DNA of 64,000 bases, taken from Oscillospiraceae bacterium. GTDB lineage: Bacteria > Bacillota > Clostridia > Oscillospirales > Ruminococcaceae. The notes beneath the pieces were generated by a model, which was not told the origin of the DNA, ran no database searches, and was given only the letters and a program-made list of their open reading frames with translations. Both the position numbers and the translations under genes were made by a program. Where the stretch lies: positions 253,421 through 317,420 of the forward strand of contig JAJQFI010000016.1 of the NCBI GenBank assembly GCA_021201235.1, given 5' to 3'. Within the stretch, counting starts at the first letter, position 1; every line of letters starts with the position of its first letter. Shown here in pieces: positions 1 through 64,000 of this stretch.

Positions 1-35
1 AAGGAAAAAGTCGACACAAGGTCGACTTTTTCCTT
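1..35 (-). terminator. Rho-independent terminator of the tRNA operon
   Basis: A perfect 15-bp inverted repeat (arms 1-15 and 21-35) with a 5-nt loop abuts the CCA end of tRNA-Gly. Read on the minus strand, the distal arm carries the run of five T. It ends the two-tRNA transcript. Confidence 0.8.
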
Positions 36-109
36 TGGAGCAGATGACGGGAATCGAACCCGCATATTCAGCTTGGGAAGCTGATGTTCTGCCACTGAAC
101 TACATCTGC
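36..109 (-). tRNA. tRNA-Gly (anticodon CCC)
   Basis: On the minus strand the acceptor stem GCAGATG pairs with CATCTGC and CCA is encoded. The T arm contains GGTTCGATTCC, and the 7-nt anticodon loop TTCCCAA gives anticodon CCC, which reads GGG. The length of 74 nt including CCA is normal. It lies downstream of tRNA-Leu in the same transcript, 22 nt away. Confidence 0.93.
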
Positions 110-131
110 GATTATGTTGTGGCGGGAGAAA

Positions 132-214
132 TGGTGCACCTGACAGGACTTGAACCTGCACGCGAAAGCAATAGAACCTAAATCTATCGTGTCTGCCAAT
201 TCCACCACAGGTGC
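132..214 (-). tRNA. tRNA-Leu (anticodon TAG)
   Basis: On the minus strand the acceptor stem GCACCTG pairs with CAGGTGC and CCA is encoded. The anticodon stem ATAGA/TCTAT encloses loop TTTAGGT, giving anticodon TAG. The long variable arm (TGCTTTCGCG) is the class II feature expected for leucine. It is the first gene of the two-tRNA transcript. Confidence 0.94.
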
Positions 215-252
215 ATTCCCTGCTCTTGCCCGTGGGAATTCCCGCAGGGATT

Positions 253-281
253 ATTATAGCACTTGGATTGGAATTTGTCAA
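253..281 (-). promoter_or_regulatory. Sigma-A type promoter of the tRNA operon
   Basis: On the minus strand there is a -35 TTGACA (276-281), a 17-bp spacer, and a -10 TATAAT (253-258). This is a perfect consensus promoter about 40 bp upstream of tRNA-Leu. Confidence 0.88.
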
Positions 282-324
282 CGGCGGATTTTGACGAAAA
301 AGTTTTTTAAAAATTTTTTGGAGA

Positions 325-358
325 GTGCAATAATTTGCCGCCCTGATGTGTTTTAGTA
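325..358 (+). promoter_or_regulatory. ECF-sigma-type promoter, site A
   Basis: A -35-like TGCAAT (326-331), a 17-nt spacer and a -10-like TGTTTTA (349-355) are seen. The whole 34-nt stretch, spacer included, matches sites at 37580-37613 (+) and 16291-16324 (-) at nearly every position. The other two precede the ECF sigma gene itself and an exported NPxTG protein. Assignment to the sigma factor at 37700 is inference from the shared sequence and from the usual autoregulation of ECF factors. Confidence 0.7.
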
Positions 359-383
359 GTATAGAAATATACTCAAGGAGGCA

Positions 384-1259
384 ATAGCTCTCGCCCTGAC
401 CCTCTGCGCCTGCACAATCGTCGAGCCGAACCCCGAGGACCCGGTCGAAGACGCTGTAGAAGACGTTATCGAAGATGTCGAAGATATCGAGGCGGAAGAT
501 CCCATCGTGGATGATGTGGAGTTGGTAGAAGATGTTTTTGAGGAAGAGGAAGAGCCAGTTGAGGACGTTTTCGAGGAAGAAGAGGAACCAGTCGAGGATG
601 TTTTCGAAGAAGGGGAAGAAGATGTAGTTGGCACCATAGAAGGCGAAGTAGTTTACGATGGCGAAAGTCCGTTTGTTGTCAACATTGTCGACCCCGATAA
701 TGTGAGTGAAAGTGCAATTTATGTCGAGACTGCCGAAATTCCGGAGGAAGCTATAAATCGCGCCCTTTTCCATCTTGCAAACCAAGTACCAGGAAGTCTT
801 GTAACGTTGGGATTCACCGAAGAAGAATCCGTAGGTGCAAGCGTAGCATCAGCTTTCAGAGCCTATAACGGAACCACAAAAGAATACTATGATTTATTTT
901 ACTTTCCTCTCATGTATGGCGACACGGCTGTCGCCATGGCTATAAGCTCGTACAACAGCGAGACTGACAAATACAGCTTTCAGATGGGAAAAGACCAGAT
1001 TTCCGATGTCATGAACTATCTCGAGACTTCGCCAGAAAATCCGGCGCTGTTCGTATACTTTGATGACATTTCAGGCGGATTCTTTATCATCACTACTGCC
1101 GCCTATAGACTCGTAGCCGACGACAGCGGGTCTTATGAAATCGCCGAGGAGGATATACCAGATTACATCAGAGGGATAATGAATCGCGAAGTAAATCCGG
1201 ATAATGTCGTGGCTATATACGGCGCACAGGTTGCGACCGAAGAACTTATTGATGATTGA
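384..1259 (+). CDS. Acidic lipoprotein-like protein with a damaged 5' end
   Basis: The frame is open from 360. After a strong ribosome site (AAGGAGG, 375-381) comes a truncated lipoprotein signal, residues ALALTLCAC, with a lipobox-like LCAC but no ATG and no charged n-region. The only start-like codons near it are ATA (369, 384); the first GTG is at 507, which would discard the signal. I infer a deletion of the start codon and first residues, or an unusual ATA start. The mature part has a strongly acidic linker with three 11-residue repeats, then about 190 residues of an unrecognised globular domain with alternating aromatic and aliphatic runs. Promoter site A and the shared DPVED-rich linker tie it to the ECF sigma locus at 37700. 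The function is unknown. Confidence 0.6.
   Translation: MALALTLCACTIVEPNPEDPVEDAVEDVIEDVEDIEAEDPIVDDVELVEDVFEEEEEPVEDVFEEEEEPVEDVFEEGEEDVVGTIEGEVVYDGESPFVVNIVDPDNVSESAIYVETAEIPEEAINRALFHLANQVPGSLVTLGFTEEESVGASVASAFRAYNGTTKEYYDLFYFPLMYGDTAVAMAISSYNSETDKYSFQMGKDQISDVMNYLETSPENPALFVYFDDISGGFFIITTAAYRLVADDSGSYEIAEEDIPDYIRGIMNREVNPDNVVAIYGAQVATEELIDD
528..626 (+). repeat. Three 33-bp tandem coding repeats
   Basis: Units at 528-560, 561-593 and 594-626 each encode EDVFEEEEEPV or a close variant. They form the acidic spacer of the lipoprotein-like gene. Silent differences between units suggest that they are not very recent duplications. Confidence 0.85.
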
Positions 1260-1283
1260 TACAGTCGCATATACGCAAATGCC

Positions 1284-1319
1284 GAAAAAATCCCTCTCCC
1301 GGAGTGGAGGGGATTTTTC
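1284..1319 (+). terminator. Terminator of the acidic lipoprotein-like gene
   Basis: An A-rich arm AAAAATCCC.. (from 1286) pairs with ..GGGGATTTTT (ending 1318) around a short loop, followed by T-rich sequence. It begins 25 nt after the stop codon. Confidence 0.75.
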
Positions 1320-1363
1320 TGCGACTATACAAACATTTTTCACTCATTTTCTCAAGAAAACAG

Positions 1364-1392
1364 TTGAAAAGAGTGCGGATTTATTATATAAT
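1364..1392 (+). promoter_or_regulatory. Sigma-A type promoter of the isomerase-like gene
   Basis: -35 TTGAAA (1364-1369), 17-bp spacer, -10 TATAAT (1387-1392). The implied leader to the ATG at 1476 is about 75 nt, with no regulatory structure that I can recognise. Confidence 0.8.
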
Positions 1393-1475
1393 ATAGGTGC
1401 ATGATTGCATACACGTTCTTTGTTGTCCGTTTTATACGGAAGTAAAGAATGAAAATATTTATTTGGAGGTATAGT

Positions 1476-2960
1476 ATGATAAACATTCCTGTTGTAAAGC
1501 TCGGTATTGTTGCCGTATCGCGTGACTGCTTCCCGATTCAGCTTTCCGAAAAGAGACGCGCCGCAATCGCCGCCGAGTGCAAGGCAAAAAATCAGGACCT
1601 TTATGAGTGTCCCGTAACCGTCGAGAACGAGCTCGATATGCTTAAGGCTGTCGAGGACGTCAAGGCGGCAGGATGCAACGCACTCGTTGTATTCCTTGGT
1701 AACTTCGGTCCCGAGACTCCCGAAACCCTTATTGCAAAGAACTTTGACGGTCCTTGCATGTTCGTTGCCGCCGCTGAGGGCGACGGAGACATGATTAACG
1801 GCAGAGGCGATGCTTATTGCGGCATGCTCAACTGCTCCTATAATCTCGGTCTTCGCAAGCTCAATGGCTACATTCCCGAGTATCCCGTCGGAACCGCTGA
1901 GGACATCACAAAGATGATTGCCGAGTTCGTTCCGATTGCAAGAGTAGTCTTGGGTCTTAAGAACCTCAAGATTATCACCTTCGGTCCCCGTCCGCAGGAC
2001 TTCTTCGCCTGCAACGCTCCCATCAACGGTCTTTATGAGCTGGGCGTTGAGATTGAAGAGAACAGCGAGCTCGACCTTCTCGTTTCCTACAAGGAGCATG
2101 CAGGAGATCCGAGAATCCCCGGTGTCTGCGCCGAAATGGCGGCTGAGATGGGCGAAGGCAAGTATTATCCCGACCTTAATGAAAGAATGGCTCAGTTCGA
2201 GCTCACTCTTCTTGACTGGGCTGAGAACCACAAGGGTTCAAGACAGTATGTTGCATTCGCAGACAAGTGCTGGCCTGCTTTCCCGAGTCAGTTCGGCTTT
2301 GAGCCCTGCTATGTAAACAGCCGTCTCTGCTCAAAAGGCATCCCCGTTTCCTGCGAGGTTGATATCTACGGCGCTCTCTCCGAGTATATCGGCATCTGCC
2401 TCACCGGCGACACCGTTACTCTTCTTGACATCAACAACAGCGTTCCTCAGTACATATATGACGAGGACAAGATTGCCGACCTCGGCTACAAGCTCACCGA
2501 CACGTTCATGGGCTTCCACTGCGGCAATACTCCTTCCTGCAAGATGTGCGACGACAGAGCCGTCAAGTATCAGCTCATCCAGCACAGAACTCTTGAACCT
2601 GAGGGAAGCGACCCCGACTTCACAAGAGGAACCCTCGAGGGCGACATCGCCGCTTCCGACATCACCTTCTACAGGCTTCAGTGCGACAGCGACGGCAAGC
2701 TCCATGCTTACATCGCAGAGGGTGAGATTCTCCCTGTCGCCACCCGTTCGTTCGGCGGCATCGCAATCTTCGCAATCCCGGAGATGGGCAGATTCTATCG
2801 CCACGTTCTCATCCAGAAGAGATATCCTCACCACGGTGCGGTTGCGTTCAGCCATTGCGGCAAGCTCATGTTCGAGGTTATGAAGTATCTCGGCATCGAG
2901 GACATTGCCTACAATCAGCCTGCTTCTCTTCCCTACCCGACCGAGAATCCTTTCGCCTGA
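1476..2960 (+). CDS. L-fucose/L-arabinose isomerase family protein
   Basis: A 494-residue protein of the FucI/AraA fold, whose members interconvert aldoses and ketoses using a divalent metal. Candidate metal ligands can be seen in order: Glu in SCEVDIYGALSEY, Asp in LLDINNS, and His in GFHCGNTP. The start is ATG 1476, placed 6 nt after GGAGG (1465-1469), not the in-frame ATG at 1449. It is shorter than classical FucI (about 590 residues), fitting the 'fucose isomerase-like' branch of uncertain substrate. It stands alone behind its own promoter, followed by pyruvate kinase after a hairpin. No fucose or arabinose kinase or aldolase is nearby, so the substrate cannot be named from context. A role in sugar or sugar-acid entry to glycolysis is inference. 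Confidence 0.75.
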   Translation: MINIPVVKLGIVAVSRDCFPIQLSEKRRAAIAAECKAKNQDLYECPVTVENELDMLKAVEDVKAAGCNALVVFLGNFGPETPETLIAKNFDGPCMFVAAAEGDGDMINGRGDAYCGMLNCSYNLGLRKLNGYIPEYPVGTAEDITKMIAEFVPIARVVLGLKNLKIITFGPRPQDFFACNAPINGLYELGVEIEENSELDLLVSYKEHAGDPRIPGVCAEMAAEMGEGKYYPDLNERMAQFELTLLDWAENHKGSRQYVAFADKCWPAFPSQFGFEPCYVNSRLCSKGIPVSCEVDIYGALSEYIGICLTGDTVTLLDINNSVPQYIYDEDKIADLGYKLTDTFMGFHCGNTPSCKMCDDRAVKYQLIQHRTLEPEGSDPDFTRGTLEGDIAASDITFYRLQCDSDGKLHAYIAEGEILPVATRSFGGIAIFAIPEMGRFYRHVLIQKRYPHHGAVAFSHCGKLMFEVMKYLGIEDIAYNQPASLPYPTENPFA

Positions 2961-2970
2961 TTTAACTCTT

Positions 2971-3046
2971 GTGCCCGCATGGGTTTCCTATGCGGGCACA
3001 CTTCAGGTTGCCGGGAATAACAAGTCTTCAAGGCTTTTGAAGACTT
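2971..3046 (+). terminator. Two consecutive hairpins after the isomerase-like gene
   Basis: Perfect 10-bp stems at 2971-2980/2990-2999 and at 3022-3031/3037-3046. Neither is followed by a clear T run, so they may act as mRNA 3'-end stabilisers or weak terminators, or modulate read-through into pyk. Confidence 0.45.
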
Positions 3047-3090
3047 ATTACTCTTGACAATTACTACAAGACAAATCGGAGGAATACATT

Positions 3091-4503
3091 ATGAGAAAGA
3101 CAAAAATCATCTGTACCATAGGTCCCGCTTGCAGTGATGAAAATACACTTCGGGAAATGATGCTCTCGGGGATGAACGTCGCCCGGCTCAACTTCTTCCA
3201 CGGAACTCACGAAGACCATCTCGAAAAAATAAACCTTATCAAGAAGCTTCGCGACGAGCTTGACCTGCCGGTCGCGATCATGCTCGACACCAAGGGTCCC
3301 GAATACAGAATCCGTTCTTTTGAGAACGGAAAGATTACTCTTAATGAGAGCGACAAGTTCACCTTCACAACAGAAGACGTTGTCGGAAATCAGGAAAGGG
3401 TCACCGTAAACTATAAAGGCTTGGCTCACGACCTTGAAGAAGGAGATATAATCTTACTTAATAACGGTCTGCTCAAATTCACCGTCACATCGGTTGACGA
3501 CACCAACGTTTATACGGTCGTAAACGAGGGCGGCGAGCTCTCAAACAACAAGTCGATGAGCTTCCCGACCAAGCTTCTGAAACAGGAGTATTTAAGCGAA
3601 CAGGACAAGTCGGATTTGCTCTTCGGTATTGAGAACGGCGTTGATTTTGTCGCCTGCTCCTTCGTTTTCTGCAAGCAGGATATGGTCGATATCAAGACTC
3701 TCCTTGACGCCAACGGCGGCGGAGACATCGACCTCATCGCAAAGATTGAGAATCAGGCGGGCATCGACAACATCGAGGAAATCTGCGAGGTTGCTGACGG
3801 CATCATGATTGGCAGAGGCGACATGGGCGTAGAGATTGCCTTCGAGAAGCTCCCGGCTATCCAGAAACAGCTCATCACAAAGTGCAGACTCCTCGGAAAG
3901 CGTGTCATCACAGCTACTGAAATGCTCGAATCGATGATTCATAATCCCCGTCCCACAAGAGCCGAAACCTCGGATGTTGCCAACGCCGTTTACGACGGCA
4001 CAAGCGCAATCATGCTCTCCGGCGAGACCGCCGCAGGCAAATACCCCGTTCTGGCGCTTCAGACCATGGCAAAGATTGCCGAGACCACCGAAAAGAGCAT
4101 CGACTACACCAAGCTCTTCAGAACCTCGGAATTCAAGATTCAGAACACCGTCGACGCTATCTCCCACGCTACATGCGGCATGGCTGTTGACGTAAACGCC
4201 AAGGCTATTGCTGTCTGCTCGCTTTCCGGCTCGACTGTTCGAATGGTTTCGAGATTCAGATGCCCTGTTGACATTCTGGGACTTACAACCAACGTCAAGA
4301 CCTGCTATAAGCTTGCTCTCTCGTGGGGCGTAACTCCCTATATGTGCGACACCTACGAATCGACCGACGTTCTCTTCTACACTGCAAAGAATACTTCTCT
4401 CAAGGTATTCAATCTCGAAAGAGGCGACAAGATTGTCGTCACCGGCGGCATGACCAACGGGCGCTCGGGAAATACCAACCTCATCAAGGTTGAGACTATC
4501 TGA
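3091..4503 (+). CDS. pyk: Pyruvate kinase
   Basis: Transfers phosphate from phosphoenolpyruvate to ADP in the last step of glycolysis, in the cytoplasm. The N-terminal RKTKIICTIGPAC, the catalytic-lysine segment IAKIENQAG, the metal-binding GRGDMGVEI and the signature ITATEMLESMIHNPRPTRAE are all intact. At 470 residues it is the short form without the extra C-terminal PEP-utiliser domain of Bacillus enzymes. The start ATG is 8 nt after GGAGG. It lies downstream of the FucI-like gene and ends at a hairpin terminator, so it may be transcribed partly by read-through. Several enzymes in this window (KdgA, KdgK, the isomerase-like protein) feed the same triose and pyruvate end of metabolism. Confidence 0.97.
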   Translation: MRKTKIICTIGPACSDENTLREMMLSGMNVARLNFFHGTHEDHLEKINLIKKLRDELDLPVAIMLDTKGPEYRIRSFENGKITLNESDKFTFTTEDVVGNQERVTVNYKGLAHDLEEGDIILLNNGLLKFTVTSVDDTNVYTVVNEGGELSNNKSMSFPTKLLKQEYLSEQDKSDLLFGIENGVDFVACSFVFCKQDMVDIKTLLDANGGGDIDLIAKIENQAGIDNIEEICEVADGIMIGRGDMGVEIAFEKLPAIQKQLITKCRLLGKRVITATEMLESMIHNPRPTRAETSDVANAVYDGTSAIMLSGETAAGKYPVLALQTMAKIAETTEKSIDYTKLFRTSEFKIQNTVDAISHATCGMAVDVNAKAIAVCSLSGSTVRMVSRFRCPVDILGLTTNVKTCYKLALSWGVTPYMCDTYESTDVLFYTAKNTSLKVFNLERGDKIVVTGGMTNGRSGNTNLIKVETI

Positions 4504-4521
4504 TAAAGTCAAAAAAATAAA

Positions 4522-4559
4522 GGCAACATTGCTAAAATGGCGCTGTTGCCCGATTTTTT
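4522..4559 (+). terminator. Terminator of pyk
   Basis: Stem GGCAACA (4522-4528) with TGTTGCC (4544-4550), followed by CGATTTTTT. It lies just before the convergent zinc-ribbon gene. Confidence 0.7.
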
Positions 4560-4565
4560 GAGATA

Positions 4566-5501
4566 TTATTTCAGCTTCTTCATTTCGCCGCGGAATCTGA
4601 ATATCAGGACTCCGAAGCAAATCTGGACTGCCGCTCCGATGGCGCAGTTGCAGAAGGCTGTTATCGAAGGGATGAAGATGCTTGTTATGGCGGAGATGAC
4701 GTTTATCGCACCGCCGATGAAGCAGACGACGCCGACGAACGCCGAGGCGTTCCTGCCGATATGCTTACCGTGATCCTCAGTTGACGCTTTCTTGGCGGCG
4801 TTCAGGCTCTTTATTATCATAGCGAGCCAGAAGATGATGACGCCGAAAAATACATCCAAAAACAGTACTCCCAAGAAAACTATCATCGCATCGGACGAGT
4901 TATCGGTGCTGAGGGTGGCGATAAGCATCACTACCATCATAAGCGCAAGAAGTATGCACATCAGGACAAGTTCTATGACATAGATAACCTTTATCATGGT
5001 GAGACCGGCGGTGTTGAAGCGTTCGCCCTTCTTGCTGGCGGCGGTGGCATAGGTCATCCACAGACCGACAGCTATTAGGATATTCGGAAGCTGAGAGAAG
5101 ATTGCAGTGACCAAGCTGAAGCTCCCCAAAAACCTTGACGCTTCGCTTACCATATCCGGGTCGATGTTGTTGAATATCTCGGTGTATATCCCCCAGAAAT
5201 AGCTCGTGTCGAACATCGCAAGAATATTCGAGAGTATCAAAGAGCAGAAAGCAAACGCCGTAAATCTGAATAAGCCGGATGAAGCTACTTTTCTGAGTGC
5301 CGCAAGCGGAGACTCGGGGCTCGGTTCGCTATAGACGGTAGTATTTGGATTCGGAGACGGTGCGGATTGATGTGTGTATGCGTATCCGCCTGCGTATCCG
5401 CTTGCGCTTGTATCCTGAGACGGATTATTAAGCGGTGAGCCGCAACCCTGACAGAAATTTGCGTTGTCGGGATTCTTGGTGCCGCATTTTGAACAAAACA
5501 T
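4566..5501 (-). CDS. Zinc-ribbon membrane protein, function unknown
   Basis: A 311-residue protein. Residues 1-24 form a zinc ribbon with Cys3, Cys6, Cys17 and Cys20 (CSKC...CQGC). A Gly/Tyr/Ser/Pro-rich linker follows (about 28-65). Then come about five to six hydrophobic segments (roughly 77-97, 130-155, 165-195, 205-230, 245-285), so the C-terminal part is a multipass membrane protein. The start is supported by AGGAGGG 6-7 nt upstream, and a promoter lies at 5537-5566. Proteins with an N-terminal zinc ribbon fused to membrane domains are common in Clostridia and mostly uncharacterised. It is a single-gene unit between two oppositely oriented operons, and I cannot assign a function. Confidence 0.75.
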   Translation of the reverse strand: MFCSKCGTKNPDNANFCQGCGSPLNNPSQDTSASGYAGGYAYTHQSAPSPNPNTTVYSEPSPESPLAALRKVASSGLFRFTAFAFCSLILSNILAMFDTSYFWGIYTEIFNNIDPDMVSEASRFLGSFSLVTAIFSQLPNILIAVGLWMTYATAASKKGERFNTAGLTMIKVIYVIELVLMCILLALMMVVMLIATLSTDNSSDAMIVFLGVLFLDVFFGVIIFWLAMIIKSLNAAKKASTEDHGKHIGRNASAFVGVVCFIGGAINVISAITSIFIPSITAFCNCAIGAAVQICFGVLIFRFRGEMKKLK

Positions 5502-5536
5502 TATATTCCCTCCTGTTTAAAAAATCGGTTTTGTTA

Positions 5537-5566
5537 ATAATATCACAGTTTTATCGCTTCTGTCAA
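5537..5566 (-). promoter_or_regulatory. Promoter of the zinc-ribbon membrane protein
   Basis: On the minus strand: -35 TTGACA (5561-5566), 18-bp spacer, -10 TATTAT (5537-5542). Confidence 0.7.
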
Positions 5567-5675
5567 TACCCGAATCGGTCGAAGTGGTGCAGATTTCTTC
5601 GGATTGCAGGAGAACTGCCGACTTTCGGCACAAATCACAGGCTTGTTACGGGAAAAATTTCGGTAAAAATACCAC

Positions 5676-5712
5676 TTGACTTTATTGTGCTAACATGGTA
5701 ACATGATAGCAC
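5676..5712 (+). promoter_or_regulatory. Histidine operon promoter with overlapping palindromic operator
   Basis: -35 TTGACT (5676-5681), 17-bp spacer, -10 TAACAT (5699-5704). A 26-bp dyad occupies 5687-5712: half-sites GTGCTAaCATG and CATGaTAGCAC, matching in 10 of 11 positions around a GTAA centre. The dyad covers half of the spacer, the -10 and the likely start point, so a bound protein would block RNA polymerase. The first gene of the operon is the TrpR-superfamily regulator YerC, the obvious candidate ligand. GTGCTA...TAGCAC also recalls TrpR half-sites built around CTAG. Autoregulation is inference. Confidence 0.7.
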
Positions 5713-5737
5713 GATAACAAAAAGGAGTGTGCCCCGT

Positions 5738-6052
5738 ATGGCTACATCCAGTATGGATACATCCCGTGTGGATACATATGAAGAAAACATCTTAAGGCTT
5801 TTTGAAGCAATACTCAAGCTTGAAGACGTGGAAGAATGCAAGCGCTTTTTCGACGATTTGTGCACCGTGAAGGAGCTTAAGGATATGAGTCAGCGTTTCG
5901 AGGTTGCAATGCTCCTTGACGACGGGCTCGTCTATTCGGACATTGTAAACAGGACCGGTGCGAGCACCACCACGATAAGCCGTGTCAACCGCTGTCTTAT
6001 GTACGGCGAGGACGGCTATAAAACGGTAATCGAAAGGATGAAGGACGAGTGA
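5738..6052 (+). CDS. yerC: TrpR-superfamily regulator YerC, probable histidine operon repressor
   Basis: A 104-residue all-helical DNA-binding protein of the YerC/YecD branch of the TrpR superfamily. The conserved core runs from LFEAILKL through FFDDLCTVKEL to the helix-turn-helix YSDIVNRTGASTTTISRVNR. ATG 5738 is chosen because AAAGGAG (5721-5727) is 10 nt away; the GTG at 5729 would be only 1 nt from it. It is the first gene of the his operon, overlapping hisZ by 4 nt, and sits directly downstream of a palindrome overlapping the promoter. YerC-type proteins (also called HisR) have been linked to control of his genes in Gram-positive bacteria; histidine as co-repressor is inference. The first codons contain a threefold near-repeat of TATGGATACATCC. 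Confidence 0.85.
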   Translation: MATSSMDTSRVDTYEENILRLFEAILKLEDVEECKRFFDDLCTVKELKDMSQRFEVAMLLDDGLVYSDIVNRTGASTTTISRVNRCLMYGEDGYKTVIERMKDE

Positions 6053-7149
6053 GCACAATAAGCTCTCTTAGAACAGATGAAGAAGCGGTTCTGAAGCTTC
6101 GGAGCCTCTATGAAAGCAGGGGCTATCAGGGCTACAAGATGAACGGCTTTGAAGAATACGATATATATGCACAGAACAAGGACTTTCTCGGCGGCGAAGC
6201 GATTATCACATTTACTGATACCGAAGGACGCCTGATGGCGCTGAAGCCGGACGTGACGATGTCGATAATCCGATCGAGAACGGAGCGGGACAACGTGACT
6301 GAAAAGCTTTATTACGACGAGAACGTCTGCCGCGTTTCGCACGATTCGCACAGGCTGAAAGAAATCCTCCAGTCGGGGCTCGAGTGCATCGGAAACATAG
6401 ATTTATACAACACCTGCGAGGTCGTAAGCCTTGCCGCCGAGAGCCTCGGGCTGTTCGGAAGGAAATACATACTCGACATTTCGCATATGGGAATCGTGAC
6501 GGGGCTTATAGACAATCTCCCCGTTTCGGAATCCCAAAGAAAAGAGCTCACGAGGCTCATAGGCTCGAAGAATCTTCACGGAATTGAAAGTCTCTTGTCG
6601 GGTGTTCTGGCAAGCGACGAAGCCAAAGAAAGGCTTATTGATCTTGCGGATTTGTCGGGCTCGCCGGACAAGGTTCTCCCCTCCCTTAAAGAGATTTGCG
6701 TCGGCACTCCCGCCGAAGAGGGACTTCGGGAGCTCGAAAGAGTTACGGGAGTTCTCAGGGAAAGCAAAATATTCGCAAGCCTCCGGTTTGATTTCTCGGT
6801 TGTTCAGGACATGAGCTACTATAACGGAATCGTCTTTCAGGGCTTCATCGAAGGAATCCCCGAGAAGGTTTTGAGCGGAGGAAGGTACGACCCGCTCCTC
6901 AAGCGTATCGGCAAGAACAAGGGAGCAATCGGATTTGCACTGAATGTCGAATCGCTCGAGAGGATACTTGATGCGAGGGATTTGCTTGATGCCGACATCG
7001 CGCTTGTATATTCAGAAGAGGACGACGCCGCAGAGGTGGCGAAGCGTGCAAAAGAGCTTTCCGAAAACGGCAAACGGGTTCGGGTGCTCGATGAAATTCC
7101 GAAAAGAGCACGTTTCGGCGAGATAATCTATTTTAACGAGAGGCATTGA
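6049..7149 (+). CDS. hisZ: ATP phosphoribosyltransferase regulatory subunit
   Basis: HisZ resembles the catalytic core of histidyl-tRNA synthetase but has lost aminoacylation. It assembles with short-form HisG and is needed for that enzyme's activity and feedback control. The 366 residues include the class II synthetase-like motifs (LMALKPDVTMSIIRS; YYNGIVFQGF; VLSGGRYDPLL). It starts at GTG 6049 within the yerC stop (GTGA overlap), preceded by AAGGA, indicating translational coupling. The next gene is a short HisG, the expected partner. Confidence 0.93.
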   Translation: MSTISSLRTDEEAVLKLRSLYESRGYQGYKMNGFEEYDIYAQNKDFLGGEAIITFTDTEGRLMALKPDVTMSIIRSRTERDNVTEKLYYDENVCRVSHDSHRLKEILQSGLECIGNIDLYNTCEVVSLAAESLGLFGRKYILDISHMGIVTGLIDNLPVSESQRKELTRLIGSKNLHGIESLLSGVLASDEAKERLIDLADLSGSPDKVLPSLKEICVGTPAEEGLRELERVTGVLRESKIFASLRFDFSVVQDMSYYNGIVFQGFIEGIPEKVLSGGRYDPLLKRIGKNKGAIGFALNVESLERILDARDLLDADIALVYSEEDDAAEVAKRAKELSENGKRVRVLDEIPKRARFGEIIYFNERH

Positions 7150-7155
7150 GTTTGC

Positions 7156-7788
7156 ATGATTAGTATAGCACTGCCCAAGGGGCGCTTGGGCGAAAAGGCA
7201 ATAAAGCTGTTTCAGGAGTCGGGAATTATCCCCGGCGGAGACATCGGATTCAGCTCGAGGAAACTGGTTCTGGAGCTCCCCGAGTCGGGAGTCCGGTTCT
7301 TCTTGGTGAAGCCGTCGGACGTGGCTATTTACGTCGAGCGAGGCGCCGCCGATATCGGAATCGTCGGGAAGGACATTCTCGTGGAATCGTCTCCCGATGT
7401 CTATGAAGTACTGGACCTCGGGATGGGCAAATGCAGGATGTGTGTTGCCGCAAAGAAGGACTTCCGGGACAATCCGAACAGAACGCTCTCGGTTGCGACG
7501 AAGTTCCCGACTATCGCATCGGAATATTACGAAAGACAATCGCGCAGAATCGACGTTATCAAGCTGAACGGTTCGATTGAGCTGGCACCGATACTCGGGC
7601 TTTCGGACGTAATAGTTGATATAGTCGAGACGGGAGACACATTACGGGAAAACGACCTCGAGGTGTTCGAGACGATATTTGAAATATCCGCAAGGCTTAT
7701 CTTAAACAAGTCGGCGGCGAAGTTCAAATCGGACGAAATTTCGGGAATCGTGTCGAAAATTTCGGAAATTATTGAGGCAAAGGGGTAG
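7156..7788 (+). CDS. hisG: ATP phosphoribosyltransferase, short catalytic form
   Basis: Catalyses the first step of histidine synthesis, ATP plus PRPP to phosphoribosyl-ATP. At 210 residues it is the short HisG(S) form that lacks the C-terminal ACT-like regulatory domain and depends on HisZ, encoded 6 nt upstream. It begins ISIALPKGRLGEKA, and the PRPP-loop segment VDIVETGDTLREN is present (about residues 154-166). It sits in the contiguous his operon, 8 nt before hisD. Confidence 0.96.
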   Translation: MISIALPKGRLGEKAIKLFQESGIIPGGDIGFSSRKLVLELPESGVRFFLVKPSDVAIYVERGAADIGIVGKDILVESSPDVYEVLDLGMGKCRMCVAAKKDFRDNPNRTLSVATKFPTIASEYYERQSRRIDVIKLNGSIELAPILGLSDVIVDIVETGDTLRENDLEVFETIFEISARLILNKSAAKFKSDEISGIVSKISEIIEAKG

Positions 7789-7796
7789 ACATAAGT

Positions 7797-9071
7797 ATGA
7801 TGAAGATTTATAATTATTCGGAAGCAAGCGATGAGATATTTAAAAAGCCGGTTGATGCGCAATCAGTGGCTGATACCGTTTCGGAGATTATCGCGAACGT
7901 CAAGGAAAACGGCGACAAGGCTTTGAAAGAATACTCTCTCAAGTTCGACAAAACCGAGATTGAAGATTTCAGAATTTCGGACGAAGAGATTGAAGCGGCT
8001 TATGGGTCTGTTGAGCCGGAATTCGTAAGAATTCTTAATGAAGCGGCAGATAATATCCGCGACTTTCACAAGCACCAGTTAAGGAGCTCGTTCGTCGTTT
8101 CCGAGAAGGACGGAATCGTTTGCGGGCAAAAGATTATCCCTTTTGCGAAAGTGGGGCTCTATGTCCCCGGAGGCACTGCGGCTTATCCGTCGACGGTTCT
8201 TATGGACGCCGTCCCCGCAAAGCTTGCGGGTTGCGGTGAGATAGTCATGGTCACTCCCCCGTCGAAGGACGGTGGCATCAACAAATATATCCTTGCCGCC
8301 GCTAAGATTGCCGGCATCGACAGAATATACAAGGTCGGCGGAGCTCAGGCTGTTGCGGCTTTGGCATACGGCACTGAGAGCATTCCGAGAGTCGACAAGA
8401 TTGTCGGCCCCGGAAACGCATTCGTCGCAGAGGCGAAGCGTCAGGTTTACGGCGAGGTCGCTATCGACATGATTGCAGGTCCAAGCGATATTCTTGTAGT
8501 TGCCGACGACAAGAGCAATCCCCGGTTTGTTGCGGCGGATTTGCTCTCACAAGCCGAGCACGACAAGCTTGCAAGCGCCGTTCTGGTTACGGATTCAAGC
8601 GAACTTGCAAATGCGGTTCAGGCTGAGATAGAAGTACAGCTTTCGAAGCTCCCGAGAGAGGAAATCGCAAGGGCTTCTATTGAAAGCAACGGCAAAATCA
8701 TCGTGACGAAAGATATTTCCGAGGCAATAGAGGTCGCGAACCTGATAGCTCCCGAGCACATCGAGCTTTGCCTTGACAATCCGTTTGACATCCTGGATAA
8801 AGTCAAAAACGCCGGCTCAATCTTCATGGGAAGGTACTGCCCGGAAGCTCTCGGCGACTACCTCAGCGGCGCAAACCACACGCTCCCGACCAATGGCTCG
8901 GCGAGGTTTTCCTCTCCCCTTTCGGTCGACGACTTCGTCAAGAAGTCGCAGTTCACCTATTACACCAAAGAAGCTTTCGAAAAAGTGTATGGCGACGTCG
9001 CCTATTTCGCAGAAAAAGAGGGCTTGCAGGCACACGCCAAGAGCGCACTTATAAGATTTGAAGAAATATAA
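7797..9071 (+). CDS. hisD: Histidinol dehydrogenase
   Basis: Oxidises L-histidinol to L-histidine in two NAD-dependent steps using a catalytic zinc. The 424 residues match the family length. GLYVPGGTAAYPSTVLM, VGGAQAVAALAYG and VDKIVGPGN are conserved, as are the zinc and substrate region AGPSDILVVAD and SQAEHDKLA. The start may be ATG 7797 or the adjacent ATG 7800. The ribosome site is weak (AAAGGGG about 12 nt upstream), consistent with coupling to hisG. Confidence 0.97.
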   Translation: MMKIYNYSEASDEIFKKPVDAQSVADTVSEIIANVKENGDKALKEYSLKFDKTEIEDFRISDEEIEAAYGSVEPEFVRILNEAADNIRDFHKHQLRSSFVVSEKDGIVCGQKIIPFAKVGLYVPGGTAAYPSTVLMDAVPAKLAGCGEIVMVTPPSKDGGINKYILAAAKIAGIDRIYKVGGAQAVAALAYGTESIPRVDKIVGPGNAFVAEAKRQVYGEVAIDMIAGPSDILVVADDKSNPRFVAADLLSQAEHDKLASAVLVTDSSELANAVQAEIEVQLSKLPREEIARASIESNGKIIVTKDISEAIEVANLIAPEHIELCLDNPFDILDKVKNAGSIFMGRYCPEALGDYLSGANHTLPTNGSARFSSPLSVDDFVKKSQFTYYTKEAFEKVYGDVAYFAEKEGLQAHAKSALIRFEEI

Positions 9072-9088
9072 CGGGAGTTTATGTTTAT

Positions 9089-10159
9089 ATGAACAGCTTT
9101 CTGATTTCAAAATACAAAGATGTTGAGCCTTACGTTCCCGGTGAACAGCCGAGAGACAAGAAATACATCAAGCTCAACACGAACGAATCGCCCTACCCGC
9201 CGTCGGAGGCGGTATTGAAAGCGGTTGAGGATTCGGGAAGAAGCCTACAGCTCTATCCCGACCCCGCCTGCAGGGACCTGAGAGCGGCGCTCGCCGAAAG
9301 CCTCGGGCTCGAACCCGGGAATATCCTCCCGACAAACGGCTCGGATGAGGTTCTGAGTCTCAGTTTCATGGCATATGCGCACGACGAGAAGTCGGCTTGC
9401 TATCCAGATGTTACATACGGGTTCTACGACGTTCTGAGTGGACTATTTGGTGTCAAGGCAAAGCACTTTGCACTTGAAAGTGATTTCATGATTGATATCA
9501 ACCGATACTGTGGACTTGATAGTGGGCTTATCGTGATTGCGAATCCGAATGCGCCGACGGGAATTGCCATCGGCGTTGACGAAATCGAAAAGATTTGCAA
9601 AGAAAGCCCAAATTGCGTGGTTCTCATTGATGAGGCTTATGTCGAGTTCGGCGCCGAAAGCTGTGTCGGGCTTGTCAGAAAGTACCCGAATCTTATCGTT
9701 TCGAGAACATACTCGAAGTCGATGTCTTTGGCAGGCGCAAGGCTCGGCTATGCGATCGCGAACGAACAAAGAATTACCGAGCTTGAAACGCTGAAATATA
9801 CGCTCAATCCCTATTCGGTCAACAGAACCGCTCTTGCGGCGGGAGTTGCGACAATTAAGGACATCGAGTACTATCGTAACAACTGCAAGCTGGTTGCTGA
9901 GACGAGAGGCAGAACTGCTGAAAAGCTGAAAGAGCTCGGATTCGAGCTCACCGATTCGAAGACGAATTTTGTATTTTGCAGGCATCCGGGTGTTCCGGCT
10001 TCGGAGCTTTCCGAAAGGCTCCGTGAGGCAGGAATACTTGTCAGACACTTCACAGGTAGGCGGACAAACGACTGGTTAAGAATCAGCGTCGGCACCCCGG
10101 AAGATATGCTTGTGCTTGTAAATACGCTTAAAAAAATATTAAACGGAGGTAAGTCATGA
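9089..10159 (+). CDS. hisC: Histidinol-phosphate aminotransferase
   Basis: PLP enzyme converting imidazole acetol phosphate plus glutamate to histidinol phosphate. The 356 residues are typical. It shows KLNTNESPYPPS, ANPNAPTG and the PLP-lysine segment SRTYSKSMSLAGARLGY. The stop overlaps the hisB start by 4 nt (ATGA). Confidence 0.95.
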   Translation: MNSFLISKYKDVEPYVPGEQPRDKKYIKLNTNESPYPPSEAVLKAVEDSGRSLQLYPDPACRDLRAALAESLGLEPGNILPTNGSDEVLSLSFMAYAHDEKSACYPDVTYGFYDVLSGLFGVKAKHFALESDFMIDINRYCGLDSGLIVIANPNAPTGIAIGVDEIEKICKESPNCVVLIDEAYVEFGAESCVGLVRKYPNLIVSRTYSKSMSLAGARLGYAIANEQRITELETLKYTLNPYSVNRTALAAGVATIKDIEYYRNNCKLVAETRGRTAEKLKELGFELTDSKTNFVFCRHPGVPASELSERLREAGILVRHFTGRRTNDWLRISVGTPEDMLVLVNTLKKILNGGKS

Positions 10160-10743
10160 GAGAAGCTGTTATTGAGAGAAAGACCGCCGAGACGGATATC
10201 AAGCTATATCTGAATCTGGATGCTCCCGGAAGCTCTGAAATCGACACCGGTTGCGGATTTCTTGACCATATGCTGACGCTTTTTGCCAAGCACTCGGGCT
10301 TCTGCCTGAAAGTAAGCTGTAAAGGCGACACGCTTGTCGACTATCACCACACTGTTGAGGATACCGGCATCTGCCTGGGACTGGCTCTGAAGGAAGCGCT
10401 CCGCGACATGGCGGGCATCACCCGCTACGGCTATGCCGTTATCCCGATGGATGAGGCTCTTGTCTTAACTTCCGTGGACATTTCGGGGAGAGCGTATCTT
10501 GCCTGCAATCTTGACATCCCAACCCAGAAGGTCGGGGATTTCGACACGGAGCTTTGCGAGGAATTCATGGCGGCTCTAGCAAGAAGCGCAGGGCTGACTC
10601 TTCACATCCGTCAGCTTGACGGCAGAAACAGCCACCATATTATAGAGTGCACGTTCAAGTGCCTTGCGAAAAGTTTAAAAACGGCGGTGTCCATAGACCC
10701 GAGTGCTAAAGGTGCGGTGCCGTCAACAAAGGGAGTAATCTGA
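10156..10743 (+). CDS. hisB: Imidazoleglycerol-phosphate dehydratase
   Basis: Dehydrates imidazole glycerol phosphate to imidazole acetol phosphate using manganese. This is the monofunctional 195-residue form without the phosphatase domain found in enteric HisB; the phosphatase is supplied by the PHP-type HisK at the end of the operon. Metal-binding motifs GFLDHMLT, DYHHTVEDTG and NSHHIIE are intact. It is coupled to hisC by a 4-nt overlap. Confidence 0.97.
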   Translation: MREAVIERKTAETDIKLYLNLDAPGSSEIDTGCGFLDHMLTLFAKHSGFCLKVSCKGDTLVDYHHTVEDTGICLGLALKEALRDMAGITRYGYAVIPMDEALVLTSVDISGRAYLACNLDIPTQKVGDFDTELCEEFMAALARSAGLTLHIRQLDGRNSHHIIECTFKCLAKSLKTAVSIDPSAKGAVPSTKGVI

Positions 10744-10744
10744 A

Positions 10745-11362
10745 TTGGGAACTGTTATTATTGACTATGGCGTCGGGAATCTCTTTTCCCTGTCGATGGG
10801 GCTTCGAAAAATCGGCGAGAATGCAGAGATTACAGCCGATGTCGAAAAGATTAAGAACGCCGAGCGGCTCATTCTCCCCGGTGTGGGAGCCTTTGAGGGT
10901 GCGGCGAACAAGCTTCGCGAATCGGGGCTTGCGGACTTGATTAAAGAAGAGACCGGAAACGGCAAGCCGCTGATGGGCATCTGCCTCGGAATGCAATTAC
11001 TCTTTGACGAGAGCTACGAATACGGCGTCCACAAAGGTCTCGGGCTTATCCCGGGCAAGGTTGTGCCGCTCAAGGGGTACGTCGACGAAAGCCTCAAGAT
11101 TCCGCACATCGGGTGGAATGCTCTTCGGATACTCAAGCCTGAGTGCCCGATATTCAAATATAGTGAACAAGGTGACCACGTTTACTTTGTGCATTCCTTC
11201 TATGCGACCAAGTGCGAGAAAGACACTACGGCTGTTACGGAGTATTCGAAGACGGTGACGGCGACCGTGTGGAAGGACAATGTCTACGGTTGCCAGTTCC
11301 ACCCGGAAAAGAGCGGCGAAAAGGGGCTTAAAATCCTGAAGGCTTTCTGTGAGCTGAGTTAG
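10745..11362 (+). CDS. hisH: Imidazole glycerol phosphate synthase, glutaminase subunit
   Basis: Class I glutamine amidotransferase that hydrolyses glutamine and channels ammonia to HisF. The 205 residues contain the catalytic cysteine in GICLGMQLLF, the oxyanion region LPGVGAF, and His/Glu in CQFHPEKS. No ATG is available before the conserved TVIIDYGVGNL, so the start is TTG 10745, with AAAGGGAG about 10 nt upstream. Confidence 0.95.
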   Translation: MGTVIIDYGVGNLFSLSMGLRKIGENAEITADVEKIKNAERLILPGVGAFEGAANKLRESGLADLIKEETGNGKPLMGICLGMQLLFDESYEYGVHKGLGLIPGKVVPLKGYVDESLKIPHIGWNALRILKPECPIFKYSEQGDHVYFVHSFYATKCEKDTTAVTEYSKTVTATVWKDNVYGCQFHPEKSGEKGLKILKAFCELS

Positions 11363-11374
11363 TGAGGTTTTAGT

Positions 11375-12088
11375 ATGAAGATTTATCCCGCTGTTGACAT
11401 CCTCGGCGGTAAGGCTGTCCGCCTTTACAAGGGCAACTATTCGGAGAAGACCGACTATGGCGACCCGGTCGAGGCGGCTATGAGATTAAAGGAGCTCGGT
11501 GCCGAGTTCTTGCACATCGTCGACTTGGACGGTGCTAAGAACGGAGATATGCCGAACCTCGGCATCATCTCCGAAATTGCGAGAAAAACCGGCATATTTG
11601 TCGAAGTCGGCGGAGGAATCCGCTCGATTGAAACGGTCGAGAAATATCTGTCGAGCGGGCTCAGCAGAGTTATAATCGGCACTGCGGCTGTGACAGACAG
11701 AGACTTCCTTTGTAAAGCTGTTTCATGTTACAGTGACAGGATTGCTGTAGGTGCCGATATCCTTGACGGAAGCGTCAGGATTTCGGGCTGGCTTTCGGAC
11801 AGCGGAATCACAATCTCCGATTTCATGACCAATATGGAGGCTATCGGGGTCAGAACCGTTATCTGCACTGATATCTCGAAGGACGGAGCTCTCAAGGGCA
11901 CGAACATCGCCCTTTACGAAAAGCTCTGCCGGGACTTCCCCACTGTTGAAATAATTGCTTCCGGAGGAGTTACGGCTCTCGAAGAGATTACGGAGCTCAA
12001 GAGTGCCGGAGTTTCCGGGGCTATCATCGGAAAAGCGTATTACACGGGAATGATTGATATAGGAAAGGCGATTGAGGCGGCAAGATGA
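11375..12088 (+). CDS. hisA: Phosphoribosylformimino-AICAR-ribotide isomerase (ProFAR isomerase)
   Basis: TIM-barrel Amadori isomerase of histidine synthesis. At 237 residues it has the N-terminal catalytic Asp in [13 protein letters not shown], the phosphate loop EVGGGIRS and the second Asp in [12 protein letters not shown]. The stop overlaps the hisF start by 4 nt. Confidence 0.96.
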
Positions 12089-12843
12089 TTACGAAAAGAA
12101 TTATCCCCTGCTTGGACGTCAAGAACGGCAGGGTTGTTAAAGGAACGAAGTTCGAGGGACTGGCGGATGTGTCCGACCCGGTTTCTCTGGCGGAATTCTA
12201 CTCCGGTTCGGGAGCCGACGAGCTCGTCTTCTATGACATCACGGCTTCGAGCGACGGAAGAAGGCTTATCTGGGATGTGCTGAGGCGGACTGCCGAAAAT
12301 GTGTTTATCCCCCTTACAGTCGGCGGAGGAATCAACTCAATAGACGACTTCGACATGGCTTTAAAGTGCGGCGCCGACAAGGTGAGCGTCAACTCGGGGG
12401 CTATTGCGAACCCGGAGCTTATCCGCGAGGCGGCGGAGCTTTACGGCTCGCAGTGCGTGGTTCTTAGCATCGACGCAAAGAGAACTGAAAGCGGCTTCAC
12501 CGTCTTCACCAAAGGCAACCGAGTCAGAACCGAGCTCGACGCTGTCGAGTGGGCGAAGTATGGCGAAAGCCTCGGTGCCGGAGAGATAGTCCTCAACTCA
12601 ATCGACACGGACGGAGTCAAGGACGGCTTCGACCTCGAGATGCTTAAGGCGGTTTCGGACGCCGTGAGCATTCCCGTTATCGCTTCGGGAGGAGCCGGAA
12701 AGAAGGAGGACTTCCTCGAGCTCTTCAAGACACTCGACAAAGTCGACGCAGGGCTTGCGGCTTCTGTCTTCCACTTCGGAACGATTGATATAAGAGATCT
12801 TAAGAAATATCTTGCCGAAAACGGCATCAATATGAGAATATAG
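12085..12843 (+). CDS. hisF: Imidazole glycerol phosphate synthase, cyclase subunit
   Basis: Uses ammonia from HisH to make imidazole glycerol phosphate and AICAR. The 252-residue barrel carries catalytic Asp in [14 protein letters not shown] and Asp in [11 protein letters not shown], plus the phosphate-binding TVGGGINS and ASGGAGKK. It is translationally coupled to hisA. Confidence 0.97.
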
Positions 12844-12851
12844 GTGATAAA

Positions 12852-13514
12852 ATGCTTAATATAGACGAACTTAAATTTGACGAAAAGGGTCTTATTCCCG
12901 CGATTGTGGTTGACGCTAAGTCGGGCAAAGTGCTGACTCTGGCATATATGAACAAAGAAAGTCTTGAGATTTCTATGGAAAAAGGGCTCACCTGCTTCTG
13001 GTCACGTTCACGTCAGGAGCTCTGGCTCAAGGGCGAGACGAGCGGCCACTATCAGCATATAGTGAGCATCACCGCAGACTGCGACAGGGACGCGCTTGTC
13101 GTTACTGTTGAGAAGGACGGTCCTGCCTGCCACATGGGCACAGACAGCTGCTTCAACGACAAGGTCTATCAGTCGGAGACTCTTATGGATTTCAGCTATC
13201 AGGAGCTTTACGACCAGATTTCGGGGAGAAAGGACAGCCCGAAGGAGGGCTCCTACACCACCTATCTCTTTGAGAAGGGACTTGACAAGATTCTGAAAAA
13301 AGTCGGCGAGGAGTGCACCGAAGTCATAATCGCCGGAAAGGCTGAGGACAAAAAGGAGACCGTTTATGAGATTTCCGACCTAATATACCATCTGTTCGTT
13401 CTGATGGCGGAATCGGGCATCAGCCTTGACGACATCTGGGACGAGCTTGCAAGCAGACACGTCAAGGACAGCCTCGTCGTCGACAAGAAGGTCAAGCAGG
13501 AGAAGATGGTATGA
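12852..13514 (+). CDS. hisIE: Bifunctional phosphoribosyl-AMP cyclohydrolase / phosphoribosyl-ATP pyrophosphatase
   Basis: Fusion catalysing steps 2 and 3 of histidine synthesis. HisI covers about residues 1-112 ([30 protein letters not shown], zinc Cys in DCDRDALVV and [12 protein letters not shown]). HisE covers about 115-212 ([20 protein letters not shown], with Glu residues of the MazG-like fold). The gene order and the 4-nt overlap with hisK confirm the same operon. Confidence 0.96.
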
Positions 13515-14317
13515 TTCCCAAGCAGAATCTCCACACTCACTGCACCTTTTGCGACGGCAAGGACGAACCGGAAGATGTTGTAAAAGAAGCACTGAGGCTC
13601 GGAATGAGCTCTCTCGGGTTCTCGTCACACAGCTTCACCGGGAATCCGAAGGTTGACGGGATGCGGGATGAGCGAGGATATATCGACTGCATCAATGCCC
13701 TGAAAGTAAAATATCAAGACAAAATCAAGATATATTTGGGCGTCGAACGGGATTGCTTCACCGAAATTTCGGGGCTTGAGGGTGAATATGACTACAAAAT
13801 CGGGTCGGTTCACTACCTGAAAATCGGCGAGGAATACGAAGCGGTCGACTGGTCGAAGGACAGGCTCAAGAACACCTGCGAGAAGTATTTCGGCAGCGAT
13901 ATGACGAGGCTTTGCGAGGCTTATTTTGAGCTTGAAAGCAATGTAGTTAAGATGACCGACTGCCGGATTATTGGGCACTTCGATCTTATTACTCTTTTCT
14001 CCGGGATGGACGACAGCGAAAATCGAAGGTTTATAGATGCCGAGATGGCGGCTCTTGACGGGCTCCTGAAGACAGATGCTCTGTTTGAGGTGAACACCGG
14101 TGCGATGGCAAGAGGGTATCGGGCGGTTCCCTACCCATCCGAAAAATGCCTCAGGCGAATCAGAGAGAAGAACGGCAGGGTTATCATCTCGTCCGACTGC
14201 CACGACTGCTCGAAGCTTCTTTATGGGTTCGATGCGGCGGCAGAGCTCATCAAAAAATGCGGATTCAAGGAAGTGTACATTCTGACTGACGGCGGATTTG
14301 AGCCGGTCGGTCTTTAG
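13511..14317 (+). CDS. hisK: Histidinol-phosphatase, PHP family
   Basis: Dephosphorylates histidinol phosphate to histidinol. The 268 residues show the PHP metal motifs [11 protein letters not shown] at the N-terminus, [27 protein letters not shown] and SSDCHDC near the end. It replaces the HAD-type phosphatase domain missing from this HisB. It overlaps the hisIE stop by 4 nt. Confidence 0.93.
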
Positions 14318-14331
14318 AAAGGATTTTGGAT

Positions 14332-15339
14332 ATGAGTAAATTTATTGTTCCGGAAGGTTACACAAGCAGTCTCACGCCCTACGAGACGCAGACGGCAATC
14401 GGGCTTATCAAGCGGAGCTTCGAAATCAGCCTTTGCCAGGCGCTTAACTTAAAGCGTGCCTCCGCTCCCCTGTTTGTCGATAACATGCGGGGCTTGAACG
14501 ACGATCTTAACGGTGTCGAGAGACCGGTTTCATTCGAAATCAAGGAGACCGGCGAGAACGCCGAGGTTGTCCATTCGCTTGCAAAGTGGAAGAGGCTCGC
14601 CTTGAAGGAATACGGCTTCCACGAGGGCGAGGGCATCTATACCGACATGAACGCCATCAGGCGGGACGAGGAGCTCGACAATCTCCACTCAGTCTATGTC
14701 GACCAGTGGGACTGGGAGCGAATCATCACCCGCGAGGACAGAAACCTTGATTTCCTCAAGGGCATTGTCCAGAAGATTGTCGACTGTGTTGTGGACACAT
14801 CTGAAATCGTGACTAAAGTCTACCCCAATGTTCGATGCCGTCTTTCAAGAAACGTCTCGTTTGTGACGGCTCAGGAGCTTGAGGACATGTATCCCGACCT
14901 CACTCCGAAAGAGCGCGAAAATGAGTATCTGAAGCTCCACAAAACCGCCTTCATCATCGGCATCGGCGACCTGCTCAAGTCCGGCACAAAGCACGACGGC
15001 AGAGCCCCCGACTATGACGACTGGAGCCTGAACGGCGACATCCTCATGTGGAACGAAACCCTTGGCTGTGCGTTCGAGCTCTCGTCGATGGGAATAAGAG
15101 TAGACGCCGAGTCCCTCAAGGCTCAGCTCAAGAAAGCCGGTTGCGAATGGCGCTCGGGACTACAGTTCCACAAGATGCTTTTAAACGATGAGCTCCCCCT
15201 CACCATCGGCGGCGGTATCGGTCAGTCAAGACTCTGCATGCTCCTCCTCGGCAAAGCCCACATCGGCGAAGTGCAGGTTTCAATCTGGGACAAAGACACC
15301 CTCGAAACCGCCGAAAAAGCCGGCATCAAGCTCCTGTAA
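14332..15339 (+). CDS. asnA: Aspartate-ammonia ligase (asparagine synthetase A)
   Basis: Makes asparagine from aspartate, ammonia and ATP through an aspartyl-AMP intermediate. The fold is that of class II aspartyl-tRNA synthetase. The 335-residue length is typical, and QTAIGLIKRSFE, DNMRGLNDDLNG, SVYVDQWDWE, HDGRAPDYDDW and the C-terminal GGGIGQSRLCMLLL are conserved. ATG 14332 is preferred over TTG 14326 because AGGA is 8 nt upstream. It lies 14 nt after hisK and before the operon terminator, so it is cotranscribed with his genes. The link is inferential: both pathways draw on ammonia or glutamine nitrogen. Confidence 0.95.
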   Translation: MSKFIVPEGYTSSLTPYETQTAIGLIKRSFEISLCQALNLKRASAPLFVDNMRGLNDDLNGVERPVSFEIKETGENAEVVHSLAKWKRLALKEYGFHEGEGIYTDMNAIRRDEELDNLHSVYVDQWDWERIITREDRNLDFLKGIVQKIVDCVVDTSEIVTKVYPNVRCRLSRNVSFVTAQELEDMYPDLTPKERENEYLKLHKTAFIIGIGDLLKSGTKHDGRAPDYDDWSLNGDILMWNETLGCAFELSSMGIRVDAESLKAQLKKAGCEWRSGLQFHKMLLNDELPLTIGGGIGQSRLCMLLLGKAHIGEVQVSIWDKDTLETAEKAGIKLL

Positions 15340-15355
15340 CGTAAAATCTGCATTA

Positions 15356-15388
15356 AAAATCCCGTCCATGCTCAGTGGGCGGGATTTT
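15356..15388 (+). terminator. Terminator of the his-asnA operon
   Basis: 13-bp stem with one G-T pair (15356-15368 with 15376-15388), ending in TTTT. It starts 17 nt after the asnA stop. Confidence 0.85.
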
Positions 15389-15415
15389 GATTTCTCCTTT
15401 TTCTTTCAGCAATGC

Positions 15416-16249
15416 TTACTTGTGCTTTTTGGTGGCAAAGACTGCTCCAAGCGCCATAACCGGTATCGAAAGCAGTAAAAATGCACCGGTGGTGGGGTTG
15501 GTTTCCTCCTCGTCATCGTAGTAGTCCTCTACCAGAAGAGGCTCGTCGGTCTCCTCGGTGGCGATATCCATCGGCTCGCCATTCTCGTCATAGCTCGGAC
15601 TGCCCCAGTCATCGTCATCGGTGCTGAGGTTTACATCTTCTACAATATCTTCGTCCAGACCGTCGGGGAGAGGATAGTATGTGTAGGTTACTGCGTCCTC
15701 TTCCGAGAGATTTGCGATGCCCAAAGCCTCGACAACCTTGTCATATGCGCCGTCGGAGAGCTTACAGCCCTTGCCGGTCTCCCAGCAGAAGAGGCAGGAG
15801 TCGCCCGAGGAATCGAGGAAGATTATGAGCCTCGGCAAAGAGCCGTCGGCAGTTCTTATGAGCACCCTTTCGCGACCCCAAGAGTAATAGTCCTCCGACT
15901 GCTCGACGACGGAAACGTCGCCGTTATCGTCGCGGTAGTAAACGTCCTCAAAGACGGAATCGGAATCCTCCGAGAGTATCTCAATCACCGCCGAAATATC
16001 CGCAACGGGATAATAAGTTCCCTCAAGCTGAGCCTCGGCGTTATCGCTTCTGATGTCATAATATAAACTGCTGTTGACGTTCTCGTGGAACGAGGTGCTG
16101 ATTTCAAAGCTCAAGCCCTCGGCGGTGTAGTCATACTCCGAAAGAAGCTCACCAAGCGTCGCGGCTTCACTGCCATAAGCGCAGACCGGCAAAGCACAAA
16201 CCACCGCCATCAAAACCACAGCCAAAACGGTTGCCAATAATTTTTTCAT
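15416..16249 (-). CDS. Exported protein with NPxTG cell-wall sorting signal
   Basis: A 277-residue protein with an N-terminal signal peptide (MKKLLATVLAVVLMAVVCAL...AYG). The middle domain has paired short motifs but is not recognised. A very acidic stretch follows (about 215-250). The C-terminus carries NPTTGAFLLLSIPVMALG and a basic tail KKHK, the layout of a sortase-processed wall anchor. ATG 16249 is 7 nt after AAGGAGG, so the longer in-frame extension is not used. The ECF-type promoter (site C) lies about 40 nt upstream, so it is probably induced with the sigma factor at 37700. Its acidic linker resembles those of the lipoprotein-like gene at 384 and the anti-sigma-like protein. The biochemical function is unknown. 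Confidence 0.8.
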   Translation of the reverse strand: MKKLLATVLAVVLMAVVCALPVCAYGSEAATLGELLSEYDYTAEGLSFEISTSFHENVNSSLYYDIRSDNAEAQLEGTYYPVADISAVIEILSEDSDSVFEDVYYRDDNGDVSVVEQSEDYYSWGRERVLIRTADGSLPRLIIFLDSSGDSCLFCWETGKGCKLSDGAYDKVVEALGIANLSEEDAVTYTYYPLPDGLDEDIVEDVNLSTDDDDWGSPSYDENGEPMDIATEETDEPLLVEDYYDDEEETNPTTGAFLLLSIPVMALGAVFATKKHK

Positions 16250-16290
16250 ACAATTTCCTCCTTGATTTTTGCAATTTGAATTGCTTTTAT

Positions 16291-16324
16291 ATGTAATACA
16301 CATCAGAGAGGCGAATTATTGCAT
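16291..16324 (-). promoter_or_regulatory. ECF-sigma-type promoter, site C
   Basis: On the minus strand: TGCAAT (16318-16323), 17-nt spacer (16301-16317), TGTATTA (16294-16300). It is nearly identical to sites A and B through the spacer (shared CTGATG before the -10). Confidence 0.72.
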
Positions 16325-16348
16325 CGTAATGAAAAAATTTTTTAAAAA

Positions 16349-16924
16349 CTACATATTAAGTTTGAATGTAGCGATTTCATCTGTGAACCTCATCAACATC
16401 CTTCTGCCACTACCGATGATGTCGTAGCTGACGACCACGTCAAGGCGGGTGCCGACTTCACCGGTCAGGAGGATTTCGGCACCTATGCTGTTTTCGCCGG
16501 AACATCTCACGACTTCACAGCCGTCGCTATAAGTGATGTCAGACTTTGAGACTTCCGAGCCGTCGGAATTATACGCCATGCGGGAAATGGTGCCTTCGGG
16601 GAGCTGAATGCTTGCCTTGATATTCTTGATATCGTAGGGGCTCGCAGTATCGCTCTGATAGAGACTAAGCCTGAGGATATAGACGTTGTCCTCCTCGGAA
16701 ATAGGTTCGAGGCTGTAACTGCACAAGAGCTCGATGCTCTCGCCGCTTTTCATAACGGTTTTCTGTGACTGAAGATAGTTCATGCCGTCGACAACCTGCT
16801 CAAGCGCTGAAATCTCCTCGATTTCGTCATAGGAAAGAGCCGCACAAACGGCTGTTATCCCAATCGCAATCACTAAAAGCAGAAGTATTGACTTTTTCAG
16901 AATTGATTTGGAAGCTTCGTTCAT
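16349..16924 (-). CDS. Membrane-anchored extracytoplasmic protein, function unknown
   Basis: A 191-residue protein: a short basic start, one membrane segment (about residues 12-30, SILLLLVIAIGITAVCAAL), then about 160 extracytoplasmic residues that look beta-rich (IELLCSYSLEP, YILRLSLYQS, DVVVSYDIIG). GGGGG 7-8 nt upstream supports the start, and a TATAAT lies about 40 nt further up without a good -35. It lies upstream of the NPxTG gene on the same strand, but site C between them suggests separate initiation. It is not recognised. Confidence 0.65.
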   Translation of the reverse strand: MNEASKSILKKSILLLLVIAIGITAVCAALSYDEIEEISALEQVVDGMNYLQSQKTVMKSGESIELLCSYSLEPISEEDNVYILRLSLYQSDTASPYDIKNIKASIQLPEGTISRMAYNSDGSEVSKSDITYSDGCEVVRCSGENSIGAEILLTGEVGTRLDVVVSYDIIGSGRRMLMRFTDEIATFKLNM

Positions 16925-17026
16925 ATTGATTCCCCCGATAATTATTTTTCGATTACATTATAGCACAAATAAGCTTAAAGCGCCATACTCGAAGAGATTA
17001 AGATTTCAGGAGATTTCTTAATAATT

Positions 17027-17048
17027 AAAGCCCGATTGCTCGGGCTTT
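17027..17048 (-). terminator. Terminator of the DUF3737-patB-mutS-like operon
   Basis: Perfect 9-bp stem AAAGCCCGA/TCGGGCTTT with a 4-nt loop, immediately downstream of the minus-strand mutS-like stop codon. Confidence 0.8.
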
Positions 17049-17052
17049 TGGA

Positions 17053-18747
17053 TTATTGCTGGGATTGCTGACGTTTTTGAACCTCTTCGAAGGAGACGCC
17101 GAATTTTTCGTAGATGCTTCTCGCGTAGCCGAATTCCTGGGGCTCGGCTCGGGTTATCTTATATAGACGGCGGTTGTCGGCAGTCGTGTCGACAGTTGTT
17201 ACTATGCTCACAAGCTTGGTGTCGCCCTCGACCTCAGCGTTAATCTTGTCAAGGCTTCTTGCGAGCTCCAGAAGGTGCGTGGCGTAGATGCCGCGAACGC
17301 CGATGCAACGGAAGCACTTCACAAGCTCCGTCGCGATGTAGACGCACTCGGTCGGGGTGGTCGACTGGATGGATTCGTTCAGAAGAAGGAGGCTGTGAGA
17401 GGTGCAGTTGTCGAGCGTGACCTTAAACTGCTTGCACTCCTGAGTGAATCGGGAAGTGTTGAGTCCGACCTCCTCTTCCTTCGGGAAGTGGGTGTAGATA
17501 TAGTCGACTGGGCTTATCTCGCAGTGGGTGCAAGGGACATAGAGTCCCGCCTGTGCGAAGACCTGAATAATGCCGATGGCACGGGTATAGGTGGTCTTGC
17601 CGCCGTTGTTGGCGCCGGTCAGGACGAAGAATCTGCCGTCCGAGTCCATAGTGCAGTCGTTCGTGATAATCTTATTGTCGAGCTTGCTCATCGGGTCTTC
17701 CGAAACCATCTGGACATAGAATGAAATATCGAAGGTGCCCTTGGCGTCAAGCTTTCTCTCCTCCATCGGGAGATACTTGGGTCTGACCATGTCGAGACCT
17801 CTTGCCTTGACGGCTTCGATGAGCTTTTTGGCGCCGATGTAGAAGCTGAGCTGACTTTCAAACGTCAGGATGTCCTCAGTGCTCTTCTTGAAATATGCCC
17901 TCACTGCACGGTCAAGATGGGTGATGTATTCGCTGTTGACCTCTCTGAGCTCTCGGAACAAGGGCGCTTCAAGGTCGTTGGTGCCGCCGTTTTCGTTATA
18001 GAGGGAGTGGGTTCTCCCGATGGCACGGGTGCCCTCGCCGTCAAGATGCTTGAAAAGCCAATCAAAGCGGCTCTTTTTCTTTATCGAATCGGTCGAGACG
18101 CTTAAAAGCATCGCCTCAACAGGGCGCATCATATCGTCGAAGTTGATGCCGACGGTGACGCTCTTGACACCCTTTGCAAGGATTGCGAGGCACTCGTCGG
18201 TCTCCTTCTTGACTTCGGCGAAATAGTCGGAGTTATAGACCGAGGCAAAGTAGTCGGCGACCTCACAGAGAGCCTTCGACTTGAAGGAGTCGCGATACTT
18301 CGAGCAGAACTCATGGCACTTGGTGATGCACTCGATATAGGTCTTAAGCGAGTTGAAGCGGGTATTCAGCGCATAGAAGCTGTCGGCGAGACCGAGCTTC
18401 TGGATGTTGACATGCTCGTTTATATAGAGCTTGTGGACGTTCTCATAGAGGATTGCTTCAAGTGAGGGGACGTTTAAGAAATCCTCCAAGATGTCAAGGC
18501 GGTAGTTAAGCGTCTCTTCGTCAGTAGAAAGCTGGGTGAAAACCTTCATTGCGTTGAGCGAATTCTCGGGACAGATCAGGCGCGACAATGTCTCAAGCTC
18601 AAGGTCTCTGACATAGTCCTGCGGAAGCTTCGAGAGGTCCGCTCCCCTCTTCATGTGTTCCTGCTTTTTCTCTGCCGACGGATACAGCAAGTCCGCTAAG
18701 TGGAATTCTTCTGCATTCGAAACGGCTTCTTCGGTGTTCTTTGCCAT
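17053..18747 (-). CDS. MutS-family ATPase without mismatch-recognition domains
   Basis: A 564-residue protein containing only the MutS core/lever helices (about 40-350) and the C-terminal ABC-type ATPase (about 365-560). It lacks the N-terminal mismatch-binding and connector domains of true MutS (about 850 residues), and no Smr endonuclease domain as in MutS2 is seen. Walker A is TGANNGGKTT. Walker B is LLLLNESIQS, where MutS normally has Asp before Glu. The signature NTSRFTQE and the switch ATHLLELA are present. ATG 18747 is 8 nt after AGAGGAG. It is the last gene of a three-gene operon. The function is unknown; a role in mismatch repair is unlikely from its architecture. Confidence 0.82.
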   Translation of the reverse strand: MAKNTEEAVSNAEEFHLADLLYPSAEKKQEHMKRGADLSKLPQDYVRDLELETLSRLICPENSLNAMKVFTQLSTDEETLNYRLDILEDFLNVPSLEAILYENVHKLYINEHVNIQKLGLADSFYALNTRFNSLKTYIECITKCHEFCSKYRDSFKSKALCEVADYFASVYNSDYFAEVKKETDECLAILAKGVKSVTVGINFDDMMRPVEAMLLSVSTDSIKKKSRFDWLFKHLDGEGTRAIGRTHSLYNENGGTNDLEAPLFRELREVNSEYITHLDRAVRAYFKKSTEDILTFESQLSFYIGAKKLIEAVKARGLDMVRPKYLPMEERKLDAKGTFDISFYVQMVSEDPMSKLDNKIITNDCTMDSDGRFFVLTGANNGGKTTYTRAIGIIQVFAQAGLYVPCTHCEISPVDYIYTHFPKEEEVGLNTSRFTQECKQFKVTLDNCTSHSLLLLNESIQSTTPTECVYIATELVKCFRCIGVRGIYATHLLELARSLDKINAEVEGDTKLVSIVTTVDTTADNRRLYKITRAEPQEFGYARSIYEKFGVSFEEVQKRQQSQQ

Positions 18748-18770
18748 CTTGATTTCTCCTCTCAACCTGT

Positions 18771-19949
18771 CTATCTGTTCTTATACTGTTCGATTCCTGC
18801 TTTCAGTCGTGCCATGCCGTCCTCTACAAGAGCCTTCGGGCAGGCGATATTGATTCTCAAGAAGTATTTGCCACTGCCGCCGTACATTGTTCCGGCGCAG
18901 ACATAGAGTCCGGTTTTCTCTCGAATGAACTTCTCAAGATCAAGCGAATCCTCCGTAACATCCGAGCAGTCGACCCAGAGAAGGTATGTCGAATCGGCTT
19001 TGATGAGCTTGATGTCGGAGATATTCTTTTCAACATAGTCCTCGCAATATTTGCGGTTTTGGTCGATATAGACCATCAGGTCGTCAAGCCACTGTCCGCC
19101 TTCGTTGAATGCGGCAACGGCGGCTGTCACGGAGAACGTGTTCGGCTCGGCAACTTCATCGGTGTTGATGGCACGGACAACACGGTTTCTTATGCCCTCG
19201 TTCGGGATGATTATCGCGGAGGTCTGGATTCCGGCGATGTTGAAGCACTTTGTGGGTGCTACGCATGTGACGCTTATATCTCTGCAAATATCCGATGCCG
19301 CCGCGAAGGGGATATAATGCTTCCCGGGCTCGACGATGTCGCAGTGGATTTCGTCTGAGATGACAGTGACGTGGTGCTTGTAGCAGAGCTCCCCTATCTT
19401 CGCAAGCTCGTCCTTCGTCCAGATTCTGCCGACGGGGTTGTGGGGATTGCAAAGAATCATTAAAGTAGTTTGCGGGTCGGAGAGCTTTTTCTCGAGGTCC
19501 TCGAAGTCGATATAGAACTCCCCTGTTTCCTTCTTATAGCCGAGAGGGCTGTCGATGATAACTCTGCCGTTATTCAGAGTAGAGTTATAGAACATGTTGT
19601 AAACCGGCGACTGGATGAGAACCTTTTCGGCTGGGGAGCTGAGTTTTCTGACAGAGCTCGAGATTGCCGGAATGGCACCGGCACAATAAACAATCCAGTC
19701 CTTGTTGATTTCAAAGTCGTGGCGGGACTTCCACCAGTTTATATAGGCGTCGTACCATTCATCCGGAACCTCGCTATAGCCATAGATTCCATGTGCGGCA
19801 CGGGTCTTTATAGCTTCGATAATAGAAGGAGCGGTCGGAAAATCCATGTCGGCTATCCACATGGGGAGCTCATTCTCGCCGACGTCCCACTTGACGGAGT
19901 CGGAATTACGGCGGTCGGTTATCCTGTTGAAATCATACTCAGTGTTCAT
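18771..19949 (-). CDS. patB: MalY/PatB-family PLP-dependent C-S lyase
   Basis: A 392-residue fold-type I PLP enzyme of the MalY/PatB group, which cleaves cystathionine or cysteine and related thioethers to pyruvate or an equivalent, ammonia and a thiol. Diagnostic features: the N-terminal VKWDVGENELPMWIADMDF, the substrate loop HGIYGYSEVP, LCNPHNPVGR, SDEIHCDIV and the PLP lysine in APTKCFNIAGIQ. Substrate preference cannot be read from the sequence, so PatB/MalY is a family label. It lies 12 nt after DUF3737 and 23 nt before the MutS-like gene. Confidence 0.88.
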   Translation of the reverse strand: MNTEYDFNRITDRRNSDSVKWDVGENELPMWIADMDFPTAPSIIEAIKTRAAHGIYGYSEVPDEWYDAYINWWKSRHDFEINKDWIVYCAGAIPAISSSVRKLSSPAEKVLIQSPVYNMFYNSTLNNGRVIIDSPLGYKKETGEFYIDFEDLEKKLSDPQTTLMILCNPHNPVGRIWTKDELAKIGELCYKHHVTVISDEIHCDIVEPGKHYIPFAAASDICRDISVTCVAPTKCFNIAGIQTSAIIIPNEGIRNRVVRAINTDEVAEPNTFSVTAAVAAFNEGGQWLDDLMVYIDQNRKYCEDYVEKNISDIKLIKADSTYLLWVDCSDVTEDSLDLEKFIREKTGLYVCAGTMYGGSGKYFLRINIACPKALVEDGMARLKAGIEQYKNR

Positions 19950-19961
19950 GTTTCTTGTCTC

Positions 19962-20804
19962 CTATTTGTTATTGACGATAATCTTTGTCTTCGAAGGGTC
20001 AATCTTGTCCTTCTCGAGGATGAGTGTGTCGATGTGGTCAGCTTTTATCCTGCCGGAGGTCGGGTTTATGACGCTGTCAACCCCGCCGTTAATTTCGGCG
20101 TCGACGGTCGAATACTCAAACGCCAGCGTCGTATTGATGAGTTTGCAGTTCACCATTTTTAAATTCTCTATGTAGCAAAGCCCCTGCAAGCTCTCAATAG
20201 TGCAGTCAACAAGTGTGAGATTCTTTGCGTTCCAGCCGAGGTATTCGCCCGAGATGAAGCAGTTTGTGACGGTGACGTTGTCGCCGTTCCAGAAGGCGTC
20301 CTTTGAGAGAAGCTTCGAATTGCGGATATTCACGTTCTTGGCACCGTCAAAAGAATAGTTGCCATAGAGTGTCAAGCCGTCCACGTCCATCCCGTCGCAA
20401 TTCATTGCGAAATAGTCGCCTTTTGCGGTAACGTTATCGAGGGTCACCCGGTTGCATGCCCAAAGGGTTTCCTCAGCGTTCGAGAAGCTGACGTTCTTAA
20501 GGCTCAGATTATTGCATCTCCGGAAATTTTTATGGGCTTCGATTGCCGAATCGCTGACGGAGATGTTATCCGTATACCATACTCCGGCTCTTGCCATATC
20601 GAACCAGACGCAATTCCGGGCTTCGATGTCCTTGCAGTACCAAAGCGGATATTTCCACTTGAACATGCAACCGTCAAGGGTGATGTTTCTTGATTCCTTG
20701 AGCGGCGATTCGCCGTCATTAAATATAGTGTCCTTGATGGCGAGGTCTCTGCTCATAAACAAAGCTCTCTCGCCGGTTAAATACTGTCTTTCAACTGTTG
20801 TCAT
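19962..20804 (-). CDS. DUF3737 family beta-helix protein
   Basis: A 280-residue protein matching what I recall of the DUF3737 family: it opens TTVERQYLTGERALFMSRDL and consists almost wholly of short parallel-beta-helix rungs of the form 'xxLxxVxxxNxx' (for example NLSLKNVSFSNAEETLWACN). No signal peptide or membrane segment is seen, so it is probably cytoplasmic. The family function is unknown. It is the first gene of the operon with patB and the mutS-like gene, behind a good promoter. Confidence 0.8.
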   Translation of the reverse strand: MTTVERQYLTGERALFMSRDLAIKDTIFNDGESPLKESRNITLDGCMFKWKYPLWYCKDIEARNCVWFDMARAGVWYTDNISVSDSAIEAHKNFRRCNNLSLKNVSFSNAEETLWACNRVTLDNVTAKGDYFAMNCDGMDVDGLTLYGNYSFDGAKNVNIRNSKLLSKDAFWNGDNVTVTNCFISGEYLGWNAKNLTLVDCTIESLQGLCYIENLKMVNCKLINTTLAFEYSTVDAEINGGVDSVINPTSGRIKADHIDTLILEKDKIDPSKTKIIVNNK

Positions 20805-20857
20805 TTAATAAGATACTCCCTGTTCTTTGCGTGATATAAATACTTTTCTAACTTCTT

Positions 20858-20886
20858 ATAATAGCACATTTCGAGGCTGATTGCAA
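20858..20886 (-). promoter_or_regulatory. Promoter of the DUF3737-patB-mutS-like operon
   Basis: On the minus strand: -35 TTGCAA (20881-20886), 17-bp spacer, -10 TATTAT (20858-20863). It is divergent from the hsp20 control region. Confidence 0.72.
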
Positions 20887-20905
20887 GACCCGGGAAAAGC
20901 GATTT

Positions 20906-20932
20906 TTAGCACTGTAAAAATCCGAGTGTTAG
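20906..20932 (+). promoter_or_regulatory. CIRCE-like element 1 upstream of hsp20
   Basis: TTAGCACTG (20906-20914), 9-nt spacer, GAGTGTTAG (20924-20932). Compared with the consensus TTAGCACTC-N9-GAGTGCTAA it matches 15 of 18 arm positions. Its right arm shares TTAG with the left arm of element 2. Confidence 0.6.
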
Positions 20933-20955
20933 CACTTAGCCAATTTGACTGCTAA
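20929..20955 (+). promoter_or_regulatory. CIRCE element 2 (HrcA operator) of hsp20
   Basis: TTAGCACTT (20929-20937), 9-nt spacer, GACTGCTAA (20947-20955): 16 of 18 consensus positions with the exact N9 spacing. Its right arm overlaps a -35-like TTGACT (20945-20950), which is followed 17 nt later by CATAAC as a possible -10. HrcA binding here would repress hsp20 at normal temperature. Confidence 0.8.
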
Positions 20956-21128
20956 TTTTCACTATATCATAACTGTTTCGACATCATATCGTCACATATG
21001 GGGTCTATACTAATAATCGTTGAAGGGAACGAGAGCTCCCGGGGACAAAAATAAAAAGCAACGGCTCTGAGAATAAACTCAGGAAACAGCCGCAAAATAA
21101 TAGAAAGATTTTTTAGGAGGAATTTATT
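20956..21128 (+). other. Long structured leader of hsp20
   Basis: About 170 nt between the CIRCE/promoter region and the hsp20 start contain several inverted repeats. The clearest is an interrupted hairpin within 21062-21095: CGGCT and CTGAG pair with CTCAG and AGCCG around AATAAA. A smaller GGGA...TCCC repeat precedes it. The AGGAGGAA ribosome site lies beyond a run of T (21108-21113). No named RNA family is recognised. Confidence 0.4.
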
Positions 21129-21560
21129 ATGTTAGTACCTTATGTAAGAAGAAATGTATCGGTTTTCGATCCGTTCAGAGAGATCGACGAAATGGAAAAG
21201 GCGTTCTTTGGGGAGACTCCCGTATCGAGAGCAGCTTTCTCCACCGACATCAAGGAAGTGGATGACCACTATATTCTCGAAGCTGACCTGCCCGGAGTAA
21301 AGAAGGAGGACATCAACCTCGAGCTTACCGACAACGTCCTGACCATCACTGCCAAGAGACATTCGGAGTATGAGGAGAAGGACAAGAAGGGCAACTACGT
21401 CCGCTGTGAGCGTTCGTACGGCTCTTATCAGAGAAGCTTTGACACCACCGGAATTGACACCGAGAACATCGACGCAGAGTTTACCGACGGAGTTCTGAAG
21501 CTCACAATGCCGAAGATTCAGGAGGTAAAGCCCGAGACAAAGAAGCTCGAAATCAGATAA
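21129..21560 (+). CDS. hsp20: Small heat-shock protein, Hsp20/alpha-crystallin family
   Basis: ATP-independent chaperone that holds unfolding proteins. The 143 residues have the usual plan: a short N-terminus (SVFDPFREIDEMEKAFFGE), an alpha-crystallin domain from about 38 to 132 (VDDHYILEADLPGVKKEDI; LTITAKR; GVLKLTMPK) and a short tail ETKKLEIR carrying the IxI/V-like motif. The start follows AGGAGGAA by 7 nt. It is a single-gene unit controlled by two overlapping CIRCE elements, thus by HrcA, and it ends at a strong hairpin. Confidence 0.95.
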   Translation: MLVPYVRRNVSVFDPFREIDEMEKAFFGETPVSRAAFSTDIKEVDDHYILEADLPGVKKEDINLELTDNVLTITAKRHSEYEEKDKKGNYVRCERSYGSYQRSFDTTGIDTENIDAEFTDGVLKLTMPKIQEVKPETKKLEIR

Positions 21561-21614
21561 TCGCTTGATTATCTCGCCTGCTACGGGCACAGCCCACTTG
21601 CCCATTATATAAAT

Positions 21615-21645
21615 GAGAGGAACCGAAAAACCGGTTCCTCTCTTT
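21615..21645 (+). terminator. Terminator of hsp20
   Basis: Stem GAGAGGAACCG (21615-21625) with CGGTTCCTCTC (21632-21642), then TTTG. It may also serve the convergent uraA. Confidence 0.82.
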
Positions 21646-21664
21646 GTTTATGCTGTTTTTGTGC

Positions 21665-23014
21665 TTACTTGTCAGATTTATCTGTTTTTTTGCTCTTCTT
21701 GGAAAGTACAAGATTTACGATAATTCCTAAGATAAGAGCGCAGGCGATGCTGGTGATGGTGACAGAGCCGAAGGTGAGCTCCATTCCGCCGATACCGCAG
21801 ATTAAGATTACTGAAACGGTGAAGACGTTTCGGTTATCATTGAAGTCGACCGACTGAATCATCTTAAGACCGGATACAGCGATGAAGCCGTAAAGGGTGA
21901 TGCAGACGCCGCCCATTACGCAGGAAGGAATGGTCGCAAGAAGCGTTACGAACGGGGCGAAGAAGGAAATTGCCATCGCGATGATTGCGGTTGTGAAGAT
22001 GGTGATTACGGAAGCGTTGCCGGTGATTGCAACACAGCCGACGCTTTCGCCGTATGTGGTGTTGGGGCAACCGCCGAAGATTGCGCCAACCATTGAGCCG
22101 ACACCGTCGCCGAGAAGGGTTCTCGAAAGACCCGGGTCCTCGAGGAGGTCCTGACCGATGATTGAGGAAAGATTCTTGTGGTCGGCGATATGCTCGGCGA
22201 ATACTACCAAGGCTACAGGGACATAGGCTACTGCTATTGTTCCAAGATATGCTCCGATGCTTCCCACTTCGCCGAAGTCATAGCTTCCGCTGAAAGCCTT
22301 GAGGAAGGTGAAGTCGGGGTACCACTGCATGTTGGAAAACTGCGAGAAGTCGATGATGAGGAGCTGTTCGTTGCCGGTAGCAGTTCCGATGAGGGTGAAG
22401 ATTGCCGCAACAACATAGCCGCAGGCGATACCGATGATGAACGGGATGAGCTTCGCCATCTTCTTGCTGTAAACCGAGCTGATTACTACTGCGAAGAGTG
22501 TAACAAGAGCACAGATGAGGCAGATGGTGCTGTGAAGGTTCATGTCGTATGTAGCGTCAAGGGCGTCGCTTACCGCATTTCCCGCAAGCGAGAGTCCGAT
22601 AATCGAAACCGTCGGACCGATTACGACTGCCGGCATGAGCTTTGAAATCCATCCGACGCCTGCAAACTTGACGATGATTGCAAGGACAACATAGACAAGT
22701 CCTGCCATTACTGCACCGATGATTAAACCCAAATAACCTACTGACATAGAAACGCCGCCTGCGAATGCGGCTGTCATAGAGCCGATGAACGCAAACGACG
22801 ATCCAACGAATACAGGGCTTTTGAATTTGGTGAATAAGAGATAGACGATTGTGCCGACGCCTGCACCAAAAAGAGCAGCCGACTGGGACATACCGTTGCC
22901 AACAATAGCAGGGACTGCGATAGTGGCGGCAAGGATAGCCAGAAGCTGCTGCAAAGCGAAGACGATGAGCTGACCGAATTTCGGCTTGTCTGAAATTCCG
23001 TAGGTAAGATTCAT
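21665..23014 (-). CDS. uraA: Uracil permease, NCS2 family
   Basis: A 449-residue integral membrane transporter, about 14 hydrophobic segments, of the nucleobase-cation symporter 2 family. Features of the uracil branch include FVGSSFAFI, the Glu-containing transport motif FAEHIADHKNLS and GCPNTTYGESVG. The C-terminus is a Lys-rich tail. ATG 23014 (MNLTYGIS) is preferred because GGAGAAAG is 4-6 nt upstream. It has its own promoter and no pyrimidine-biosynthesis neighbours. A pyr-type attenuator was not seen in the roughly 35-nt leader. Confidence 0.92.
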   Translation of the reverse strand: MNLTYGISDKPKFGQLIVFALQQLLAILAATIAVPAIVGNGMSQSAALFGAGVGTIVYLLFTKFKSPVFVGSSFAFIGSMTAAFAGGVSMSVGYLGLIIGAVMAGLVYVVLAIIVKFAGVGWISKLMPAVVIGPTVSIIGLSLAGNAVSDALDATYDMNLHSTICLICALVTLFAVVISSVYSKKMAKLIPFIIGIACGYVVAAIFTLIGTATGNEQLLIIDFSQFSNMQWYPDFTFLKAFSGSYDFGEVGSIGAYLGTIAVAYVPVALVVFAEHIADHKNLSSIIGQDLLEDPGLSRTLLGDGVGSMVGAIFGGCPNTTYGESVGCVAITGNASVITIFTTAIIAMAISFFAPFVTLLATIPSCVMGGVCITLYGFIAVSGLKMIQSVDFNDNRNVFTVSVILICGIGGMELTFGSVTITSIACALILGIIVNLVLSKKSKKTDKSDK

Positions 23015-23049
23015 GATACTTTCTCCAATAAGCATATTTTTCGACTATT

Positions 23050-23079
23050 ATTGTATAACACGTTTCGGTATCTTGTCAA
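23050..23079 (-). promoter_or_regulatory. Promoter of uraA
   Basis: On the minus strand: -35 TTGACA (23074-23079), 18-bp spacer, -10 TACAAT (23050-23055). Confidence 0.65.
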
Positions 23080-23104
23080 TACTAATTTGAAAATTTTTCG
23101 ACAA

Positions 23105-23136
23105 AAAAGCCCCTCTTCATCATGAAGACGGGCTTT
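23105..23136 (-). terminator. Terminator of the ftsH operon
   Basis: Long hairpin (AAAGCCC..CTTCAT / ATGAAG..GGGCTTT), giving GGGCTTTTTT at its 3' end on the minus strand. It lies 13 nt after the ftsH stop codon. Confidence 0.82.
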
Positions 23137-23148
23137 GGTGTATTTCGA

Positions 23149-25056
23149 TTACTGTGCCGGCGCGGGCTCGGGAGCTATGCCATCGGTAAGTGCAGGTGTC
23201 GGGTCGTCGGGATTGATGCCCTGCATAAGCTGCATGAACTGCTCGCCGGTGACCTTTTCGTGCTCGTAGAGATAGCCTGCAACGGTGTGAAGCTGGGCGA
23301 TGTGCTCAGTGAGTATTGACTGTGCTTTGTCATATGCGCCATGGATAATGGAGCGTACTTCCTCGTCGATTTCACTTGCGATAACCTCGGAATAAGCCTT
23401 GTTCGAGTTGTAGTCACGACCGAGGAAGACTTCGTCATCGTCTCTGCCGTATACAACGGGACCAATCTTGTCGCTGAAGCCGTACTGGGTGACCATGCTA
23501 CGGGCTATGCTTGTTGCACGCTCGAGGTCGTTCGAGGCACCGGTTGAGATGTCGTTGAGGACAACCTTTTCGGCGGCTCTGCCTCCGAGAAGAGTTATAA
23601 TCTCCTCGCCCATTTCCTTTCTGGTGGCGTATGCCTTGTCATGGTCGGGAAGAGCCATTGTGTAGCCGCCTGCCTGACCACGAGGGATAATCGAGATTTC
23701 CTGAACCTTATCCTGAGTCGGGCAATAGTAGTGGCAGATGGCGTGCCCCGATTCGTGGTAAGCCGTAATCTTCTTGTCGTTTTCGGTGACGACTTTGGAC
23801 TTCTTCTCGGGACCGGCAATTACTTTTATGGAAGCGTCGTTCAGATCCTGAGCGGTGATAGCCTTTCTTCCGGACTTAACCGCCAAAAGTGCCGCCTCGT
23901 TTACGAGGTTTGCCAAATCTGCGCCGGTGAATCCGACAGTAGCCGCCGCTACCGTATGGAGGTCAACATCGGGAGCAAGAGGCTTGTTCTTCGAGTGAAC
24001 CTTGAGGATTGCCTCTCTTCCCTTGATGTCAGGATAGTTTACATAAACCTGCCTGTCGAAACGTCCGGGTCTCAGGAGCGCGGGATCCAATACATCCTTA
24101 CGGTTGGTAGCCGCCATGACGATGACGTTTGAGTTGTCCTCGAAACCGTCCATCTCAACGAGGAGCTGGTTAAGGGTCTGCTCACGTTCGTCGTGACCGC
24201 CGCCGAGACCTGTGCCTCTACGGCGACCGACCGCATCAATCTCATCTATGAAGATAATGGAGGGAGCGGCTTTCTTCGCCTGGTCGAAGAGGTCTCTTAC
24301 TCTTGCGGCACCGACACCGACATAAAGCTCAAGGAAGTCGGAACCGGAAATCGAGAAGAACGGAACTCCCGCTTCGCCTGCAACAGCCTTGGCAAGAAGG
24401 GTTTTACCGTTACCGGGAGGTCCAACAAGAAGGACACCCTTTGGAATCTTTGCGCCGATATCCTGATATTTCTTTGGGTCCTTCAAGAGCTCGACGATTT
24501 CCTGGAGCTCAGCCTTTTCTTCGTCCGCTCCGGCAACATCATCGAAGGTTACCTTTGTCTGACCACCGTTTTCGACCTTGACGTTAGCCTTGCCGACCGA
24601 GCCGATTCTGCCCGCCGACGAGATGCTTCTTGACATTGATATCACAAGGAATATCATCACGCCAATCATAAGAAGCGTCGGGATAAGATTCAGCCAGAAG
24701 GAGCTGTCGGTTGCGGCAACCAGATCGTACTCAAGAGGGGTCGAATGGGTTGCATTGTACTCGTCGCGATAGTTGTTTCCTTCGCTGAAGAGCTCGTTAT
24801 AAAAAGCATTTACGCTTGGAACGTCGTAGGTTATCTGCTCTCCCGAATCGAGCGTCATTTCGAGCTTGCCGGAGCCGAGATTAAGGGAGAAATAGCTGAC
24901 CTCGTAGTTATCGAAGTAGGACATTATCTCCGAATAGGAATAGGTCTCCCCTGTCGACATCATGCTCTGGAAAGCTACTATCATAATCAAAAGGATTACT
25001 GCGGCAAATATGAAGTACGCAATCAAGCCTCTTGAACGGTTATTTCGCAAATTCAA
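23149..25056 (-). CDS. ftsH: ATP-dependent zinc metalloprotease FtsH
   Basis: Membrane-anchored AAA+ protease that degrades misfolded membrane proteins and short-lived regulators. The 635 residues comprise a first membrane segment (about 11-29), an extracytoplasmic domain (about 30-118), a second segment (about 119-139), the AAA module with Walker A GPPGNGKT, Walker [12 protein letters not shown] and the second region of homology around [20 protein letters not shown], and the protease site HESGH. The tail is Pro/Ala-rich. No ATG fits; TTG 25056 is 6 nt after GAGGAG. It is last in the tilS-hpt-ftsH cluster, an order conserved in Firmicutes. Confidence 0.96.
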
Positions 25057-25094
25057 ATGTTACTCCTCATTTCTTGTTGGAATTTGGCGGCAGT

Positions 25095-25619
25095 TCAGAC
25101 AATCACCTCTCCGATGTAATCAAGGTTTCTGTACTGCTCGTCGTAGTCAAGACCGTAGCCGACTACAAATCTGTCTTCTATTGTAAAGCAACAATAGTCT
25201 GCCGTTATTTCTATCGTTCTGCGGGATGGCTTATCCATGAAGGCGGCTATTTTGACATCCTTGGCACCACGGGCAAGCATGGTTTCCTTGAGAACGCTCA
25301 AGGTTCTTCCGGTGTCAAGGATATCCTCTACAAGAAGAATGCTCTTCCCCGCCACGTCAAGCTCGGTGTCCATATATACTTTGACTGCTCCAACCGACTG
25401 GGTTCCAACATAGCTCTTGGCACTGATGAAATCAAGCGTTATGGGCAGGTCGATAGCTCTTATCAGGTCTGCCATGAATACAAACGAGCCTTTGAGAACG
25501 CCGACAAGCTCGATTTCCTTGTCTTTGTAGTCCTCGGAGATTTTCGCACCAAGCTTTTTGACAGCTTCGGCTATCTCTTCCTTCGTAATCATGACCTCAA
25601 TATTATCTGAATATTCCAT
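25095..25619 (-). CDS. hpt: Hypoxanthine phosphoribosyltransferase
   Basis: Purine salvage enzyme converting hypoxanthine (and usually guanine) plus PRPP to IMP/GMP. The 174 residues carry the PRPP motif VEDILDTGRTL and the flexible-loop region SYVGTQSVGAV. ATG 25619 lies 9 nt after AAAAGGG and right beside the tilS stop, so the two are coupled; the TTG and ATG further upstream are too close to that site. It sits between tilS and ftsH as in other Firmicutes. Confidence 0.94.
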   Translation of the reverse strand: MEYSDNIEVMITKEEIAEAVKKLGAKISEDYKDKEIELVGVLKGSFVFMADLIRAIDLPITLDFISAKSYVGTQSVGAVKVYMDTELDVAGKSILLVEDILDTGRTLSVLKETMLARGAKDVKIAAFMDKPSRRTIEITADYCCFTIEDRFVVGYGLDYDEQYRNLDYIGEVIV

Positions 25620-25620
25620 G

Positions 25621-26931
25621 TCAATCATCCCTTTTGTCAAATTTTTCTCTTACGTTTATTTTCAAAGCGGTGGTAGTGTGTTCCCCGCATGAAACCCTTT
25701 CGGAAACACCGTGACCCGTTACGAAAACCGCACCCAGATCGTCCGAAATTATCGGAACGAGCTGGCGATTCCCTGCGGGAACATCGGCGAGAAGCTTTTT
25801 GACCGTGGATGTGAAGCCATTTCCTGATAGTTTTATTTTTTCGGATCCCCGATAGCTCCTGACGGTAAGACCGCCAGTAATCCTATCTTTATCCATCAGC
25901 CATTTTAAACTTCTTTTGTTATAAGTCGATATATCAAATTGTGAAATCTCCGTGAATTCTATTACTGCCGTCCCCCAACTGTAACAGCCGGTGTCGGACA
26001 GTCGAAGCGGCTCGGGAGCAGACTCCCGTTCACCCATGATTTCAAGCCTTCCGTTTTTACAGACGGCGTAAACGCCTTTTTTCAGATTTACCTTGCCGCC
26101 GGTTTTAACCAAGCTTTTAAGCTCATCGATTTTTTGCTTTAAGGGTTCAACGCCGTTCTTGCGCAGGATTTTGCCCAAAGCTGTTGCCAAGACAAAGTCG
26201 TCGCAATCCTTGGGAAAAGCATATTCCGAGCCCTCAAGAAGCTTTTCGGCTTCGCTGTCAATATAATTCTCCGCACTTTCGAAATTCTCAAGGCTCGATT
26301 TATAGGTCTTAAGAAGCGACGGATTGATTCTCTCGAGCTCGGGAATTACATTAAGCCTGATTATATTTCGTGAGCAGTCGTCTTCGAGATTAGTGCTGTC
26401 TGTAACGAAAGTCTCGCCTCTTGATTCCAAGAACTCAAGAATTTCCGCCCTTGAGGTGCCTATTAGCGGTCGAATTATATTGTCCCTGACGGGAGGAATT
26501 CCCGTAAGGCCACCTATGCCGCAACCTCTGACAAGATTGAAAAGCGTCGTCTCGAAGCAGTCGTCCAGGTTGTGGGCGGTAGCGATTTTACAATCTCCGG
26601 CATGCTTGTTAAGCGCTTCGTAGCGTAAAACTCTTGCGGCTTCTTCAACCGATTTGCCGGATTCTTCGCAGTAGCTTCTCACATCAACATGCTCAACATA
26701 GAGCGTGACACCGAGCCTTTCGCATAAATCTCTGCAAAAAGCTTCGTCTCTGTCACTCTCTTTGCCTCTTAGATGGTGGTTCACATGGACTGCGAAAACA
26801 GAATAGCCGAGCTCCCTGAGAGCAAGAAGAAGCGAAACGCTGTCGGCTCCTCCGGAAAGAGCGACCAAGACCCGCTCGCCGTCAGAAAGCATATTGTATT
26901 TTCTTATTGTATCCGAAACGAGATCAAGCAT
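25621..26931 (-). CDS. tilS: tRNA(Ile)-lysidine synthase
   Basis: Attaches lysine to cytidine 34 of tRNA-Ile(CAU), making it read AUA. The PP-loop SGGADS is at about residues 26-31, followed by HVNHHLRG, the N-terminal ATPase domain, the linker with NIIRLNVIPEL, and the C-terminal substrate-binding domains. The true start is ATG 26931, which overlaps the dnaB stop by 8 nt; the longer frame would run into dnaB. 436 residues is normal. Confidence 0.95.
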   Translation of the reverse strand: MLDLVSDTIRKYNMLSDGERVLVALSGGADSVSLLLALRELGYSVFAVHVNHHLRGKESDRDEAFCRDLCERLGVTLYVEHVDVRSYCEESGKSVEEAARVLRYEALNKHAGDCKIATAHNLDDCFETTLFNLVRGCGIGGLTGIPPVRDNIIRPLIGTSRAEILEFLESRGETFVTDSTNLEDDCSRNIIRLNVIPELERINPSLLKTYKSSLENFESAENYIDSEAEKLLEGSEYAFPKDCDDFVLATALGKILRKNGVEPLKQKIDELKSLVKTGGKVNLKKGVYAVCKNGRLEIMGERESAPEPLRLSDTGCYSWGTAVIEFTEISQFDISTYNKRSLKWLMDKDRITGGLTVRSYRGSEKIKLSGNGFTSTVKKLLADVPAGNRQLVPIISDDLGAVFVTGHGVSERVSCGEHTTTALKINVREKFDKRDD

Positions 26932-28285
26932 CGCCGTTTTCCCGTGTGGTGCTTCTGAATAATGTGTATTCGCCGATGAAGGCAAGGGGAACCGTGCCGG
27001 TGCCGCCGTGACGGTTCTTGCCGATTATGCACTCGGTTGCCGCCTGATTTTCCTCTTCCTTGTTATAAACGCCCTCGCGGTAGATGAAGAGAATGATGTC
27101 TGCATCCTGCTCGATTGAGCCGGACTCACGAAGATCGGAGGGAAGCGGACGGTGGTCCTGTCTTGCTTCTACGGAACGATTAAGCTGTGACAGAAGCATG
27201 ACCGGAACGTCGAGCTCCTTTGCCATGAGCTTTATTTGCCTCGTGATTTCCGAGACCTCATTTACACGGCTGGCGTGGTTGCCGGTCGATTCCATCAGCT
27301 GGAGATAGTCGATGATGACAAGCCCGAGATTCTTGACCCGGCGTAGCTTCGCCTTAATCTGTGGGACGGTCACGCCGGCGGTGTCGTCGATATAGATATT
27401 CATCTTCGAGAGGGATTCCGCCGCCTGCGCAAGCTTAATCCAGTCCTCGGGGGTGAGCTTTCCGGATGTTAAGTTGGTATTCGGAACGAGAGCTTCGGAG
27501 CTCAACATTCTTATACCGAGCTGTTCCTTGCTCATTTCAAGAGAAAACGCACAGATTGCCTTGTCGGGGTTTCTTTTGGCAACGTTCGCGGCAATGTTGA
27601 AGGCAAATGCGGATTTACCCATACCCGGGCGAGCCGCAACTATTATCAGATCAGACTTGTTAAGACCGGATATGTAGCTGTCAAGAAGCGAAAAACCACT
27701 GCTCAAGCCCTTGTATAAATCCTTATCGTCGCCGGAAAGCTTCTGGATATGGTCATAAGCGGAGACGACGATATCGCTGAGTCTGGTCAGTCCTTCGACT
27801 TCCCTTCCCTGACGGATTTCATAGATTTTCTGCTCCGCCATGTCAAGAAGAGTTTTTGAATCCTCAGAGCCGTCCATTGCTGTATCGAGAATCTCACGCG
27901 ATGCGTTGATAAGAGAACGTGTAAGATATTTATCCTCGACAATCTTGCAGTATGACTCGATATTCGAGGTTGAGGGAACGCTGTCCATGATGCCCTTGAG
28001 ATAGACCTTCGCCATTTCGGGGGTCTCAAAGACCTTCTCGTTGACGGCTTCGTTCATGACGGTGATGATGTCCGAGCGCTGACCGTTTGAGAACATCCGA
28101 AGTATTATCGAATAGAGCTCCCTGTGCTGGTCACGATAGAAGCTTTCGGGCTTCAGGTGAGCTATAGCAATCGGCAGAGCGTCGGGATTAAGAAGAAGTG
28201 CGCCCAGAACCGTCTGCTCGGCTTCAAGGTTATACGGAAGCTCTCTTCCGCCCAGGTCGGCGGCTGTCAGGTTATTTACAGGCAT
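26924..28285 (-). CDS. dnaB: Replicative DNA helicase
   Basis: Hexameric helicase of the replication fork. The 453 residues include the N-terminal helical collar (about 15-115, LPYNLEAEQTVLGALLL), a linker helix, and the RecA-like domain with Walker A ARPGMGKSAF, Walker B LVIIDYLQLM, and the LSQLNR and DLRESGSIEQDADI motifs. AAAGGAGGG precedes the ATG. It follows rplI, an order common in Firmicutes. Confidence 0.97.
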   Translation of the reverse strand: MPVNNLTAADLGGRELPYNLEAEQTVLGALLLNPDALPIAIAHLKPESFYRDQHRELYSIILRMFSNGQRSDIITVMNEAVNEKVFETPEMAKVYLKGIMDSVPSTSNIESYCKIVEDKYLTRSLINASREILDTAMDGSEDSKTLLDMAEQKIYEIRQGREVEGLTRLSDIVVSAYDHIQKLSGDDKDLYKGLSSGFSLLDSYISGLNKSDLIIVAARPGMGKSAFAFNIAANVAKRNPDKAICAFSLEMSKEQLGIRMLSSEALVPNTNLTSGKLTPEDWIKLAQAAESLSKMNIYIDDTAGVTVPQIKAKLRRVKNLGLVIIDYLQLMESTGNHASRVNEVSEITRQIKLMAKELDVPVMLLSQLNRSVEARQDHRPLPSDLRESGSIEQDADIILFIYREGVYNKEEENQAATECIIGKNRHGGTGTVPLAFIGEYTLFRSTTRENGDA

Positions 28286-28344
28286 GCTGTTCCCTCCTTT
28301 GCTGATTATTTTTGTTCCGGCTTAGTTTCAGTCCACGAGGACTT

Positions 28345-28794
28345 TTAGTCCTCTGGTACCACGCTGACGGTGAGCTTTGCGTTTACTCCCTGAGTCATCT
28401 TGATTTCGACGTCATAGTCGCCATAAGCCTTGATGTCGCCATTAAGGGAAATCTTCTTTTTGTCAATCGTTGCGCCGAACTGCTCTTTTATCTTGTCGCT
28501 GATGATGCTTGTGGTAACCGAGCCGAAGAGCTTGCCGTTCTGACCGGCTTTGGATTTGATGACAATCTTTCCACCGTTGATGGCTTTTGCCGCCGCTTCC
28601 GCTTCGGCTTTAGCGGTGTCGAGCTTATACTGGGCTGATGCCTTCTTGCCCTCGAGGTCGTTTATGTTCTTTGCTGTAGCCTCGATTGCGAGACCCTTGA
28701 CGATAAGATAGTTCCTTGCGTAGCCGTCTGCCACTTCAAGAACCGTTCCGGCTTTACCGGAGCCCTTTACGTCTTTTAAAAGAATTACTTTCAT
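28345..28794 (-). CDS. rplI: 50S ribosomal protein L9
   Basis: A 149-residue rRNA-binding protein of the large subunit. The N-domain [20 protein letters not shown] and the signature [13 protein letters not shown] are followed by a connecting helix and the C-terminal domain. ATG 28794 is chosen by GAGGAAGG upstream. It lies between gdpP and dnaB, the usual arrangement. Confidence 0.97.
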
Positions 28795-28827
28795 AGCGGT
28801 TTTCCTTCCTCGCAATTATATTGCGAA

Positions 28828-30777
28828 TTATGCTATTATAAAGTCCTCTATTGCGGACTTGATTTTGTCTACCGTTTCTTCAATGGAGAGGTCAAGCTGT
28901 GCGCCCGCCATCGTCTGGTGACCGCCGCCGCCCACGGATTCCATGATGAGCTGAACGTTGAAGGAACCGAGGGATCTCGCCGAAACACGGCATTGACCAT
29001 CGAGCCGATAAACGACAAACGATGCCTTTACGCCATTGATTTCGAGGAGTTCATCAGCCGCCTGAGCCGCCGCAAGGATAAGCTCCGGCTTTTCCGAGTC
29101 GGTTGTGGCGATAGCACAGCCGTGGAAGAGCTCAGCCGCCTGGATAAGCTTGCTTCTTTCGCGATAGGTCTCGAGGCTGTCGCTGAAGAAGCCCTTGACG
29201 GTGACTGTGTCGGCTCCAAGCTTTTTAAGATATGCCGCCGCTTCGAATGTGCGGGTGCCGGCACGCATTACAAAGTTCTTGGTGTCAAGGTTAATGCCCG
29301 AGAGAAGCGCCTCGGCATCGGCGACGGAAATTCTGCAATCGACTCCGAAATACTGGACGAGCTCGGTCGCCATTTCGCATGCGCTCGAAGCAAACGGCTC
29401 ATGGAAGAAGATGACCGAGTTGTCGATGAAGTTGACCATCTTTCTGTGGTGGTCGATGACGACAACCGTCTTCGCCTTTTCGTAGAGCTCCTTCGAGTCA
29501 AGGAAATTCGGGTTATGGGTGTCGCAGATTATGAGAAGCGAATCGTCGGCGATTTCACCGACCGCCTGCTCGCAGGACTTGAAATAGTCGCCCTCTCCGC
29601 TTGCGGATATGTAATCTATAAGCTTCTTTGCAAGGTTCTTTTCCGGGTCGACAACGACATAAGCCTGCTTGCCGACGCTTCGGAGCGCCCCGCAAAGACC
29701 TATGCAGGAACCGACGGCGTCGAAGTCGGCAAGGTTATGACCCATGAGGTAAACCGTGCCACAGCTTTCGGCAAGCTCTCTTAACGCCGTCGCGATAATT
29801 CTCGAGCGGACTCTGTTCGACTTCTCGACCGCCTTTGAAATGCCGCCGAAGAACTCGAAGCCGCTTTCCGTCTTGACAGCCGCCTGGTCGCCGCCTCTTC
29901 CCAAGCACATATCAAGTGCCTGCTTGGCGTAGACCTCGCTCTCGGCGAGAGTCTTGGCTCCCCTGCCGACGCCGATTGAAAGCGTGACGCAGGGACGACC
30001 GCCGAGCTGAATCGAGCGGATTTCGTCAAGGATATCAAACTTGCCCTCGATGATTTTCTTTAGATGTCTTTCTTCTATTACCGCAAAGAAGCGGTCGTTG
30101 GAGATTTTGTGGAGCACGCCGTTTGTGTGCTCGATGAACTGCTCAAAAATCTGCTCTATCTGAGCCTGAACGCTTGCCTTGTCGCTTTCCTTCGAGTTCT
30201 GGAAGGCGTCGTCATAGTTGTCGACGGTCATTATGAGCACCGTCTTTTTCTGGGCGTTGTATTCCTCTTCAAGAAGAACTCTGTCGGTGACATCCGAAAG
30301 CCTTATTATCGACAAAGGACCGGTGTCCGACTTCTTAGCATAGACGTTATAATATCTTTCGAAAATTCTTACGCAGGCACCGGTGTCGGAATAGATTTTC
30401 GCAACGTTATTGCCGACAAGATTCGTAAGCGGCATTCCATATGCCTTGTCGTCCTCGAAGAATTTCTCCTCGAAGCGCTTATTGTACCAGACAATCTTGT
30501 CATCGCTGTCGGTTATGATAATCGGCTCGGGGAAATCATAGAAAGCCTCGCGGTTTATAGCCTCGACGGACTTATCCATTTTGGTGACATACTTTGCGAT
30601 ATCCTTGTTCATGATTATAATCACTATGAACATAACAAGTGCACAAAGGAGCACCATTCCGGCGGCAACGCACATTGCGGTTCTTCCGTCGGCAAACAGC
30701 ACGACGCAGAGCGCCAGTGACGTTATTCCGAGGAGAAGCAGTGTGACTGTCAGCACCCACGAAAAGCGTTTTTTCAT
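28828..30777 (-). CDS. gdpP: Cyclic-di-AMP phosphodiesterase, GdpP type
   Basis: Membrane-bound enzyme that lowers cyclic di-AMP, a regulator of potassium and wall homeostasis. Order: two membrane helices (about 7-27 and 33-56), a PAS-like sensor (about 75-165), a degenerate GGDEF domain (about 175-295), then a DHH domain with MGHNLADFDAVGS, CDTHNPN and IDHHR, and a DHHA1 domain ending with GGGGHQTMAGAQ. The GGDEF motif itself is missing, as in other GdpP proteins. The length of 649 residues is usual. GAGGTGG lies 8 nt before ATG 30777. It heads the run gdpP-rplI-dnaB-tilS-hpt-ftsH. Confidence 0.93.
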   Translation of the reverse strand: MKKRFSWVLTVTLLLLGITSLALCVVLFADGRTAMCVAAGMVLLCALVMFIVIIIMNKDIAKYVTKMDKSVEAINREAFYDFPEPIIITDSDDKIVWYNKRFEEKFFEDDKAYGMPLTNLVGNNVAKIYSDTGACVRIFERYYNVYAKKSDTGPLSIIRLSDVTDRVLLEEEYNAQKKTVLIMTVDNYDDAFQNSKESDKASVQAQIEQIFEQFIEHTNGVLHKISNDRFFAVIEERHLKKIIEGKFDILDEIRSIQLGGRPCVTLSIGVGRGAKTLAESEVYAKQALDMCLGRGGDQAAVKTESGFEFFGGISKAVEKSNRVRSRIIATALRELAESCGTVYLMGHNLADFDAVGSCIGLCGALRSVGKQAYVVVDPEKNLAKKLIDYISASGEGDYFKSCEQAVGEIADDSLLIICDTHNPNFLDSKELYEKAKTVVVIDHHRKMVNFIDNSVIFFHEPFASSACEMATELVQYFGVDCRISVADAEALLSGINLDTKNFVMRAGTRTFEAAAYLKKLGADTVTVKGFFSDSLETYRERSKLIQAAELFHGCAIATTDSEKPELILAAAQAADELLEINGVKASFVVYRLDGQCRVSARSLGSFNVQLIMESVGGGGHQTMAGAQLDLSIEETVDKIKSAIEDFIIA

Positions 30778-30823
30778 AATATCCCACCTCACTCAGGATG
30801 ATTTTGAACTGAAAAGCAATATT

Positions 30824-32797
30824 TTAAATGTCCAGAACGGTTACTATGATTGTAGGTCTGCGCTTGGTCTTGGAGAAGACGAAGTCGCTGATTTCGTCGC
30901 GAACCTTGTTCTTGACGGCTGTATAATCGTGCCTGGTCGAAAGCTCCTGTTGGAGCACCTGATGAGCTTTCTTCTTCACTTCCGCAAAGAGCTCCTCGTT
31001 GGTTTTTTCGTATACAAAGCCCTTCGAGACAATCTCGGGTCCTGAGAGAAGTTTGCGGTCAATCTTGTCGATAGTGGCGCTTACGGAGATAACTCCGTCC
31101 TCGGCAAGGCGCTTTCTGTCCTTGAGAACAGCCGCACCGACGTCGCCGACGCCCAAGCCGTCGACCATGACCTTGCCGGCGGGAACACTGCCATTGACCT
31201 TCATACCGTTCTTTGAAAGCTCGATTACGTTACCAACATCGGCGATGAGAATATTCTTATCGGGGATGCCGATTTCGCGTGCGGTCTCGGCGTGACGTGT
31301 AAGATGCTTATATTCGCCGTGAACGGGGATGAAATACTTCGGTCTGACAAGGCTTATGATGAGCTTCTGCTCCTCCTGACATGCGTGTCCGGAAACGTGA
31401 ACCTCATACATCTCTTCGTATACGACCTCTGCGCCGAGCTTCAGGAGCTGATTTACAACCCTGCCGACAAACTTTTCGTTGCCGGGAATAGGTCTGGCTG
31501 AGATTATGATAAAGTCGTTTGAAGTGATGCTCACCTGACGATGGTCGTTGGTTGCCATTCTCGTTAAAGCGCTCATCGGTTCGCCCTGACTGCCCGTCGT
31601 GATTAAAACGATTTCACCGTCTGAGTAGTTGTGCATATCGGCGATGTCTATCATGACGCCCGCAGGTGCCTTGAGATAGCCGAGCTCGGTTGCGAGACCG
31701 ATAACATTTATCATACTTCTGCCGAAGACGGCAACCTTGCGGTTGTGCTTTGCGGCGCAGTTGATAATCTGCTGGACACGGTGGATGTTCGACGAGAAGG
31801 TCGCTATGATGATTCTCTTGTCGCCGGCTTTGTTGAAGAGCTTTTCGAAGCTCTCGCCGACGGTTCTCTCACTCGGAGTGAAGCCGCGACGCTCGGAGTT
31901 GGTCGAGTCGCTCATGAGAGCCAACACGCCCTCGTCGCCGAGCCGCGCGAACCTCGGGAGGTCTATGATTCCGCCCTCGATGGGGGTGTAGTCGACCTTG
32001 AAGTCGCCCATATGGACAACTGTCCCTGCGGGAGTGTGAAGAGCTATTGCAACGGCATCGGGAATAGAGTGGTTGACCTTTATGAATTCGGCAGTAAATA
32101 CGCCGAGCTGAACCTTGTCAGACGGAGTGACAACGTGGAGCATGGATTTCCCGAGATTATGCTCCTTTAGCTTGTTCTCGATAAGCCCGATTGTGAGCCT
32201 TGTGGCATAGACCGGCACGTTTAACTTCTTGAGCAGATACGGGATTCCGCCGATGTGGTCCTCGTGGCCGTGGGTTACCAATACGCCTCTTACTCTGTCG
32301 GCATTCTTTTCGACATAGGTGAAATCCGGGATGACCATGTCGACGCCGGGCATCTCGCTGTCGGGGAAGGTCATTCCGCAGTCGATGATTACGATATCGT
32401 TTCCGTATTCGACGAGGGTCATATTCTCGCCGATTTCGCCGAGACCGCCGAGAGGAATTATCTTGAGCGGTGTTTTGGAATTCGTAGCTACGGCGTTGCT
32501 TACTATCGGGACAGGCTTCGGAGCCTGCTGTGCTGTTGGTTGTGTCTGTGCTGGTTTTGTTTCGCGTGATTCGGTTTTCTGTGATTTTGATTTCTTGCTT
32601 GATTGTGATTTCTGGCTTTTTCTTGAGGTCTGAACACCTCTTGACTTCTGGTACTGTGCCGCCTTCTTCGGGGGCTTCGGTGCGGATATTGCCGCGGCTA
32701 TTGCGGCATCGAGCGCACTGTCCCTCGTCACGTTTGCTTCTGACTTGGAGCGGCTTTTTCTTGGTGACTTGATCTTCTTTTCTTCAGTTGTTGACAT
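30824..32797 (-). CDS. rnj: Ribonuclease J with a long basic N-terminal extension
   Basis: Metallo-beta-lactamase/beta-CASP ribonuclease with 5'-3' exonuclease and endonuclease activity in mRNA and rRNA processing. The conserved enzyme starts near residue 110 (LKIIPLGGLGEIGENMTLVEY) and carries the metal motif THGHEDHIGG, the downstream His/Asp motifs and the beta-CASP region (MSDSTNSERRGFTPSE). Residues 1-108 are low complexity, rich in Lys, Ser, Gln and Ala, and probably disordered. At 657 residues the protein is about 100 longer than usual. GAAAGGAA precedes the ATG. It has its own promoter about 110 nt upstream. Confidence 0.93.
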   Translation of the reverse strand: MSTTEEKKIKSPRKSRSKSEANVTRDSALDAAIAAAISAPKPPKKAAQYQKSRGVQTSRKSQKSQSSKKSKSQKTESRETKPAQTQPTAQQAPKPVPIVSNAVATNSKTPLKIIPLGGLGEIGENMTLVEYGNDIVIIDCGMTFPDSEMPGVDMVIPDFTYVEKNADRVRGVLVTHGHEDHIGGIPYLLKKLNVPVYATRLTIGLIENKLKEHNLGKSMLHVVTPSDKVQLGVFTAEFIKVNHSIPDAVAIALHTPAGTVVHMGDFKVDYTPIEGGIIDLPRFARLGDEGVLALMSDSTNSERRGFTPSERTVGESFEKLFNKAGDKRIIIATFSSNIHRVQQIINCAAKHNRKVAVFGRSMINVIGLATELGYLKAPAGVMIDIADMHNYSDGEIVLITTGSQGEPMSALTRMATNDHRQVSITSNDFIIISARPIPGNEKFVGRVVNQLLKLGAEVVYEEMYEVHVSGHACQEEQKLIISLVRPKYFIPVHGEYKHLTRHAETAREIGIPDKNILIADVGNVIELSKNGMKVNGSVPAGKVMVDGLGVGDVGAAVLKDRKRLAEDGVISVSATIDKIDRKLLSGPEIVSKGFVYEKTNEELFAEVKKKAHQVLQQELSTRHDYTAVKNKVRDEISDFVFSKTKRRPTIIVTVLDI

Positions 32798-32918
32798 GAA
32801 TTTCCTTTCTCAAAAAATTTTTATTTTAAGGTTATATTTAATATGTAACACGGGTTTCGGCTCAGCATCGCCTCGCCCGCGCATAAGATTCCATGATGAA
32901 AATACAAATATATCTGAT

Positions 32919-32947
32919 ATAATACTACAAATCTTCGTAAATGTCAA
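32919..32947 (-). promoter_or_regulatory. Promoter of rnj
   Basis: On the minus strand: -35 TTGACA (32942-32947), 17-bp spacer, -10 TATTAT (32919-32924). The -35 overlaps the stop codon of the upstream nucleotidyltransferase gene, and the leader is about 110 nt. Confidence 0.8.
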
Positions 32948-35091
32948 GATTGATGTGCCCGAAGTCGTGATATTATATCATCACAAATTGCGGTCGCCGC
33001 CTCCTGTGACACCGATTCGACATACATCCGGAGCTCTTTGCCGCTTTTCAGGGGTCGGACATACGCCCTTGCGCCGGAGGATTCGACGATGATGTCAGAG
33101 CCTCGGCGGTTTGTGGCAAATTCACGGTGCAACAGCTTTGGCAGTCCTTTGCCCATCCGTGCGGTCTTGCGGTAGTAACAGATATCCGGGAGCTCGGAGA
33201 GTGCAACAGATGCAGATATTTCCCTTTTAGTGAGATATCCAACCGCCTCAGCTATCAGAAACAGTGGGTCAAGAGAGAACATCGAAAGCTCGCCGTCGTC
33301 GGGCGGAGAAAGACGAAATACCTCGCAATCCGATTCTTTTGCATATTCGTCGCAGACAAGCGGCGCACGCTCGGGCAGGACGACTTTTTCACCATCGTAA
33401 TAATGCGAACGGCAGGACAAAAGAAGCAACTGCTCATAGGTCAGCTTTGCGCTCGGAAACTCACAAACGGTATCTTCTATGCTCTTGCCCGTCGTAAATT
33501 TCAGCCTCTCGCCTTCCGACCAATCGAGATTCTGCACGGCTTCCGAGAAAATCTCTTTTTCCCGAGGGTCTTTTGAAGAAATCTGAACGCTTCCGGCAAA
33601 ATGCTTTGGAAGAGTTTCTCGCAATACATTTAAATATAGCTTCCTCTCGGCATCGGCGTTGACTATCGGGGCGGTTACGGTATCGCCAAGCTCGCCGCGA
33701 TTGTACTTTTCGCAGAGCTTACGCTCCTCGGAACGGGCAAGCTCGCAGTTGCCGCTTCGGAAAATCCGGACGTTGCCGCCCGAAATATAGGCGCAATATC
33801 GGGTTTTCAGCCTTCTTGCCGCGAAAACAGTCTCGCCGAAAGCGGCATTATTAAGATAGTATACCGCCGTGCCGCAGGAGCGGAGCCCGAGAGACAGTGC
33901 CTCGAACATGCTTACGCTATCGCATGAGTAGCCGACCGTGATGCTCTCTTGATTGAATGCTCTGGCGATAGCTTTGCCCAGGAACAGGAGGTTTTCGGTT
34001 GTGAGCTCTATTCCGTCGGCACGACCGCCCTCGCCCATCTCAAGGAGCTTATAGCCGGATGGCGTCACATCTCGTCTTGCCCTGATTCCGGCGGGGATTT
34101 TCGAGTTTGGGGCTATTTTCACGCCCGGGTCTATCGTCACAGCCGAGCCGATCACGCTTCCGCTTCCGACCGCCGAGAGCTCGCCGAAGCGCACTCCCCT
34201 GCCGACAGTCACGTCCTCGCAGATGACGCATTTATTAAGCTCACAGCCATCGCCCATCGAGGAGCCGTTCATCACGAGTGAGGACTGAATGCGGCAGTTG
34301 CGACCTACGGTTGCGCCCTGCTCAATGACACTGCCACCGGTTACAGTCGTCCCATTGCCGACCGATGCACCCTCGAAAATCAGATAATCTTTGTCTTCCT
34401 CATCAAGGAGCACCGTCTGGCATGTGAGAAGTGAGGAGATATCGCCGATGTCGAACCAGATTCCCGTTTCGGGAATGGTGAAAATCCTGCCGCCCGATGC
34501 CAAGACCTCCGGAAAAACGTCCGAGGCAAAATCGACCTTCTCGTTTTCGGGGATTCGGGAGATTATATCTTTTGAAATAATATATGCTCCCGTATTGGCG
34601 AGGTCTGTAAGGCAGGAGTCGTAGGCGGGCTTCTCGGAGAAGCCGATAACCCTGCCGGTTTCATCGGCTGTCACAAGACCATATTCTCTTGGGTCACTCA
34701 CCTCGTGGGAGACGATGGTCACGTCGGCGTCGTTTCGCTCGTGGAAGTCGACGATTTTCTGGAGGTTGAACTCACAGACACCGTCGCCGCTCAGGACCAT
34801 CATGTCGTCGCCGTTCCACGCCTTTTGGACACAGCCGGCGGTGCCGAGCGGCACGTCTTCACGGACGTAATTCAGCTTGATGCCGTTCGAAAAGCTGCCG
34901 AGGGTCTCCTCAAGCTTATCGGCAAGATAGAAGTCGGCGATTGTTGCCTCCTTGAAGCCGCTTCGGAAAAGAAGTGCCGTCAAACGCTCGATTGCCGGGA
35001 TTCCGAGAACACGCACGAGGGGCTTAGGAGTATCGAAAGTAAGCGGTCGGAGACGCATCCCCTCTCCTCCCGCAAGTATAATTATCTGCAT
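32944..35091 (-). CDS. Sugar nucleotidyltransferase fused to a degenerate phosphomannomutase
   Basis: A 715-residue fusion. Residues 1-230 form a nucleotidyltransferase (IILAGGEGMRLRPLTFDTPKPL, DGVCEF, GFSEKP), most like mannose-1-phosphate guanylyltransferases. Residues 235-345 form a left-handed beta-helix of hexapeptide repeats (GNGTTVTGGSVIEQGATVG). From about 365 the rest follows the phosphoglucomutase/phosphomannomutase fold, but the catalytic TASHNP-type phosphoserine loop is replaced by YISGGNVRIFRSG, and the C-terminal RPSGTEP phosphate loop by RPLKSGKELRMY. The transferase can probably make a nucleotide sugar, while the mutase part is probably inactive. It is a single gene between rnj and hflX with its own weak promoter. 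The substrate is unknown. Confidence 0.85.
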   Translation of the reverse strand: MQIIILAGGEGMRLRPLTFDTPKPLVRVLGIPAIERLTALLFRSGFKEATIADFYLADKLEETLGSFSNGIKLNYVREDVPLGTAGCVQKAWNGDDMMVLSGDGVCEFNLQKIVDFHERNDADVTIVSHEVSDPREYGLVTADETGRVIGFSEKPAYDSCLTDLANTGAYIISKDIISRIPENEKVDFASDVFPEVLASGGRIFTIPETGIWFDIGDISSLLTCQTVLLDEEDKDYLIFEGASVGNGTTVTGGSVIEQGATVGRNCRIQSSLVMNGSSMGDGCELNKCVICEDVTVGRGVRFGELSAVGSGSVIGSAVTIDPGVKIAPNSKIPAGIRARRDVTPSGYKLLEMGEGGRADGIELTTENLLFLGKAIARAFNQESITVGYSCDSVSMFEALSLGLRSCGTAVYYLNNAAFGETVFAARRLKTRYCAYISGGNVRIFRSGNCELARSEERKLCEKYNRGELGDTVTAPIVNADAERKLYLNVLRETLPKHFAGSVQISSKDPREKEIFSEAVQNLDWSEGERLKFTTGKSIEDTVCEFPSAKLTYEQLLLLSCRSHYYDGEKVVLPERAPLVCDEYAKESDCEVFRLSPPDDGELSMFSLDPLFLIAEAVGYLTKREISASVALSELPDICYYRKTARMGKGLPKLLHREFATNRRGSDIIVESSGARAYVRPLKSGKELRMYVESVSQEAATAICDDIISRLRAHQS

Positions 35092-35119
35092 AACATAGTT
35101 CCTTTCAGGTTTTGGTAAT

Positions 35120-35149
35120 ATGTTAAGCAGGAAATTCCGAAATATTCAA
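35120..35149 (-). promoter_or_regulatory. Possible promoter of the nucleotidyltransferase fusion
   Basis: On the minus strand: -35 TTGAAT (35144-35149), 18-bp spacer, -10 TAACAT (35120-35125). It lies just after the hflX terminator hairpin. Weak match. Confidence 0.4.
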
Positions 35150-35150
35150 A

Positions 35151-35175
35151 AGTGGACAGCTATTAACTGTCCACT
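35151..35175 (-). terminator. Terminator overlapping the end of hflX
   Basis: Perfect 9-bp stem AGTGGACAG/CTGTCCACT. On the minus strand the first arm includes the last codons of hflX, the stop lies in the loop, and TTT follows the second arm. Confidence 0.65.
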
Positions 35176-36404
35176 CTATAGTTTTCTGCAATATTACATA
35201 GCTTGATATCCACAAGCACATCGGCTTTTATGCCCTCGGGGGTGTATTCCTCCGAATAGACGGTGCCGTCTTTTCTTATCTCCGAAAGAAGTCCGGCTTC
35301 AGTGTATGGGAGAAGAAGGTTCATCCGTCTTGCCGTTTCGGGCAGGGCTTTTGCGATGCCCTCAAGAAGAGAATCAAGACCTTCTGAGTTTTTCGCCGAA
35401 ATCCGGATGATTGAATCGTCGGTGACGGATATTTCAGGAATCAAATCGCACTTATTAAGCACCGTCAGGGTCGGGATTCCGTCACAGCCGAGGTCGTGCA
35501 ACAATTCTTCTGTAACATGCTTTTCTTCCTCGTAATACTCGCTCGAAGCATCTATAAGATGTATGAGCAAATCGGCGCTGGCGGCTTCCTCGAGGGTCGA
35601 CTTGAAGGCTTCGACGAGCTGATGAGGGAGCCTCGAAATGAGCCCGACCGTGTCGATGAGGGTCACGCTTCTGCCGTCGGGTAAGAGTATTGCCCGGGAG
35701 GTCGTCTCGAGGGTGGCGAAAAGTTTGTCTTCCGAGAGGACTCCCGCATCGGTCAGGGCGTTAAGAAGCGTCGACTTGCCGGCGTTGGTATAGCCAACGA
35801 TGGCGGCGGTGAGAACACCGTCCTTCTTGCGGCGTTTGCGGGTTATGTCGCGGCGCTGTTCGACTTCTTTCAGGTCTTTTTCGAGAGCCGAGATTCGGGA
35901 ACGGATATGACGGCGGTCGGTTTCTAACTTGGTTTCGCCGGGGCCCCGGGTGCCGATTCCTCCGCCGAGACGGGAGAGCTTTATGCCCATTCCAGCAAGC
36001 CTTGTCAGGCGGTATTTGTTCTGTGCAAGCTTGACCTGCAGCTTGCCCTCGCGGGTGGTGGCACGCTGGGCGAAGATGTCAAGAATAAGCATTGTGCGGT
36101 CTATCGTAAAAGTATCGGTTGCGTCTTCGATGTTTCTTATCTGTGTGGCGGTGAGCTCACGGTCAAAAATAAGCTGGTCTATCTCGAGGGCTTCGCACTG
36201 TTCGGCGAGCTCGGCAAGCCTTCCTGAGCCTATGCAGGTTGCGCCCTCTATAGACGGTCTTTTCTGGATAACTGTCGCGACGACCTCCGCTCCGGCGGTA
36301 TCACAAAGAGCGCAGAGCTCTTCCATACTGCGCTCTGCGTCAAACTCGCCGGTGTCAACCGATACTAATATTACTCTTGGTTTTTCCTGATTATTCTCTA
36401 TCAT
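35163..36404 (-). CDS. hflX: GTPase HflX
   Basis: Ribosome-associated GTPase that splits or rescues stalled ribosomes after stress. The 413 residues include the N-terminal HflX domain (to about 175), a glycine-rich linker GGGIGTRGPGETKLE, a coiled helix pair, and the G domain with GYTNAGKSTLLN, DTVGLI and NKCD. The start lies 10 nt after the argC-like stop, with the nearest ribosome site (GGAG) about 17 nt away, so translation probably relies on coupling. Confidence 0.95.
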   Translation of the reverse strand: MIENNQEKPRVILVSVDTGEFDAERSMEELCALCDTAGAEVVATVIQKRPSIEGATCIGSGRLAELAEQCEALEIDQLIFDRELTATQIRNIEDATDTFTIDRTMLILDIFAQRATTREGKLQVKLAQNKYRLTRLAGMGIKLSRLGGGIGTRGPGETKLETDRRHIRSRISALEKDLKEVEQRRDITRKRRKKDGVLTAAIVGYTNAGKSTLLNALTDAGVLSEDKLFATLETTSRAILLPDGRSVTLIDTVGLISRLPHQLVEAFKSTLEEAASADLLIHLIDASSEYYEEEKHVTEELLHDLGCDGIPTLTVLNKCDLIPEISVTDDSIIRISAKNSEGLDSLLEGIAKALPETARRMNLLLPYTEAGLLSEIRKDGTVYSEEYTPEGIKADVLVDIKLCNIAENYRVDS

Positions 36405-36414
36405 AAAACTTGTT

Positions 36415-37359
36415 TTACAGTACTCCTGTCAATTCATCTATTCCGAGCATCAGGTTCATGCACTGAACCGCCGCGCCGGCTCCGCCCTTGCCGAGGTTGT
36501 CGTACCTCGCCGCCAGTAGACAGATGTCGTTGTCGCCGAAGACGAAAATCTGCATCTTGTTCGAGCCCGCCATGCCGTTTGCTTCAAGGAATCCGTCCAG
36601 ATCCTGAATCGAGGTCTCGAAATTCATGACATCAATAAGCGGCTCGTGCTCGTAAGCTCTTGAGATATAGTCCCAGACCTGACGGGAATGGAGACGCTTT
36701 GCAAGGGTTCTCAGGTGCAAGGGCACGGTTACTAATGCTCCGCTCGGGTAATCGTCGATAATCGGGCTGATTGCGGGCTTATAGGAAAGTCCGCAGGCGT
36801 GCATAAGCTCCTTCTGGAGCATCATTGTCTGCTCGAGGGCATACATGCGAGCCGAGGAGAAGCCGTAGGGACGGCTTGAGCTCTCGTACATAGCTATCAT
36901 ATTCGAGCCGCCGTTGGTATAGCCGATGACAGAATTTATCATCAGAGGATGGTAGGGCGGCATGATTTTTGCCTTGACAAGGGGCGCAAGAAGCAAAGCC
37001 GCACCGGTCGCCATCGGGTTCGGGAGGGCGGTATAGCGGGACTGAGATATCTTTTTGCGGTGGTCGGGCGAAAGCTCCGGAAGACCGTATGCCCACTGGG
37101 GCGACAATCTGTAGGCGTTTGACGTGTCAAGCACCTTGGTTGCGGGATTCTGAATGAGAGGCACCGTTTCGGTAACGGTTTTCGTTGACTGGCAGAGGAT
37201 GACTATATCCGCAGTGTTCAGAAGATTCAGCCTCTGCTCCTCAGTGAACTTGGTTCTGTCCTCAAGGTGGATTACTTCGAGGTCGTCCCTGCCGCTCAGC
37301 ATTGCATTTATATTAAGACTTACGGCACCATAGTGCCCGTCGATTAAAACTTTATTCAA
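36415..37359 (-). CDS. argC: ArgC-like protein lacking the catalytic cysteine motif
   Basis: A 314-residue relative of type 2 N-acetyl-gamma-glutamyl-phosphate reductase, normally the NADPH step of arginine synthesis. The N-terminal VLIDGHYGAVSLNI, AYGLPEL and C-terminal DNLGKGGAGAAVQCMNLMLG match the family. The active-site segment, normally NPGCYATG, reads NPMATG (37003-37020), losing the nucleophilic Cys plus two residues, and the usual KHxHLPE histidine motif is not evident. Either it is a pseudoenzyme or it has another substrate. No other arg gene is nearby. TTG 37359 is preferred (GAGG about 11 nt upstream); GTG 37368 is only 3 nt from it. It is followed by hflX. Confidence 0.8.
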   Translation of the reverse strand: MNKVLIDGHYGAVSLNINAMLSGRDDLEVIHLEDRTKFTEEQRLNLLNTADIVILCQSTKTVTETVPLIQNPATKVLDTSNAYRLSPQWAYGLPELSPDHRKKISQSRYTALPNPMATGAALLLAPLVKAKIMPPYHPLMINSVIGYTNGGSNMIAMYESSSRPYGFSSARMYALEQTMMLQKELMHACGLSYKPAISPIIDDYPSGALVTVPLHLRTLAKRLHSRQVWDYISRAYEHEPLIDVMNFETSIQDLDGFLEANGMAGSNKMQIFVFGDNDICLLAARYDNLGKGGAGAAVQCMNLMLGIDELTGVL

Positions 37360-37397
37360 AAGTTTCACATCCCTCGGATTTGAAGTTACTCATAGAT

Positions 37398-37426
37398 ATT
37401 ATCTCATATTTTTTGGATTTTGTCAA
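37398..37426 (-). promoter_or_regulatory. Promoter of the argC-like/hflX unit
   Basis: On the minus strand: -35 TTGACA (37421-37426), 17-bp spacer, -10 GATAAT (37398-37403). The stretch between here and 37580 is A/T-rich and shows no gene. Confidence 0.8.
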
Positions 37427-37579
37427 TACTATAGGGCGAAAAAAGTTTTAATTTCACCGTTTTTTGCGAAATTCGCGGCGATATTCGCGTGTTAAAACTG
37501 CTTTTAGAAGAAAAAATCTCGGCTATTCGAAGAAAATGGGTTTACTTTTCGAAAATTTCTGATAAAATATTTTGTATGG

Positions 37580-37613
37580 ATGCAATAATCCGCCGCTCTG
37601 ATGTGTATTAGTA
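37580..37613 (+). promoter_or_regulatory. ECF-sigma-type promoter, site B (autoregulatory)
   Basis: TGCAAT (37581-37586), 17-nt spacer, TGTATTA (37604-37610). It matches sites A and C throughout, including the spacer. It precedes the ECF sigma gene by about 85 nt, which fits autoregulation. The ATG at 37601 lies inside this element and is not a start codon. Confidence 0.75.
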
Positions 37614-37699
37614 GTGAAAGTATGATTCAGGAGCGCGATTACATATGTGTGAAAGGAGTTCTTTGCCGCAGGGATTCAGATGCGGTAAGAGGAAAAATC

Positions 37700-38200
37700 A
37701 TGGCTAAGAAGGATGTAAATGCCTACATAGCCTCCGTGATTGATAAATATTCGGACATGGTATACAGGACGGCGTTCCACGCGCTATCCGATACCCACTA
37801 TGCCGAGGATATCGTGCAGGAGGTATTTCTGAAGCTATGCCGCTCACTCCCCGATTTCGAATCGGAGGAACACGAGAAGGCGTGGCTTCTGAGGGTAACA
37901 ATCAACATGTGCAAAAACTACAACAGAAAAGCCTACACTCATCCGAGCGTCGAGTTGTCCGAGACGATTCCCGCGACAGACGAATATGCTCATGAGGGTT
38001 CAGTTTTAAGCGCGGTGAGAGAGCTTCCGGAGAAATACCGGACACCTATCTACCTCTACTACTTCGAGGGGTACCCCACCAAGGAGATTGCCGAGATTAC
38101 AGGTACCAATCAGAATACGGTGCTTTCTCTTCTCATGCGCGGAAGAAAGAAACTTAGCGAAATGCTGAAAGGAGAGTTTGGCGATAATGAAATTATCTGA
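37700..38200 (+). CDS. ECF-type RNA polymerase sigma factor
   Basis: A 166-residue sigma-70 family, ECF-type factor. Region 2 covers about 10-75 (MVYRTAFHALSDTHYAEDIVQEVFLKL) and region 4 about 105-155 (RELPEKYRTPIYLYYFEGYPTKEIAEITGTNQNTVLSLLMRGR). The start MAKKDVNAYI is chosen because upstream in-frame starts fall within or next to the promoter; AGAGGAAA lies 6-8 nt before the ATG. It overlaps the next gene, a membrane-anchored anti-sigma-like protein, by 14 nt, the standard arrangement for a sigma/anti-sigma pair. The same promoter motif also lies before the NPxTG protein at 16249 and the acidic lipoprotein-like gene at 384, which I infer to be its targets. Confidence 0.93.
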   Translation: MAKKDVNAYIASVIDKYSDMVYRTAFHALSDTHYAEDIVQEVFLKLCRSLPDFESEEHEKAWLLRVTINMCKNYNRKAYTHPSVELSETIPATDEYAHEGSVLSAVRELPEKYRTPIYLYYFEGYPTKEIAEITGTNQNTVLSLLMRGRKKLSEMLKGEFGDNEII

Positions 38201-39935
38201 TGACTATAAAAGTGAATTAAGCCGCCTTACTCTCAGTGAAGATTTCAAGGCGAAGCTTAAAGAGCAGTGCATTGCCGAGGCGGGACTTGACAAGGCGACT
38301 GAAGCTGAAGAAGAAAAGACTCCCGAGATTCAGGAATCGAAATCGGACAAAATCTACAAGCAGATGAAGATCTACCGTTACGTTGCGATTGTGGCATGCG
38401 TTGTGGCGGCAGTATCCATCGTCGGCGGAGCGTCGATTATGTCGAGCGTCTTCTCGACGAGCACAAGAAGCTCAGATTCCGCGAATGAGGAAATGATGGA
38501 ATTGTACGACACGGATACGGATTGGGAAGATGATCCCGTGGAAGATACCGACACCACCGAAATATGGGAAGACGATGAGTTGTGGGTTGAAGACACTAAT
38601 GCCGATTCGGAAGAGATTGACGCCGAATATGAGGAGGAATCCGACGAAGCGGTCGAAGACCCTGTTGAAGACACTTCGCTCAGCTCTTCCGTAACCTCTG
38701 CGAACCCCGCAAGCAGCTACACTCCCGACGACTACGACGGAGAATACAACACCGAGGACTACGTCCTTGGCGGAAGCAACACAAGCGCTTCGAACACGGC
38801 TACCTTGTACGGAGGCTTAGGCACTTCCGAATATGGAACCGCATCGAGCTTCTATGATGTGCTCTATAACCAGATGGGTGACGAATCGGAAACCATCGGC
38901 GTAAGCCTCGTGTGGATTACGATTACCGGCACGCCGAGCTCATCGGGTGTCCCCTCGCCTTCCGGCGACGATTACACACTCTACAGTGCAACCATAACCT
39001 ATGACTACCTGAATGCTGTTTCCTGCGACATAGACATCTATGTCTGGATAAAAGGTACGGAAGACAAACAGGTCAAGGGCATGCCGACTTATGAGGTCGG
39101 GGACGAGCTTATCGTTTCGCTGATGCTCGGTGATAACGGGTGCATAACGGTTGTGGATGAGCTTATCTATGACGCTTACACCCTGAACGGCGTCGACATC
39201 GTCTACCACAGAGTTTATGGGAACGTCAACCCGGGTAGCACCGATATGGGAATCCTCCCGAGCGAAGAGGAGTATTACACGACAACCTCGAACAACTCGG
39301 CAATCTACGTCCACAAGGCGTCCGCAAGAGAGCTGACGAGATACATCAGACGTAAGGTGACCGGCGAGGGCTATAACATCGCAGACCTCGAGAAGATTTC
39401 TCAGTACAGCATGGGCTTGGTCAGCTACAGCACCTTTGCCGACAACAGTAGCTCCGAAGAGGAAACGGAGACCTCGAGCGACGCCAAGGCAACGCTCAGC
39501 ATCAATGCGGGTTCATCGACAAGCTACTTCGACCTGACCGCCGCAGGTGAGACCATCTGGCTGAACGATGAGGCATCCGCCGTGCGTCTCGGCGAGCTCT
39601 ACTCGGGCTCGATGACCGGAACCACGACAAGAACCGGAATTTCATCCGTTCTGTTCGTCGGCGGACACCTTAGATTCTCGTCTGAAACACCGTTTACGGG
39701 CGGAGTTACCGAGATTGAGATTACGAGCTCCGGTTGTTCCCTCGACATCAAATTCAGAGGCATAGCCGTCGGCGACACGCTCGACGAGGTCAAGGAAAAG
39801 CTCTCGACTTCATCGGTAGCGGTAACCGACGAAAACCTTGCCGACGACTGCGTCATCACCATTAACAGCGACTACGGAACTGTAACACTGACGGTGGAAT
39901 ATGGCGTGCTGGCGAAGATTGAGATTATAGCATAA
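38187..39935 (+). CDS. Membrane-anchored anti-sigma-like protein with large acidic ectodomain
   Basis: A 582-residue protein. Residues 1-60 are a charged cytoplasmic helical region (LSDDYKSELSRLTLSEDFKAKL) suited to binding the sigma factor encoded just upstream. One membrane segment (about 61-88, YVAIVACVVAAVSIVGGASI) follows. The outside part starts with a very acidic Asp/Glu/Ser/Thr linker (about 95-175, with DPVED twice) and continues as about 400 residues of Tyr/Ser/Thr-rich beta-like sequence with no domain I recognise. ATG 38187 follows AGGAGAG and lies inside the sigma gene; an upstream TTG is less likely. I infer that the ectodomain senses envelope conditions and controls sigma release. 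Confidence 0.82.
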   Translation: MKLSDDYKSELSRLTLSEDFKAKLKEQCIAEAGLDKATEAEEEKTPEIQESKSDKIYKQMKIYRYVAIVACVVAAVSIVGGASIMSSVFSTSTRSSDSANEEMMELYDTDTDWEDDPVEDTDTTEIWEDDELWVEDTNADSEEIDAEYEEESDEAVEDPVEDTSLSSSVTSANPASSYTPDDYDGEYNTEDYVLGGSNTSASNTATLYGGLGTSEYGTASSFYDVLYNQMGDESETIGVSLVWITITGTPSSSGVPSPSGDDYTLYSATITYDYLNAVSCDIDIYVWIKGTEDKQVKGMPTYEVGDELIVSLMLGDNGCITVVDELIYDAYTLNGVDIVYHRVYGNVNPGSTDMGILPSEEEYYTTTSNNSAIYVHKASARELTRYIRRKVTGEGYNIADLEKISQYSMGLVSYSTFADNSSSEEETETSSDAKATLSINAGSSTSYFDLTAAGETIWLNDEASAVRLGELYSGSMTGTTTRTGISSVLFVGGHLRFSSETPFTGGVTEIEITSSGCSLDIKFRGIAVGDTLDEVKEKLSTSSVAVTDENLADDCVITINSDYGTVTLTVEYGVLAKIEIIA

Positions 39936-39961
39936 ACCCCTTCACCGGCTTCGCCGGTCCC

Positions 39962-39988
39962 CCTCCCCTTTCAGGGGAGGCTTTTTTT
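39962..39988 (+). terminator. Terminator of the sigma/anti-sigma operon
   Basis: CCTCCCC TTTCA GGGGAGG hairpin (39962-39980) followed by seven T. A second small stem CCGG..CCGG lies just before it. Confidence 0.88.
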
Positions 39989-40003
39989 GCGCTAAATTAA
40001 GTA

Positions 40004-40032
40004 TTGCACTTTAAAAACCGTTGTGCTATAAT
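40004..40032 (+). promoter_or_regulatory. Promoter of the topoisomerase operon
   Basis: -35 TTGCAC (40004-40009), 17-bp spacer, -10 TATAAT (40027-40032). Confidence 0.8.
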
Positions 40033-40099
40033 AACAATATATAGTGTTCAATATGCTGATTCAACGCAAGATTTGCGGCAACATTTGCGGAGGGATATA

Positions 40100-42079
40100 A
40101 TGCCTAAGAAGGATTATGGAAACGAAGCGATACGCTCTTTGAAGGGAGCGGACAGGGTCAGAAAAAGACCGGCGGTTATCTTCGGCTCGGATGGGCTGGA
40201 GGGCTGTAAGCATTCTGTTTTTGAGATAATTTCAAACTCGATAGACGAAGCGAGAGAGGGCTACGGCTCGAAAATCACCGTCACCAGATATAATGACTTC
40301 TCGATTGAGGTTGAGGACATGGGCAGAGGCTGTCCAGTCGATTTCAACAAGAGCGAGAACCGCTATAACTGGGAGCTTGTCTATTGCGAGCTCTATGCCG
40401 GCGGTAAATACGACAACGTCTCCGGCGAAAACTATGAATACTCCCTCGGCTTGAACGGTCTGGGCGCCTGCGCGACGCAGTATTCCTCGGAATATATGGA
40501 CGTCGAGGTCTTAAGAGACGGATATAAGTATAATCTGCATTTCGAGAAGGGCGAAAACGTCGGAGGGCTTAAGAAAGAGAAGGTCTCCACCAGAAAGACC
40601 GGCACCAAGACAAGATGGAAGCCGGACCTCGATGTTTTCACCGACATCGCCATCGAAAAAGAGTATTTCACCGATGTGCTGAAGAAGCAGTCTATCGTCA
40701 ACCCGGGAATCACCTTTGTGCTGAGATATCAGGACGAAGAGGGCGGTTTCTCGGAGGAGGAATATCTCTATGAGAACGGAATCCTCGATTATGTCACCGA
40801 GATTGTCGGGGATGAGGCGCTGACCACTCCCCAGCTTTGGAGTGCCGAGCGAAAAGGCAAGGACAGAGAGGACATGAACGAATACAAGGTCAAGTACAAC
40901 TTTGCCTTTGTTTTCTCGAAAACCGTAAAGCAGGCGGAATACTTCCACAATTCGAGCTTCCTTGAATACGGCGGCTCGACCGAGAAGGCTGTCCGGCAGG
41001 CGTTCACATCCTATATCGACACTTATCTTAAAAGTAACAACAAGTACCTCAAGAACGAGGCGAAGATTCAGTTCACCGACATCGAGGACTGCCTTGTCAT
41101 GGTTTCGAGCTCCTTCTCGACGCAGACCTCATACGAGAATCAGACCAAGAAAGCTATCAACAACAGATTCATATATGATGCGGCGGTAGCTTTCCTGAAG
41201 CACCAGCTTGAGGTCTACTTTATCGAGAAGCCGGACGATGCGCAGAAGATTTGCGATCAGGTACTCATAAACAAGCACTCGCGTGAGAGCGCCGAGAAGA
41301 CGAGAATCAATACAAAGAAGCTCTACGCCGAAAAGCTTGACATGGCGAACATGGTCAAAAAGTTCGTCGATTGCAGAACGAAGGACATCTCCCGCCGTGA
41401 GCTCTATATCGTGGAGGGCGATTCGGCGCTCGGTTCCGTAAAGCTCGCAAGAAACGCCGAGTTTCAGGCGGTTATACCTATCCGAGGCAAGATTCTTAAT
41501 TGCCTCAAGGCAAGCTACAACAAGATTTTCGAGAGCGAGATTATAACCGACCTCATGAAAGTTCTCGGCTGTGGCGTTGAGATAAAGAGCGCGAAGAATA
41601 AAGATTTATCTTCGTTCAATTTAAACAATCTCAGATGGAGCAAGGTCATCATCTGCACCGATGCCGACTATGACGGCTTCCAGATTCGAACCCTTGTCCT
41701 CACGATGATTTACACCCTCTGCCCCACCCTTATCGAGAAGGGATATGTGTTCATTGCAGAGTCACCGCTTTACGAAATCAATACAAAAGACAGAACCTAT
41801 TTTGCCTACGATGAGAACGAAAGAGCCGAAATCATGAACATTATTGGCGACAAGAAGTTCACCATTCAGCGCTCAAAAGGACTTGGTGAAAACGAGCCGG
41901 ACATGATGTCACTGACCACTATGAACCCGGAAACGAGGCGGCTTATTCAGGTTTCGCCCGACGAAGCGGAGCACACAAAGTTTATGTTTGATATGCTCCT
42001 CGGAGACAACCTGCCCGCAAGAAAAGAATTCATAAATAATAACGGTCACGACTATCTTGAGATGGCGGACATCAGCTGA
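40100..42079 (+). CDS. parE: Type IIA topoisomerase ATPase subunit (ParE/GyrB-like)
   Basis: A 659-residue ATPase and TOPRIM subunit of a type IIA topoisomerase, acting with the protein encoded next. The GHKL ATPase has EIISNSIDEAREG and LGLNGLGACATQYSS, the transducer follows, and the TOPRIM domain has VEGDSALGS, IPIRGKILN and the metal Asp motif CTDADYDGFQIRT. Compared with GyrB/ParE the motifs are recognisable but altered (for example SALGS where gyrases have SAGGS). ATG 40100 follows GGAGGG by 5 nt. The pair is away from any dnaA/recF context, so it is more likely topoisomerase IV than the housekeeping gyrase. Confidence 0.9.
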   Translation: MPKKDYGNEAIRSLKGADRVRKRPAVIFGSDGLEGCKHSVFEIISNSIDEAREGYGSKITVTRYNDFSIEVEDMGRGCPVDFNKSENRYNWELVYCELYAGGKYDNVSGENYEYSLGLNGLGACATQYSSEYMDVEVLRDGYKYNLHFEKGENVGGLKKEKVSTRKTGTKTRWKPDLDVFTDIAIEKEYFTDVLKKQSIVNPGITFVLRYQDEEGGFSEEEYLYENGILDYVTEIVGDEALTTPQLWSAERKGKDREDMNEYKVKYNFAFVFSKTVKQAEYFHNSSFLEYGGSTEKAVRQAFTSYIDTYLKSNNKYLKNEAKIQFTDIEDCLVMVSSSFSTQTSYENQTKKAINNRFIYDAAVAFLKHQLEVYFIEKPDDAQKICDQVLINKHSRESAEKTRINTKKLYAEKLDMANMVKKFVDCRTKDISRRELYIVEGDSALGSVKLARNAEFQAVIPIRGKILNCLKASYNKIFESEIITDLMKVLGCGVEIKSAKNKDLSSFNLNNLRWSKVIICTDADYDGFQIRTLVLTMIYTLCPTLIEKGYVFIAESPLYEINTKDRTYFAYDENERAEIMNIIGDKKFTIQRSKGLGENEPDMMSLTTMNPETRRLIQVSPDEAEHTKFMFDMLLGDNLPARKEFINNNGHDYLEMADIS

Positions 42080-42093
42080 GGGAGGGAGAAAAT

Positions 42094-44340
42094 ATGCCTA
42101 GGAAGAAAAAGCCGACCGAGGACAAGCCGGTCAAGCTTACGGAAAGACAGCGTGATGCCTATATCAGCGGAGCAGGAACAGTTGTTGACGAGCCGATAAC
42201 CGTCACGCTTGAAAAGAACTATATGCCCTATGCGATGAGTGTTATCGTTTCGAGAGCTTTCCCCGAAATCGACGGCTTCAAGCCCTCCCACCGCAAGCTT
42301 CTTTATACAATGTATAAGATGGGGCTTCTGACAGGTCCGAGAACGAAATCGGCGAACATTGTCGGTCAGACGATGAAGCTGAACCCCCACGGCGACCAGG
42401 CAATATACGAGACGATGGTCAGACTTGCCCGTGGCAACGAGGCGCTTCTGCACCCATATATTGATTCGAAGGGAAACTTCGGCAAGGCGTATTCGAGCGA
42501 CATGGCTTTTGCGGCTCCGAGATACACCGAGGCAAAGCTTGAGCCCATCTGCAACGAGCTTTTCGGGGATATTGACAAGGACACCGTCAACTTCGTCCCG
42601 AACTATGACAACACCATGCTCGAGCCGGAGCTTCTGCCGGTCACCTTCCCGTCAATACTCGTAAACTCAAACGTCGGTATCGGCGTTTCGATGGCGAGCT
42701 CGGTCTGCCCGTTTAACTTGCGTGAGCTCTGCGAGGCGACGATTAATATAATCCGTGACCCCGATTTTGATGCCCTCGAAGTGATGAAGGGTCCCGACTT
42801 CCCCGGCGGAGGATATATGATAAACGAGCCGGACAAGCTACGGCAGATTTTCGACACCGGCAGAGGCTCTGTAAAAGTCAGAGCAAAGTATACATTCGAT
42901 AAAGAAGCCGGTTGCATAGAGATTGCCGAAATTCCGCCGACCACGACGGTTGAGGCCATCATCGAAAAGGTCATAGACCTCGCCAAGAACGGAATGAAGG
43001 AAATCACCTATATCCGAGACGAAACCGACCTCGACGGCTTGAAGATTGCTATAGACGTCAAGCGTGGAACCGATCCCGACCTTCTCATGAAGAAGCTCTA
43101 TGCGAAGACTCCCCTGCAGGACAACTACTCGGCGAACTTCAACATCCTTGTAAACGGCTATCCGAAGGTTTTGGGAGTCAACGACATCATAAGAGAATGG
43201 ATCAAGTTCCGTGTTGAATGCGTCAAGAGAAGGACCGCATTTGATTTAAAGAAAAAGAACGAAAGACTGCATTTACTCGAAGGTCTTGAGAAGATACTTC
43301 TTGACATCGACAAGGCAATAAAGATTGTAAGGGAGACCGAGGAGGAGTCGGACGTTGTCCCGAACCTTATGATTGGATTCTCGATTGATGAGATTCAGGC
43401 GGAGTATGTCGCGGAGATAAAGCTCCGGCACCTGAACCGCGAATTTATCTTAAACCGCTTGGCGGATGTCGAGCAGTTGAAGGCTGAAATCGACGAACTG
43501 AACGGAATCTTGGGCTCTGAAAGAAAAGTAAAACTCATCATAATAGACGAGCTCAAGCGAGTTGCCGAGAAGTACGGTCAGCCGAGAAGGACAGAGATTA
43601 TCTATGTTTCCGACGAACCGCTCCCGAAGGAGGAGAAGACCGTCGCTGATTATCCTTGCAGAGTGTTCCTGACCCGCGAAGGCTACTTCAAGAAGATAAC
43701 TCCGCAGTCGCTCCGGATGTCAGGTGAGCAGAAGGTGAAGGAGAACGACGTCATGATGCAGGAGTTCGACACGACGAATTCCGCTGAGCTTCTCTTCTTC
43801 ACGAATTTCCACAACGTCTACAAGACGAAGGTGGCGCAGTTCAGCGACTCGAAGGCAAGCTTGCTCGGAGACTATATTCCCGTTACGCTCAAGTTCTCGG
43901 AGGGCGAGACTGTCGTCAGGATGGCGGTAACACAGAACTACTCGGGATGCCTGCTGTTTGTCTACAAGAACGGCAAGGTCGCAAAGGTGCCGCTTGAATC
44001 CTATCAGACGAAGATCAACAGAAAGATGCTCCAGAATGCTTACTCTGATAAAGAGGAGCTTGTCGAAATGCTTGATGTCGGCGAAGGTGCGGATGTTATG
44101 CTCCGCTCTTCGAACGGCAGAGCGATTCTCTTCAACACCGGCATGATTCTCCCGAAGGCGACGAAAAACACCATCGGCGTTCAGGCAATGACTCTCAAGG
44201 CTAAAGGAAGCTGTATCGACTCGGCTGTTATCGTCACCGAAGAGAAGGCTAAGGAGCTTTCGAAGTACCGCACGAAGACGCTTCCTGCCGCAGGACCCTT
44301 TGCAAAGGACCTCGAAGACCCGAACCAATACACGCTGTAA
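42094..44340 (+). CDS. parC: Type IIA topoisomerase cleavage subunit (ParC/GyrA-like)
   Basis: A 748-residue DNA-cleaving partner of the preceding subunit. The breakage domain has ALSVIVSRA-like MSVIVSRAFPEIDGFKPSHRKLL, NPHGDQAIYETMVR and the catalytic Tyr near 144 in AAPRYTEAKL. A tower and coiled-coil region follows, then a C-terminal beta-pinwheel-like domain. At the positions equivalent to E. coli GyrA Ser83 and Asp87, which anchor quinolones, it has Gln102 and Glu106. The canonical GyrA-box is not obvious, again favouring a ParC-like role. It starts 14 nt after parE. Confidence 0.9.
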   Translation: MPRKKKPTEDKPVKLTERQRDAYISGAGTVVDEPITVTLEKNYMPYAMSVIVSRAFPEIDGFKPSHRKLLYTMYKMGLLTGPRTKSANIVGQTMKLNPHGDQAIYETMVRLARGNEALLHPYIDSKGNFGKAYSSDMAFAAPRYTEAKLEPICNELFGDIDKDTVNFVPNYDNTMLEPELLPVTFPSILVNSNVGIGVSMASSVCPFNLRELCEATINIIRDPDFDALEVMKGPDFPGGGYMINEPDKLRQIFDTGRGSVKVRAKYTFDKEAGCIEIAEIPPTTTVEAIIEKVIDLAKNGMKEITYIRDETDLDGLKIAIDVKRGTDPDLLMKKLYAKTPLQDNYSANFNILVNGYPKVLGVNDIIREWIKFRVECVKRRTAFDLKKKNERLHLLEGLEKILLDIDKAIKIVRETEEESDVVPNLMIGFSIDEIQAEYVAEIKLRHLNREFILNRLADVEQLKAEIDELNGILGSERKVKLIIIDELKRVAEKYGQPRRTEIIYVSDEPLPKEEKTVADYPCRVFLTREGYFKKITPQSLRMSGEQKVKENDVMMQEFDTTNSAELLFFTNFHNVYKTKVAQFSDSKASLLGDYIPVTLKFSEGETVVRMAVTQNYSGCLLFVYKNGKVAKVPLESYQTKINRKMLQNAYSDKEELVEMLDVGEGADVMLRSSNGRAILFNTGMILPKATKNTIGVQAMTLKAKGSCIDSAVIVTEEKAKELSKYRTKTLPAAGPFAKDLEDPNQYTL

Positions 44341-44377
44341 CCCCTTTTGTCGCAATACTGAAAGGAATCCATCGCAA

Positions 44378-45148
44378 ATGTTTTCACTCAATCACTTTAT
44401 ATGGATAGGAATATGCTGTGTCCTGGTTACAGCGGCACTTGTGTATCTTGCAAAGAAGAAGCCGGCAATCAAAGATGTTCTGACAGTATGCTGTGTCATA
44501 TGCGTACTTTCGGAAGTGACAAAAGTGCTGAGTATGATGAAGCTTGTCCCGTCGAGCGACGGGTCGATGATGACTCCATACCTGGAACTGAACCAGCTTC
44601 CCTTCAATCTCTGCTCGATACAGATAATATTTATCTTCATTGCAAGGCTTACGAGCAACGAGAAGCTCAGGAAGACGGTTTTGGGGTACATGTACCCGAC
44701 GTGTCTCGCTGGGGCAATCGGAACAATAGCTCTCCCTACGATATTCACCTTCAGCATCACCTCCGACCAAGCGTTTACACATCCACTTGGGTATCAGTTC
44801 TTCCTGTATCACACGATGCTTATAACTCTGGGCGTGTATATTCCTATGTCAAAACAGGTTGAGCTCGAAAGAAGGCAGTATGCGACGACAATGGGACTAT
44901 TCTATGCCATCGGGTTCTCGTCCATCTATATAAACTCGCTCTGCGCTTCACCAACATATATCGACGGCGAGCTTATAAGCGTGGATTTTGCAACAAACTA
45001 CTTTGTCACCGGCAGTCAGGACTGGATGATGACATTTACCGACATAAATCAGTGGCGGCTTTATTTCCTGGCGATTGTGGTTGCGGCGGCGGCTGTAATC
45101 ACGATTCTGTACATACCGTATCTGAAAAAGCCGAAAAAGACTGAATAA
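44378..45148 (+). CDS. YwaF/TIGR02206-like membrane protein
   Basis: A 256-residue protein with about seven hydrophobic segments, starting MFSLNHFIWIGICCVLV. The motif ELNQLPFNLCSIQ resembles the 'LPLHLC' signature of YwaF/TIGR02206 proteins, which are distantly related to eukaryotic TMEM164. ATG 44378 is 11 nt after AAAGGA. It follows parC by 37 nt without a terminator, so it may be cotranscribed. The function in bacteria is unknown. Confidence 0.7.
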   Translation: MFSLNHFIWIGICCVLVTAALVYLAKKKPAIKDVLTVCCVICVLSEVTKVLSMMKLVPSSDGSMMTPYLELNQLPFNLCSIQIIFIFIARLTSNEKLRKTVLGYMYPTCLAGAIGTIALPTIFTFSITSDQAFTHPLGYQFFLYHTMLITLGVYIPMSKQVELERRQYATTMGLFYAIGFSSIYINSLCASPTYIDGELISVDFATNYFVTGSQDWMMTFTDINQWRLYFLAIVVAAAAVITILYIPYLKKPKKTE

Positions 45149-45177
45149 CGAATAACTCACCCTTCCCCGAAATAAAC

Positions 45178-46903
45178 TTGTACAAAGATTATTCAGGGAA
45201 AGGGTGTTATTTTACGGCAAGAAAGAAAACTGCGCTTGCAGGGTCTATGGTGCTTTTAATCTCTGTCGTTATCTCAAGGGCGGCAGGGCTTCTTTTAAAA
45301 ATTCCGCTTACAAACCTCTTGGGCGGCACCGGCATGGGCTACTATTCGGGAGCTTATGCCGTATTCATGCCGCTGTATTCTCTGTGTGCCGGAAGCTTGT
45401 CCATAGCCGTGGCGCAGATGGTCTCAGAGAGCTCGGCATTCGGAAACAGGCGAAGAATGCTTCTTATAAGGCGGCTTTCCGTCATATTCTTCGGGGCAAT
45501 CTGGCTTGTTTTAACGCTCATTCCCCTGCTGTTTTCGGGTTTCATCGCAGAAAGACTTATCGGAATTCCCGAGGCGAAGCTGTCGATTATGGCTATTTCA
45601 CCTTGTGTGTTCCTTGGGACGATAACGGCGATTCTTCGGGGATACTACGAAGGGCTCGGGGACATGACGCCGTCGTCGGTGTCGCAGACGGTCGACGCGG
45701 TTGTGAAGCTTGCAGTCGGACTCGGGCTGTCGATGGCGGTGAAGAGCTATGCTTTGGGACTGTTTGAGACGGGAGAAGCAGTTTTCGGGGTGTACTGCTC
45801 AACCGAATCCGAAGCTATTGAAATCGCTTTACCGGTTATAGCCTGTGCCGCTGTATTGGGGACTGCGGCGGCGGATCTGGCGGGAATGCTGAGCCTTTGC
45901 ATCTTTGGGAGATTCCGCAGAGACAGGAGTGTCATCTGCGAGAGACCAGAAAGAGCCGAGCAGAAGGAAATCATCAGGCGGCTTGTGAAGCTTTGCGCAC
46001 CGATTTCGCTTGCGTCGGTGGTTTCGAGCCTTCTTAATATGATAGATTTGTCAACTATTGTTATGCTGATAGGAAACAGCCTCAGAAATAATCCAGAGCT
46101 CTATACGACCGAGTATGCCGCCGTGATTGAGAGCGGTGTGAGCCTGAAAGACCTGCCGAGCTTTCTTTACGGGTCGTTCACCGGGCTTTCGATGTCGATA
46201 TTCACGCTTGCACCGTCACTTTGCGCCGTTTTCGGGAGGAGCGCATTCCCGTCGGTTTCCGAGAACAACGCCAGAGGGAACAAAGAAGCGGTTTCAAAAG
46301 AAATAAGAAGAGTAATTTCCCTGTCGCTCTATATTTCGATTCCTGCGGGGATAGGGCTCTGCCTCTATTCGAAACAGATTCTCGGGCTTATCTTCCCTAC
46401 GAGAACAGCGGAGGTGTCAGTTTCGTGGATGCCGCTGGCGATACTGTCAACGTCGACGGCGTTTATGACGGTCCTTAGCTCCGCCTGCTCTATGCTACAG
46501 GCACTCGGGAGGACGGATATTCCGCTCAAAATTAATCTCGGAGGAGCGATTTTAAAGCTTGCCTTAAACATGATTTTTATCCCGAACAGCAGATATGGGC
46601 TTTCGGGGGGCGGCAATGGCAACGGTAGTGTCATATTCGGCGATGTGCATAGCCTCCGTAGTGGTTCTTTATAGGCTCACGGGCACTAAGCCGAAGCTTC
46701 TCTACTCGGTCGCCATACCGACAATTCTGGGCGCTATTGCCTGCATTTCCTCGACTTATGTCTACAGATATGCAATAACATATTTATCCTTGACAATTTC
46801 CCTCTTGATTTCTGTTATATTTGCTGTAATAACCTACATTTTGATGGTCGAATTATTGGACATAACCCACAAAAATCGAATTCGAACGCAAATTTTTGAA
46901 TAA
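45178..46903 (+). pseudogene. SpoVB-like MOP-superfamily flippase, frameshifted
   Basis: Polysaccharide/lipid flippase of the MurJ/SpoVB/MATE superfamily, about 12-14 membrane segments. The frame from 45178 (VISRAAGLLLKIPLTNLLG ... ALGRTDIPLKINLGGAILK) runs to a G6 tract at 46605-46610 and then goes out of frame, stopping at 46674. The conserved continuation (GAAMATVVSY ... and two more membrane helices) is in the next frame up to 46903. Removing one G restores SGAAMATVVSY exactly. It is therefore a +1 frameshift, a phase-variable tract, or a sequencing error. The 5' end is also unclear: TTG 45178 has no good ribosome site, whereas AAAGGG at about 45200 has no usable start codon after it. Relatives act in spore cortex or peptidoglycan precursor export. 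Confidence 0.82.
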
Positions 46904-46908
46904 AACTC

Positions 46909-46937
46909 TTGTATTTTTAAAAAAATCAGTGTAAGAT
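46909..46937 (+). promoter_or_regulatory. Promoter of hup
   Basis: -35 TTGTAT (46909-46914), 17-bp spacer, -10 TAAGAT (46932-46937). The leader contains an 8-bp inverted repeat GCAAATAC/GTATTTGC (about 46980-47009) before the ribosome site. Confidence 0.65.
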
Positions 46938-47039
46938 AGGTGTATTAAGTTGTCGGTGTATGCCGACGCATTTGCGAGTGCAAATACGGCTTATGGATAT
47001 CGTATTTGCCATGGCGAAATAATTACGGAGGAAGTTATC

Positions 47040-47309
47040 ATGACAAAAGTTGAATTAGTAAGCAAGGTTGCGGATAAGTCCGGTCTTTCCAAGAAGGATT
47101 CCGAGAAGGCTGTATCGGCTGTAGTTGCCGCAATCACAGAGGCTCTTTCCGAGGGCGAGAAGGTTTCCCTTATCGGTTTCGGCACATTTGAAGTAAGAGA
47201 GCGTCAGGCTAAAGAGGGCATCAACCCCAGAACCGGCGAGAAGATTCAGATTCCCGCAAGAAAGGTTCCCGCTTTCAAGCCCGGCAAGGCTCTTAAGGAG
47301 TCCGTTTGA
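47040..47309 (+). CDS. hup: DNA-binding protein HU
   Basis: An 89-residue histone-like protein that bends and compacts DNA as a dimer. It begins [20 protein letters not shown] and contains the signature [24 protein letters not shown] 47040 follows ACGGAGGA by about 6 nt; the longer in-frame extension is untranslated leader. It is followed by RqcP, the usual Firmicutes order, after a terminator hairpin. Confidence 0.97.
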
Positions 47310-47326
47310 TTTTATAACGAAAGACA

Positions 47327-47356
47327 AAAGCCGACTTCGGTCGGCTTTGTTTTTTG
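47327..47356 (+). terminator. Terminator of hup
   Basis: Stem AAAGCCGA/TCGGCTTT with a CTTCGG loop, then GTTTTTT. Confidence 0.85.
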
Positions 47357-47378
47357 AGATTAAAAAGGGAGAGATTAT

Positions 47379-47621
47379 ATGAGACTTGACAAATACCTGA
47401 AGGTCAGCCGCCTTATAAAGCGGAGAACCGTTGCCAACGAAGCCTGCGATGCGGGAAGAATCGTAGCGAACGGCAAGCCGGCAAGGGCTTCCTATGAAGT
47501 GAAGGTCGGCGACATCATCGAGATTAACCTCGGGAAAAATCCGCTCAAGGTGAGAGTCCTGTCCGTTTCGGAATACGCAATGAAGGAAACCGCCGCGGGA
47601 CAGTACGAGATTATATCCTGA
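47379..47621 (+). CDS. rqcP: S4-domain RNA-binding protein RqcP (YabO/Hsp15-like)
   Basis: An 80-residue S4-domain protein (MRLDKYLKVSRLIKRRTVANEACDAGRI) of the Hsp15/YabO group. In Firmicutes RqcP works with RqcH on obstructed 50S subunits, helping to add alanine tails to stalled chains. GGGAG is about 7 nt before the ATG. It is separated from hup by a terminator and ends at its own terminator. In many relatives yabP, yabQ and divIC follow; here a two-component system does. Confidence 0.92.
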   Translation: MRLDKYLKVSRLIKRRTVANEACDAGRIVANGKPARASYEVKVGDIIEINLGKNPLKVRVLSVSEYAMKETAAGQYEIIS

Positions 47622-47638
47622 CTGAATTGAAATCATCT

Positions 47639-47667
47639 GGACCGAAGTCTTTTTTGGGCTTCGGTCC
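47639..47667 (+). terminator. Terminator of rqcP
   Basis: Perfect 9-bp stem GGACCGAAG/CTTCGGTCC with an 11-nt loop, followed by TTGAATTTTC. Confidence 0.75.
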
Positions 47668-47703
47668 TTGAATTTTCTTCTGTTTTTTCTGATATTCACC
47701 GAA

Positions 47704-47740
47704 ATTTAAGGTAGATTTTAAGTTGGAATGGTATTATAAT
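47704..47740 (+). promoter_or_regulatory. Two-component operon promoter with direct repeats
   Basis: ATTTAAGG (47704-47711) and a second TTTAAG (47717-47722), 12 bp apart, replace a normal -35, and the -10 is TATAAT (47735-47740). A close copy of the first 15 bp occurs at 49726 before the VTC operon. The layout is that of an OmpR-family activator site overlapping -35. Confidence 0.6.
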
Positions 47741-47768
47741 AGTAACAGTAAATAAGGGAGGACAGGAT

Positions 47769-48449
47769 ATGAGACTTCTTCTTGCGGAGGACGAAAAGGC
47801 TTTATCGAAAGCACTGGTCGCTATTCTGGAACGAAACAACTACTCGGTCGATGCCGTTTATGACGGGCAGGAAGCGCTCGACTATCTCGAGGCGGACAAC
47901 TATGACGGGGTAATACTCGACATAATGATGCCGAAGGTCGACGGGTTCACCGTCCTTAAAGAAATGAGGGCAAAAGGAAACCAAATTCCCGTTCTTATGC
48001 TCACAGCCCGCTCGGAGGTGAGCGACAAGGTTGCGGGGCTCGACCTCGGGGCGAACGACTACCTTACGAAGCCGTTCAATTCGTAGGAGCTTCTGGCACG
48101 AATCAGGGCGATGACAAGGACCTCGACCCAACATCAGAGCTCACAGATAAAATTCGGAAACGCAACTCTGGACAGAGCGACTTTTGAGCTTTCTACTCCC
48201 TCGGGAAGCCTGCGACTTGCCAACAAAGAGTTTCAGATGCTCGAATTCCTTATGAACAACCCGCACACCTTTATCCCCTCCGAGAGATTCTTAGAGAAAA
48301 TCTGGGGCTACGACAGCGAATCGGAGATAAACGTCGTCTGGGTTTATATCTCCTACCTGCGAAAGAAGCTTGACGCCCTGAAGGCGAACATCCAGATCAA
48401 GGCTGTCAGAAACGCAGGCTACTCTTTGGAGGAGATTCCCGATGATTAA
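47769..48449 (+). pseudogene. OmpR-family response regulator interrupted by an in-frame TAG
   Basis: Receiver domain 1-105 (MRLLLAEDEKALSKAL; phospho-Asp in VILDIMMPKVDG; Lys in YLTKPFNS) is followed by TAG at 48084-48086, then, still in frame, ELLARIRAMTR and a complete winged-helix domain (KFGNATLDRATFEL ... VWVYISYLRKKLDAL) to 48449. Regulators of this family normally read NSEELLARIRA here, so the stop looks like a single GAG to TAG change. An ATG at 48111 could restart translation of the DNA-binding domain alone, with a weak AGGG site. It overlaps the kinase gene by 8 nt. It is either a recent null mutation, read-through, or a base error. Confidence 0.85.
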
Positions 48450-49701
48450 TAATCTACGCCTCAAGCTCATCGGAGCGACTATGCTTTCTCTTATTGTGGT
48501 TCTTTCGGTTGTTGTCGGAGTTATCACATATTCCACCTATCGCGGAATTATCGACGATGCGGATGCAGTTTTGGCACTTTTGGCGGACAACGGCGGAAGC
48601 TTTCCTGAAAGGATAGATGATCTTCCGGGAGATAATCTTTTATCGCCGGACACCAACAGACATCAGAATGACATCCTCGAATCTCCCGAGCTCGAATATG
48701 AGACAAGATACTTCACTGTTACCTTCAACAACCGTTCGGGAAACCTCGTTTCCGTGAACACCGGCAAGATTGCCGCCGTTGACAGCTCAGCCGCCGTCGA
48801 ATATGCCGAGAGTGTTCTCGAAAAGAGCTCTACAAAAGGCTTTATGGACGACTACAGATATCTCGTGAACATAGGCGAAACCGAAACGACGGTTGTATTC
48901 CTTGACTGTGCAAGAAACCTCTCGACCTTCAGAACGGTTATCACGGCGAGCCTCGGAATTTCGGTTGCGGGACTTGTGATGGTGCTTATATTGCTTATTT
49001 TCCTTTCGGGAAGAATTGTCAAGCCTTTCTGGGAAAACTATGAGAAACAGCGCAGATTCATCACCGACGCAGGGCACGACCTCAAGACTCCCCTGACGGT
49101 TATCGGTGCCGATGCCGAAGTATTGGAAATGGACATCGGCGAGAACGAGTGGATAACCGACATCCGGAATCAGGTTGCAAGGCTTACGGACATGACAAAC
49201 AGTCTTATAACGCTGTCAAGGATGGAAGAGCCGGAGCCGCAGTATCAGATGATTGACTTCCCTCTTTCGGACATTGTCGAGGAGACCCTTGAAGAATACC
49301 GGTCTCTTGCTAAGACCCAAGGCAAGAATCTTTCCGGCTCCGTTCAGCCGATGATAAGCCTCTGCGGCGACGAAAAGGCGATAAGAAGGCTTCTTGCGGT
49401 ACTTCTTGACAACGCAATGAAATATTCGGACGAGAACGGCACCATAAGTCTTACCCTCGAACAGCAGAGGGGCTCAATCCGACTGTCGGTGTTCAACACC
49501 TGCCCTTATATGCCGAAGGAAAGCCTGCCGCATCTATTTGACAGATTCTATCGGACGGATGAAAGCCGCAACTCGCAGACAGGCGGCTATGGCTTGGGGC
49601 TTTCGATTGCCGCGGCTATCGTCACCGCCCACAAGGGAAAGATTTCCGCCTCGACCACGGACGAGAAATCGCTCTTGATTACAGTCACATTCCCTTCATA
49701 A
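48442..49701 (+). CDS. Sensor histidine kinase
   Basis: A 419-residue two-component kinase: membrane helix 1 (about 12-32), an extracytoplasmic sensor (about 33-160), membrane helix 2 (about 166-190), an H box with the phosphoacceptor in DAGHDLKTPLT, an N box LLDNAMKYS, and G boxes GYGLGLSIAAAI. The family is the OmpR-partner class, consistent with the overlapping regulator gene upstream. The operon is followed by a site like its own promoter motif and the VTC-DUF4956-beta-helix genes, the likely targets. Confidence 0.93.
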   Translation: MINNLRLKLIGATMLSLIVVLSVVVGVITYSTYRGIIDDADAVLALLADNGGSFPERIDDLPGDNLLSPDTNRHQNDILESPELEYETRYFTVTFNNRSGNLVSVNTGKIAAVDSSAAVEYAESVLEKSSTKGFMDDYRYLVNIGETETTVVFLDCARNLSTFRTVITASLGISVAGLVMVLILLIFLSGRIVKPFWENYEKQRRFITDAGHDLKTPLTVIGADAEVLEMDIGENEWITDIRNQVARLTDMTNSLITLSRMEEPEPQYQMIDFPLSDIVEETLEEYRSLAKTQGKNLSGSVQPMISLCGDEKAIRRLLAVLLDNAMKYSDENGTISLTLEQQRGSIRLSVFNTCPYMPKESLPHLFDRFYRTDESRNSQTGGYGLGLSIAAAIVTAHKGKISASTTDEKSLLITVTFPS

Positions 49702-49725
49702 AACTTTAACCTTGTTTTCACTTTT

Positions 49726-49759
49726 ATTTAAGGCAGACTTAAGGAATGTAAAGTATACT
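49726..49759 (+). promoter_or_regulatory. Regulator-box promoter of the VTC operon
   Basis: ATTTAAGG (49726-49733) with CTTAAGG (49738-49744) 11 bp later, then a -10-like TATACT (49754-49759). The first 15 positions match the site at 47704 at all but two positions. It probably binds the response regulator encoded at 47769. Confidence 0.58.
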
Positions 49760-49775
49760 TTAGATAATCCCTGAG

Positions 49776-49846
49776 GTACATCCGCCATTCGTACCCTTTC
49801 TGAACTCCTTTCGGAATCCAAATAGCGGATGTGCCCGGGGATCCCC
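49776..49846 (+). other. Structured 5' leader of the VTC operon
   Basis: A 10-bp stem (49776-49785 with 49825-49834, one G-T pair) extended by three further pairs after a mismatch closes a roughly 30-nt loop. A short GGGGATCCCC palindrome (49837-49846) follows. The structure lies between the promoter and the ribosome site of the VTC gene (AAGGAGG, about 49886). It matches no RNA family I know. Confidence 0.45.
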
Positions 49847-49898
49847 CCATTTATGATTTAGAATTCGCAAGCACCCTGAAATCTTAAGGAGGACCAAA

Positions 49899-50657
49899 AT
49901 GGACTATCAAGCCACGTTCAAGCGATATGAAGTCAAGTATATGCTGACCCGCGCCCAGAAGTACGCAATAAAAGAGACCATGCGACCTTATATGGAGCTC
50001 GACAAGTACGGAAGAACGACAATCAGAAATATATACTTCGATACCGAAAACTACCGCCTCATAAGGCACTCACTCGAGAGCCCTACCTATAAAGAAAAGT
50101 TAAGACTTCGGAGCTATAAGAAGGTCGGTCCCGAGGACCCCGCTTTCGTGGAGCTCAAGAAGAAATACAAGTCGGTCGTCTATAAGAGAAGGCTCGAGAT
50201 GCCCGCAGGCGAAGCGACACTCTGTTTACTGCATGGTATTCCCCTTCCCGTTCACTCGCAGATTGCGGACGAGATTGAATATTTCAGAAGCTACTACGGC
50301 GACTTAAGACCGGCGATGTTTATCTCTTACGAGAGAGAAGCGTATTATTCGGACGACGGCTCGGATTTCAGAGTCACGTTTGACGAAAACATTCTCTGCC
50401 GTCAGGACGACTTCTCTTTAGAAAGCGACGCCTATGGGCTCTCACTGCTGGAAGACGGCATGACACTTATGGAAATTAAGACCTCGGGCGGATATCCGCT
50501 TTGGATGAGTCACGAGCTCAACAGACTTGGAATCTTCAAAACATCCTTCTCGAAATACGGCACGGCTTATCGCAAGATGTTCGAGGAGCACAGCCTGAGC
50601 CACACGGCACCCGTCAACACAATACAAGTAACAACCGGAGGACGTCTTTATGCTTGA
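49899..50657 (+). CDS. VTC-domain (polyphosphate polymerase-like) protein
   Basis: A 252-residue protein with a single VTC tunnel domain, the fold of yeast polyphosphate polymerase Vtc4 and related CYTH enzymes. Basic and acidic strand motifs line up: FKRYEVKYML, RNIYFDTENYRL, YKEKLRLRSYKK, FVELKKKYKSVVYKRR and LMEIKTSGGYPLW, which would bind triphosphate and metal. No membrane segment is present; the next gene supplies one. AAGGAGG precedes the ATG and the stop overlaps DUF4956 by 8 nt. Polyphosphate synthesis is suggested by the fold, not shown. Confidence 0.85.
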   Translation: MDYQATFKRYEVKYMLTRAQKYAIKETMRPYMELDKYGRTTIRNIYFDTENYRLIRHSLESPTYKEKLRLRSYKKVGPEDPAFVELKKKYKSVVYKRRLEMPAGEATLCLLHGIPLPVHSQIADEIEYFRSYYGDLRPAMFISYEREAYYSDDGSDFRVTFDENILCRQDDFSLESDAYGLSLLEDGMTLMEIKTSGGYPLWMSHELNRLGIFKTSFSKYGTAYRKMFEEHSLSHTAPVNTIQVTTGGRLYA

Positions 50658-51345
50658 CAATCTTTTCAAAGGAATTTTCGATTCTGACACCACTTCAACT
50701 ATCGCTGTTTCAGACTTTTTGGCCTGCGTGGTTTCCGCACTTTTAATAGGACTGATTCTGGCGTTGTGCTATATGTACAAGACCAGATATACAAAGAGCT
50801 TTGTTGCGACAATCGCGCTTTTGCCGGCTGTTGTATGCGTTGTTATAATGATGGTAAACGGCAATATCGGCACTGCGGTTGCGGTTGCGGGAGCTTTCAG
50901 CCTCGTGAGATTCCGTTCCGCCGCGGGAACAGCAAAAGAAATCCTTGCAATCTTTCTCGCGATGGGCACCGGACTTGTCGTCGGAATGGGCTATATAGGC
51001 TTCGGATTCCTGTGCGCCGTTCTCTTCGGAGCTGTAAGCATGCTCTATTCGACTCTTGACTTCGGCGTGAAGAAGAGAGCCGCTAAATACAAGACTATTC
51101 ACATCACTATCCCCGAAGACCTCGACTATACGGGAGTTTTCGACGACCTCATGAAGGAGCACACCTCCGAGCATGAGCTCACTCACGTCAAGACCACCAA
51201 CATGGGAAGCCTTTATCGTCTTACTTATGACATTGTCTTAAGAGACCCCTCAAAGGAAAAAGAATTTATCGACCAGCTCCGTTGCCGCAACGGCAACCTT
51301 GAGATTTCCATCTCGAAGCAGGAAACTCAGGTTGCGGAGCTCTGA
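50650..51345 (+). CDS. DUF4956 family membrane protein
   Basis: A 231-residue protein with three to four membrane helices (about 16-38, 46-66, 78-140) followed by a soluble C-terminal ACT/ferredoxin-like domain (about 150-231, IHITIPEDLDYTGVFDDL). The segment AGAFSLVRFRSAAGTAKEI is characteristic of DUF4956. It is translationally coupled to the VTC gene, and such pairs are common in Firmicutes, so it probably forms the membrane partner of the VTC protein. The function is unknown. Confidence 0.85.
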   Translation: MLDNLFKGIFDSDTTSTIAVSDFLACVVSALLIGLILALCYMYKTRYTKSFVATIALLPAVVCVVIMMVNGNIGTAVAVAGAFSLVRFRSAAGTAKEILAIFLAMGTGLVVGMGYIGFGFLCAVLFGAVSMLYSTLDFGVKKRAAKYKTIHITIPEDLDYTGVFDDLMKEHTSEHELTHVKTTNMGSLYRLTYDIVLRDPSKEKEFIDQLRCRNGNLEISISKQETQVAEL

Positions 51346-51382
51346 TCCCAACACTTTCGGGTTTGGATAGGAGAAAAGAAAT

Positions 51383-54154
51383 ATGAATCACAGGATAAAG
51401 AGAATTTTGTCGCTTATGACTGTGGTGGCATTGCTTACTACGTGTCTTGCGGGATGCTCGTCGAGCGCTTCAAGCACCGACAATCCCCTTGTGACCATCG
51501 ACTCGAGCGAGATGTTCCTTGAGATAGTCGATTCGGAGATTGTCGAAGCTGACCCCGAGATGATGTTTGCGGACACTGCCGCTTCGGACTCAGGCGAGCT
51601 GTTCAGCGACGAGGATTACGAAATCGGCTATGACGAAGAAACGAGTGACACCATTACCCTTTCGGGAACGTCGGCTTCGAGCGATTCTTCGTCGGTCACA
51701 ATTTCGGGAAGCACCGTTACAATCACCGATGAAGGAACCTATATTGTAAGCGGAACCCTCGACGACGGCATGATTATTGTCGACGCCGACAGCAAGGACG
51801 ATATTCAGATTGTCCTGAACGGCGTTTCAATCACGAGCAAAACCTCAGCGGCTATATACGTTCTTAACGCCGACAAGGTTTATATCACGACCGCCTCGGG
51901 GACCTCGAACACCCTTGCAAACGGCGGAAGCTACGTTGATATCGACGAGAACAGCATTGATGCGGTCATCTATTCAAAGGACGACTTAACCTTGAACGGC
52001 TCGGGCACTCTTACGATAACTGCTGATGCTGGTCACGGAATCGTCTCGAAAGACGACCTGGTCATCACGAGCGGAACCTACAAGATTACTTCCGCAAGCC
52101 ACGGCTTGAGCGGAAAAGACTGTGTCAAGATTGCGGGTGGAACCTTCACAATATCATCCGGCAAGGACGGAATCCATTCGGAGAATTCGGACGATACATC
52201 CCTCGGCTATATCTATATCACCGGCGGAACCTTTGATATCACGGCTTCCGACGACGGAATAAGCGCGTCGAATAATATCACCATAAACGACGGCAGCTTC
52301 ACGATTGATTCTGTCGACGAGGGCATCGTGGCGGATCTGGCTGTCATTATCACCGATTCGACAATAAGTATCGACTCCGACAGCCACGGACTCTCGGCTT
52401 CCGAGAGCGTGAGAATCGCCGACGGCACAATTACAATAAATTCCTCGAAGGACGGAATCCACTCGGAAAGCTCCGAGGACACTACTATCGGATTTGTCTA
52501 TATCTCCGGCGGAACGCTCAGGATTTCGGCTGACGATGACGGAATCAGCGCGGCGACATATGTCACCATCGAGGGCGGCAACATCACCATTGATGCGGGG
52601 CTTTCGACCTCGAATACAAGCCTCAAGGGCATCAAAGCCGTAAGCTCAATAAAAGTTACAGATGGCACCCTAACTGTTGATTCGGCGGACGATGCGTTGC
52701 ACTCGGACGGAAGCATCACAATTTCAGGTGGAACGTTCACTATAGATGCCGAAGATGACGGAATCCATGCGGACACTACTCTTCAAATCACTTTCCTGTC
52801 ATCCGCCAGGATTACAGCCGGCGGGCACGGTCTCTCTGCGGGAGAAAGCGTGAGAATTGCCAAGGGCAATTACACCATAACATCCGCAAAAGACGGAATC
52901 CACGCCGAGGATTCGGACGATACCACAATCGGGTTCGTCTACATCTCGGGCGGCAACTTCACGATAAACGCCGACGGCGACGGAATCAGTGCGGCAACAT
53001 ATCTCCAGATTGAAGACGGCGATTTCGACATCACCACAGCCGACGGTGCGGGAGAGGTTTCGACTTCTTACACCTCGGGCGGAGCCTTCAGTTGGGACGG
53101 TTGGAGTTCGGGTTCAAGCTCGGATGACTCGTCGAGCACCAAGGGTCTGAAGGGCGGCTCATCGGTCACCGTTTCGGGCGGCACCTTCAACATAGATTCC
53201 GAGGACGACGGCGTCCATTCGAACGGCGACGTTACCATCTCAGGCGGCACATTTGACATTGCGACCGGCGACGACGGAATGCACGCAGACGAAGCACTCA
53301 CCATTTCAGGTGGAACTATCACAATCACTCAGAGCTATGAGGGCTTGGAGGGCACGACGGTCGACATCTCGGGCGGAAATATAGACCTCGTTTCGAGCGA
53401 CGACGGCATCAATGCCGCAGGCGGCGGCGACTCGAGCGGCTTCGGGGGATTCGGCGGCTTCGGCGGAGACTCGTTCTCCTCGAGCAGTTCATCCTCAAGT
53501 ATTACGATTTCCGGCGGCGTCATCTATGTCAAGGCGAGCGGCGACGGACTCGACTCGAACGGAACATTTACAATGTCGGGCGGCGAGCTTTATGTCTCAG
53601 GTCCCACAACGAGTGCCGATGCTCCCGTTGACTGGGAGAGCTCGGCGACGATTACCGGCGGAACGCTCATAGCTGTCGGTGCTTCGGGAATGCAGGAGAA
53701 CTTCGGCTCGAATTCGACCCAGGGCTCGATGCTTCTCTCGGCAAGCGGCTCCTCCGGCGACACCATTACTCTTAAAGATTCAAGCGGCAACGTGCTTGTC
53801 TCATACACATGCAGTTCTTCTTATTCCTGCATCCTGATAAGCTGTCCTTCGCTCACTACCGGCTCGACCTATACAGTCACCTACGGCAGTTCGAGCACTT
53901 CAGTTACCCTCTCAAGCCTTATCTACAGCGAAACCACAGGCATGGGCGGAATGACCGGCGGCAACATGGGTGGCGGCAGAGGCGGCAACGACAACTTTGA
54001 CAGCGGCATGACTGTTCCCGATTCAGGTTCAGCTCCCGACGGAGATATGGGAGGCAACATTGGCGACATGGGCGGCAACCAAGGAGGCTTCGGCGGCGGA
54101 GGCGGTCGAGGCGGCGACATGGGTGGCAACACAAACGGTGGCACCCAAACTTAA
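51383..54154 (+). CDS. Large beta-helix carbohydrate-binding-domain lipoprotein
   Basis: A 923-residue exported protein with a lipoprotein signal (lipobox LAGC, Cys about 24), a short acidic region, and then a long series of beta-helix rungs such as ISGGTFTIDAEDDGIHAD, typical of the 'carbohydrate-binding domain-containing protein' (DUF4353-like) family. A larger unit (HGLSAxESVRIA ... KDGIHxExSxDTTIGFVYISGG ... DGISAAT) recurs about three times. A low-complexity Gly/Ser patch (around 695-712) interrupts it, and the C-terminus is a Gly/Met/Asn-rich tail of about 75 residues. It follows DUF4956 by 37 nt with its own ribosome site, completing the operon. Surface polymer binding is inferred. Confidence 0.85.
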   Translation: MNHRIKRILSLMTVVALLTTCLAGCSSSASSTDNPLVTIDSSEMFLEIVDSEIVEADPEMMFADTAASDSGELFSDEDYEIGYDEETSDTITLSGTSASSDSSSVTISGSTVTITDEGTYIVSGTLDDGMIIVDADSKDDIQIVLNGVSITSKTSAAIYVLNADKVYITTASGTSNTLANGGSYVDIDENSIDAVIYSKDDLTLNGSGTLTITADAGHGIVSKDDLVITSGTYKITSASHGLSGKDCVKIAGGTFTISSGKDGIHSENSDDTSLGYIYITGGTFDITASDDGISASNNITINDGSFTIDSVDEGIVADLAVIITDSTISIDSDSHGLSASESVRIADGTITINSSKDGIHSESSEDTTIGFVYISGGTLRISADDDGISAATYVTIEGGNITIDAGLSTSNTSLKGIKAVSSIKVTDGTLTVDSADDALHSDGSITISGGTFTIDAEDDGIHADTTLQITFLSSARITAGGHGLSAGESVRIAKGNYTITSAKDGIHAEDSDDTTIGFVYISGGNFTINADGDGISAATYLQIEDGDFDITTADGAGEVSTSYTSGGAFSWDGWSSGSSSDDSSSTKGLKGGSSVTVSGGTFNIDSEDDGVHSNGDVTISGGTFDIATGDDGMHADEALTISGGTITITQSYEGLEGTTVDISGGNIDLVSSDDGINAAGGGDSSGFGGFGGFGGDSFSSSSSSSSITISGGVIYVKASGDGLDSNGTFTMSGGELYVSGPTTSADAPVDWESSATITGGTLIAVGASGMQENFGSNSTQGSMLLSASGSSGDTITLKDSSGNVLVSYTCSSSYSCILISCPSLTTGSTYTVTYGSSSTSVTLSSLIYSETTGMGGMTGGNMGGGRGGNDNFDSGMTVPDSGSAPDGDMGGNIGDMGGNQGGFGGGGGRGGDMGGNTNGGTQT

Positions 54155-54162
54155 TCACGGGT

Positions 54163-54245
54163 AAAACCCGTCCGGATGAACGTCTTCTACATTTTCACCA
54201 GCGTTTTTTCACCCTCACTTCCTGTTAGTTCATCCGGGCGGTTTT
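54163..54245 (+). terminator. Terminator of the VTC-DUF4956-beta-helix operon
   Basis: Long hairpin: AAAACCCG..CCGGATGAAC (54163-54181) pairs with GTTCATCCGG..CGGTTTT (54228-54245). The apical part is 46 nt, unusually large for a terminator. Confidence 0.65.
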
Positions 54246-54295
54246 ACTATACTTCAGTAAGAAATTAACTCTCCTCCATATTCAGATACCTCAAA

Positions 54296-54333
54296 AAAGC
54301 CCGGGCAAGGAAACAATCCTTGTCCGGGCTTTT
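54296..54333 (-). terminator. Terminator of the kdgA-kdgK operon
   Basis: AAAAGCCCGGGCAAGG pairs with CCTTGTCCGGGCTTTT (one mismatch or G-T pair). On the minus strand it ends in TTTTTT, 18 nt after the kdgK stop. Confidence 0.87.
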
Positions 54334-54351
54334 ATTTACGCCTGTATTTTC

Positions 54352-55377
54352 TTATCTCTGAACTCTTCCGGAAGCGTTGCCGCCGGCGAGGGATTCAACC
54401 TCCGCTACCGAGCAGAGGTTGAAGTCGTGCTCGATGGAGTGCTTCAAGCAGGAAGCCGCAACAGCGAAATCGATTGCCTTCTGGGGCTCGTAGCCGTTCA
54501 TCAAAGAATAGATAAGTCCGCCGCCGAAGCTGTCGCCGCCGCCAACACGGTCGACGATGTGCATGTGGTACTGCTTCGAGAAGTAGGCGTTGTCGCCTGT
54601 GTAGAGCATGCCCGCCCAGTCGTTATCGTTCGCGGAGATTGAGGAGCGAAGAGTGATTGCAACATGACTGCAACCGAATCTTTCGTGGAGCTGACGGGCG
54701 ACGCTGATATAGCCCTCGTGATTGAGCTTGCCGGAGTCGATGTCGGTGTTCTCGGCTTCGATTCCGAAAACGTCCTTGGCGTCCTCCTCGTTCGAGATGC
54801 AGACGTCGACGTAAGGAACAATCTTACTCATACACTCACGAGCCTGATCTCTTGTCCAGAGCTTCTTTCTGTAATTCAGATCACAGCTGACGGTTACGCC
54901 CTTTGCGTGAGCCGCCTTGACTGCGTCGAGGCAGATTTCGGGAAGCTCGCTGCCGAGAGCCGGAGTGATGCCGGTGAAGTGGAACCACTTGGCGCCTTCA
55001 AAAATCTTGTCCCAGTCGAACTCTTCCCTCTTTGCAAGAGAAATCGCGCTGTAGGCTCTGTCATAGATGACCTTGGAAGGTCTTTGAGATGCACCCTTCT
55101 CGGCAAAGTAGATTCCGACTCTGTCGCCGCCCCTGATGATATCCGAAGTGTCAACGCCGTAGCGACGAAGCTCGTTTACCGCCGCCTGACCTATTTCATG
55201 CTTCGGGAGCTTGGTTACAAACGAAGCGTCTACGCCGTAGTTGGCAAGAGATACCGCAACGTTTGCCTCTCCGCCGCCGAAGGTTGCCTCATAGGTGTTA
55301 GCCTGCAAAAATCTTAAATATCCCTCCGGGTTGAGCCTGAGCATAATTTCGCCGAAGGTTACCGCTTTATTTCCCAT
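54352..55377 (-). CDS. kdgK: 2-keto-3-deoxygluconate kinase, PfkB family
   Basis: Phosphorylates 2-keto-3-deoxygluconate to KDPG, the step after UxuA and before KdgA. The 341-residue PfkB-family sugar kinase has GGGEANVAVSLANYG near the start, the ATP and catalytic segment DRVGGGDSFGGGLIYSL with the base Asp, and FTGITPALG. The usual GAGD motif is GGGD here. AGGAGG precedes the ATG. It follows the KDPG aldolase fusion by 17 nt, and the pathway neighbours make the KDG assignment strong. Confidence 0.9.
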   Translation of the reverse strand: MGNKAVTFGEIMLRLNPEGYLRFLQANTYEATFGGGEANVAVSLANYGVDASFVTKLPKHEIGQAAVNELRRYGVDTSDIIRGGDRVGIYFAEKGASQRPSKVIYDRAYSAISLAKREEFDWDKIFEGAKWFHFTGITPALGSELPEICLDAVKAAHAKGVTVSCDLNYRKKLWTRDQARECMSKIVPYVDVCISNEEDAKDVFGIEAENTDIDSGKLNHEGYISVARQLHERFGCSHVAITLRSSISANDNDWAGMLYTGDNAYFSKQYHMHIVDRVGGGDSFGGGLIYSLMNGYEPQKAIDFAVAASCLKHSIEHDFNLCSVAEVESLAGGNASGRVQR

Positions 55378-55394
55378 TACTGCGTCCTCCTATA

Positions 55395-56354
55395 TTACTT
55401 TTTCTGTACGAGATGAATTGCGAAGCCCATGAATTCGTCCTTGAAATATACCGCACCTGTCGGGATTGTGGACTCGTCCGCAAATTCGTAGCCCTTTGAC
55501 TTGAAGTATGCAACTGCCCTTGCGGTCGAATTGGTTGCGATTGCGATGTGACCGTACTTTCCTGGCTTCGGGGTCTTGCAGATTTCAATCTTCTTATCGG
55601 CCGTGAAAACGGAGGAATTGCCCTCGTTATAGCCGAAGCCGAACATTGTCTCAAGAAGCGACGCTGCCTTGAGCGCTTCCTCTGGAGCGTCGCAGTTGAT
55701 TCCCATGTGGGCAAACTCGAGACCGAGCATTGCGTGAACGGCTTCTTTCGTAAGACGGGTAATTTCAGCCCAGTTTCCGGCATCGATAAGATCCTTCTTG
55801 ACCATCCAAGTGCCGCCGCAGGCGATTATCTTGTTGAACTTGATATAATCGACCAAGTTTGTGGCATTTACGCCGCCTGTCGGGATGAATCTTAGCTTCT
55901 GATAAGGTGCCGAAACAGCCTTAAGCTTGGCGAGACCGCCGTTCTGCTCTGCCGGGAAGAACTTGACGATATCGAGACCCATGCTCATAGCCTGCTCCAT
56001 TTCGCCGGGAGTTGCGGTTCCGGGCATTATGACTGCACCCTTCGAGAGTGCGTACTTAACGATTTCGGGGTTGAAGCCGGGAGTGACTATGAATTCTACT
56101 CCTGCATCGAGGGCATCGTCGACCTGCTCCTTTGTAAGAACTGTTCCCGCTCCTACGAGCATTTCGGGGAGTTCTTTTCTGATTCTCATGATGGCTTCCT
56201 TGGCACAGGCGGTTCTGAAGGTGATTTCAGCCGCCGGAAGACCGCCGTCACAAAGAGCCTTTGCAAGAGGAACAGCCCTGTCCGGGTCCTCAATCGCGAT
56301 TACGGGGAGGATTCCGAGATTATAAATTTTATCTGCAATAGCTTGATAAGACAT
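55395..56354 (-). CDS. kdgA: KDPG/KHG aldolase fused to a VOC-like domain
   Basis: Residues 1-205 are a class I 2-keto-3-deoxy-6-phosphogluconate (and 4-hydroxy-2-oxoglutarate) aldolase: PVIAIEDPDRAVPLAKAL, AEITFRTACA, GAGTVLT and the Schiff-base lysine in DIVKFFPAE. It cleaves KDPG to pyruvate and glyceraldehyde 3-phosphate. Residues about 212-319 form an extra domain with the look of a VOC/glyoxalase fold (EFAHMGINCDAPEEALKAA; GKYGHIAIATNSTARAVAYF; GFAIHLVQKK). Standard aldolases of this family are about 205-215 residues, so this is a real fusion in one open frame. It is the first gene of kdgA-kdgK. Confidence 0.9.
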   Translation of the reverse strand: MSYQAIADKIYNLGILPVIAIEDPDRAVPLAKALCDGGLPAAEITFRTACAKEAIMRIRKELPEMLVGAGTVLTKEQVDDALDAGVEFIVTPGFNPEIVKYALSKGAVIMPGTATPGEMEQAMSMGLDIVKFFPAEQNGGLAKLKAVSAPYQKLRFIPTGGVNATNLVDYIKFNKIIACGGTWMVKKDLIDAGNWAEITRLTKEAVHAMLGLEFAHMGINCDAPEEALKAASLLETMFGFGYNEGNSSVFTADKKIEICKTPKPGKYGHIAIATNSTARAVAYFKSKGYEFADESTIPTGAVYFKDEFMGFAIHLVQKK

Positions 56355-56391
56355 CGCTTTATCCGCTCCTTTGAAATTTTATTACAGCTTA

Positions 56392-56428
56392 ATTATAATT
56401 GCTTGCGGGATAATTGTCAATAATCCCG
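56392..56428 (-). promoter_or_regulatory. kdgA-kdgK promoter overlapping a palindromic operator
   Basis: On the minus strand there is a perfect -35 TTGACA (56415-56420), 17-bp spacer and -10 TATAAT (56392-56397). A 23-bp near-perfect dyad (56406-56428, outer arms CGGGAT/ATCCCG, inner ATTG/CAAT) is centred on the -35. Only one symmetric pair mismatches. It is a likely repressor site, and no regulator gene is present in this locus. Confidence 0.75.
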
Positions 56429-56470
56429 AATTCAAATTCAAAAAAAGTCTATGCAATACTTAAAAAGGTC

Positions 56471-56499
56471 TTGAAAAGAATCACGCAAAATGTTATTAT
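56471..56499 (+). promoter_or_regulatory. Promoter of the uxuA operon
   Basis: -35 TTGAAA (56471-56476), 17-bp spacer, -10 TATTAT (56494-56499). It diverges from the kdgA promoter about 50 bp away and does not carry an obvious copy of the palindrome. Confidence 0.75.
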
Positions 56500-56582
56500 T
56501 ATCTTGTGAAATACTGAGTTTTCGCTTGCGTGCCAAAAATCCGCAGACGGACTCTATATACATTTGAAAGGCTGTGGTTATA

Positions 56583-57671
56583 TTGAAAATGACATTCAGA
56601 TGGTTCGGTCACGACAGCGACAGCGTTACCCTTTCGCAGATTCGTCAGATTCCGAACGTAAGCGGACTTATGGGAGTCCTCGACTACAAAGCCGCCGGCG
56701 AGGTCTGGACCGAGGAGGAAATCAAGACTTATATCGACGAGGTTCATGCCGCAGGGCTTGAGTGCGAGGTTATCGAGAGCGTAAACGTCCACGAGGGCAT
56801 CAAGCTCGGGCTTCCCACAAGGGACAAGTACATCAAGAACTACTGCATCACAATTCGCAACCTTGCAAAATACGGTGTCAAGTGCATCGTCTATAACTTC
56901 ATGCCTGTTCTTGACTGGCTGAGAACCGACCTTGCTAAGCCCAATCCCGACGGCTCGACAAGCATGTATTACGACGAAGAAGAGCTTGGAAGCATGACTC
57001 CCATCGAGATAGTCCGGAAAACCTCCGAAGGTTCGAACGGCTTCACCCTTCCCGGTTGGGAGCCGGAAAGGCTTGCGGACCTCGAAAAAGTTCTTAAGCA
57101 GTATGAGAGCGTTGACGAAGAACAGCTTCTTGCAAACTATAAGTACTTCCTTGAGGGAATTATCCCGACCTGTGAGGAGTGCGGAGTTGTTATGGCTTGC
57201 CATCCGGACGACCCGGGATGGAAAATTTTCGGTCTTCCGAGACTTGCCCACACTCAGGAGGGCTACGATAAGATTGTCGGTCTTGTTGACAGTCCCTGCA
57301 ACACCCTTTGCCTCTGCACCGGTTCCTTGGGCTCGAACACCGAAAACGATGTCGTTTCCATCATCCGCCACTTCGGCGAGATGGGCAAGATTGGCTGTAT
57401 GCACGTTAGAAACATAAAGCACTTGGGGTCCGATCGCAGATTCTGCGAGACGAGTCATCTTTCATCCGACGGCGAGCTTGACATGTACGAGATTATGAAG
57501 GCGATTTATGAAGTCTGCCCCGACACCTACATCCGCCCCGACCACGGAAGGATGATCTGGGGAGAGACCGGCAGACCGGGCTATGGTCTCTATGACAGAG
57601 CGTTGGGCGTTTGCTACCTCAATGGTCTCTGGGAGGCTATTGACAAGAGTAAGAAGGAGTGCAATAAATAA
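56583..57671 (+). CDS. uxuA: Mannonate dehydratase
   Basis: Dehydrates D-mannonate to 2-keto-3-deoxygluconate using a divalent metal in a TIM barrel. 362 residues starting [15 protein letters not shown], as in other UxuA proteins. This start is TTG 56583, with GAAAGG 11 nt upstream; GTG 56574 is too close to it. Metal and active-site motifs [21 protein letters not shown] and RPDHGR are intact. It is coupled to uxuB (stop and start overlap by one base). Confidence 0.95.
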
Positions 57672-59272
57672 TGAAGCTCTGTTTGGATTCGCTTAAGAAT
57701 ACAGAAGCTTGGGGAGAGATAAAGCTCCCTAAGTATGACGTGGAAAAAGTAACCGAGAACACGCATAAAAAACCTGTCTGGCTCCACTTCGGCGCCGGAA
57801 ACATTTTCAGAGGATTCATTGCGAGCTTGCAGCAGAATCTCCTTGACAACGGTCTTTCCGAAACGGGAATTATCGCCGCCGATACTTTCGACTACGAGAT
57901 TATCGACAATATCTTCAAGGCTCACGACAACCTGACCGTAAGCGCAAGTCTATTGCCCGATGACTCGGTCGAAAGCGAGGTTATCGCCTCCGTCTGCGAG
58001 GCTTTGAAGGCTGATGTCACCGATGAAACCGAGATGGCTCGGTTCTATGAGATAGCGAAGAGCCCGTCACTCCAGATGATAAGCTTTACAATCACCGAGA
58101 AGGGCTATGCCGTCAGGAACACTCAGGGCGAGCTCACTCCCCTTGTGACTGCTGATATCACAGAAGGTCCGAAGCACGCTCGGCACGCTATGAGCTTTGT
58201 AACCGGGCTGATGCTCGAAAGATATAAAGCCGGAAAGCTCCCCATTGCGCTCGTAAGCATGGACAACTGCTCGCATAACGGCGAGAAGCTCAAGTCTTCT
58301 GTTATGACCATTGCGAACGGCTGGGTTGAGAACGGATTCGCCGATAAGGGCTTCGTCGACTATCTTAACGACGAGAGAGTTGTCGGGTTCCCGTGGAGCA
58401 TGATTGACAAAATCACTCCCCGTCCTTCTGAGAAAGTGGAAGCAATTCTTACCGATGCCGGGCTCGAGGAGATGTCCCCCATTGTCACCTCGAAGAAGAC
58501 ATTTATCGCGCCGTTTGTCAACGCCGAGAAGCCGCAGTACCTCGTTATCGAGGACAGCTTCCCGAATTCGCGCCCTCCGCTTGAAAAAGCCGGAGTTTAC
58601 ATGACAGACAGGGACACTGTAAACAACGTCGAGAGAATGAAGGTCACTACATGTCTGAATCCTCTGCACACTGCCCTTGCTGTTTACGGGTGCTTGCTCG
58701 GATATACCCTTATCTGCGAAGAGATGAAGGATGAGGATCTCGTCAAGCTCGTAAGAAAGCTCGGATATGATGAGGGCTTGCCGGTTGTTACCGACCCGGG
58801 AATCCTCTCGCCAAAGGCGTTTATCGACGAGGTCATCAACGAAAGACTCCCGAACCCGTTCATGCCGGACGCTCCGCAGAGAATCGCTACAGATACCTCT
58901 CAGAAGGTTGGAATCCGCTTCGGCGAGACCATCAAGAGCTATGAGGCTAACGGAAACGTCGACAAGCTCGTTGCCGTTCCCCTTGCGATTGCGGGATGGC
59001 TCAGATACCTCTTGGGCGTTGACGACAACGGCGAGGCTATGGAGATTTCAAACGACCCGCTCAAGGACGAACTGAAATCTATGCTTTCAGGAATCGAGCT
59101 CGGCAAGCCGGAAACCGTAGGCGACAAGCTTGACAGCATCCTCTCGAATTCCGAGATTTTCGGAACAGACCTCGTCAAAAACGGTCTTTCGAAGAAGATT
59201 ACCGAGATATTCCTGAAAGAAATTTCGGGCACCGGTGCGGTCAGAGCTGCTCTCAAAGAGTATCTGAACTGA
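57671..59272 (+). CDS. uxuB: Fructuronate reductase (mannitol dehydrogenase family)
   Basis: NAD-dependent reduction of D-fructuronate to D-mannonate. A 533-residue polyol-dehydrogenase-family enzyme: the Rossmann motif LHFGAGNIFRGF near the N-terminus and the catalytic motif KVTTCLNPLHTALA with Lys, Asn and His. UxuB, rather than mannitol dehydrogenase or tagaturonate reductase, is preferred from its coupling to uxuA. Its length is within the family range. Confidence 0.9.
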   Translation: MKLCLDSLKNTEAWGEIKLPKYDVEKVTENTHKKPVWLHFGAGNIFRGFIASLQQNLLDNGLSETGIIAADTFDYEIIDNIFKAHDNLTVSASLLPDDSVESEVIASVCEALKADVTDETEMARFYEIAKSPSLQMISFTITEKGYAVRNTQGELTPLVTADITEGPKHARHAMSFVTGLMLERYKAGKLPIALVSMDNCSHNGEKLKSSVMTIANGWVENGFADKGFVDYLNDERVVGFPWSMIDKITPRPSEKVEAILTDAGLEEMSPIVTSKKTFIAPFVNAEKPQYLVIEDSFPNSRPPLEKAGVYMTDRDTVNNVERMKVTTCLNPLHTALAVYGCLLGYTLICEEMKDEDLVKLVRKLGYDEGLPVVTDPGILSPKAFIDEVINERLPNPFMPDAPQRIATDTSQKVGIRFGETIKSYEANGNVDKLVAVPLAIAGWLRYLLGVDDNGEAMEISNDPLKDELKSMLSGIELGKPETVGDKLDSILSNSEIFGTDLVKNGLSKKITEIFLKEISGTGAVRAALKEYLN

Positions 59273-59273
59273 A

Positions 59274-60518
59274 ATGCTGAAAAGAATTTTTGCGACACTG
59301 ATGGCGGGCATGCTTATGATGACCGCCGTCGGATGCACACAGTTGGTTGAAAGCGACCCGTCGGAAACGACTTCCGAAGTGACGGAAGCTACGACCGTAG
59401 CGACAGAAGCGACTACCGAACCGACCACCGTCACAACCGAGTCGACAACCGTCACGACAGAAGAACCGGAGCCGGACATAAGGACTGTAACGCTTCTCTG
59501 CGCCGGAGACAACCTTATACACTCTTCCATCTACAATCAGGCACACAGAAGAGCGAAGGCTAACGGCGACGAGGACGGGTATGACTTCGACTATGTTTAT
59601 GAGAAGATAGAGAGCTACCTCGAGGACGTCGACCTTGCAATCCTGAATCAGGAGACCATTGTCACTGACGAGCTCGAGCCGAGCGATTACCCGAATTTCT
59701 GCTTCCCGGGAGACCTGGGAAGAAAGATGGTGGACCTCGGGTTCAACGTCATTTCGATTTGCAATAATCACGTTCTTGACAGAGGCGAAACGGGGCTTCT
59801 TGCTACATTAAACTTCTGGAAGGAGCAGGACGGCGTCATCTGCTACGGGGCTTACGAGAGCGAAGAGGATATGAATAATATCCGCACCACCGAGATTAAC
59901 GGGATTACTTTTGCTTTCTTAGGCTACACCGAGCACACAAACGGGCTTTATCTCCCGTCCGACACCGAGTGCTGGATTATAAGAATCACAGATGCGAATA
60001 TGGATCTGATTGAAGAGCAGGTCCGGTATGCCGACAGCATTGCGGATGTTGTGGTTGTGTCGGTTCACTACGGCACGGAGGTATCGAACGAGCTGTCAAC
60101 ACTTCAGAAGACCTTCACGCCGAACCTCGTTGAATGGGGCGCAGACCTCATCATCGGAACACAGGCGCACACCGTCGAGACTATGGAATACATAGACAAG
60201 CCCGACGGCGGACAGGCATTCGTCTTCTACGGGCTCGGGAGCCTCGTCTCCGCCATGGCTGACCCGCTTGCGATGGTCGAAATTTTAGGCAAATTAGAGA
60301 TTACAAAAAATATGGACACCGGAGAAGTGACCATCGAGAACGTCAAGGCGATTCCGATTATCACCCAGTGCGGCTATAACTACTCGAATATTCACATCGA
60401 GCCGTATGCGACTTATACCGACGACCTGCTGTCGTCACACGGCTGTTCGGGATTCACTCAGGACACTATCGACAAAGTCCTGAGCTACATCCCCGAAGAA
60501 TTTCTCTCGATAGAATAA
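59274..60518 (+). CDS. CapA-family lipoprotein
   Basis: A 414-residue exported protein: a lipoprotein signal (Cys about 21, MTAVGC), a Thr/Glu-rich spacer (about 28-67), then a CapA/PgsA-type metallophosphatase-like domain. Visible motifs are LLCAGDNLIHSS, LAILNQETIV, ISICNNHVLDRG, VVSVHYGTE and GTQAHTVE, with the Asp, Asn and His ligands conserved. CapA proteins belong to poly-gamma-glutamate systems, but no capB or capC is present; free-standing CapA lipoproteins are common in Clostridia and unexplained. It begins one base after the uxuB stop, so it is embedded in the hexuronate operon. Confidence 0.87.
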   Translation: MLKRIFATLMAGMLMMTAVGCTQLVESDPSETTSEVTEATTVATEATTEPTTVTTESTTVTTEEPEPDIRTVTLLCAGDNLIHSSIYNQAHRRAKANGDEDGYDFDYVYEKIESYLEDVDLAILNQETIVTDELEPSDYPNFCFPGDLGRKMVDLGFNVISICNNHVLDRGETGLLATLNFWKEQDGVICYGAYESEEDMNNIRTTEINGITFAFLGYTEHTNGLYLPSDTECWIIRITDANMDLIEEQVRYADSIADVVVVSVHYGTEVSNELSTLQKTFTPNLVEWGADLIIGTQAHTVETMEYIDKPDGGQAFVFYGLGSLVSAMADPLAMVEILGKLEITKNMDTGEVTIENVKAIPIITQCGYNYSNIHIEPYATYTDDLLSSHGCSGFTQDTIDKVLSYIPEEFLSIE

Positions 60519-60560
60519 CACCAAAATATAATCATTTATCAGGAAAGGAAGATGCAACAA

Positions 60561-62900
60561 ATGAAATTTGCAGACGGATATTGGCTTAATCAGGTCGGGT
60601 ATTCGGTCAACTACGCCAATCAGGCTTATGAGGTTGACGAAATCCCGAACGGCGTCAAAATCTTGGCTACGAATGCTAAAATCTGGAACAGAGGGCAGAC
60701 CCTCGGAGGACCTACACTCGAGCTTGAAATCACCTCCACTATGGAGAACGTTATCAAAGTCTCGGTTGTCCACTACAAGGGAACCCTCGATGATTCTCCT
60801 AAATTCGAGCTTAACGAGGACACAGGCTATAAGCCCGTGGTCGAAAACGGCGAGAAGTGCGCCACTATTACAAGTGGCAACACCAAAGTCGTCATCAACA
60901 AAGAAAACTGGGGAATCGAGTATTACTACGGCGACAAGCACCTGACAGGCGGAAGCTACAGAGCATTGAGCTACATCACCGAGCAGAACAGCCGCGCCGA
61001 GAAGAGGCTCCAGACGCACGTTGACGACACATTCTGGACCTATCCCGCAGATCCGCACACGTCCTATATCCGCGAACAGCTCACGCTCGATGTCGGAGAG
61101 TATGTCTATGGCTTCGGCGAGAAGTTCACCCCGTTTATAAAGAACGGTCAGACTGTTCAGGTCTGGAACTCCGACGGCGGAACCTGCTCGGATCAGTCAT
61201 ACAAGTCGATTCCGTTCTATGTTTCTTCGAACAGCTACGGCGTGTTCGTAAATTCTTCGGATAACGTTTCGTTTGAAGTCGCTTCCGATACCGTTTCGAA
61301 AGTCTCCATCACCATCCCCGGCGAGAGCCTTGAATACTTTGTAATCGGCGGCGAAAACCTTGAGGAGGTTCTTTCTAACTACACCACCCTCACCGGCAAG
61401 CCGGCACTTCCTCCGGCTTATACCTTCGGTCTCTGGCTTACAACCTCGTTCACAACTCAGTATGACGAGGCTACTATTACATCGTTTATTGACGGCATGG
61501 CTGAGAGAGATATCCCGCTGTCTGTTTTCCACTTCGACTGCTTCTGGATGAAGGAATACGAGTGGTGCAACTTCGAGTGGGATTTGAAGCAGTTCCCCGA
61601 CCCGCCGGCAATGCTCAAGCGTCTTCACGACGACAAGGGACTCAAGACCTGCGTATGGATCAACCCCTATATCTCCCAGCGTTCGAAGCTCTTTGACGAG
61701 GGCGTCGAGAACGATTACTTCATCCTGAACCCGGACGGCTCGGTATTCCAGTGCGACATGTGGCAGCCGGGAATGGCTATCGTCGACTTCACGAATCCCG
61801 AGGCTTGCGAGTGGTATGCTTCGAAGCTTCGTGCCCTCTGCGAGATGGGTGTTGACTGCTTCAAGACCGACTTCGGTGAGAGAATCCCAACCGAGTGCGT
61901 TTACTACAACGGTGCAGACCCGATCAAGATGCACAACTACTACACTTATCTTTACAACAAGACCGTCTTCAACGTTCTTAAAGATTACTACGGCGAGAAC
62001 AAGGCTTGCCTCTTTGCAAGAAGCGCAACCGTCGGCTCACAGCAGTTCCCTGTTCACTGGGGCGGCGACTGCTCGGCTGAGTACAGCTCGATGGCTGAGA
62101 CCCTCAGAGGCGGACTTTCACTTTCACTCTCCGGTTTCGGATTCTTCTCACACGATATCTCAGGCTTTGAGCAGACTGCAACTTCCGACATCTACAAGCG
62201 TTGGTGTGCTTTCGGACTTCTCTCGACCCACTCGAGACTTCACGGAAACAGCTCCTACAGAGTTCCGTGGCTCTTTGACGATGAGGCCTGCGATGTCCTC
62301 GGCTTCTTCACAAAATTAAAGGGCAAGCTGATGCCTTACATCTTCTCTCAGGCTGTCAAGACGCATCAGAAGGGCGTTCCGATGATGAGAGCGATGGTTA
62401 TGGACTATGCCGACGACCCGACCTGCAGAACTCTTGACATGCAGTATATGCTCGGCGACAACCTCCTCTGCGCTCCGATTATGAACGACAGAAGTGAGGC
62501 GCTCTGGTATCTCCCCGCAGGAAAGTGGACTGATGTCATCACCGGCGAGGTCTACGAGGGCGAAAAGTGGCACCGCGAGACCATGAACTACTTCAGGATG
62601 CCTGTCCTTGCGAAGCCCAACTCCATCATCGTCTGGGGCGACTTCAAGAGAGATTTCGAGTATGACTACATGCGCAATGCCGAAGTCGTTATCTACGAGC
62701 TCGACGACGGCAAGACCGCTTCGGCAGTCGTTTACGACAAGGACGCTGTCAAGGTTACTGAAATCACAGCGACACGCTCCGGCAACACTGTAACTGTCAG
62801 CTATGACAAGTGCGATTGCGACTTTACTGTCAAGATTAGTGGCACAGACAAGGCTGTTTCCTGCCCTGCTGGGTCGACTTCGGTTACGATTGAGATTTAA
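60561..62900 (+). CDS. yicI: GH31 alpha-xylosidase, YicI type
   Basis: A 779-residue cytoplasmic (no signal peptide) glycoside hydrolase family 31 enzyme, collinear with E. coli YicI from MKFADGYWL onward. The nucleophile Asp is in CFKTDFGERIP and the acid/base Asp in HWGGDC. FGLWLTTSFTT, HFDCFWM and SGFGFFSHDISGFE are strongly conserved, favouring alpha-xylosidase over alpha-glucosidase. ATG 60561 is 11 nt after AAAGGA; ATG 60552 touches that site. It is 42 nt after capA in the same direction. It would release xylose from imported xyloglucan-type oligosaccharides. Confidence 0.92.
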   Translation: MKFADGYWLNQVGYSVNYANQAYEVDEIPNGVKILATNAKIWNRGQTLGGPTLELEITSTMENVIKVSVVHYKGTLDDSPKFELNEDTGYKPVVENGEKCATITSGNTKVVINKENWGIEYYYGDKHLTGGSYRALSYITEQNSRAEKRLQTHVDDTFWTYPADPHTSYIREQLTLDVGEYVYGFGEKFTPFIKNGQTVQVWNSDGGTCSDQSYKSIPFYVSSNSYGVFVNSSDNVSFEVASDTVSKVSITIPGESLEYFVIGGENLEEVLSNYTTLTGKPALPPAYTFGLWLTTSFTTQYDEATITSFIDGMAERDIPLSVFHFDCFWMKEYEWCNFEWDLKQFPDPPAMLKRLHDDKGLKTCVWINPYISQRSKLFDEGVENDYFILNPDGSVFQCDMWQPGMAIVDFTNPEACEWYASKLRALCEMGVDCFKTDFGERIPTECVYYNGADPIKMHNYYTYLYNKTVFNVLKDYYGENKACLFARSATVGSQQFPVHWGGDCSAEYSSMAETLRGGLSLSLSGFGFFSHDISGFEQTATSDIYKRWCAFGLLSTHSRLHGNSSYRVPWLFDDEACDVLGFFTKLKGKLMPYIFSQAVKTHQKGVPMMRAMVMDYADDPTCRTLDMQYMLGDNLLCAPIMNDRSEALWYLPAGKWTDVITGEVYEGEKWHRETMNYFRMPVLAKPNSIIVWGDFKRDFEYDYMRNAEVVIYELDDGKTASAVVYDKDAVKVTEITATRSGNTVTVSYDKCDCDFTVKISGTDKAVSCPAGSTSVTIEI

Positions 62901-62914
62901 GTTTTCGGACATAA

Positions 62915-62939
62915 AAAAGCGGGCGGATGATATCCGCCC
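62915..62939 (-). terminator. Terminator of the Nudix gene (also convergent to yicI)
   Basis: Stem GGGCGGAT (62921-62928) with ATCCGCCC (62932-62939). On the minus strand it starts right at the Nudix stop codon and is followed by GCTTTTTT. Confidence 0.85.
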
Positions 62940-63404
62940 CTACTTTTGTCCGTTTAATATTGCCTCTGCTAACCTATCCCCTTCATACCTGAGCTTCAGC
63001 GAAAAGAAGGGCTCGTCGCTGTCTAAGAGCTTGAAAAAGATTTTATCGCCTTCCCAGATGGGGAGGTTTTTTATTTCCGATTTTTTCACCCATTCGAGGT
63101 CGCCCTCATTGCAATCAAGGCTTAATTTGCCCTCGTAGTCGGTGCAGGTGAAGAGGTGCATTTGCTCGGTGTAAGTATCATCCGTTACAAAAGTGACAAT
63201 GCCACGGTAACGGGGATTTATAAGATTGACGCCGGTTTCTTCGTAGGCTTCGCGGATGACGCAGTCATAGGGCGACTCGCCGAACTCGAAATGCCCGCCG
63301 ATGCCAATCCACTTGTCGTGGTTCATGTCGTTTTTCTTCTTGACACGGTGCATCATGAGGTAAGCGTCGTCTTTTTCGATGTAGCAAAGAGTTGAATTGT
63401 CCAT
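62940..63404 (-). CDS. Nudix hydrolase, MutT-like
   Basis: A 154-residue Nudix protein. The Nudix box spans about residues 36-58 (GGHFEFGE ... REAYEETGV) with all metal-binding Glu residues. The overall form (TLCYIEKDDAYLMMHRV; DKWIGIGGHFE; LEWVKKSEIKNLPIWEGDK) is that of the 8-oxo-dGTP diphosphatase group common in Firmicutes, though the exact nucleotide substrate cannot be read. GGAGG is 6 nt before the ATG. It is a single-gene unit. Confidence 0.9.
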   Translation of the reverse strand: MDNSTLCYIEKDDAYLMMHRVKKKNDMNHDKWIGIGGHFEFGESPYDCVIREAYEETGVNLINPRYRGIVTFVTDDTYTEQMHLFTCTDYEGKLSLDCNEGDLEWVKKSEIKNLPIWEGDKIFFKLLDSDEPFFSLKLRYEGDRLAEAILNGQK

Positions 63405-63493
63405 GTATGTCCTCCATGTATATTTCCAAAAAATCTGTTAATACTTAGCTTTAAAGAACGCCCGAACGGGCAGAAAGCGAGTGCAAATTCAGT

Positions 63494-64000
63494 ATGAATG
63501 ATAAAGTCAAGAAGAGTCTTAAATCGAGCGGGGTGTACATTGCTCTTTGCGTGGGGATTCTGGCGGTCGGCGTGGCGACGGCTGTCGGTTACCGGACGGC
63601 AGTGGGGTCTCTCACGGAGACACTTATCCCCGATGTGAGCGACGCACTTGAGCTCCCCGACCTTGACGACTACGAGACGGTCGACTCGATTGTGACCGAC
63701 GCCGTAAAATCGGAGGAAGCGATAATCGAAGATGACGACGCTTCGGAAGTGACCGCCGCCGACATCACCGAAGAGCTTGAGACACTTTTCTATGAGGAGG
63801 CGAAGATGCTACCGGTGTCGGGAGAAATCCTGACAGAATACTCGTGGGGAGAGCTTGTGAAGATGACGGGGAGCGTCTGGAAGACCCATGACGGCATCGA
63901 CATCTCAGCCACGGAAGGCACAGCGGTCAAGTCGATGACCTCGGGAACCGTTACCGACATCTATAACGACACCCTTTGGGGCAACTGCGTCGTCATCGAC
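63494..64000 (+). CDS. M23 metallopeptidase-like protein, SpoIIQ-like (partial, runs off the window)
   Basis: The frame is open from ATG 63494 to the window end (169 codons, C-terminus missing). A short basic N-terminus, one membrane helix (about 14-35, VYIALCVGILAVGVATAVGY), an acidic stalk rich in Asp/Glu (about 45-105), then the start of a LytM/M23 domain: LPVSGEILTEYSWGELV, THDGIDISA (the first zinc-ligand motif HxGxD) and AVKSMTSGTVTDIYND. The arrangement matches SpoIIQ, the forespore membrane protein of the engulfment channel, or a similar membrane-anchored peptidase. Whether the second zinc motif is intact cannot be seen. The ribosome site is weak. Confidence 0.8.
   Translation, partial: MNDKVKKSLKSSGVYIALCVGILAVGVATAVGYRTAVGSLTETLIPDVSDALELPDLDDYETVDSIVTDAVKSEEAIIEDDDASEVTAADITEELETLFYEEAKMLPVSGEILTEYSWGELVKMTGSVWKTHDGIDISATEGTAVKSMTSGTVTDIYNDTLWGNCVVID

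What the first reader, a model, noticed from the sequence alone, without database searches (positions are those of the whole stretch)
325..37613. Three near-identical ECF-type promoters define a small envelope regulon
Sites at 325-358 (+), 16291-16324 (-) and 37580-37613 (+) share TGCAAT, a 17-nt spacer and TGTWTTA. The spacer is also almost invariant: it ends CTGATG in all three, with GCC in the middle. They precede an acidic lipoprotein-like gene, an NPxTG wall-anchored protein and the ECF sigma gene itself. Finding three copies in 64 kb, each before an exported or sigma gene, is hard to explain by chance. The conserved spacer suggests a second protein also reads the DNA. This would be a sigma/anti-sigma-controlled set of acidic surface proteins with no described function.
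Basis: partly seen in the sequence, partly recalled or inferred. Interest (0 to 1): 0.8.

Follow-up and report, generated by a model that had tools for sequence, protein, structure and literature searches.

The report
ECF sigma regulon with antisense RNA
A gut bacterium's stress-type sigma factor appears to switch on its own gene, about fifteen other mostly cell-surface genes, and a small RNA that can pair with the start of the sigma factor's own message, which would be a built-in brake on the response.

Summary
The three sites are exact; none of 200 dinucleotide shuffles of the window contains one. Genome-wide they belong to a set of 17 intergenic promoters: A-tract, TGCAATAAT, GC-rich spacer, TGTATTA, then TRnAA. 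The element lies upstream of the sigma gene in 30 of 30 genus loci examined. Twelve of 17 sites precede a signal-peptide or lipoprotein gene, against 8 of 57 window genes (p=2e-5); one is a lipoprotein serpin. The spacer is not invariant in the wider set, so no second DNA-reading protein is needed. The acidic gene at the first site lacks a start codon here.

Unexpected: one of these promoters drives a ~90-nt segment ending in a terminator, found in 28 of 31 genus genomes. A stretch of it complements the first 6-12 nt of the same genome's sigma mRNA, and both sides change together: 27 genomes, 0 of 20,000 permutations as good. Most likely a sigma-dependent antisense sRNA that limits sigma. Neither transcript nor repression has been shown. 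New variant of a known kind; interest 0.72.

The parts
309..319 (+). A-tract (AAAAATTTTTT), UP-element-like
   Evidence: sequence; A/T tract at the same distance in the set of 17 sites
326..355 (+). ECF-type promoter, -35 TGCAAT and -10 TGTTTTA
384..1259 (+). acidic lipoprotein gene; start codon and first part of the signal peptide missing, present in the G271 orthologue (L093)
   Evidence: no Pfam or NCBIfam match
16332..16343 (-). A-tract (AAAAAATTTTTT)
16294..16323 (-). ECF-type promoter
15416..16249 (-). 277-aa acidic protein with signal peptide (own heuristic) and C-terminal NPTTG sorting signal
   Evidence: no Pfam match
37564..37573 (+). A/T tract upstream of the sigma promoter
   Evidence: 27 distinct orthologous promoters
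37581..37610 (+). autoregulatory ECF-type promoter of the sigma gene
   Evidence: found upstream of sigma in 30 of 30 loci examined
37615..37626 (+). expected start of the sigma mRNA (TGAAAGTATGAT), perfect 12-nt complement of the sRNA seed
37615..37663 (+). sigma mRNA leader segment predicted to pair with the sRNA (-41.2 kcal/mol), including AAAGGAG at 37652-37658
37663..37688 (+). possible hairpin between AAAGGAG and the start codon (TTGCCGCA ... TGCGGTAA), seen by eye
   Evidence: sequence
37700..38200 (+). ECF sigma factor, 166 aa, regions 2 and 4
   Evidence: Pfam PF04542 and PF08281; closest solved chain by sequence SigW
38187..39935 (+). putative anti-sigma: short N-terminal part, one hydrophobic stretch (by eye), acidic extracytoplasmic part
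   Evidence: 22 aligned sequences; no Pfam family above cut-off

Best explanation
The three sites are promoters of the ECF sigma factor encoded at 37700-38200, which transcribes its own operon (sigma plus a putative membrane anti-sigma) and about 16 other units, mostly lipoproteins and other exported proteins. One of those units, outside the window at G000:C1:174276-174365 downstream of a queT gene, is a ~90-nt small RNA with a 5' stem-loop, an unpaired seed and an intrinsic terminator. The seed pairs with the first bases of the sigma mRNA (12 nt in this genome), and further pairing reaches its AAAGGAG Shine-Dalgarno-like segment. When a signal releases sigma from the anti-sigma, sigma raises the envelope genes, itself and the sRNA; the sRNA then lowers sigma translation or mRNA stability and dampens the response. 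Shown by sequence: promoter set, conservation, product classes, sRNA architecture, co-changing complementarity. Inferred: that this sigma uses these promoters, that the RNA is made, that pairing represses, the anti-sigma role, and the signal.
For: Promoter: located upstream of sigma in 30 of 30 loci, 27 distinct sequences. 31 of 31 genus genomes have a site at <=1 mismatch, with one reversed-pattern hit in all. Own genome: 16 sites at <=1 mismatch plus one credible site of 6 at 2 mismatches. Products: 12 of 17 exported vs 8 of 57 window genes, p=2e-5 (one of the 8 is the NPxTG gene itself); 13 of 17 have a homologue behind the motif in at least 2 of 3 related genomes. sRNA: 28 of 31 genomes (11, 14), promoter present in each. 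Uninterrupted Watson-Crick run to the first 20 nt of the own sigma leader averages 10.2 nt in 27 genomes vs 6.5 nt in 668 mismatched pairs; 0 of 20,000 permutations reach it, also 0 on 17 distinct leaders. Within three clades 65, 351 and 42 of 20,000. Shuffled sRNAs reach the own run in 111 of 4,800. Own sRNA with sigma leader -41.2 kcal/mol; best of the 16 other regulon 5' ends -18.8. Seven terminator pairs are kept through changes on both sides.
Against: No transcript, start-site or binding data. Other ECF sigmas in the genome could share the promoters. Part of the promoter conservation is built into my search expression. Short seeds: G299 and G322 have 6 uninterrupted Watson-Crick pairs (12 with one G.U), G148 8, G311 8 at the mRNA start. 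In 10 of 27 genomes the sRNA matches another genome's leader with a longer run than its own (for example G044 9 vs 16). The exchange is one-sided in energy: own-type sRNAs bind the other leader type about as well as that type's own sRNA does. In 3 of 27 genomes the full duplex is not better than shuffles at the 5% level (G310 40/100, G315 36/100, G318 7/100). RNAalifold's covariation term is unfavourable (+1.23) and several terminator pairs are broken in some copies. sRNA not found in G313, G319, G320. The DUF4349 leader also pairs better than 98% of shuffles (-18.7), so sigma may not be the only target. Two sites precede operons that are not plainly envelope genes.
Confidence: 0.8

Rival explanations
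1. The ECF regulon is real, but the small RNA's main job lies elsewhere and its match to the sigma leader is secondary or neutral.
For: The sigma-E-dependent sRNAs RybB and MicA act on omp mRNAs (abstract and one passage of PMC1804206). Some genomes have short matches. The DUF4349 leader pairs better than 98% of shuffles.
Against: The seed tracks the sigma leader over 17 distinct leaders and within each of three clades. None of the 16 other own-genome regulon 5' ends comes near -41.2 kcal/mol.
Confidence: 0.12
2. The sRNA activates sigma, for example by opening a hairpin between AAAGGAG and the start codon, which would give positive feedback.
For: Several leaders seem to have a hairpin there (by eye); pairing covers the mRNA up to it.
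Against: The predicted duplex covers AAAGGAG fully in 6 of 11 close genomes and at least GGAG in all 11, which usually lowers translation.
Confidence: 0.15
3. The sites are housekeeping (sigma-A) promoters with a conserved operator, so a second protein reads the spacer.
For: In the window's three sites the spacer is nearly constant. TG-n-TATTA resembles an extended -10 (recalled).
Against: The spacer is variable in the full set; the element lies upstream of the ECF sigma gene in 30 of 30 loci; a few more distant sigma homologues carry TGCAA-N-CGTATTA-like elements (L032, L033), though most of the 56 distant loci show none.
Confidence: 0.06
4. Chance, or copies of a dispersed repeat.
For: At two mismatches three sites in 64 kb are not rare; one site (L006) sits beside an inverted copy of part of itself.
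Against: No exact copy in 200 shuffles; one reversed-control hit in 31 genomes; outside the A-tract, promoter and TRnAA the flanks are not conserved.
Confidence: 0.01

Closest known systems
Bacillus-type ECF sigmas with membrane anti-sigma (SigW, SigV, SigM; C. difficile CsfT, CsfU, SigV)
   Same: Two-domain sigma, autoregulated operon with a membrane protein, exported targets; sequence closest to SigW among solved chains. AAC at -35 and CGT at -10 are given as an early ECF rule (passage of PMC8103513).
   Different: -35 is TGCAAT; -10 is TGTATTA in the close clade and CGTATTA in part of the genus; the putative anti-sigma has no known family; the set includes an antisense RNA and a serpin. Consensus sequences of the three C. 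difficile ECF sigmas were still to be identified in 2020 (passage of PMC7438776).
Sigma-E-dependent sRNAs RybB, MicA, SlrA (Enterobacteriaceae)
   Same: ECF sigma transcribes sRNAs that feed back on the sigma response (PMC1804206, abstract and one passage; PMC4651636, passages).
   Different: Those passages describe feedback through omp or lpp mRNAs; here the predicted target is the sigma mRNA itself. Gram-positive host.
StsR of Rhodobacter sphaeroides
   Same: Sigma-dependent sRNA that binds an ECF sigma (rpoE) mRNA and lowers it (abstract and section 2.5 of PMC8307010).
   Different: StsR is made by RpoHI/RpoHII, one step removed from RpoE, and its seed starts 10 nt downstream of the start codon; here the sRNA has the same promoter class as the sigma gene and pairs at the mRNA 5' end.
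Siropins, gut bacterial serpins
   Same: Serpins from gut microbiota (title and start of abstract of PMC5127057).
   Different: Here a lipoprotein behind an ECF-type promoter; inhibition not tested.

Membership tests
ECF sigma factor | only sigma regions 2 and 4 | tested here: met
   Pfam hits to both in 166 aa
ECF sigma factor | co-encoded with a membrane anti-sigma | tested here: inconclusive
   overlapping gene with a hydrophobic stretch seen by eye in 22 aligned sequences, but no known anti-sigma family; binding untested
ECF sigma factor | autoregulated promoter shared with targets | tested here: met
   by sequence only: 30 of 30 sigma loci and 17 own-genome sites
ECF sigma factor | early rule: AAC -35 and CGT -10 boxes | tested here: not met
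   GCAAT and TGTATT in the close clade; CGTATT in part of the genus. Later classification no longer requires these boxes (PMC8103513 passage)
SigW / SigV / SigM as named by NCBIfam | curated cut-off score | tested here: not met
   SigW 83 of 209, SigV 70 of 190, SigM subfamily 74 of 148 bits
trans-acting antisense sRNA | own promoter and intrinsic terminator at a locus away from the target | tested here: met
   by sequence; expression untested
trans-acting antisense sRNA | seed complementarity kept by co-change with the target | tested here: met
   exceptions listed in the Against line
trans-acting antisense sRNA | changes target translation or stability | not testable with these tools
   needs a reporter assay
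known Rfam families | gathering score of any of 4227 families | tested here: not met
   three sRNA loci (L233, L231, L196) and the window searched; only two window tRNAs reported

The most novel reading that the evidence does not exclude
A genus-wide, one-step RNA feedback loop in Firmicutes: the ECF sigma factor directly transcribes a trans-encoded antisense RNA that covers the 5' end and Shine-Dalgarno-like segment of the sigma factor's own mRNA, with seed and target co-evolving, inside a regulon that includes a lipoprotein serpin and so may answer proteolytic attack on the cell surface in the gut.
Probability: 0.65. Interest if true: 0.82.

Novelty: new variant of a known kind. Interest (0 to 1): 0.72.

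Why it matters
ECF sigma factors are most often held in check by anti-sigma proteins. A dedicated sRNA made from the same promoter class and pairing with the sigma mRNA would add a direct RNA brake. In the papers opened here, sRNA feedback onto ECF sigmas is described in Proteobacteria and runs through other mRNAs or another sigma. The co-changing seed makes a precise, cheap prediction: changing two bases on one side should break control, changing the other side should restore it. It also gives promoters and a common circuit to a set of uncharacterised acidic surface proteins of uncultured gut Oscillospiraceae, with a serpin and NPxTG-anchored proteins among them.

Tried and rejected
Second DNA-reading protein at the spacer: not needed, as the spacer is variable over the full set. 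Chance: rejected for exact sites, although at two mismatches the window count is ordinary. Two-mismatch hits in the own genome: 6; five (L169-L173) lack the A-tract at the expected distance and fall in or right beside ORFs and were dropped, L174 was kept. In the 30-locus alignment identical rows were merged to 27. In three related genomes 52 regions were fetched; for L202, L209 and L226 my stricter script pattern found no site and for L216 the contig ends before a gene, so 48 were classified. Gene starts and signal peptides were called by my own heuristic, which errs in places (internal nifS start; a spurious ORF at the G301 sRNA site counted as exported; some 'lipoprotein' calls); the same heuristic was used on the 57 window genes.

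sRNA as a leader of typA: rejected. typA follows in several close genomes, but in 13 of the 14 farther genomes the main downstream ORF is on the opposite strand, while an upstream queT-like ORF is clear in 22 of 25 loci (by eye; own copy is Pfam QueT, 6e-41). sRNA as a small ORF: no ATG position is shared by the 8 aligned copies. Covariance model R1 found strong copies only in the 11 close relatives, plus one chance-level hit in G298 and one on the opposite strand in G308. The 14 others came from a promoter-plus-GTTTC pattern, which also gave 8 unrelated hits in close genomes; so GTTTC in their seeds is partly a search criterion, but the bases beyond it, which carry the co-change, were free. 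A first pattern was wrong and matched nothing, not even the own genome. The first permutation test used 24 genomes; it was repeated on all 27.

Literature: searches. No listed title or abstract start described a Firmicute ECF sigma with an sRNA against its own mRNA; the library is open-access only and lists were capped.
Full report
CHECK OF THE OBSERVATION. The three sites are real and exact: 326-355 (+), 16294-16323 (-), 37581-37610 (+). In 200 dinucleotide shuffles of the window the exact pattern never occurs. With two mismatches allowed the count is not unusual. The window lies in a 2.06-Mb genome of 32 contigs.

GENOME-WIDE SET. A pattern with a partly free spacer found 8 sites with up to 3 mismatches and none for the reversed pattern. 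A looser one (TGCAATA-N13-RTKYGTWTTR) found 22 with up to 2 mismatches and 3 for the reversed pattern. Sixteen of the 22 have at most one mismatch. Of the 6 with two I kept only L174, with a T-rich tract upstream and a lipoprotein gene 22 nt downstream; the other 5 lack these. The 17 sites share an A-tract about 9-17 nt before the -35, TGCAATAAT, a GC-rich variable middle, TGTATTA, and T-R-n-A-A four bases later. The letters fixed in the search pattern are conserved by construction; the A-tract, the last AT of TGCAATAAT and the TRnAA are not part of it. Judged from ORF maps, none of the 17 lies inside a credible gene.

CONSERVATION WITH THE SIGMA GENE. All 31 genus genomes have a homologue of the sigma factor, split in two in G298, and at least one site; the reversed pattern hits once in all 31. 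With the expression [CT]GCAA[TC]-N17-[CT]GT[AT]TT[AG] a promoter was found upstream of sigma in 30 of 30 loci, 27 distinct sequences. Most of GCAA and GT-TT is demanded by that expression; free positions agree too: A in GTATT and TGAAA four bases downstream are invariant in all 27, and the spacer is not conserved. The 11 closest genomes (sigma at least 90% identical) have 13-20 sites each, the other 20 have 1-10. Among 56 more distant sigma loci a few show similar elements (L032, L033, L062, L078, L084, L086), most do not. By identical sigma promoters the genus appears to include 'Ruminococcus sp. UBA1409' and 'Candidatus Faeciplasma pullistercoris' (inference).

WHAT IT CONTROLS. By a simple signal-peptide rule 12 of 17 own-genome sites precede an exported protein, against 8 of 57 window genes, one of which is the NPxTG gene itself (Fisher p=2e-5). 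In the other three genomes it is 13 of 18, 12 of 15 (one a spurious ORF at the sRNA site) and 10 of 15 classified sites. Products include a DUF4349 lipoprotein (Pfam 5e-61), a lipoprotein serpin (2e-70), two proteins with fibronectin-III matches just under the cut-off and two NPxTG proteins. Other sites precede an ABC operon (ATPase; exported protein; FtsX/MacB permease), a cysteine-desulfurase, ThiI-CinA and sortase operon, and a fibronectin-like gene followed by a second ECF sigma and a protein with a beta-propeller domain. Thirteen of 17 have a homologue behind the motif in at least two of three related genomes, some by short or paralogous matches; the serpin matches at 79-88% identity in all three. 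Thirteen of the 16 protein-coding units are acidic. The acidic gene of the first site has no start codon here, unlike the G271 orthologue.

THE SMALL RNA. The site at G000:C1:174242-174271 is followed by a ~90-nt conserved segment ending in an intrinsic terminator; conservation stops there, and the next gene, typA, starts 227 nt after the site. Eight aligned copies give a 5' stem-loop, an unpaired stretch and a terminator stem in which 7 pairs are kept through changes on both sides, although some pairs are broken in some copies and RNAalifold's covariation term is +1.23. It is not in Rfam. The covariance model finds one strong copy in each of the 11 close genomes, all 11 with the promoter at the same distance. 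A promoter-plus-seed pattern adds 14 genomes and synteny with queT three more, G217, G311 and G317: 28 of 31. Not found: G313, G319, G320; two of these have no queT hit, and the third has no site in the stretch held.

PAIRING WITH THE SIGMA MESSAGE. In the own genome the stretch ATCATACTTTCA is the exact complement of TGAAAGTATGAT at 37615-37626, the expected first bases of the sigma mRNA. The whole duplex is -41.2 kcal/mol, 0 of 300 shuffles as good. The 16 other regulon 5' ends (one is the sRNA itself) reach -18.8 at best; the DUF4349 leader at -18.7 beats 98% of its shuffles. Other genomes have different leaders with matching seeds: TGAAAACATG with CATGTTTTCA, TTGAAACATGAA with TTCATGTTTCAA, TGAAACGTG with CACGTTTCA, TGAAACGAGT with ACTCGTTTCA, TGAAACGTAT with ATACGTTTCA. 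In 27 genomes with both parts the own uninterrupted match averages 10.2 nt against 6.5 in 668 mismatched pairs (96 of which reach 9); no permutation of 20,000 reaches the observed sum, and none on 17 distinct leaders (first done on 24 genomes). Within three clades 65, 351 and 42 of 20,000 reach it. Against: 10 of 27 sRNAs match some other genome's leader with a longer run; G299 and G322 have 6 nt (12 with one G.U), G148 and G311 have 8 at the mRNA start; full duplexes are at or below the 5% shuffle level in 24 of 27 genomes and not in G310, G315 and G318; and in energy the exchange between the two close-clade types is one-sided. In the 11 close genomes the duplex covers AAAGGAG fully in 6 and at least GGAG in all. 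In four far relatives (L154, L158-L160) AAAGGAG lies 11-13 nt before a likely start codon.

MECHANISM. The likeliest reading is a stress circuit: sigma held by a membrane anti-sigma; on release it raises itself, the envelope genes and the sRNA; the sRNA blocks or destabilises the sigma mRNA. Repression rather than activation is inferred from the coverage of AAAGGAG. The signal is unknown; a serpin in the set makes protease attack a reasonable guess, no more.

COMPARISON. Sigma-E sRNAs RybB, MicA and SlrA feed back through envelope mRNAs (PMC1804206, abstract and one passage; PMC4651636, passages). StsR targets rpoE mRNA in Rhodobacter but is made by RpoHI/RpoHII (PMC8307010, abstract and section 2.5). 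C. difficile ECF consensus sequences were unidentified in 2020 (PMC7438776, passage). I saw no Firmicute ECF sigma with an sRNA against its own mRNA in the searches listed under Tried and rejected. Hence: a known kind of regulon with a new type of feedback.

Noticed in passing
window 384-1259: Acidic lipoprotein gene lacks a start codon and the first part of its signal peptide; the orthologue in G271 (L093) has them. Deletion or assembly error.
   Followed up: partly
L006 around 1440-1530 (G000:C22:116671-116700) and L097: The promoter is followed by an inverted copy of its own -35 and spacer, forming a long near-perfect palindrome with the leader.
   Followed up: no
L228 (G000:C24:1-6100, reverse strand): A motif-controlled fibronectin-like gene is followed by a second ECF sigma (181 aa) and a 758-aa protein with a beta-propeller domain: possible sigma cascade.
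   Followed up: partly
L166 / L229 (G000:C22:158153): Cysteine desulfurase-ThiI-sortase operon: the first ATG codons lie at the expected transcription start, so the mRNA may be leaderless; similar sites in L186, L204, L217.
   Followed up: partly
L165 (G000:C9:315081): Lipoprotein serpin behind the motif; homologues at 79-88% identity behind the motif in L192, L206 and L219.
   Followed up: partly
L099 and L102 (G271): Two motif-controlled lipoprotein genes share a leader segment that looks like a hairpin (AAAATTGCCCTAATGGCAATTTT).
   Followed up: no
window 39-109 and 135-214 (-): Two tRNA genes just upstream of the first site.
   Followed up: no
window 37663-37688: Possible hairpin between AAAGGAG and the sigma start codon, with different sequence in other leaders: perhaps a folded spacer in the ribosome-binding site.
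   Followed up: partly
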